Positions 1 through 24,520 of a stretch of DNA of 24,520 nucleotides are shown here, piece after piece. How positions within the stretch are numbered: position 1 is the first letter of the stretch; each line of letters starts with the position of its first letter. The notes beneath the pieces were generated by a model. It had not been told where the DNA came from. It saw only the letters and a program-made list of their open reading frames with translations, and made no database searches. This stretch comes from a virus, in IMG/VR virus record IMGVR_UViG_3300009164_000344, positions 1 through 24,520 of that record. One strand, given 5' to 3'. The position numbers and the translations under genes are program-made.

Positions 1-1
1 A

Positions 2-46
2 AATAATAGTATGCAATCAGGTAGTAAACCTCAAAATTTTACATAA
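2..46 (+). CDS. Possible C-terminal end of an upstream gene (partial)
   Basis: One + strand frame is open from the window edge and ends in TAA at 44-46, reading NNSMQSGSKPQNFT. The gp18 Shine-Dalgarno (AAGGA, 46-50) starts on the last base of this stop, which is the tight spacing expected between consecutive phage genes. In T4 the gene before 18 is the large terminase gene 17, so that is the first guess by synteny. Fourteen residues are too few to identify a family, and another frame or non-coding sequence remains possible. Confidence 0.3.
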   Translation, partial: NNSMQSGSKPQNFT

Positions 47-58
47 AGGAAAAATAAA

Positions 59-3000
59 ATGGCATTAACATCACCCGGCGTAGAAGTAACGATCATTGAC
101 CAAAGTCAATATTTACCAGCCCCAACCAATTCAGTACCACTTGTAGTTTTCGCAACAGCACAAAATAAAGCAAATCCGTCCGGTACTGGAGTTGCAGCTG
201 GAACAACTGCTGCAAATGCAGGAAAACTATATCAAATTACAAGTCAAAAAGACTTGGCAGATTTTTATGGTGTACCTTTCTTCTATACAACAACAAACGG
301 AACTCCTATTCAGGGTTACGAATTAAATGAATATGGTTTATTAGCTGCTTATTCATTATTGGGTACAACTAATCGTTGTTATACATTACGTGCTGATATT
401 GATTTAGCAGCACTTGTTGGGTCAGTTGGTAGACCATCTGCTGCTCCTGCAAACGGCACAGCTTGGTTAGATACCACTACTAGTACCTGGGGTATATTTG
501 AATTTAATGCTACTACTGGTAAATTTACAGAACAACAACCAATTGTAATTACTGATAGTGCATATCTTTCAGGCTTTACACCATTAAGTAGTATTGGTAA
601 TATTGGGGACTACGCCGTAGTTGCACAATTGTTTAGCGCAAGCACACAGCAATATTGGTATAAAACTTCCGGTAATTTTTGGGTAATTCTTGGAACACCC
701 CAATGGGCACAATATATTCCGACTGTACAAGGTACAACTTCTAACCCTACTTTAACAGTTGGTGATGCATTTGTTATAGCTACCGGTGGCGGGGTAAGTG
801 TAACAATAACAGTTCCTACTTCACCTAATAATACAGTTGATGGTTTAGCGACTGCTATTAATGATCTAGGGTGGAGTACGCTTGGTGCATCTGTCATTTC
901 GGGTAAACTTGTTATATATTGTTCAATGCCATCGGACTCTACTTCTTATATAACTATTTCAACCGATACAGGAACAGTATTAGATGATATAGGTATACCA
1001 GCCGGAGTATATTATCAACCTAATGTATTATATGGTACTTCTGCTCAAATGCCATTATGGACAAGCAGTCAATCAGAACCTCATCCAACCGGTTCAGTTT
1101 GGATTAAAGTTGGAAATTCTGGTGGAGGAATAAATCCAGTAATGTCAGAATATAATACTAGACTTGGTGCATGGCAAGTAAAAAATGTAACCTTATCAGA
1201 CACTCAACAAGGTGCAACTTATCAACTAGATGCCACCGGCGGCCAAGCTATTCCTGTAGGTACATTGATGGGTCAATATGATCGGTTCATGGCAGAAAAT
1301 TGGAATTCTACTGCATTTACTTACATTAGTTACAGAGCAGCACTTGGGGCAACTGTTGGTACAGGTGTGACAACAGACATTACATTTAATCCTAATTATT
1401 CATTGTCTTATGCAAATATTTTTGTTAATGTAAGTATACCAAACTCTGAGTCTTTATCTGATACATATACAGTTTCTATTCCAGATGGTGCTACTGGTCT
1501 TGATTTTGTAACTATTTGGTTATCTCAGGGTATACCTTATACAACTGCTAGCTTAACTACAGACGGTGCAATTCAATTGACACACACTGCTGGTGGTGAA
1601 ATTATTATGAATGATTACATAGTAACACCAGGAGCTAATCAAGGATTTTCTTCTGGATTAATTGCTCAAGCTGGATTTATTAATGGTACTACTACATATG
1701 TAAGAGCAGGAAAATCAGTAATAACAACTTATAGCAATATTGCAACAACTACCAATTCTATATCTGGTTCCGGTTGTGTATGTGATATAACAGTTGGTCC
1801 TTACAGAAGATACACTTTAGTTAATGACGGTGTAGGCAATAGCGGTGGAACTGGATATGTAGTCGGTGATTTAATTACTGTAGCTGGTGCAAAATTAGGT
1901 GGTGCAACTACTGCTAATAATTTAGTATTAGCAGTTGCTGGTGTAAATGGTAGTGGTACAGTAACTGGATTGGCTACTGTATCAGGCGCTTCTAATAGTT
2001 TATACGGACTACAAATTTCTAATTGGGTAAACTTAACATATACTGCAAACGAAGGCGCTCCAGTTGGAGATCCTGCTAACGGTACTCCATGGTTTTGGAG
2101 TGTTGTAGATGAAGTTGACATTATGGTACAAGCCAACGGTGAATGGAATGGTTATAAAAATATAAACTATGATGACCAAGGCTTCCCTACTCCAACAGGT
2201 AGTAATGCAACTGACCCTGCAGGTCCTATCATCTCTGCTTCTGAACCAACTACTCAAAGTGATGGGACAGCATTAGTTTACGGTGATTTGTGGATTGATA
2301 CCAGTGATTTAGAAATGTATCCAGTTATCAGTCGTTGGCAGTATGATTCTGCTAGTTTGACAGATATGTGGGTGTTAATTGATAATAGCAATCAAACTGG
2401 TTCAACTGGTGTATTGTTTGCTGATGCACGTTGGGCAACTAACGATGATACAAATGTTGTTAATGATCCGATACCAACAATTGCAAGTCTATTGACTAGT
2501 GATTATTTAGATTTAGATGCTCCTAATCCAGCACTATATCCAACTGGTATGTTATTGTTTAACACACGCCGTTCAGGATATAATGTTAAAGAATATCAAG
2601 CAAACTATTTCACTTCTACTAAATATCCAGACGCTACTCTACCATTAGAGACCGCAACTTGGTTATCTGTTAGTGGATTGCAATCAAATGGATCACCTTA
2701 CATGGGTCGTAAAGCACAACGTCAAATGGTTGTAAAGGCATTACGTTCAGTAATTGATACTAACTATGATATACGTGATGAAGATAACTTCTTTAACTTA
2801 ATAGCAACTCCGTTCTATCCAGAACTACAACCTAACATGGTTGTGTTGAATGCTGATCGCGGCGAAACTGCTTATATTATTGGTGATACTCCAATGAGAT
2901 TGCCAGCAGATGCTACCGCAATTCAAGCATGGGCAACTAACGCAGCAGGCGCAGCAAGTACCGGTGAAGAAGGTTGTGTAACACGTAATACTTACTTAGG

Positions 3001-3646
3001 TCTATTCTATCCAAGTGGATTGACTTCAGACTTATCAGGTAATATTGTTGCTGTTCCACCAAGTCACATGATGTTGCGTACTTTCTTACGTAATGACACT
3101 GTTGCTTATCCTTGGTTGGCGGCTGCCGGTACACGTAGAGGTAACATTGACAATGCTACTAACATTGGATACTTAGATAGTGCTACCGGTGAGTTTATAA
3201 CCACTAAGACACGTATTGGAATTCGTGATGTATTGTATATTAACTTTATCAACCCATTAGTATTCTTTACTGGTGTTGGATTGTTGAATTATGGTAACAA
3301 GACAAGTTATAACAGTTCTAGTGCATTAGATAGAGTTAACGTAGCACGACTAATTGCGTATGTTCGTAGACAATTAACATTGGCAACTCGACCATTCGTA
3401 TTTGAACCAAATGATGCATTAACACGTAATCAGATTTCTGGCGTAGTTCAGACATTGATGATTGACTTAGTTGCAAAACGCGGTATCTATGACTACTTGG
3501 TAATTTGTGACGAAAGTAACAATACACCAGCAAGAATAGATAGAAATGAACTTTGGATTGATGTTGCACTTGAACCAGTTAAGGCAGCTGAATTCATTTA
3601 CGTTCCGGTTCGTGTTCTAAACACAGGTGAGATAGCATCATTATAA
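59..3646 (+). CDS. gp18: Tail sheath protein, T4 gp18 family, with a very large internal insertion
   Basis: This is the subunit of the contractile sheath around the tail tube of a T4-like myovirus. The N-terminus (starting MALTSPGVEV, then GYELNEYGLLAAYSLLG near residues 90-107) and roughly the last 370 residues (from about NPALYPTGMLLFNTRRSGYN, through FINPLVFFTGVGLLNYGNK and the VARLIAYVRRQL region) match the conserved N- and C-terminal sheath regions that assemble the contractile lattice. At 1195 aa it is almost twice T4 gp18 (659 aa). The excess lies in the middle, about residues 110-820, is rich in Gly, Thr, Asn and Ser, and repeats a Gly-x-x-Trp motif near residues 132, 345, 674 and 742. 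Such insertions normally sit on the outer sheath surface. The start is supported by AAGGA 8 bases upstream, and a terminator follows. The family call is secure; the role of the insert is inference. Confidence 0.95.
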   Translation: MALTSPGVEVTIIDQSQYLPAPTNSVPLVVFATAQNKANPSGTGVAAGTTAANAGKLYQITSQKDLADFYGVPFFYTTTNGTPIQGYELNEYGLLAAYSLLGTTNRCYTLRADIDLAALVGSVGRPSAAPANGTAWLDTTTSTWGIFEFNATTGKFTEQQPIVITDSAYLSGFTPLSSIGNIGDYAVVAQLFSASTQQYWYKTSGNFWVILGTPQWAQYIPTVQGTTSNPTLTVGDAFVIATGGGVSVTITVPTSPNNTVDGLATAINDLGWSTLGASVISGKLVIYCSMPSDSTSYITISTDTGTVLDDIGIPAGVYYQPNVLYGTSAQMPLWTSSQSEPHPTGSVWIKVGNSGGGINPVMSEYNTRLGAWQVKNVTLSDTQQGATYQLDATGGQAIPVGTLMGQYDRFMAENWNSTAFTYISYRAALGATVGTGVTTDITFNPNYSLSYANIFVNVSIPNSESLSDTYTVSIPDGATGLDFVTIWLSQGIPYTTASLTTDGAIQLTHTAGGEIIMNDYIVTPGANQGFSSGLIAQAGFINGTTTYVRAGKSVITTYSNIATTTNSISGSGCVCDITVGPYRRYTLVNDGVGNSGGTGYVVGDLITVAGAKLGGATTANNLVLAVAGVNGSGTVTGLATVSGASNSLYGLQISNWVNLTYTANEGAPVGDPANGTPWFWSVVDEVDIMVQANGEWNGYKNINYDDQGFPTPTGSNATDPAGPIISASEPTTQSDGTALVYGDLWIDTSDLEMYPVISRWQYDSASLTDMWVLIDNSNQTGSTGVLFADARWATNDDTNVVNDPIPTIASLLTSDYLDLDAPNPALYPTGMLLFNTRRSGYNVKEYQANYFTSTKYPDATLPLETATWLSVSGLQSNGSPYMGRKAQRQMVVKALRSVIDTNYDIRDEDNFFNLIATPFYPELQPNMVVLNADRGETAYIIGDTPMRLPADATAIQAWATNAAGAASTGEEGCVTRNTYLGLFYPSGLTSDLSGNIVAVPPSHMMLRTFLRNDTVAYPWLAAAGTRRGNIDNATNIGYLDSATGEFITTKTRIGIRDVLYINFINPLVFFTGVGLLNYGNKTSYNSSSALDRVNVARLIAYVRRQLTLATRPFVFEPNDALTRNQISGVVQTLMIDLVAKRGIYDYLVICDESNNTPARIDRNELWIDVALEPVKAAEFIYVPVRVLNTGEIASL

Positions 3647-3654
3647 TAAGCTAG

Positions 3655-3685
3655 GATAACCCCGAAAGGGGTTATCTGTTTATTT
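3655..3685 (+). terminator. Rho-independent terminator after gp18
   Basis: A perfect 9-bp stem, GATAACCCC (3655-3663) pairing with GGGGTTATC (3668-3676), is closed by a GAAA tetraloop and followed by the T-rich run TGTTTATTT. It starts 9 bases after the gp18 stop. It would separate sheath from tube transcription, and the tube gene has its own promoter just downstream. Confidence 0.9.
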
Positions 3686-3687
3686 AA

Positions 3688-3695
3688 GATAAATA
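3688..3695 (+). promoter_or_regulatory. T4-late-type promoter for the tail tube gene
   Basis: GATAAATA is one mismatch from the T4 late consensus TATAAATA. With the T4 spacing (last A at -6) transcription would start at 3701, giving a 17-base leader that holds AGGAG before the ATG at 3718. It sits directly after the gp18 terminator, where a new promoter is needed. Confidence 0.65.
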
Positions 3696-3717
3696 AGATT
3701 AACAGGAGAAACATAAA

Positions 3718-4350
3718 ATGGCAACAGCCTCACAATCATTGTTCAACATGACAGTAGCAGCAGATAATGCTGGCGGTAATCAGGGCTTGTTAATGCCCAA
3801 ATTACAATTTAGATTTAGAGTAAACTTTTTGAATTTTGGAACAAACTCAAGTACAATTGAATTAACTAAACAAGTTATTGACTGTGCTAGACCACAAGTT
3901 CAATTTGCAGAAATAACATTACCAATATACAACTCAACAATGTATTTGGCAGGTAAAGCAACTTGGCAAACACTAGCTATCAACATTCGTGATGATGCTT
4001 CAAATAGCGTAACCAAATTAGTTGGTCAACAATTACAGAAGCAAATGGACTTTGTTGAACAAGCAAGTGCTGCAACCGGCCAAGATTATAAGTTTCAAAC
4101 AAATATTGAAATTTTAGACGGTGGTAATGGTGCAAATGCTCCTATCGTTTTAGAAACTTGGGAATTGTATGGATGTTTCTTACAAACAGCTAACTACAAT
4201 ACATTGAACTATGCTACTAATGAAGTAGTAACAATTGCATTAACATTACGTTATGATAACGCAATTCAATCTCCAATTGGTTCTGGTGTTGGTTCAAGTA
4301 TCGCTAGATCAGTAGGTTCAATCGCAACCGGTATTGGTGGTTCTTTATAA
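3718..4350 (+). CDS. gp19: Tail tube protein, T4 gp19 family
   Basis: This is the major subunit of the inner tail tube through which DNA passes. Its 210 residues compare with 163 in T4 gp19. It begins with a short flexible segment, followed by a beta-rich body. KLQFRFRVNFLNFG, the IDCARPQVQFAEITLPIYNS stretch and TWELYG-type motifs (LETWELYGCFLQ, then a strand ending TLRYDNAIQ) fit the gp19 beta-barrel fold. The C-terminal 25 residues are Gly/Ser rich and probably disordered. AGGAG lies 10 bases before the ATG. Its place right after the sheath gene reproduces the T4 18-19 order. In T4 the portal gene 20 comes next; here it does not. Confidence 0.93.
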   Translation: MATASQSLFNMTVAADNAGGNQGLLMPKLQFRFRVNFLNFGTNSSTIELTKQVIDCARPQVQFAEITLPIYNSTMYLAGKATWQTLAINIRDDASNSVTKLVGQQLQKQMDFVEQASAATGQDYKFQTNIEILDGGNGANAPIVLETWELYGCFLQTANYNTLNYATNEVVTIALTLRYDNAIQSPIGSGVGSSIARSVGSIATGIGGSL

Positions 4351-4372
4351 TTAAGAACTAAACAAATCTAGC

Positions 4373-5566
4373 ATGTCTGGATTTTTTCAAGATCAATTAC
4401 TCAATGCTGCCGGAGTATTCTTCGGCAGCGATTTCCTGCGTGATTACACTCATGCAAGCAAAACATTTAGACCCAATGCATATCAAAATGCACCTAAGTT
4501 TAAATATCTTTTTCATGTATACTTTCAAATAAATTTAGGTACTGGTGCACCGGATAGCAATTATGGTTTATTAGTTAAGTCAGTAAAATTACCTAGTTTT
4601 AGTTTCGATACTACTACTCTTAATCAGTATAATAGAAAACGTCTGATACAAACAAAAATAAAATATGATCCAATAGATATTACATTCCATGATGATAACG
4701 GAACTGCAACTGGTACTCCAACTGCCGGTGGTAGTGCTAGAGCATTGTGGAAAGCATACTATAATTATTATTATTCAGATGGAAAAAACCCATCCGGTAT
4801 ACTAGCGGGCGCACCCGGTGCTACTCCTATATCAAGGTATAATCCTTCAAGCGGAACTATATCTAGTGCAGATTACAATGTACGTACACAATATACACCT
4901 AGTATAACAGGAAATGCTAATTGGGGATACAATGGCGATACACAAGATCCGTCGGGTCAAAAAATACCTTTCTTTAAAAATATAACTATCTTTGGTTTTA
5001 ACCAACACAATTTTACAGCATACACTTTAATTAATCCTATTATAACAAGATTTACCCATGATACATATGATTATGCACAAAGTACTGGTATCATGCAAAA
5101 TCAAATGACATTAGATTATGAAACTGTGGTTTATAATGAGGGTGCAATAAGTGGAAAAGCACCGGGTGATATTGTTACTGGATTTGGTTCAGAAACTAAC
5201 TATGATAGAACACTAAGTCCCATAGCAAGACCGGGTTCCCAACAAAATATATTGGGTCAGGGAGGCTTAATGAGTGGTATAGGTGGCGCAGTTAACAGTC
5301 TAAAGGATGGAAATATTTTGGGTGCAATTCAAGCAGCAGGTACATCATACAATACATTTAAAAATACTAATCCGTTAAATATAGCAAAATCAGAAGTGTT
5401 GTCAGGAATAACTAATGCGGTTCAAGGTACTCCTAATAGAAATTTAAATGTATCTACCCCTATATTCGGTGCTACTCCATCAACTACTGGTACTGCAAGT
5501 TCTCCACCTATTGCCCAAGCATCTCCCACTGTGCCAAATTCTAGAAACGCCGGCTTACAAATATAA
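4373..5566 (+). CDS. Second tail tube-like structural protein, probable baseplate/tube initiator (gp19/gp54-like)
   Basis: A 397-residue virion protein related to tube proteins. It has an initial tube-type segment (FKYLFHVYFQINLG), then LLVKSVKLPSFSFDTTTLNQ and a basic stretch leading to IKYDPIDITFHDDNGT, which is a recurring tube-fold signature. Later segments, FGFNQHNFTAYTLINPIITRF and MTLDYETVVYNEG, complete a second half of the barrel. Residues from about 270 onward form a Gly/Ser/Pro/Asn-rich low-complexity tail. T4 has two tube-like baseplate proteins, gp48 and gp54 (364 and 320 aa), which cap the baseplate and start tube growth. The size and the position after gp19 suggest the same job here, but which one is uncertain. 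No clear Shine-Dalgarno precedes the ATG, which is 22 bases after gp19, so coupled translation is likely. Confidence 0.7.
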   Translation: MSGFFQDQLLNAAGVFFGSDFLRDYTHASKTFRPNAYQNAPKFKYLFHVYFQINLGTGAPDSNYGLLVKSVKLPSFSFDTTTLNQYNRKRLIQTKIKYDPIDITFHDDNGTATGTPTAGGSARALWKAYYNYYYSDGKNPSGILAGAPGATPISRYNPSSGTISSADYNVRTQYTPSITGNANWGYNGDTQDPSGQKIPFFKNITIFGFNQHNFTAYTLINPIITRFTHDTYDYAQSTGIMQNQMTLDYETVVYNEGAISGKAPGDIVTGFGSETNYDRTLSPIARPGSQQNILGQGGLMSGIGGAVNSLKDGNILGAIQAAGTSYNTFKNTNPLNIAKSEVLSGITNAVQGTPNRNLNVSTPIFGATPSTTGTASSPPIAQASPTVPNSRNAGLQI

Positions 5567-5569
5567 ATA
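5562..5569 (+). promoter_or_regulatory. Perfect T4 late promoter octamer overlapping the preceding stop codon
   Basis: TATAAATA is an exact match to the T4 late consensus. It overlaps the end of the preceding gene (stop at 5564-5566). Exactly 5 bases separate it from the ATG at 5575, so the T4 late start position falls on the A of the start codon and would give a leaderless mRNA. Confidence 0.6.
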
Positions 5570-5574
5570 CAATT

Positions 5575-5934
5575 ATGGCAACTATATTAGATCATCGTAC
5601 ATCATTGGATCAAACCGTTAGAATTTTTGATTCGTTTTACGCCTTTAACTTAATTATCAATGCAAGTGAATATGATGTAGTACGTTCGTTTTTTGTTTCA
5701 GTATGTGAAACAGTTAACATTGCTGAAAATTTTACCGCTGTGTTTTTTAGGATTTCACAGGAATTACAAATACCTGCTACTGACTTACTAGCATTAATAA
5801 AGGGTAAGAAAAAGATGGAGATAAATCAAACATTAGCCTATTATCTGAATAGTTTTAAAAGCAAAACTTCATTATATGGTATAGCTATAAAACCAAAATC
5901 AAATCAACCGGTGGCACGTAACATAGTGCAATAA
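5575..5934 (+). CDS. Conserved-looking phage protein of unknown function (119 aa)
   Basis: I do not recognise a characterised function. The protein looks globular and largely helical. It starts with TSLDQTVRIFDSFYAFNLIINASEYD, followed by VRSFFVSVCETVNIAENFTAVFFRISQELQ, a Lys-rich turn (IKGKKKMEIN) and YYLNSFKSKTSLYG near the C-terminus. It resembles, from memory, an uncharacterised structural-module protein found next to tube genes in T4-like phages of aquatic bacteria. Its place between the second tube-like gene and the gp4-like gene suggests a baseplate, chaperone or head-completion role, but that is only inference. There is no Shine-Dalgarno. A perfect late promoter box ends 5 bases before the ATG. 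The start is otherwise supported by the 8-base gap from the upstream stop. Confidence 0.75.
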   Translation: MATILDHRTSLDQTVRIFDSFYAFNLIINASEYDVVRSFFVSVCETVNIAENFTAVFFRISQELQIPATDLLALIKGKKKMEINQTLAYYLNSFKSKTSLYGIAIKPKSNQPVARNIVQ

Positions 5935-5936
5935 TT

Positions 5937-6374
5937 ATGGTTAATTATGCACAGGGTATATACACTCCCAAAAACCCACAAAAATATGTAGGTAAACATA
6001 ATCCTAAATATAGATCGGGATGGGAATTAACATTTATGACCTTCTGTGATACACACAAGAATGTAACACATTGGGCTAGTGAATCAATGTCAATTCCATA
6101 TAGAAGTCCGTTAGACGGTAAAATTCACAGGTACATTCCAGATTTCTTTGTAGTGTATCAAAACAAATATGGAAAACAAATTGCCGAAGTTGTAGAGATT
6201 AAACCCAAGAAACAAAGTTTAATAGAAAGTCGCACAGCAAGCGCAAGAGATAGAGCAGTAGTTGCTATCAATCATGCTAAATGGGCTGCTGCAAATGCAT
6301 ATTGCAAAAGTCAAGGATTTTCATTTAGAGTTATTACAGAAGATGATCTTTTCCGTAACGGAACTAGAAAATAA
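5937..6374 (+). CDS. gp4: Head completion protein, T4 gp4-like (TnsA/PD-(D/E)XK-type nuclease fold)
   Basis: In T4, gp4 (also called gp50/65) acts on the filled head before tail joining; phages lacking it make unstable heads. This 145-residue protein matches the family in length and in its core motifs: YRSGWE (Glu30), a Trp-Ala-Ser-Glu strand (WASESMSIPY), YIPDF (Asp69) and VVEIKPK (Glu87, Lys89). Glu, Asp and Glu-x-Lys are the residues of a PD-(D/E)XK metal-dependent nuclease as in TnsA, so trimming of packaged DNA ends is a reasonable inference. The start overlaps no gene but lies only 2 bases after the upstream stop, with no clear Shine-Dalgarno, which suggests translational coupling. It converges with the desaturase gene, leaving 1 base between the two stop codons. 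Confidence 0.85.
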   Translation: MVNYAQGIYTPKNPQKYVGKHNPKYRSGWELTFMTFCDTHKNVTHWASESMSIPYRSPLDGKIHRYIPDFFVVYQNKYGKQIAEVVEIKPKKQSLIESRTASARDRAVVAINHAKWAAANAYCKSQGFSFRVITEDDLFRNGTRK

Positions 6375-6375
6375 A

Positions 6376-7167
6376 TTATTTAGATTTTGCTAATCTAAAC
6401 AGCATCAAAGTATTAATTACATACTTGCCCGGATCAAATTGCCACCACTCTGAGCCAATACGATAATCTCCCGGTCTTGCATGATGATTGTTATGCCAAC
6501 CTTCACCAAATGTCAAAAATGACCACCACCATACATTGTGACTAGAATCTTTTGTATCTACTGGACGATTACCAAATATAGGATCATGGTCAATCCAGTT
6601 ACTAAAACGTGAAGCAATTGTATTAAAGAATACTGGAATTAAAAACAAGTAAACTGCTACAACTGGATTGATTAAAAATAATCCTATTAGTATTGATAGT
6701 ATCATTAGAATATAGTATTCATGCATAAAGCGTTGAACCGGATCATTGATAATATCTTTGACTAGCCATTTGTTAAATGGTCCACCATAGTTACCTACAA
6801 TAGCACCGACTGGTCCTAACGTTACCGGACTATGAGGATCACCTTCTTTGTCGGCATAGATATGATGCGCCCGATGGACGAATACCCACCCTACACTACT
6901 ACCAGTACAACCAAGATTACCAAAAAAACTAAACAAACGTTCTAACGGTTTAACTAATTTATAAGAACGATGTGTTAGTAATCTATGAAAAGTTACAGTA
7001 ATACCTAAACATGTGATTAAAAAATATCCAAATAAAGACAACAACCAATACTCAGCACCAATTGGATATAATACAGCCCATGAAAATGCAATCAATGCTA
7101 GTACCTGCATTGCAATAAAAAACCATTCTCTTGGATACCATAACGATTTTATATTTTTAGCTAACAT
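6376..7167 (-). CDS. Membrane fatty acid desaturase (acyl-CoA/acyl-lipid delta-9 type)
   Basis: A di-iron desaturase that would put a cis double bond into fatty acyl chains in the host membrane. All three histidine boxes are intact: HRLLTH (61-66), HRAHH (98-102) and HNNHH (225-229, in GEGWHNNHH). The first and third are set in typical contexts (GITVTFHRLLTH, FLTFGEGWHNNHH). Hydrophobic segments at about 16-35, 41-60 and 153-185 give the usual two-hairpin membrane topology. At 263 aa it is about the length of bacterial and cyanobacterial delta-9 enzymes. The ATG at 7167 is preferred over a TTG at 7200 because AGGA (7177-7174, - strand) lies 6 bases before it. It stands alone on the - strand between virion genes, with a late-type promoter. 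It is an auxiliary metabolic gene of likely bacterial origin; its exact regiospecificity cannot be read from sequence. Confidence 0.93.
   Translation of the reverse strand: MLAKNIKSLWYPREWFFIAMQVLALIAFSWAVLYPIGAEYWLLSLFGYFLITCLGITVTFHRLLTHRSYKLVKPLERLFSFFGNLGCTGSSVGWVFVHRAHHIYADKEGDPHSPVTLGPVGAIVGNYGGPFNKWLVKDIINDPVQRFMHEYYILMILSILIGLFLINPVVAVYLFLIPVFFNTIASRFSNWIDHDPIFGNRPVDTKDSSHNVWWWSFLTFGEGWHNNHHARPGDYRIGSEWWQFDPGKYVINTLMLFRLAKSK
6379..6399. terminator. Possible weak bidirectional terminator between convergent genes
   Basis: An 8-bp perfect inverted repeat, TTTAGATT (6379-6386) and AATCTAAA (6392-6399), with a 5-base loop lies at the junction of the convergent gp4-like and desaturase genes, inside the last codons of the latter. 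The stem is AT-rich. On the - strand it is followed by TAATTTATTTT, a partial U tract; on the + strand there is none. It may work weakly for the desaturase transcript. Confidence 0.35.
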
Positions 7168-7190
7168 ATTAATTCCTACTTTTATATGTG

Positions 7191-7198
7191 TATTTATC
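7191..7198 (-). promoter_or_regulatory. Late-type promoter for the desaturase, reading leftward
   Basis: On the - strand, GATAAATA (7198 down to 7191) is one mismatch from the T4 late consensus. Predicted start is near 7185, giving an 18-base leader with AGGA before the ATG at 7167. A weaker sigma70-like pair also exists further upstream on the same strand: TTGACC (7230-7225), 17 bases, TAAAAA (7207-7202). Confidence 0.55.
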
Positions 7199-7237
7199 AA
7201 CTTTTTAGCAACTTAAATTATAAAGGTCAATATACTA

Positions 7238-7244
7238 CTAAATA
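7238..7244 (+). promoter_or_regulatory. Late-type promoter (CTAAATA) directly before the gp16-like gene
   Basis: CTAAATA is followed by 5 bases (CTTTT) and then the ATG at 7250. By T4 late spacing the transcript would begin on the A of ATG. No Shine-Dalgarno is present. The same arrangement occurs before the genes at 5575 and 20671. Confidence 0.55.
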
Positions 7245-7249
7245 CTTTT

Positions 7250-7726
7250 ATGACCAAAAAACTAGAAGAACTTTTTGAACTCGACCAAAATGAAATAGAT
7301 GGCTTAGCAAAGCCTACTCCGGATAATGCACAGGAAATCACTACTGAAGCATTAGATACTCTATCAAAAATAGAACAAGCATTACCTCAAGTACGTGGAT
7401 TAGACGCTGCGGACAATGAGATGGATGGGCTAGCTGAAATGGCACAATCTAGCTATAAAGATTTGATGGACCTAGGGATGCAAGTTGATAGCAGATATGC
7501 TAGCGAGATATTCAATGTTGCTGGAACTATGCTTGGCCATGCTATTACTGCAAAGACTGCTAAACTAAATAAGAAGTTAAAGATGATTGATTTGCAGTTG
7601 AAAAAAGCACAATTAGATCAAAAAGAAGCAAACAGAGATAAAGAAATTGAAGCGACTCCTATAGGTGAAGGTAGAGAACTTGACCGTAATGAGTTGCTTA
7701 AGATGTTGGCATCAAAATCCGACTAA
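7250..7726 (+). CDS. gp16: Probable small terminase subunit, T4 gp16-like
   Basis: In T4, gp16 forms a ring that recognises concatemeric DNA and stimulates the gp17 packaging ATPase/nuclease. This 158-residue protein is close to T4 gp16 (164 aa). It has an acidic N-terminal third (ELFELDQNEIDGLAKP and a similar NEMDGLAEM), and then a helical core of about residues 75-135. That core includes SRYASEIFNVAGTMLGHAITA followed by a long charged, probably coiled-coil helix (KLNKKLKMIDLQLKKAQLDQ). A tyrosine plus 'evf/eif' followed by a Gly-containing helix and a Lys/Gln coil is the arrangement of the T4-type small terminase. In T4 it lies before genes 17 and 18; here it is some 3.6 kb downstream of gene 18 behind the desaturase. 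Family assignment is by overall resemblance, without a decisive motif. Confidence 0.65.
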   Translation: MTKKLEELFELDQNEIDGLAKPTPDNAQEITTEALDTLSKIEQALPQVRGLDAADNEMDGLAEMAQSSYKDLMDLGMQVDSRYASEIFNVAGTMLGHAITAKTAKLNKKLKMIDLQLKKAQLDQKEANRDKEIEATPIGEGRELDRNELLKMLASKSD

Positions 7727-7729
7727 AAA

Positions 7730-7737
7730 GATAAATA
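7730..7737 (+). promoter_or_regulatory. Late-type promoter before the 209-aa gene
   Basis: GATAAATA lies just after the gp16-like stop. Predicted start is about 7743, leaving a 14-base leader that contains AGGAA (7746-7750) before the ATG at 7757. Confidence 0.6.
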
Positions 7738-7756
7738 ATATATACAGGAATAAAAA

Positions 7757-8386
7757 ATGCGAAGCCTCAAACAATATATCATGGAAAGTATACATACTTA
7801 CAATTATACTATCAAAATTGCCGGCACCATTGACAAAAACTTTTTAGATATGTTTAAATACAATCTAAACAAATTTGACCCAGTGGAAATCAGTGAACCA
7901 AAAAGCACGCCAATACAGAAATCACCATACGGTTTCCCTAATTTAGAGAACGAAAGTGTAACATTAATCAAAGTTGAATTTAGATATCCAGCAACAGAAC
8001 CAATGATACAACAACTTGCTCAATTATGTGGTTACAATGTTAACATGGTGCGTATGGTATCTACTGACTTTGATGAAAGCATTGACAGCGAGATGGTTGG
8101 ATATGAGAATGAGATGAAAGATAGCCCATTGCTTGATAAAGAAGAAATGGGTGAGCAACCAAATGCCAAAGAAGCAAGCAAAGCGTATGGTGATTCATAT
8201 TTACAATCAATCAAAGACCAATCAAAAGATTCTAAGATTGATATTCCATATGCAGGAACAAGAACAAAAGATTCGTTTGACCCGTTCAAGCCATATCTAG
8301 ATGATAAGAAAATGGGCGATAAGAGTCCAATGAGTACTATAAAGATGCCACCAAAGCCAAAGACTGGCGCCGCATATAACCGTTAA
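7757..8386 (+). CDS. Putative prohead core/internal head protein (209 aa)
   Basis: Function is not established. The N-terminus MRSLKQYIMES carries I-M-E followed by Ser, which fits the T4 prohead protease (gp21) cleavage rule (Leu/Ile-x-Glu). Short N-terminal leaders of this type are common on T4-like head-core and internal proteins. A compact alpha/beta-looking region follows: TYNYTIKIAGTIDKNFLDMF, then VTLIKVEFRYPATEPMIQQLAQLCGYN, to about residue 105. The second half is hydrophilic, acidic then Lys/Pro rich (KEASKAYGDSYLQSIKDQ, SPMSTIKMPPKPKTG) and probably disordered. It lies between the gp16-like gene and another protein with the same kind of cleavage site, 10 bases before the latter. 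AGGAA precedes the ATG by 6 bases. A head-internal role is inference from leader and neighbours. Confidence 0.7.
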   Translation: MRSLKQYIMESIHTYNYTIKIAGTIDKNFLDMFKYNLNKFDPVEISEPKSTPIQKSPYGFPNLENESVTLIKVEFRYPATEPMIQQLAQLCGYNVNMVRMVSTDFDESIDSEMVGYENEMKDSPLLDKEEMGEQPNAKEASKAYGDSYLQSIKDQSKDSKIDIPYAGTRTKDSFDPFKPYLDDKKMGDKSPMSTIKMPPKPKTGAAYNR

Positions 8387-8396
8387 GGAAAACAAA

Positions 8397-11300
8397 ATGG
8401 ATTTCAGAGATATATTAAAATCATTCGACAACCTATCTGAAGGTGAAAAAACTACTACTGATAAAGGTACAGTTCACAAATCAGGCCCGGGTGGATATGG
8501 AAATAAACACGGATCAGAAGATGTTACCGATCAGTATGGTAAACCAGTTGGTCGTATGAGTTTAGGTAAACTTGGTGCTAAAAATGAACCAAAGCGTGGC
8601 AAAGGTCGTCCACCAAATCCTGACAAAGCAAAAGAGTATGATAGCACAGGATTAAACAAGGCAATGGGAATAGGTAAACCACCTAAGCCAACTGGCAAGC
8701 CTAGTGTTAAACATAGTCTTAAAGAATACTTTGATCAAATGGATGAAGCATTAAGCGAAGCAGGTTTAGCAGTACAACCAATGCCAGCTACACCGCAACA
8801 AAAGCAACAACAAGCAGTAGCAACAAAGCCATCTTTTATGATTAAAGATCCTGCTAATCCTAACATGCCGGCTATTACTACACAAGATCCAGCAGTAGTT
8901 CAAGCAGCTAAGAATGGTACAATGTCAATGCAAAAGCCGGGTGCAGCACCTACTACTCAACCAGGAGCTACACCGGCAGCAGGTGCGGGTTCACAAGTTG
9001 CTCCAATGGAAGAAGATGATAAAAATTGGATTAAAGGTGCTATTAAGCAGCCAGGTGCATTCACTAAGAAAGCATCATCACATGGCATGACACCAAAAGA
9101 ATTTGCTAATAAAGTATTAGCACATAAGGCAGATTATCCAGCCAAGACAGAAAAGCAAGCAACTCTTGCTAAAACATTAGGCAAGATGCACAATGAAGCT
9201 GATATGGAAGAAGGTTGGAAAGGTGCTGCAATTGGCGGAGCATTAGGCTCATTAGCAGGACCGGCCGGTGCATTAGCTGGTGCAGCAGCAGGACATTTTG
9301 TAGGTAATGATATGGCAAAATGGGGCAAAGATAAACAAGTTGCTAAAACAGCACAAGCACAAAAGCCAGCACAGTCAGCTAGAACAGGACCAGTCATTAA
9401 TGATTATAGAAAAAACAAAGAAGTTGCAGAAGCAGAAGCGCCGCAACACTTTGCACAATCAAGCCCACTAAGCACTGCTAACCGCGGTGTATTAGAAGGC
9501 AAGAAGGGTGTTAATCCTTTCGCCAAGAAAGATACTAATAAAAAGCCAGACGCTGATAAAGATGGAGTTCCTGATTGGGCTGACAAGAAGCCTGGCAAAG
9601 ATGATAACGAAGGCAAAAAGAAAGGTGCAGCACCTAAGAAAGGTGTAAATCCTTTTGCTAAAAAAGATGACAAAAAGAAAGTGAAAGAAGGTATGGACAG
9701 TAAACTACAAGCAGCGAGACTTAGAGGTAAGAGTCATGCTCTTTCCAAAGAAGCATACAATTGTCACTACGATGACATGGAAGAATCACGTTGCTACCAT
9801 GAAGGATTCAAAGAAGGTCTAGATGAGTGCTATGGTCAGATGCCAATATTAGGTCGTACAAGAGTTGGTGAAGTAGACGAGGCTTATGTGGCTAATCCAT
9901 CTAATCAATATGATCATTATGGTGATGAGGCTTCTCCAGAAGAACACAAAGCATACCAAGATGAATTGAATTTGTATAAGACTCCGGGTGCTCATCCTGC
10001 TCTAGCATCAATAGGCATGGGCCGCGCTCAAGATATGAATAGTCGTTTAATTCAAACATTACAAAAAAGAGGAAAGCCTGTTCAACAAGCATTTGGTGAA
10101 AACGAAGTAGGCACAATGGCTAGCTATGGCGCACATGATGAGATGGACGAAGCGTATGTTGGTCACTTAGATATAAGAGGTGATAGGGGAGGCGATCAAG
10201 CTGACGCCGACGAATATAGAAAAGAATTTCATTTATATAATCCACGTATTGCTGATAAGCAACGTAATAGTGATTTAACAATTGGCGGATTCACCCGAGC
10301 GCAAGGTGTGGGACAACGTTTAGGTGATGTAAATCGCCGCAACAAAGATGCTGCTGCAAAAGCAAATACGCTTGGTGGTCGTGTTAAATCAGCATTTGGC
10401 ATGGACGAAGGTGAAATAGATGAGATGGATAAGACTTCTTACATGAAGCAACAGGCAATTAAAACACCAGGTGATACATTCAAGGCGTTTGGTCAGACAA
10501 TGAGTGATAAGGATGTACTAGATGAATTAGCCTTTGAAGCATTAGACAAGCAATTGAATGCTATTCTTGAAGGTAAAGAAGTATCAGAAGGCATGACTGT
10601 TTCTATCAGTAAAGGTCAACAAGGATCTCCTGATTCAGTAAGTGTATCAGCACAAGACGGTGAAGCTGACCAATTGTTATCTATCATCAAATCAGCAGGC
10701 ATGGGCTTGTTTGGTGGTGATGAACAAAATGGATATGGTGCACCACAAGGCTCAGCAGGTGCTCACGGCGGTATCAGTGTAGTTGATGACCATGATGGTA
10801 TGATGGCATTGATGAAGAAATTGTCCGGTGGTGGTGAGATGCAAAGTGACAGTGATTACGAAAGTGAAGAAGGTCACGGCGAAGAAGGTCACGGCGAAGA
10901 AGCATGCGGAACATGCGGTCAAGCACCATGTGGTTGTGAGCAAGAACAAGTAGATGAAGTAGAATCAGAAGATCAAATGGAATTTGAAGTTGCTGAAAAT
11001 GCCCCAGATTCTGGCGCTGATAATACTAACGCTGATGTTGCAGGTAATGCAGCAGCTAATAGCGCATTGGCAACAGCGGATGCAGGTGCTGATGAAGAAG
11101 AAGGTGAAGTCTACTCAAGCCCAACTAACGAAGCTGAAGATGAAACAGGTGAAGAAGCTGGTAAGAAAAAAGAAGAAACAGTGGCAGAATCTTTTGCTAA
11201 TCTTTACAAGAAATTAGCATTCTTATCAGAAGAATCAATTGATAAAGAAGAAGATGAAAAGGCTGAGAAAGCTGGAAAGAAAGTTGCCAAAGATATCGAA

Positions 11301-11645
11301 TATGACGAAGGTCATAAAGGTAAAGATGACAACAAGGCAGAAAAAGCAGGCAAGAAAGTCACCAAAGACATTGAGTATGATGACAAGAAAGACAAGAAAG
11401 AAAAGAAGCTAGACGAATGGGCTAATGAAGCTGGCAAGAACGGCACAGACGCAGCATTTGAAGCAGACATTGACTTTATGACTAAGGTTATCAGTGGTGG
11501 ATTGAATAAACAAAAATCTACTGGTCAAACAACTATCCCAGTTATCAATGGTCAAAATAGTCGTATGGGTGTTGATGGATTAGGTAGTCCAATGAAAGAA
11601 TCAACAGATTTGTTAAAAGACTACATGAAATTAAGCGGTCTATAA
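8397..11645 (+). CDS. Large low-complexity putative internal head/core protein (1082 aa)
   Basis: I do not recognise a characterised function. The protein is a string of low-complexity and small motif regions. These are an N-terminal leader with LSE (13-15); an AT-hook-like KRGKGRPP (66-73); LSE at 119-121; a Gly/Ala zipper-like stretch (278-304) able to enter a membrane; the calcium-loop pattern DADKDGVPDWAD (385-396); and duplicated KGVNPFAKKD (370-379, 415-424) and DEAYV (494-498, 584-588). Further on are ILE at 723-725, a Cys cluster CGTC...CGC (837-847), LSE at 943-945 and duplicated AEKAGKKVxKDIEYD (956-970, 981-995). A globular-looking region is near 690-770 and a better-ordered C-terminus near 1022-1082. 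Leu/Ile-x-Glu matches the T4 prohead protease rule, so processing into several peptides is plausible. AAGGA precedes the ATG; a terminator follows. A scaffold or DNA-associated internal role is inference. Confidence 0.8.
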   Translation: MDFRDILKSFDNLSEGEKTTTDKGTVHKSGPGGYGNKHGSEDVTDQYGKPVGRMSLGKLGAKNEPKRGKGRPPNPDKAKEYDSTGLNKAMGIGKPPKPTGKPSVKHSLKEYFDQMDEALSEAGLAVQPMPATPQQKQQQAVATKPSFMIKDPANPNMPAITTQDPAVVQAAKNGTMSMQKPGAAPTTQPGATPAAGAGSQVAPMEEDDKNWIKGAIKQPGAFTKKASSHGMTPKEFANKVLAHKADYPAKTEKQATLAKTLGKMHNEADMEEGWKGAAIGGALGSLAGPAGALAGAAAGHFVGNDMAKWGKDKQVAKTAQAQKPAQSARTGPVINDYRKNKEVAEAEAPQHFAQSSPLSTANRGVLEGKKGVNPFAKKDTNKKPDADKDGVPDWADKKPGKDDNEGKKKGAAPKKGVNPFAKKDDKKKVKEGMDSKLQAARLRGKSHALSKEAYNCHYDDMEESRCYHEGFKEGLDECYGQMPILGRTRVGEVDEAYVANPSNQYDHYGDEASPEEHKAYQDELNLYKTPGAHPALASIGMGRAQDMNSRLIQTLQKRGKPVQQAFGENEVGTMASYGAHDEMDEAYVGHLDIRGDRGGDQADADEYRKEFHLYNPRIADKQRNSDLTIGGFTRAQGVGQRLGDVNRRNKDAAAKANTLGGRVKSAFGMDEGEIDEMDKTSYMKQQAIKTPGDTFKAFGQTMSDKDVLDELAFEALDKQLNAILEGKEVSEGMTVSISKGQQGSPDSVSVSAQDGEADQLLSIIKSAGMGLFGGDEQNGYGAPQGSAGAHGGISVVDDHDGMMALMKKLSGGGEMQSDSDYESEEGHGEEGHGEEACGTCGQAPCGCEQEQVDEVESEDQMEFEVAENAPDSGADNTNADVAGNAAANSALATADAGADEEEGEVYSSPTNEAEDETGEEAGKKKEETVAESFANLYKKLAFLSEESIDKEEDEKAEKAGKKVAKDIEYDEGHKGKDDNKAEKAGKKVTKDIEYDDKKDKKEKKLDEWANEAGKNGTDAAFEADIDFMTKVISGGLNKQKSTGQTTIPVINGQNSRMGVDGLGSPMKESTDLLKDYMKLSGL
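9504..9668 (+). repeat. Duplicated KGVNPFAKKD segment flanking a calcium-loop-like motif
   Basis: Codons for KGVNPFAKKD occur at 9504-9533 and again at 9639-9668, bracketing DADKDGVPDWADKKPG. The nucleotide copies have diverged at third positions while the peptide is identical, so the repeat is old and maintained at the protein level. Confidence 0.75.
10866..10895 (+). repeat. Two perfect 15-bp tandem repeats
   Basis: GAAGAAGGTCACGGC occurs twice in tandem (10866-10880, 10881-10895), followed by a third partial GAAGAA. It encodes two Glu-Glu-Gly-His-Gly units just before the cysteine cluster. Perfect nucleotide identity suggests recent slippage. Confidence 0.85.
11262..11381 (+). repeat. Duplicated 15-residue Lys/Glu unit near the C-terminus of the 1082-aa protein
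   Basis: Two copies of AEKAGKKV(A/T)KDIEYD are encoded at 11262-11306 and 11337-11381, separated by a charged linker. The peptide is conserved except for one residue; codons differ. Confidence 0.8.
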
Positions 11646-11659
11646 AAGAATCGTAATTT

Positions 11660-11690
11660 AAAATACCCGGCTTATGTCGGGTATTTTTTT
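11660..11690 (+). terminator. Rho-independent terminator after the 1082-aa gene
   Basis: A 10-bp perfect stem, AAAATACCCG (11660-11669) with CGGGTATTTT (11678-11687), has an 8-base loop and runs into a tract of seven Ts ending at 11690. It lies 14 bases past the stop codon and ends the putative head-core block before the fibre block. Confidence 0.92.
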
Positions 11691-11712
11691 GGGTCTCCGT
11701 TTCTTAAATAAC

Positions 11713-11731
11713 GATAAATACATTATAAATA
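11713..11731 (+). promoter_or_regulatory. Two tandem late-type promoter boxes before the fibre gene
   Basis: GATAAATA (11713-11720) and a perfect TATAAATA (11724-11731) lie between the terminator and the ATG at 11744. The first would start near 11726 and keep the AGGT ribosome-binding candidate at 11731-11734. The second would start near 11737, leaving only 7 leader bases and excluding it. This is the start of the adsorption/lysis block. Confidence 0.65.
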
Positions 11732-11743
11732 GGTAACATAAAC

Positions 11744-14700
11744 ATGAGCCAGCAAAATATTGACTTTGGTAGTTTTCCCGATGATCCGTCAGCGGATGCA
11801 ATAAGAACCGCATTTAATAAAGTACAGAATAACTTTGACCAGTTGTTTGGTGCTAATGCAAATACTACCGTAACTTCTATTAATAGAACCCCGGGTGCAG
11901 GTATAACTGTTAACTATCCTACAGGTAATGTAGTTGTTTCTGCAAATATTGCATGTGTACAAGTTTCTACTAGTTCATTAAGTATTGGTCGAGGTAGTAA
12001 TGGTTTCAGTAATGCATTAATTACCTCTTCATCTCAAACGTTAGTAGTTGATATAGATCCTGATCAGGTATATTCTAATTATTTTGCAGATGTTAATAAT
12101 GGTTTATCAGTGTTTAATGGTAATTTATCTAGTAATTCAAACTATCAATCTAATATAACACGGGTAGGAACGTTAGTATCATTGATTGTGTCAGGTAATG
12201 CAAACTTCAGCGGTTCTAATACATATATTAGTAGTGTGGCTAATCTTAGAATTCCTGGTGGTAGTGCTGGGTATGGATTGGTAACAGATGGAACAGGAAA
12301 TTTATCTTGGTCTGCTGCTGTTACTGGTAATAGTACTCCCGGTGGATTACCTACATATGTACAGTTTCAGGGCACCGATGCAAATACAGGTAAATTTGCC
12401 GGTAATGCAGGATTTACCTTTCTTGCTGGAAATGGATTACTTAGCGCACCTTCACTAGCAATAGCACAAGATGCAACTGCTGCTAATTTTATAGGACCAT
12501 TAACTAATGGTAATAGTAATATTACTATTACAAGTAATTCTGACATTACATTCACTTCTAATAGTAATAGCACAATGATAATAACTGCGACTGGTGCTAA
12601 TATTACCGGTACAGCAAACATAAGCGGAAATGCTAATGTAGGTAATATTGGTGCTACTCAGGCAATTATTACTACTAGTGCTAATATCCCTATTATTCAA
12701 CAAGGTAATAGTAACATTACTATTACAAACGGTGGTAATATTACAGTATATGCTAACGGTAATTCAACGGCTAGATTTACTATTTCAAATGACGGTATAA
12801 CTACTAATGGTGCGTCAAATGTAAGTGGTGCATTAACCGTTGGTGGTAATATATCAACATATGGTAGTAACGGTAAACTACAAGCAAATAATATAACTGC
12901 AACTGGTGCTGCTACTGGTAATGCCAACGTATCAACAGTTACAGGTGATTTGGGTTTAAGAACAATTGCTAGTACATATACAGATAATTCAGCAGCAGCA
13001 AGTGCTACAATAGCAAATGCAGCAATACATGCAATTGCACAACCAACATTGGCGGCAGCAAACGCAACAGTTACATTCACTAATGCTGCTGCTCTTTATA
13101 TTGCAAATGCTCCTGCTGCTGGGGCAAATGCTACAATAACTAATCCATATTCATTGTTTGTAGCAAATGGTAGTACATATTTTGGCGGCGCCAATATGTA
13201 TGTTGCTGGTAACTTGATTGTTGCAGGTAATGCAACGTATTATAACATTACTTCTTTTGTTGTTCAAGATCCTATCATTTCATTAGGTGGAGGACCAAAT
13301 GGAAATGCATTAACTTCAAATGACGGAAAAGATAGAGGTGCTGCATTACAATATTTTACCACAACACCTGTAACTGCATTCATGGGATGGGATAATAGCA
13401 ATGGCGAATTTGCATTTGGTAGTAATGTAAGTATTGCTAGTGAAGTAGTAACATTTACTACTTTGGGAAATGTTCGTGGTTTAACTTGGGCAGGTAATGT
13501 AGAGGGTGCATTTGCTAACTTTACTGGTAATATCACAACAACAGGCAACGCTGATTTGGGTAATACTGCAACTGCTAACTATTTTGTTGGAAGATTATAC
13601 GGAACTGCTAATGTAGCGACATTAGCTAATACAGTAACAACTAATGCTCAACCAAATATAACAAGTGTCGGTACATTAACCTCACTAGCTGTAACAGCTA
13701 ATACTACATCAAATAATTTCATTGGTAAATTGGCTAATGGTAATAGTAATATCAGTATTACCGCAGATAGTAATATTGCATTCAATGCTGTGGGAGTAGG
13801 TATTGCTAATATCACAGGTACCGGTATCAACGTAGCCGGTACCGGTAACTTCACTGGTAATTTAGCAGCAGCAGCACATTACGGTCCATTGGCAAATGGC
13901 AATAGTAATGTTCAGATAGCATCAGCAAATGGTAGTATAACATTAACTGCCGTTGGTAATACTATTATGACAATTACAGGTACTGGTGCTAATATTGCAG
14001 GTACTGCTAACGTCACTGGTAATTTATCAACCGGTAACATAAATGGTGGTAATTTAGTAACAGCCAATTTTATATCAGGTGATGGTTATTTATTAAGTAA
14101 TTTAACTATTTCGGCAGGTAGTTCCATAGTTAGTGGTAACTCTAATGTATCAGTAAGTGCAAATGGTAATGTAACAATGTATGTTGCAGGAAATACAACA
14201 GCTAGGTTAACTGCTACTAGTACAGGAATAGTTGCTAATGGTACAATGAGTGTATCTGGTAATTTAAGTGCAGGTAATATAAATGGTGCTGCACAGATAT
14301 TAGCAACTGCAAATATTACCGCACCTCAATTAATATCTAATGTTGCATCCGGTACTGCTCCGTTTGTTGTAACAAGTACAACACAAGTTGCTAACTTGTC
14401 AGTAGCAACCGCTGGTACTGCAACTAGTGCTACTACAGCAGGTACAGTAACAACAGCAGCACAACCTAATATAACAAGCGTTGGCACATTAAGTTCATTG
14501 GGAGTATCAGGCGCAGTAACAGCAAGTACACTAGTTTCTAACGTAGCGACAGGTACTGCACCATTGACAGTAACAAGTACAACACAAGTTGCTAACTTGT
14601 CAGTAGCAACTGCTGGTACTGCTACTAGTGCAACTACAGCAGGTACAGTAACAACTAATGCTCAACCAAACATAACAAGTGTCGGCACATTAACAAGTCT

Positions 14701-15598
14701 TGCTGTCACGGGTAATATAACAAACGGCAATCTTACCGGTGGTAATTTAGTTAGTGCTAGTTACTTAACTGGTACATTAACAACAGCAGCACAACCTAAT
14801 ATCACTAGTCTTGGTACTCTGCTTAATACATCAATGGGTTCAAGTAATTCGTTGTCAGGTGGTAATTTAGTTAGTGCTAGTTACTTAACTGGTACATTAA
14901 CAACAGCAGCACAACCAAACATTACTAGTACCGGTACATTAACTGGATTGGGTGTTAATGGTACTATAACAGCAGTAAACATTACTGCAAATTCAGGTGT
15001 GTTTTCAGGCAACGGTGCTAGTCTAACTAGTTTACCGGGAGCGAATGTAACCGGTACTGTACCTAACGCAAACGTTTCTATTTACGGAGCAGTAACTCAA
15101 CAGACAACAGGTACATACTATCCAGTAATGGTTAATGGAAATACAACAGCAAATTATGCTCACGCAGTAACACCAGGCATATCATTTAATATAGCCACTA
15201 ATACAGTATCTGCTACAGCATTTGCCGGTAACTTAACAGCAACTGGTACTGTACAAGCAGCAAACGTAATATCTACTGCATTTATCCAACGTGCAGTTAC
15301 AACAGGTGTTTCTGCTAATGGTTCTACTCAAGCACAAGCAACAGCATTAACTACTGAAATTAATATAGTAAGTGCAGTAGGTTCTGGCACTGGTGTTAGA
15401 TTGCCGGCTGCAATTGCAGGCACAGTAGTATACATTACTAATTCTACTGCAAATAGTTTAGTAGTGTATCCTCAAACTAGTGGACAAATTAATAACCTTG
15501 GAGCTAATATTGGATTCAGTCAAGGTGCTAATTCAACTTTACAATTCATGGCACCTACTACAACGCAATGGTATACAATTGGCGCTACATGGGCATAA
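11744..15598 (+). CDS. Large repetitive tail fibre-like structural protein (1284 aa)
   Basis: Probable fibre or fibre-like adsorption protein. The first 40 residues (DPSADAIRTAFNKVQNNFDQLFG) look like a virion-attachment helix, and a similar FRxxFxxI/V helix starts the 630-aa fibre downstream. The body is a long Gly/Asn/Thr/Ser/Ala-rich beta-structured repeat region, almost without charged or aromatic residues, as in trimeric beta-helical fibres. Recurring units are N-G-N-S-N-(I/V)-x-I (near nt 12506, 13736, 13897) and QPNITSxGTLxxL (near 13648, 14461, 14661, 14791, 14911). Around residues 500-590 is a more normal domain (FVVQDPIISLGGGPNGN, YFTTTPVTAFMGWDNSNGEF). The last 100 residues form a globular tip shared with the 630-aa protein. 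Which fibre it is (long, short or accessory) cannot be told, and no chaperone gene is adjacent. Confidence 0.85.
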   Translation: MSQQNIDFGSFPDDPSADAIRTAFNKVQNNFDQLFGANANTTVTSINRTPGAGITVNYPTGNVVVSANIACVQVSTSSLSIGRGSNGFSNALITSSSQTLVVDIDPDQVYSNYFADVNNGLSVFNGNLSSNSNYQSNITRVGTLVSLIVSGNANFSGSNTYISSVANLRIPGGSAGYGLVTDGTGNLSWSAAVTGNSTPGGLPTYVQFQGTDANTGKFAGNAGFTFLAGNGLLSAPSLAIAQDATAANFIGPLTNGNSNITITSNSDITFTSNSNSTMIITATGANITGTANISGNANVGNIGATQAIITTSANIPIIQQGNSNITITNGGNITVYANGNSTARFTISNDGITTNGASNVSGALTVGGNISTYGSNGKLQANNITATGAATGNANVSTVTGDLGLRTIASTYTDNSAAASATIANAAIHAIAQPTLAAANATVTFTNAAALYIANAPAAGANATITNPYSLFVANGSTYFGGANMYVAGNLIVAGNATYYNITSFVVQDPIISLGGGPNGNALTSNDGKDRGAALQYFTTTPVTAFMGWDNSNGEFAFGSNVSIASEVVTFTTLGNVRGLTWAGNVEGAFANFTGNITTTGNADLGNTATANYFVGRLYGTANVATLANTVTTNAQPNITSVGTLTSLAVTANTTSNNFIGKLANGNSNISITADSNIAFNAVGVGIANITGTGINVAGTGNFTGNLAAAAHYGPLANGNSNVQIASANGSITLTAVGNTIMTITGTGANIAGTANVTGNLSTGNINGGNLVTANFISGDGYLLSNLTISAGSSIVSGNSNVSVSANGNVTMYVAGNTTARLTATSTGIVANGTMSVSGNLSAGNINGAAQILATANITAPQLISNVASGTAPFVVTSTTQVANLSVATAGTATSATTAGTVTTAAQPNITSVGTLSSLGVSGAVTASTLVSNVATGTAPLTVTSTTQVANLSVATAGTATSATTAGTVTTNAQPNITSVGTLTSLAVTGNITNGNLTGGNLVSASYLTGTLTTAAQPNITSLGTLLNTSMGSSNSLSGGNLVSASYLTGTLTTAAQPNITSTGTLTGLGVNGTITAVNITANSGVFSGNGASLTSLPGANVTGTVPNANVSIYGAVTQQTTGTYYPVMVNGNTTANYAHAVTPGISFNIATNTVSATAFAGNLTATGTVQAANVISTAFIQRAVTTGVSANGSTQAQATALTTEINIVSAVGSGTGVRLPAAIAGTVVYITNSTANSLVVYPQTSGQINNLGANIGFSQGANSTLQFMAPTTTQWYTIGATWA
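14369..14610 (+). repeat. About 201-bp fibre repeat with 41-bp identical core
   Basis: Bases 14369-14409 and 14570-14610 are identical and exactly 201 bases apart (67 codons, in frame). Similarity extends beyond on both sides at the protein level: GTAP(F/L)xVTSTTQVANLSVATAGTATS and then the QPNITS unit. It marks an in-frame duplication within the fibre shaft. Confidence 0.85.
14738..14916 (+). repeat. 59-bp perfect direct repeat, 120-bp period
   Basis: Bases 14738-14796 and 14858-14916 are identical over 59 bp at a distance of exactly 120 bp (40 codons). They encode GGNLVSASYLTGTLTTAAQP twice. Identity at synonymous positions shows the duplication is recent or homogenised by recombination. 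Confidence 0.9.
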
Positions 15599-15609
15599 CA
15601 GGAGACAAG

Positions 15610-16230
15610 ATGGTAACACTAGATTTATTAACACATATGTGTCCCAAAACAAAATCAAGTATTCTTGAGGGATACTTAGAACCACTCAATACTGTAGCAG
15701 AATATTATGAGATGAATGTTAATCCAGCAAGATTGGCAGGCTTTCTAGCACAAACAGCACATGAGTCCGGTGGGTTTACTGCCATCAAAGAAAATCTAAA
15801 CTATAGTGCTAAGGGACTACGTGGTACATTTGGTAAATATTTTCCCAATGATGAAATAGCTAATCAATATGCGAAAAAGCCAGAGCGTATTGCTAATCGT
15901 GTATATGCTAATCGTATGAGCAATGGACCAGAAGAATCAGGTGATGGTTATCGCTTCTGTGGCCGTGGATTAATTCAATTGACCGGTCGTGCCAACTATA
16001 CTAAATTTGCAGCAGACTTGGGCATGAGTTTAGAAGATACCGTAGCTTACTTAGAAACACCAAATGGTGCTGTAGCAAGTGCAGGATGGTTTTGGGATAA
16101 CAACAAACTAAATCAATATTGTGATAGTGGAGATTTTGTAACATTAACTAAACGTATCAATGGTGGTACTATTGGATTAGAAGATAGAAAGCATCACTAC
16201 GAATTAGCGATGCATTATTTAACAACATAA
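15610..16230 (+). CDS. Endolysin, glycoside hydrolase family 19 (chitinase/lysozyme-like)
   Basis: Cuts the glycan strands of peptidoglycan for host lysis. The GH19 core is clear. AHESGGF holds the likely acid Glu52, and KENLNYS gives the probable second Glu61. The YRFCGRGLIQLTGRANY stretch (about 122-139) is a family signature, and a later SAGWFWDNNKLNQYCDSGDF region leads to LTKRINGGTIGLEDR. At 206 residues it is a single-domain enzyme without a signal peptide or cell-wall-binding domain, so it needs a holin, none of which is seen nearby. The ATG at 15610 is preferred to an upstream in-frame ATG at 15568, which lies inside the fibre gene, because AGGAG (15600-15604) sits 5 bases before it. 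The next gene starts one base after its stop, so the two are coupled. Confidence 0.92.
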   Translation: MVTLDLLTHMCPKTKSSILEGYLEPLNTVAEYYEMNVNPARLAGFLAQTAHESGGFTAIKENLNYSAKGLRGTFGKYFPNDEIANQYAKKPERIANRVYANRMSNGPEESGDGYRFCGRGLIQLTGRANYTKFAADLGMSLEDTVAYLETPNGAVASAGWFWDNNKLNQYCDSGDFVTLTKRINGGTIGLEDRKHHYELAMHYLTT

Positions 16231-16231
16231 T

Positions 16232-18712
16232 ATGGCACAACCAATTTGGAATACAGCAGCAGGATCTATTGGATCATACCCATACGGGTATGATATACTA
16301 TATATATTATCTGCATCCCCTGTTTCACCGTCAACTAGTATTAGATATAGTGTCTTGGCAGGAAGTTTGCCTTCCGGTATAACATTAAATATTAATAATG
16401 GCGCTTTATCAGGAAAACCAACAATAGTTACAAAAGATACAGTTACAACTTTTACAATAAGAGCAACCGATAATTTAAATAATATACGTGATAGAACATT
16501 TAGCATGACAGTAACTGGTACTGCTATTCCACAATTTACTACTCCGTCGGGAGTGTTATTAAGTACACAAGATAGTATTTGGACACAACTTCAAATTAAC
16601 TATTCTAATCCAGACAGCAACAACAAAGTAATAGTTGAATTGCAACAAGGTGTATTGCCCCCCGGCTTAGAAATATCATCTAGCGGCCTAATTCAGGGAT
16701 ATCCAACTCCACCTTCAACTTTTGTTACATTAGCACAAGTTACAACAGTGGGAGTAACAACCGATTCATCAACTAATTACATTTATGTTATAAATGCCAG
16801 TGGCATAATTCCTGGAAGAGAAGTGTTGTTTACAAATACAATAGGTAGTTTAAATTCTGGACAAACATATTATGTAAAAGCGGTTGATAATATATTAAAT
16901 GCATTTACTGTAAGTGTAACTCAAAATGGTAGCACATTCCCGTTAACCGATGCCACTGGAGCAATGAATGTAACGTTGCCCCCTATTAATACAGGTCAAC
17001 CTACTATTAGAACATATAATTTTGTATTAAGATTATTAAGCGCATTAGGTGGTAATACTGCTTCATATTCAATAACTGTCATTAATCAAAATACTCCTTC
17101 TAGTTTGGGTGGTCCAGGTAATCCTCCTAATTCTAGAAATCCTACTTTATTGAATACAAGACCATTAACAATTTCACCTACTGACGCTGATCCATACTAT
17201 GGTTATTATTTGTTGCCACCTGCACCACCTAGCCAAAATGTCCTATTAGGAACATTTTTAAGTGATAATTATTTTGCATTTAAATTAATAGGTTATGATT
17301 TTGACGGCAATGATATAACATATATTTGTTCAGGTCTTCCGCCTAATGTAACATATAATTCTACTACTGGATGGATAACCGGTACACCAATATTATCTTT
17401 ACCAGGCATTAATACATACAGATTTACTGCACAAGTAGTTAAAAAATCTAATCCCGGAATAGGATCACCAGTTTTCAATCTAACATTAAACTTAAGTTTA
17501 GATGTTACAGGTAAAATTGAGTGGTTAACATTAGATAATTTAGGTACAATATATAATGGAACAATTAGTACGTTGAAAGTTACAGCTATATCTGATGTGC
17601 CGCTGGTATATAGAATTACAGACGGTGCATTGCCTCCTAATTTAGAGTTATTGTCAAATGGAGAAATAACTGGAATAGTAGCAAGCCAACCAACTGATAC
17701 TTTCTTAGATGTTGGTACTAACACTGATTTTAGTTTTACTGTACAAGCATATTCTAGTGATTACTCAATTGTTGAATCTAGCAAAACATTTAACTTAACT
17801 GTATATCAAAATTATGGTCAACCAACTGATATACTTTATATACAAGCAACCCCTAGTGTAGCAGATAGACAAATACTACAAACATTATTAGATAATGATT
17901 CATTGATACCAACAGAGTTGTTGTATAGATCAAATGACGTTTATTTTGGGAAAGCAACTAGTGTAGTATATGAACATGCGTATGGAATATATGCTAGTGA
18001 AATTCAAGACTATCTCGCAGCAGTAACTGAAAATCATTATTGGAGAAACATCACATTAGGTGAATTAAAAACTGCTGTAGCAAAAAATGAAGCCGGTGAA
18101 ATAATATATGAGGTTGTGTACAGTGAGATTATAGATAACTTAGTAAACCCGCAAGGTGTAAGTATTGAAAGTAGTATATATTGGCCAAGACCTATAGATT
18201 TGTTTCTTGGTCCTTGGTATACTAGTGTGACAGATATCTATACTAGTTATATAGAATTATTAGATCAACAATATTATACTAGTTTGACTCCGGGATATGC
18301 ACGTATATTATATCCAAATAGTTTATATAATATGCGTAATCGTGTAGCTGATGTTCTAGGTCAAGTTTTTAATAGTACATTACTACCACAATGGATGACG
18401 AGTCAACAAGCAAATGGTAGTACATTGGGTTATACTCAGGCTTGGGTAATTTGCTATACAAAACCAGGATGTGCTGATCTTATTAAAGCAAATATAGAAG
18501 CAAATTGGCAATATACATTAAATCAAATCAATTTTGAAATTGATAGATTTACCGTTAATAAGAGTATTACTTATAATTGGAATAATAAAATTGCCCCCGC
18601 AGCTTGGAATGAATTACCTAGTGCAACCCCTGTACCCGATCCATTAAATAGTAAGGATTTTTATGTATTATTCCCGAGACAAACTATTTTACCGAATAAA
18701 ACTCAATACTAA
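16232..18712 (+). CDS. Virion structural protein with four putative Ig-like (He_PIG-type) repeats (826 aa)
   Basis: Likely fibre or surface decoration protein. The N-terminal two thirds hold at least four copies of the putative-Ig (He_PIG) signature 'LPxGLxx...G.IxGxP': LPSGITLNINNGALSGKPT (about 46-64), LPPGLEISSSGLIQGYP (about 143-159), LPPNVTYNSTTGWITGTP (about 369-386) and LPPNLELLSNGEITG (about 465-480). The C-terminal third (about 535-826) is different: mixed charge and aromatic, with YWRNITLGELKTAVAKNEAG, YPNSLYNMRNRVADVLGQV and WVICYTKPG. It resembles an uncharacterised domain that I recall from structural proteins of T4-like phages of aquatic bacteria. No Shine-Dalgarno is visible and it begins 1 base after the endolysin, so translation is probably coupled. 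Binding to a surface glycan is the usual guess for such Ig domains in phages, not shown here. Confidence 0.82.
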   Translation: MAQPIWNTAAGSIGSYPYGYDILYILSASPVSPSTSIRYSVLAGSLPSGITLNINNGALSGKPTIVTKDTVTTFTIRATDNLNNIRDRTFSMTVTGTAIPQFTTPSGVLLSTQDSIWTQLQINYSNPDSNNKVIVELQQGVLPPGLEISSSGLIQGYPTPPSTFVTLAQVTTVGVTTDSSTNYIYVINASGIIPGREVLFTNTIGSLNSGQTYYVKAVDNILNAFTVSVTQNGSTFPLTDATGAMNVTLPPINTGQPTIRTYNFVLRLLSALGGNTASYSITVINQNTPSSLGGPGNPPNSRNPTLLNTRPLTISPTDADPYYGYYLLPPAPPSQNVLLGTFLSDNYFAFKLIGYDFDGNDITYICSGLPPNVTYNSTTGWITGTPILSLPGINTYRFTAQVVKKSNPGIGSPVFNLTLNLSLDVTGKIEWLTLDNLGTIYNGTISTLKVTAISDVPLVYRITDGALPPNLELLSNGEITGIVASQPTDTFLDVGTNTDFSFTVQAYSSDYSIVESSKTFNLTVYQNYGQPTDILYIQATPSVADRQILQTLLDNDSLIPTELLYRSNDVYFGKATSVVYEHAYGIYASEIQDYLAAVTENHYWRNITLGELKTAVAKNEAGEIIYEVVYSEIIDNLVNPQGVSIESSIYWPRPIDLFLGPWYTSVTDIYTSYIELLDQQYYTSLTPGYARILYPNSLYNMRNRVADVLGQVFNSTLLPQWMTSQQANGSTLGYTQAWVICYTKPGCADLIKANIEANWQYTLNQINFEIDRFTVNKSITYNWNNKIAPAAWNELPSATPVPDPLNSKDFYVLFPRQTILPNKTQY

Positions 18713-18715
18713 ATA
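18709..18715 (+). promoter_or_regulatory. Late-type promoter (CTAAATA) before the 630-aa fibre gene
   Basis: CTAAATA overlaps the stop of the preceding gene. Predicted start is 18721, giving a 20-base leader with GGACGGA as ribosome-binding site before the ATG at 18741. Confidence 0.5.
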
Positions 18716-18740
18716 CATATAACGGACGGAATATAAAACA

Positions 18741-20633
18741 ATGAGTACCATCAATACAAACCCAATTAATGTAAATTATCCAGTGCCCGGTGTTAATAAT
18801 AACAGCCAAGGGTTCAGGGATAACTTTGCCTCAATTGTAACTAATCTAAACACAGCAGCAACTGAAATTACCGACTTACAAAACAAAGTAGTAGTTAAAC
18901 AAGCATTAACTGGAACTACAATTAACAATGATATGGCTAATACGCTTATCAGTAATGCTAGTACTAGAAGTTTTAGAGCAACTACTTATAATTTAGGTAA
19001 TGCAATGGCTGGAACTGTTTTCATCAATGTCGCATTAGCTGATGTTCATTATGGAGCACTTGCTGGTAATACAACATTTAATTTTAGTAGTTGGGCACCT
19101 GCAGGAACACAAAGTAATGTTCAATTGAATATTAATGTTCCGGCTAATGTAGCAGCTACTGCCAATTCTGTAATTACTTTCTCAGGTAATGTAGTTCTTG
19201 CTGATGCTAATAATGGTGGTTCTAGTACACTTGAAAACTTCTCTAATGTGGGCGGTGTAGTTAGTGTCACAGTACCATATGGTGTAAATCAACTTAATTA
19301 CTTAATCAGTACTACTGATTGCGGAAATACACTATACATAGCACCAATCAATAGACCTAGAGTAGCAACTGCAATACAACAACGTAGTCCTATTCCAACT
19401 GGATTTAAGGGTGATGTTGCAGGTGATGTAGCTGTAGATGCAACTTATATATATGTTGCTACTGGTACATATGATTCCAACATCGCAAACACAACACAGA
19501 TAGTACAAACATATGCATCAGGAAATATAATTCGTTGTAATTCTTGGCCTAGTAATGGTGGTGGATTTATTGCTAATGCACCAATTATATTCAATGGTAC
19601 TTCATTTGGTGGTATAGTTGCCGGAACAACTTATTACATTAAAACAGTTAGTAACCCTAACATAACAATATCATCTACTGGATTTGATGGTACACCTGGC
19701 AATGCCGTGGCGCTTAGTGATGCTACTGGCAGTATGGCTGCTGATAGTTATAATGGTAATTCAATATGGAGACGTATTGATTTAGCAACTGCTACCGGTA
19801 ATGATATAGTTACTGGTAACTTAACAGTTAACTATAGTGCTAATATTGGTACAACCTTAAATGTAACCGGAAACATCACTGGTGCTAATTTAAATGGACC
19901 ACTTGCGAATGGTACAAGTAATGTAAGTATACCGACAGTTAACTCAACTGTAAACACAGTAGTGGCCGGTACTACAAGAATTGCTGCTACTACATCAGGA
20001 GCAACTATTACCGGTACATTAGGAGTATCTAGCACAATTACCGGAACTACATTAGTATCTAACATTGCTACTGGCACTGCTCCGTTAACGATTACAAGTA
20101 CAACCGTGGTTCCTAATCTGTATGTAGCACGTGCCAATGTTAGTGATTATGATACAGTAACGTTAGTTAATACTGGAACTTATTATCCTCAATTAGTTAA
20201 CGCTACTTCAGGTAATTTAGCTACTGGGGCAAATGCAAACTTATCATTTAATGCTGCAACAGGTAACTTATCTACAACAATATTAAGTGCTACCGGTAAT
20301 GTAACTGCTGCGAATACAGTAACTTCAGCATATGCAATTGGATCTGTTGGTACTGCTATTGCAGCAGCAGGTACTGTACAGGCAAATGCTACTGCAATCA
20401 CCAAAGATAATAATATTGTATCTACTGTTGTAGTTGGAGCAGGTGTTGTATTACCAACCGCAGTTGCCGGTATGAGAATTTATATTAAAAATACTTCAGC
20501 AAATGCACTTTTGGTTTATCCTGCAACTAGTGGTATAATCAATTCATTAGCAGCAAATGCTGCTTATTCACAAGCTGCAAATGCAAGTGCGTTTTATATA
20601 TCTAGCAGCACCACTCAGTGGTATAGTTATTAA
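18741..20633 (+). CDS. Second tail fibre-like structural protein (630 aa), shares C-terminal domain with the 1284-aa fibre
   Basis: Probable fibre. The N-terminus (INVNYPVPGVNNNSQGFRDN, then helix FASIVTNLNTAATEITDLQN) is a likely particle-attachment region. Residues about 85-210 form a beta-rich domain (TTFNFSSWAPAGTQSNVQLN). A segment around 215-350 includes PRVATAIQQRSPIPTG and NSIWRRIDLA. From about 355 the sequence turns into the same Gly/Thr/Asn/Ala-rich shaft as the 1284-aa protein, including LANGTSNVSI and LVSNIATGTAPLTITSTT. The last 100 residues (about 532-630; NIVSTVVVGAGVVLPTAVAG, LLVYPATSGIINSLAANA, ending TTQWYSY) are homologous to the other fibre's tip. Sharing of both shaft and tip suggests duplication and domain exchange. 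A late-type promoter precedes it. Confidence 0.83.
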   Translation: MSTINTNPINVNYPVPGVNNNSQGFRDNFASIVTNLNTAATEITDLQNKVVVKQALTGTTINNDMANTLISNASTRSFRATTYNLGNAMAGTVFINVALADVHYGALAGNTTFNFSSWAPAGTQSNVQLNINVPANVAATANSVITFSGNVVLADANNGGSSTLENFSNVGGVVSVTVPYGVNQLNYLISTTDCGNTLYIAPINRPRVATAIQQRSPIPTGFKGDVAGDVAVDATYIYVATGTYDSNIANTTQIVQTYASGNIIRCNSWPSNGGGFIANAPIIFNGTSFGGIVAGTTYYIKTVSNPNITISSTGFDGTPGNAVALSDATGSMAADSYNGNSIWRRIDLATATGNDIVTGNLTVNYSANIGTTLNVTGNITGANLNGPLANGTSNVSIPTVNSTVNTVVAGTTRIAATTSGATITGTLGVSSTITGTTLVSNIATGTAPLTITSTTVVPNLYVARANVSDYDTVTLVNTGTYYPQLVNATSGNLATGANANLSFNAATGNLSTTILSATGNVTAANTVTSAYAIGSVGTAIAAAGTVQANATAITKDNNIVSTVVVGAGVVLPTAVAGMRIYIKNTSANALLVYPATSGIINSLAANAAYSQAANASAFYISSSTTQWYSY

Positions 20634-20658
20634 AATATAACGGGTATCTAATACCTAA

Positions 20659-20665
20659 CTAAATA
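20659..20665 (+). promoter_or_regulatory. Late-type promoter (CTAAATA) directly before the 87-aa gene
   Basis: CTAAATA, 5 bases (TTTGA), then ATG at 20671. The predicted +1 is the A of the start codon and no Shine-Dalgarno is present, as before 5575 and 7250. Confidence 0.5.
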
Positions 20666-20670
20666 TTTGA

Positions 20671-20934
20671 ATGGAACATCCATTCTTAAACAGAGCAGCA
20701 TTGTCCGAAAAGACGTTGGAAGAAATTCAAACGTCTTTGACCGACTTGATGAATAAACTTAATTTCGCCCACAGAACTGGAAACAGACCATTAATCAATC
20801 AACTTCACATGGTAATAGAAAGTTATCGTGCTGAAGCAAGTAAAAAACTAGACGAGGTAATGAAAAAACAAAATCTCCAAAGTCAAGTTTATATACAAAA
20901 AGAGGATCAAATTGGCAACAAAAATAGAACGTGA
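20671..20934 (+). CDS. Small helical protein of unknown function (87 aa)
   Basis: Not recognised as a characterised family. It is predicted to be almost wholly helical and probably coiled-coil: SEKTLEEIQTSLTDLMNKLNF, then AHRTGNRPLINQLHMVIESY and a Lys/Glu helix AEASKKLDEVMKKQNLQSQV, ending in a basic tail. It has the look of a conserved small protein of T4-like phages rather than a random reading frame, since the hydrophobic heptad spacing is regular and the helix-turn-helix hairpin is balanced. Its last 23 bases overlap the next gene, and the ribosome-binding site of that gene lies within it. The start is placed at the ATG 5 bases after CTAAATA. Confidence 0.7.
   Translation: MEHPFLNRAALSEKTLEEIQTSLTDLMNKLNFAHRTGNRPLINQLHMVIESYRAEASKKLDEVMKKQNLQSQVYIQKEDQIGNKNRT
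20901..20906 (+). promoter_or_regulatory. Shine-Dalgarno that fixes a TTG start
   Basis: AGAGGA lies 5 bases before TTG at 20912, inside the end of the preceding gene. It is the reason for choosing the TTG instead of the first internal ATG (20978), which lacks an upstream ribosome-binding site of this quality. Confidence 0.6.
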
Positions 20935-21514
20935 ATTTGCATTTCAAGCAGCAGTTTACTTTGAAGGTGAATTCTTAATGACCATCTACGAACTTGCATT
21001 AAAAATGGAAGTCGATACTGCATCTATTAAAGAACAAAATATAGCAATGGATAGAATACATTACTTCTTACATGAAGGTTTGGGTAATAGCGTATTTGTT
21101 GAAGATACTGACAAAAAAAATATAGAAAAATATCTACAGGCAGATATCAAAGTATGTACATTGCCCGATGAACCATACGACCAAATTATAACCATCTTGT
21201 TATTACTTAAACTAAACGCAATTACTGAAGGTAAAATAATCATCACAGAAATATCACTACGTTCTGGGTTAAGTGACGATGTTAAATTTGTGTATGATAT
21301 ACAATCCATTGCTAATCATCCATTCGGTAATAAAGGATGGTGGACAGATTCTACTACCTCTATATCAGACTTATCTAAATCTAATAAAAAGGATAAAATA
21401 GTTAGATTGATAAAACAACATTGTGATTGGTCAGGAGTTGGGTTAGATTGGGAACAAAAAGAACACAAACCTACTGAAATTATTTTCAGTAGCGACCACG
21501 AAAAACAACCATAA
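20912..21514 (+). CDS. Uncharacterised phage protein (200 aa), TTG start
   Basis: Function unknown. It is a soluble, mixed alpha/beta protein with no membrane segment. Notable stretches are EREFAFQAAVYFEGEFLMTI at the start, NIAMDRIHYFLHEGLGNSVF, VCTLPDEPYDQIITILLLLK with the following KLNAITEGKIIITEISL, and NKGWWTDSTTSI and CDWSGVGLDW towards the end. The region 30-120 looks like a well-packed domain of the sort kept in many T4-like phages of aquatic hosts, but no catalytic motif stands out. It starts with TTG at 20912, overlapping the upstream gene by 23 bases, with AGAGGA 5 bases before. A sigma70-type promoter for the next gene begins 3 bases after its stop. Placement among replication and co-chaperonin genes hints at an intracellular rather than structural role. 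Confidence 0.72.
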   Translation: MATKIEREFAFQAAVYFEGEFLMTIYELALKMEVDTASIKEQNIAMDRIHYFLHEGLGNSVFVEDTDKKNIEKYLQADIKVCTLPDEPYDQIITILLLLKLNAITEGKIIITEISLRSGLSDDVKFVYDIQSIANHPFGNKGWWTDSTTSISDLSKSNKKDKIVRLIKQHCDWSGVGLDWEQKEHKPTEIIFSSDHEKQP

Positions 21515-21517
21515 TTG

Positions 21518-21546
21518 TTGATTTTCACAAAACACTATGTTATAAT
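21518..21546 (+). promoter_or_regulatory. Near-consensus sigma70 promoter with the start codon at +1
   Basis: TTGATT (21518-21523), a 17-base spacer, then the perfect -10 TATAAT (21541-21546). Six bases follow and then ATG at 21553, exactly where +1 is expected. There is no Shine-Dalgarno. This is the only strong host-type promoter I saw in the window and it would give a leaderless mRNA. Confidence 0.75.
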
Positions 21547-21552
21547 ACATAG

Positions 21553-22062
21553 ATGAAAACTGACAATTATGGACAACTAATTCTCACAGAAGATGATTTG
21601 TGTGATTTATATATGCGTGACCCAACACGCACTATCAAAACTTGTCTAGTAGATGATAGCATCAACCTAGACAATATCTTTCTATCTAATGAAAATCTAC
21701 CTACTTTAGTAGAATATGTTGAATCTAAATTGTCATTGGAAGAATTTGATAATAATAATCAATTGCAATGGCAAATGCCTGCTGAATACTATGAAATAGA
21801 TATTGCTAAATGGGTATTAGATCAATGTAAGACTGAAGAAGAACTGCAACGAGCAGGGGATGAATTAATTAAATTTCATGATAGGAATATGTTCCCGTTA
21901 CTAAAGTATTTAAAATATCTTGTTGATACAATGCGTAGAAACAATATCGTATGGGGTGTTGGGCGTGGTAGTAGCGTGGCCAGTTATGTATTGTATTTGA
22001 TCGGAATTCATCGTATAAATAGTTTGTACTATCAATTATCGGTAGACGAATTCTTAAAATAA
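21553..22062 (+). CDS. Small protein related to part of DNA polymerase III alpha (GRGS motif, no catalytic Asp pair)
   Basis: The last 36 residues (WGVGRGSSVASYVLYLIGI to VDEFLK, residues 134-169) match the segment of bacterial replicative polymerase DnaE/PolC around the nucleotide-binding Gly-Arg-Gly-Ser loop ('GxGRGSxxxSxVxYxxxI...PLxYxLxxxxFL'). In DnaE this is followed within about 15 residues by the catalytic Asp-x-Asp in the PDFDxDF motif. Here the protein stops at FLK, and the sequence beyond is a different gene, so the catalytic core is absent. Residues 1-130 (YGQLILTEDDLCDLYMRDPT, DIAKWVLDQCKTEEELQRAG) look like a stable domain, not a decayed polymerase. I recall similar short proteins in other T4-like aquatic phages. 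Role unknown; it cannot be a polymerase alone. A leaderless start from the promoter just upstream is likely. Confidence 0.75.
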   Translation: MKTDNYGQLILTEDDLCDLYMRDPTRTIKTCLVDDSINLDNIFLSNENLPTLVEYVESKLSLEEFDNNNQLQWQMPAEYYEIDIAKWVLDQCKTEEELQRAGDELIKFHDRNMFPLLKYLKYLVDTMRRNNIVWGVGRGSSVASYVLYLIGIHRINSLYYQLSVDEFLK

Positions 22063-22073
22063 GGAGATTTGAT

Positions 22074-22433
22074 ATGGGAATATATAGATCAGCGATGGGT
22101 AAATCCATTGATATGGGTTCATTAATAGCAAAAAATGAAAAGACTAGAGCCGTTGGCAATGTTAAAAATTTAAATGCACGTGGTGATACTATTGACGGTT
22201 TCGGTAGAGTAGTTAAACCAGTTACTGAAAAAGTTAATAATGCATACAGCAAAACAGTGGGGAATCGTTCAGCGCAGCCCACTACTCAAAAAGTTACTAA
22301 ACCTACTATACAGCCGGACGAAGTTATTGAATTAACACCCGAAGAACTTGAACTAGACAATTCATTGAATGATGATTTAGAGATTGAAAAAATTAAAGCA
22401 GAAGAAGTAAAGAAAGCCTCAAAGAAGAAATAA
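22074..22433 (+). CDS. Uncharacterised basic/acidic protein (119 aa)
   Basis: Not recognised. The N-terminal half (MGIYRSAMGKSIDMGSLIAK, then AVGNVKNLNARGDTIDGFGR) carries a Gly/Asn-rich motif that looks conserved and resembles small proteins I recall from T4-like phages of aquatic bacteria. Residues 60-90 are Thr/Pro/Gln rich, and the last 35 residues are strongly charged: acidic (VIELTPEELELDNSLNDDLE) then Lys-rich to the end (KKASKKK). Most of it is probably disordered, consistent with a binding or decoration role. A strong AAGGAG lies 7 bases before the ATG. The following co-chaperonin gene begins 1 base after its stop, so the two are co-translated. Confidence 0.72.
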   Translation: MGIYRSAMGKSIDMGSLIAKNEKTRAVGNVKNLNARGDTIDGFGRVVKPVTEKVNNAYSKTVGNRSAQPTTQKVTKPTIQPDEVIELTPEELELDNSLNDDLEIEKIKAEEVKKASKKK

Positions 22434-22434
22434 C

Positions 22435-22815
22435 ATGGAAGAAAAAAAACTAGCATTTGAACCGCATAAGTTTAAGAAAAGTCAATTCAAACCAATCGGC
22501 GCACATATCATTGTTTATGATATGAGTTTTGATGTTCGTATTACAACTAGTGGTATACTATTACCCAATGATGATATGAAAAGTGCTGGCATCAGACCTC
22601 GCTGGGGAAAGATATACAAGATTGGTGCAGAGAATAAAGACCCTGATTTGTATGAAGAACTATGGGTTATGGTAAGTCATGGTCGCTGGACACGTGGAAT
22701 CGATATCGAAGATGAAACGGGTAAGAAAACATTGCGTAGAGTCGATCCTAGTGATATACTAATGATGTCAGATGAACAAGTATATGACGAAACATTTAGC
22801 GACAAGGTGTATTAA
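22435..22815 (+). CDS. GroES-like co-chaperonin (T4 gp31-type function)
   Basis: Would cap the host GroEL cavity to fold phage proteins, as T4 gp31 does for the major capsid protein. The sequence shows the chaperonin-10 fold: FKPIGAHIIVYD (18-29) for the first strand, corresponding to GroES 'PLxDRVLV', then a mobile-loop region (about 31-45) with T-T-S-G-I-L-L-P, where GIL corresponds to the GroEL-binding IVL of GroES. Next comes RPRWGKIYKIG (54-64), the equivalent of 'xxRGxVxAVG', and a C-terminal strand (VDPSDILMM). At 126 residues it is longer than GroES (97) and T4 gp31 (111), with extra residues at the N-terminus and around 65-95, which includes VMVSHGRWTRG. It overlaps the next gene by one base. 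The fold assignment is fairly firm; the client protein is inferred. Confidence 0.82.
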   Translation: MEEKKLAFEPHKFKKSQFKPIGAHIIVYDMSFDVRITTSGILLPNDDMKSAGIRPRWGKIYKIGAENKDPDLYEELWVMVSHGRWTRGIDIEDETGKKTLRRVDPSDILMMSDEQVYDETFSDKVY

Positions 22816-23135
22816 TGATAAATTGGTTTAAGCAAAAAGTTATTAGCTGGGTTAGAGAAGATTGGAATAAAGTCCGACATGGCGATAGCGATGTGTTCCA
22901 AGGACAATCTTCAAAATCTATTGGTATTGGTACTATTAGTTCAGGTCGTAGGATAGATCAGTCAAATGGTATGAACTTTACAATACATTCAGCGAACGGC
23001 GGATATGTTATGGAGTATAATACATATGATCCTAGAACAGAAGAACGTAATAATGCATTGCATATCATTACTAGTGAACAAGACTTAGGTCAAAGTATCG
23101 GACATATTATCACACTGGAGATGCTTAGAAAATGA
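22815..23135 (+). CDS. Uncharacterised protein (106 aa) between co-chaperonin and clamp loader
   Basis: Function unknown. It starts with an amphipathic basic helix rich in Trp (MINWFKQKVISWVREDWNKV), which could touch a membrane or a partner. A polar loop follows (GDSDVFQGQSSKSIGIGTIS) and then a compact beta-rich part (GMNFTIHSANGGYVMEYNTYD). The C-terminal segment, ALHIITSEQDLGQSIGHIIT, ends in a helix. The NFTIHSANGGYVMEY and SEQDLGQSIGHIITLE blocks look like a conserved fold, and I recall similar small proteins in T4-like aquatic phages. It overlaps both neighbours (TAATG at 22813-22817 and ATGA at 23132-23135), so it is translated with the co-chaperonin and the clamp-loader ATPase. Confidence 0.72.
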   Translation: MINWFKQKVISWVREDWNKVRHGDSDVFQGQSSKSIGIGTISSGRRIDQSNGMNFTIHSANGGYVMEYNTYDPRTEERNNALHIITSEQDLGQSIGHIITLEMLRK

Positions 23136-24058
23136 AGAACCAACTCTGGGTTGAGCGTTATCGCCCCAAATCTGTATCAGATTATGTATTCGTAGACGAA
23201 CGACAGAAACAGCAAGTAGAAGGGTGGATAGCTAATGGTTCTATCCCTCACTTACTATTGAGCGGTGACCCCGGTACAGGTAAGACTACTCTCGCTAAAG
23301 TTCTAATCAATGAACTTGGTGTAGAAGATTATGATGTACTAGAAATCAATGCGAGTCGTGAGAATGGGGTAGCAGTAGTGCGTGATAAAATCAATGGATT
23401 CGCACAAACAATGCCGTTCGGTAAGTTTAAAGTGATTCTACTTGACGAGGCTGACTATACAAGTCCAGAGTTTCAAGCAGCATTGCGTAATGACATGGAA
23501 GCATATGCTGATACTGTGCGTTTCATTCTTACTTGTAACTATGAACACAAAATCATTCCAGCATTGCGTGAAAGTCGTTGCCATAAGTTTCATATTGCTA
23601 AACCTGATCGTACAGAATATACAGCAAGGGCAGCAACTGTTCTTGTAACTGAGGGTATTGAGTTTGATTTAGATACATTGGACAGCTATGTACGTGTAGC
23701 ATATCCAGACTTACGTAAATGTTTGAATCAACTACAAGTTAATAGTAGTACAGGTAAATTGTTGCCCCCGCAATCACAGGGTAATAGTGAACATGAGTTA
23801 CTATTAGAAGCAACAACTTTGTTTAAAGCTGGAAAGATTATTGAAGGTCGTCAGCAACTGATGCAATACATTGCCTTGTATCCAACACGCATAGAAGATA
23901 CTTACAAGTGGATGTATGATAATTTAGATTTGTGGGGCAAGCAACAAGAAAAGCGTGATGCAAGTATCATTGTTATTCGTAACGGTTTGGCACAATTACC
24001 ATTAGTTGGGATCCCTGAAATTAGTTTAGCCGCAACATTAGTGGAGTTGACATCGTGA
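23132..24058 (+). CDS. gp44: Clamp loader ATPase subunit, T4 gp44 family
   Basis: AAA+ ATPase that, with gp62 in T4, opens the gp45 sliding clamp and loads it on primer-template DNA. The 308 residues compare with 319 in T4 gp44. Motifs in order: LWVERYRPKSVSDYV (5-19), the usual RFC/gp44 start; Walker A GDPGTGKT (45-52); Walker B LLDEAD (103-108); sensor 1 FILTCNY (131-137); and SRC (148-150) carrying the arginine finger that completes the neighbour's ATP site. The C-terminal third holds the helical collar (YKWMYDNLDLW and the last 40 residues). ATGA overlap at the start and GTGA overlap at the end bind it into one translational unit. No gp62 or gp45 homologue is recognisable in the window. 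Confidence 0.95.
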   Translation: MKNQLWVERYRPKSVSDYVFVDERQKQQVEGWIANGSIPHLLLSGDPGTGKTTLAKVLINELGVEDYDVLEINASRENGVAVVRDKINGFAQTMPFGKFKVILLDEADYTSPEFQAALRNDMEAYADTVRFILTCNYEHKIIPALRESRCHKFHIAKPDRTEYTARAATVLVTEGIEFDLDTLDSYVRVAYPDLRKCLNQLQVNSSTGKLLPPQSQGNSEHELLLEATTLFKAGKIIEGRQQLMQYIALYPTRIEDTYKWMYDNLDLWGKQQEKRDASIIVIRNGLAQLPLVGIPEISLAATLVELTS

Positions 24059-24324
24059 GATATTTATTGATTTTATTTGTACGTAAACCAAACGGACAAA
24101 TTGATGAACAAGTTTCTATTAGCAAACGTGTGCGTACATCTGACCTACAATCTTGTAACGTTATTTTAGATTTTGGTAAAAAGAAAGTACAGAAATGTGT
24201 TATTGAAGGTAAAGTAGTTGATACAGATTGGGATAAATTAATTGAATATTACAAAAGAATTTATCCTGCGTTAGTTGACCAATTAGAAAAGAATAATACT
24301 GAATCTGAAGTTCAGTCAAAATAA
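24055..24324 (+). CDS. Uncharacterised protein (89 aa), GTG start overlapping the clamp loader gene
   Basis: Not recognised. It is a small, probably alpha/beta protein: a strand MRYLLILFVRKPNGQIDEQV, then VSISKRVRTSDLQSCNVILDFG, a basic strand pair (KKKVQKCVIEGKVVDTDWDK), and a helix (LIEYYKRIYPALVDQLEKNN) with a polar tail. It starts with GTG at 24055, overlapping the last 4 bases of the clamp-loader gene (GTGA); GGAG (24042-24045) is the likely ribosome-binding site. In T4 the small clamp-loader subunit gene 62 follows 44, but gp62 is 187 aa and no resemblance is visible, so I do not call it that. Similar small proteins occur, as far as I recall, at this position in other T4-like aquatic phages. 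A strong terminator follows immediately. Confidence 0.72.
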   Translation: MRYLLILFVRKPNGQIDEQVSISKRVRTSDLQSCNVILDFGKKKVQKCVIEGKVVDTDWDKLIEYYKRIYPALVDQLEKNNTESEVQSK

Positions 24325-24350
24325 AAAGAGGGGCAATTGCCCCTCTTTTT
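24323..24350. terminator. Bidirectional rho-independent terminator, 28-bp perfect palindrome
   Basis: AAAAAGAGGGGCAA and its exact reverse complement meet at 24336/24337, so a GC-rich stem is flanked by A5 and T5 and works on both strands. It overlaps the stop codon of the 89-aa gene on the left (TAA 24322-24324) and the stop codon of the phoH gene on the right (24349-24351, - strand). It ends both convergent transcripts. Confidence 0.95.
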
Positions 24351-24520
24351 AACTGTACAAGTTTAGTACATGTTCGATGATGCGGTGCCTTTGAACGTCT
24401 TTAATGTCAAAGGTACATAATTGCAACCCTGGTATCACCCCCTTCCTCAATCGATTTTGTAAGTCTAGTAGCCCATTGTCGGCTGATTTTCTATCGGCTT
24501 GTTCAATATCGCCAGTAATT
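24349..24520 (-). CDS. phoH: PhoH-like ATPase, C-terminal fragment (cut by window edge)
   Basis: The - strand is open from the window edge to TAA at 24351-24349, giving the last 56 residues. They read ITGDIEQADRK, then SADNGLLDLQNRLRK, a strand ending LCTFDIKDVQRH, then RIIEHVLNLYS at the end. This fits the C-terminal part of PhoH, a P-loop ATPase common in phages of aquatic bacteria: (I/V)TGDxxQ is the sensor-type strand, followed by a Ser/Gly-Leu helix and the 'F...DVxRHxxVxxIxxxY' ending. The Walker A motif lies outside the window. Its cellular role is debated; the link to phosphate starvation rests on the bacterial relative. It converges on the replication block and shares the palindromic terminator. 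Confidence 0.85.
   Translation of the reverse strand, partial: ITGDIEQADRKSADNGLLDLQNRLRKGVIPGLQLCTFDIKDVQRHRIIEHVLNLYS

Follow-up and report, generated by a model that had tools for sequence, protein, structure and literature searches.

Late-type promoter boxes at a distance predicted to give leaderless mRNAs in a metagenomic virus fragment and its T4-superfamily relatives

Introduction

Late transcription in phage T4 is a textbook case, and the mRNAs it yields are assumed to be leadered and translated from a Shine-Dalgarno (SD) sequence. Leaderless mRNAs are made by other phages: the lambda cI mRNA is leaderless, and Thermus phage P23-45 reportedly also produces leaderless mRNAs. We know of no case in which leaderlessness arises from T4-type late promoters or is conserved across a lineage as a split between individual genes, and our literature search did not turn up any leaderless late promoters described for T4-type phages. 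The T4 late box spans positions -13 to -6, and a CTAAATA variant has been described for phage Aeh1 (PMC2988020). Phage transcripts have been called "often leaderless" (PMC5312081). In bacterial leaderless genes, a TA-like -10 signal precedes the start codon by about 12 bp (PMC3160421), and a "-10 adjacent to ORF" leaderless arrangement has been described in Deinococcus-Thermus (PMC12340547).

Here we describe a 24.5-kb metagenomic virus fragment (24,520 nucleotides; the whole stretch analyzed is referred to as the window) with late-type boxes at two kinds of distance from the start codon. We consider it highly probable (about 0.85), from spacing and conservation, that three of these boxes are T4-type late promoters set so that +1 would be the A of the start codon, which would give leaderless mRNAs, with other genes being leadered.

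Materials and methods

Genes of five freshwater relatives were called with a home-made, hexamer-based gene caller that is blind to the box and takes the first ATG of each open reading frame. The relatives of the window include contigs of 230 to 264 kb. The distance (d) from TAAATA to the start codon was scored, and expected counts were taken from the background 45 to 119 nt upstream of gene starts. The contigs of the relatives are metagenomic and partly redundant, and orthologues from several genomes enter the counts; counts per family and per genome are therefore preferable to the pooled P value.

Results

The window contains three instances of the pattern TAAATA-N5-ATG (5564, 7239, and 20660), each at a gene start. 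The bases and the spacing are exactly as the first-pass annotation gave them, with open reading frames of 119, 158, and 87 codons, and no SD sequence was found at 5575, 7250, or 20671, in line with its description. The three boxes and the genes assigned to the predicted leaderless class are as follows.

5562..5569, + strand: T4-type late box TATAAATA, followed by CAATT and ATG 5575; box-to-ATG distance 5 nt, full span 5562-5577
5575..5934, + strand: leaderless-class gene 1, 119 aa, no family match
7237..7244, + strand: late box ACTAAATA, variant with C at -12, followed by CTTTT and ATG 7250 (CTAAATA-CTTTT-ATG, 7238-7252)
7250..7726, + strand: leaderless-class gene 2, 158 aa, phrog_16202 (unknown function)
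20658..20665, + strand: late box ACTAAATA, followed by TTTGA and ATG 20671 (CTAAATA-TTTGA-ATG, 20659-20673)
20671..20934, + strand: leaderless-class gene 3, 87 aa, no family match

The box at 5562..5569 includes the TAA stop codon of the gene upstream, and the upstream neighbor of gene 7250 lies on the opposite strand. An arrangement identical to the 5562-5577 site is present in contig L105, where the encoded protein is 99% identical to the product of gene 5575. Within the window, the raw pattern was found 3 times against 1.21 expected, and at least 3 occurrences were seen in 13 of 100 shuffles. Significance from the window by itself was dismissed as too weak; the significance of the sites comes instead from the spacing peak in the relatives described below.

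The same window holds late boxes farther from the start codon. The first-pass annotation had set these against the three sites above as boxes that are mostly accompanied by a ribosome-binding site, and the contrast is real: they lie 19 to 25 nt from the ATG, with an SD sequence in most cases.

3688..3695, + strand: leadered late box GATAAATA, 22 nt to ATG 3718 (tail tube); SD AGGAG
7730..7737, + strand: leadered late box GATAAATA, 19 nt to ATG 7757; SD AGGA
11713..11720, + strand: leadered late box GATAAATA, 23 nt to ATG 11744 (long repetitive structural-type gene); AGGT
18708..18715, + strand: leadered late box ACTAAATA, 25 nt to ATG 18741; weak SD
7198-7191, - strand: leadered late box GATAAATA, 23 nt to ATG 7167, the likely desaturase start; SD AGGA

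Three TAAATA boxes are packed into the 27 nt at 11705-11731 upstream of gene 11744, the extra boxes being at 11705 and 11726. The fatty acid desaturase gene (6376-7167, - strand), which has its own leadered late box, lies between a gp4-like gene and gene 7250, and its start is likely ATG 7167 rather than TTG 7200. The desaturase was uninformative as a guide to the host, since its best matches (30 to 41% identity) are spread over cyanobacteria, acidobacteria, and planctomycetes; the type of tmRNA was more useful.

The first-pass annotation proposed plotting the box-to-ATG distance across relatives. The resulting distribution is not flat and has the sharp peak that the annotation had named as support. 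It is bimodal in the freshwater relatives, with a sharp peak at 4 to 6 nt (mostly 5), a trough at 7 to 11 nt, and a broad rise of leadered genes at about 16 to 24 nt. The freshwater counts at d = 4, 5, and 6 were 24, 38, and 12, with the window included. Pooled over the five freshwater relatives, in which orthologues recur, 73 gene starts had d = 4 to 6 against 4.7 expected. Genome by genome, observed and expected numbers were 15 and 1.1, 17 and 1.3, 16 and 0.8, 13 and 0.7, and 12 and 0.8, with P between 1e-11 and 1e-16. Three marine relatives gave 23 against 0.8, 10 against 0.4, and 21 against 1.8, with the peak at 5 and none at d = 4. No box at d = 4 to 6 was found in T4 (0 of 243 called gene starts), S-PM2, or Atu_ph07, and one was found in PA5oct; each of these four phages has 25 to 55 boxes at 12 to 35 nt.

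The spacing is conserved gene by gene. For the 87-aa gene, the box lies 5 nt from the start in 19 of 21 fetched orthologues and 6 nt in the other 2, with differing sequence farther upstream. Among distinct upstream regions from orthologues of the 158-aa gene, 37 of 41 carry a box 4 to 7 nt from the ATG, including contigs with changed upstream sequence. The 119-aa gene is mixed, with a box at 4 to 6 nt in about 32 of 80 fetched orthologues (about 40%) and either no box or a leadered box in the rest. Leaderless-type members were found in 37 gene families. Orthologue pairs were of the leaderless type in both members in 72 cases, leaderless-type and leadered in 11, and leaderless-type and without a box in 10. 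Genes of the leaderless type include those for the terminase large subunit, baseplate wedge, virion structural proteins, and a homing endonuclease. No functional split between the leaderless and leadered classes was seen, beyond structural genes occurring in both.

A box at -13 to -6 places +1 at the sixth base after it, and at d = 5 the sixth base is the A of the ATG. In leadered promoters, a purine occupies base 6 at frequencies of 0.79 in T4, 0.78 in PA5oct, 0.81 in Atu_ph07, and 0.82 in the marine relatives, and a YR step is present at bases 5 and 6 in all of these. The placement of +1 at the A of the start codon, as given in the first-pass annotation, agrees with this predicted initiator, which falls exactly at the T4 +1 position. 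In marine genes with d = 5, base 5 is T in 46 of 46 genes versus 35% of genes without a box. The freshwater clade differs in having its initiator purine shifted to bases 5 and 7. Since the freshwater distances spread over 4 to 6 nt and the marine distances are sharply at 5 nt, the leaderless spacing tracks the inferred start in each clade. A pyrimidine at -1 was tried as a discriminator of leaderless and leadered genes in the freshwater clade and was rejected, as there was no difference (47 of 73 versus 100 of 148). A second class, found only in marine relatives (G009, G010, and G011; L530-L548 and L568-L584), has the box 8 nt from the ATG and is near-leaderless; base 6 is a purine in 23 of 23 of these genes, corresponding to predicted uniform leaders of 3 nt.

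The window boxes match the T4 late octamer or a close variant of it and have no -35 element; in box-aligned profiles, the 12 nt preceding the box held nothing else that is strongly conserved. Virion genes (terminase large subunit, baseplate wedge, and structural families) lie downstream of the late boxes. A gp55-type late sigma factor is encoded by G001, G002, and G003; that of G001 matches phrog_12791 (4.5e-73) and phrog_234 (1.9e-21), and that of G003 is similar. The clamp loader gp44 is present. For gp45, PF09116 was silent, but it was silent in every control too, and phmmer with T4 gp45 found nothing.

Translation signals differ between the classes. An SD match of at least 4 nt precedes 1 of 73 leaderless-type genes, 86 of 148 genes (58%) with d = 12 to 30, and 44% of genes without a box; the absence in the first class is partly built in, because a box 5 nt from the ATG takes up the SD position. 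The start codon at d = 4 to 6 is ATG in 75 cases and GTG or TTG in none. Among freshwater orthologues, the synonymous share of change in codons 2 to 5 is at least as high as that in codons 6 to 13, and orthologues of gene 7250 show synonymous variation directly after the ATG. An alternative SD-preceded start within codons 4 to 31 was found in only 1 of the 73 leaderless-type genes. Because of the high synonymous share in the early codons and the near absence of such internal starts, the ATG is very likely the true start.

Promoters of the sigma70 type are also found at a leaderless distance. In such promoters, the -10 hexamer lies at -12 to -7. One example in the window precedes a gene with a DNA-polymerase-type match.

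21518..21546, + strand: sigma70-type promoter with TTGATT at 21518-21523, a 17-nt spacer, and a TG-extended TATAAT at 21541-21546, 6 nt from ATG 21553
21553..22062, + strand: gene predicted to be leaderless from the sigma70 promoter geometry; DNA-polymerase-type match, phrog_11127

In G001 and G002, the corresponding gene starts are preceded by the same sigma70 arrangement. Promoters with -35 and -10 elements peak at exactly d = 6, with 16 against 0.59 expected in the freshwater relatives and 26 against 0.61 in the marine relatives. No such peak was detected in T4, PA5oct, Atu_ph07, or S-PM2. A -10 element exactly 6 nt before the ATG again gives a predicted +1 at the A of the ATG. Two promoter types of unlike geometry therefore share the same predicted +1, which is a strong argument that the start site itself is held constant.

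The marine relatives (L366-L414; G009, G010, and G011) show the trait strongly, and a soil-type relative (G012) shows it weakly (9 against 1.7). In a clamp-loader (gp44) tree, the freshwater clade groups with the marine representative G011 with 92 to 93% support. No close cultured relative of the window was found at the DNA level or for the 87-aa protein, and the nearest cultured phages are of the PA5oct type. In HTVC008M, a cultured SAR11 phage that the gp44 tree places with S-PM2 and T4, distant from the window lineage, 12 annotated starts lie at exactly d = 5 against 0.35 expected, so the leaderless-type starts coincide with the deposited ones; no clear sigma70 peak was seen in this phage. 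The 12 starts are at 6280, 7562, 11972, 18943, 19456, 31132, 49760, 75559, 75830, and 142360 and, on the minus strand, at 16007 and 18916. In Pelagibacter phage Mosig EXVC030M, 4 of 6 sites within one stretch examined coincide with annotated starts. As judged by box spacing, the trait is present in two distant lineages.

Permuted tmRNA genes are of a betaproteobacterial type in the freshwater relatives and of an alphaproteobacterial type in the marine relative (L257:1488-1860, L272:6948-7333, and L538:12238-12557). This suggests that the freshwater clade infects Betaproteobacteria and the marine clade Alphaproteobacteria, and since these host classes differ, host class alone does not explain the trait. 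Adjoining phage genes for IF3 and ribosomal protein bS21 are present in marine relatives (G009:181826-182360 and G011:275072-275656). Phage-encoded IF3 or bS21 was considered as a correlate of the trait and rejected; Atu_ph07 has IF3 and PA5oct has bS21, and both are without the trait.

Discussion

In the reading that we favor, a gp55-type sigma factor on the host RNA polymerase would read the three window boxes. Transcription would start at the A of the ATG, as the geometry of the sites predicts, and ribosomes would initiate directly on the 5'-terminal AUG of the resulting leaderless mRNA. The same late system, acting on boxes about 16 to 25 nt upstream, would give short SD-containing leaders on other genes. 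As a counterpoint, read-through mRNA could also serve for translation of gene 5575 and others like it. The leaderless placement and the coexistence of two leader classes within a single type of late promoter, both put forward in the first-pass annotation, are strongly supported by the spacing peak, the conservation, the loss of SD sequences, the initiator, the exclusive use of ATG, and the divergent neighbors. Its further proposal of a switch late in infection through changed initiation factors is not supported.

That proposal, in which leaderless late genes gain an advantage as initiation factors change, is unlikely to be correct. It would fit the existence of two leader classes under one late box, conserved per gene, and the fact that IF3 is encoded by the marine relatives and Atu_ph07 and bS21 by several of these phages. 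However, the presence of these two factors is uncoupled from the trait in Atu_ph07 and PA5oct, and structural genes are found in both classes. In addition, sigma70 promoters, which are of the early type, share the leaderless placement; the design is therefore not specific to late genes, and this weakens the late-switch reading. By these comparisons, predicted leader class belongs to the individual gene in these lineages, and the predicted leaderless type extends beyond the late genes, which makes compact packing of promoter and gene, combined with leaderless-competent translation, likelier than a timed late switch.

Crowding of genes could by itself bring a box that overlaps the previous stop codon near the next ATG, with the genes translated by coupling from read-through transcripts. 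The stop codon within the box at 5562 is what this would predict, and same-strand gaps in the leaderless-type class are short (median of about 19 nt). Nevertheless, we regard crowding as quite improbable as the only cause. T4, S-PM2, PA5oct, and Atu_ph07 are also densely packed with genes and have no peak, and the class is kept per gene among orthologues despite changing upstream sequence. Moreover, about one-fourth of the class, including gene 7250, has a divergent upstream neighbor (25 to 27% of leaderless-type genes versus 5 to 6% of genes without a box); such an excess is what would be expected of genes headed by a promoter.

A/T-rich, unstructured upstream sequence helps initiation without an SD sequence, and the leaderless-type class lacks one, but it is very improbable that the hexamer is a translation enhancer within a longer mRNA rather than a leaderless promoter, as permuted A/T hexamers of the same composition gave no comparable peak (the overlapping ATAAAT excepted), the same box occurs upstream of SD-bearing leaders, base 6 after the box is a purine regardless of the distance to the ATG, sigma70 promoters with a -35 element and a 17-nt spacer give a parallel peak at 6 nt, and divergent upstream neighbors are common.

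The reading of the boxes as promoters for leaderless mRNAs implies that close and distant T4 relatives set the same promoter for an mRNA predicted to begin at the start codon, gene by gene and over large divergence. We tentatively propose that at least two distant T4-superfamily lineages may independently have made a conserved subset of promoters leaderless (gp55-type late promoters and, for the jumbo lineage, sigma70-type promoters as well), the leader class being retained per gene as a selected translational control, perhaps tuned to ribosomes altered by bS21 or IF3. Such phages would offer a natural comparison of one promoter type with and without a leader in a single infection, from which the benefit of leaderless translation outside the bacteria known for it could be learned. 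The question can be tested in cultured SAR11 phages, in which mapping of 5' ends is feasible since HTVC008M shows the trait. Box spacing also provides a practical rule for calling start codons.

Compared with known systems, the arrangement predicted here resembles lambda cI, P23-45, and other leaderless phage mRNAs in having no leader. It resembles bacterial leaderless genes in that a promoter element lies at a fixed short distance, the transcription start would coincide with the start codon, and an SD sequence is absent, and the logic of the inference is the same. In contrast to those genes, which use the main promoter of the host, the promoters here are phage gp55-type late and sigma70 promoters, with beta- or alphaproteobacterial hosts suggested by the tmRNA. 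HTVC008M and Mosig EXVC030M share the exact 5-nt distance between a late box and annotated starts. In pelagimyophages, late promoters have been described as unpredictable (PMC7029224), possibly because boxes at only 5 nt from the start codon were overlooked. The closest likeness is to the T4 late promoters, with which the window boxes share the octamer TATAAATA or its (A/G)CTAAATA variant, the lack of a -35 element, the location upstream of virion genes, a gp55-type sigma factor (in relatives), and an initiator purine at base 6 after the box. In contrast, the recognizable late promoters of T4 give leaders, mostly with an SD sequence, whereas here a large share lie at a leaderless distance.
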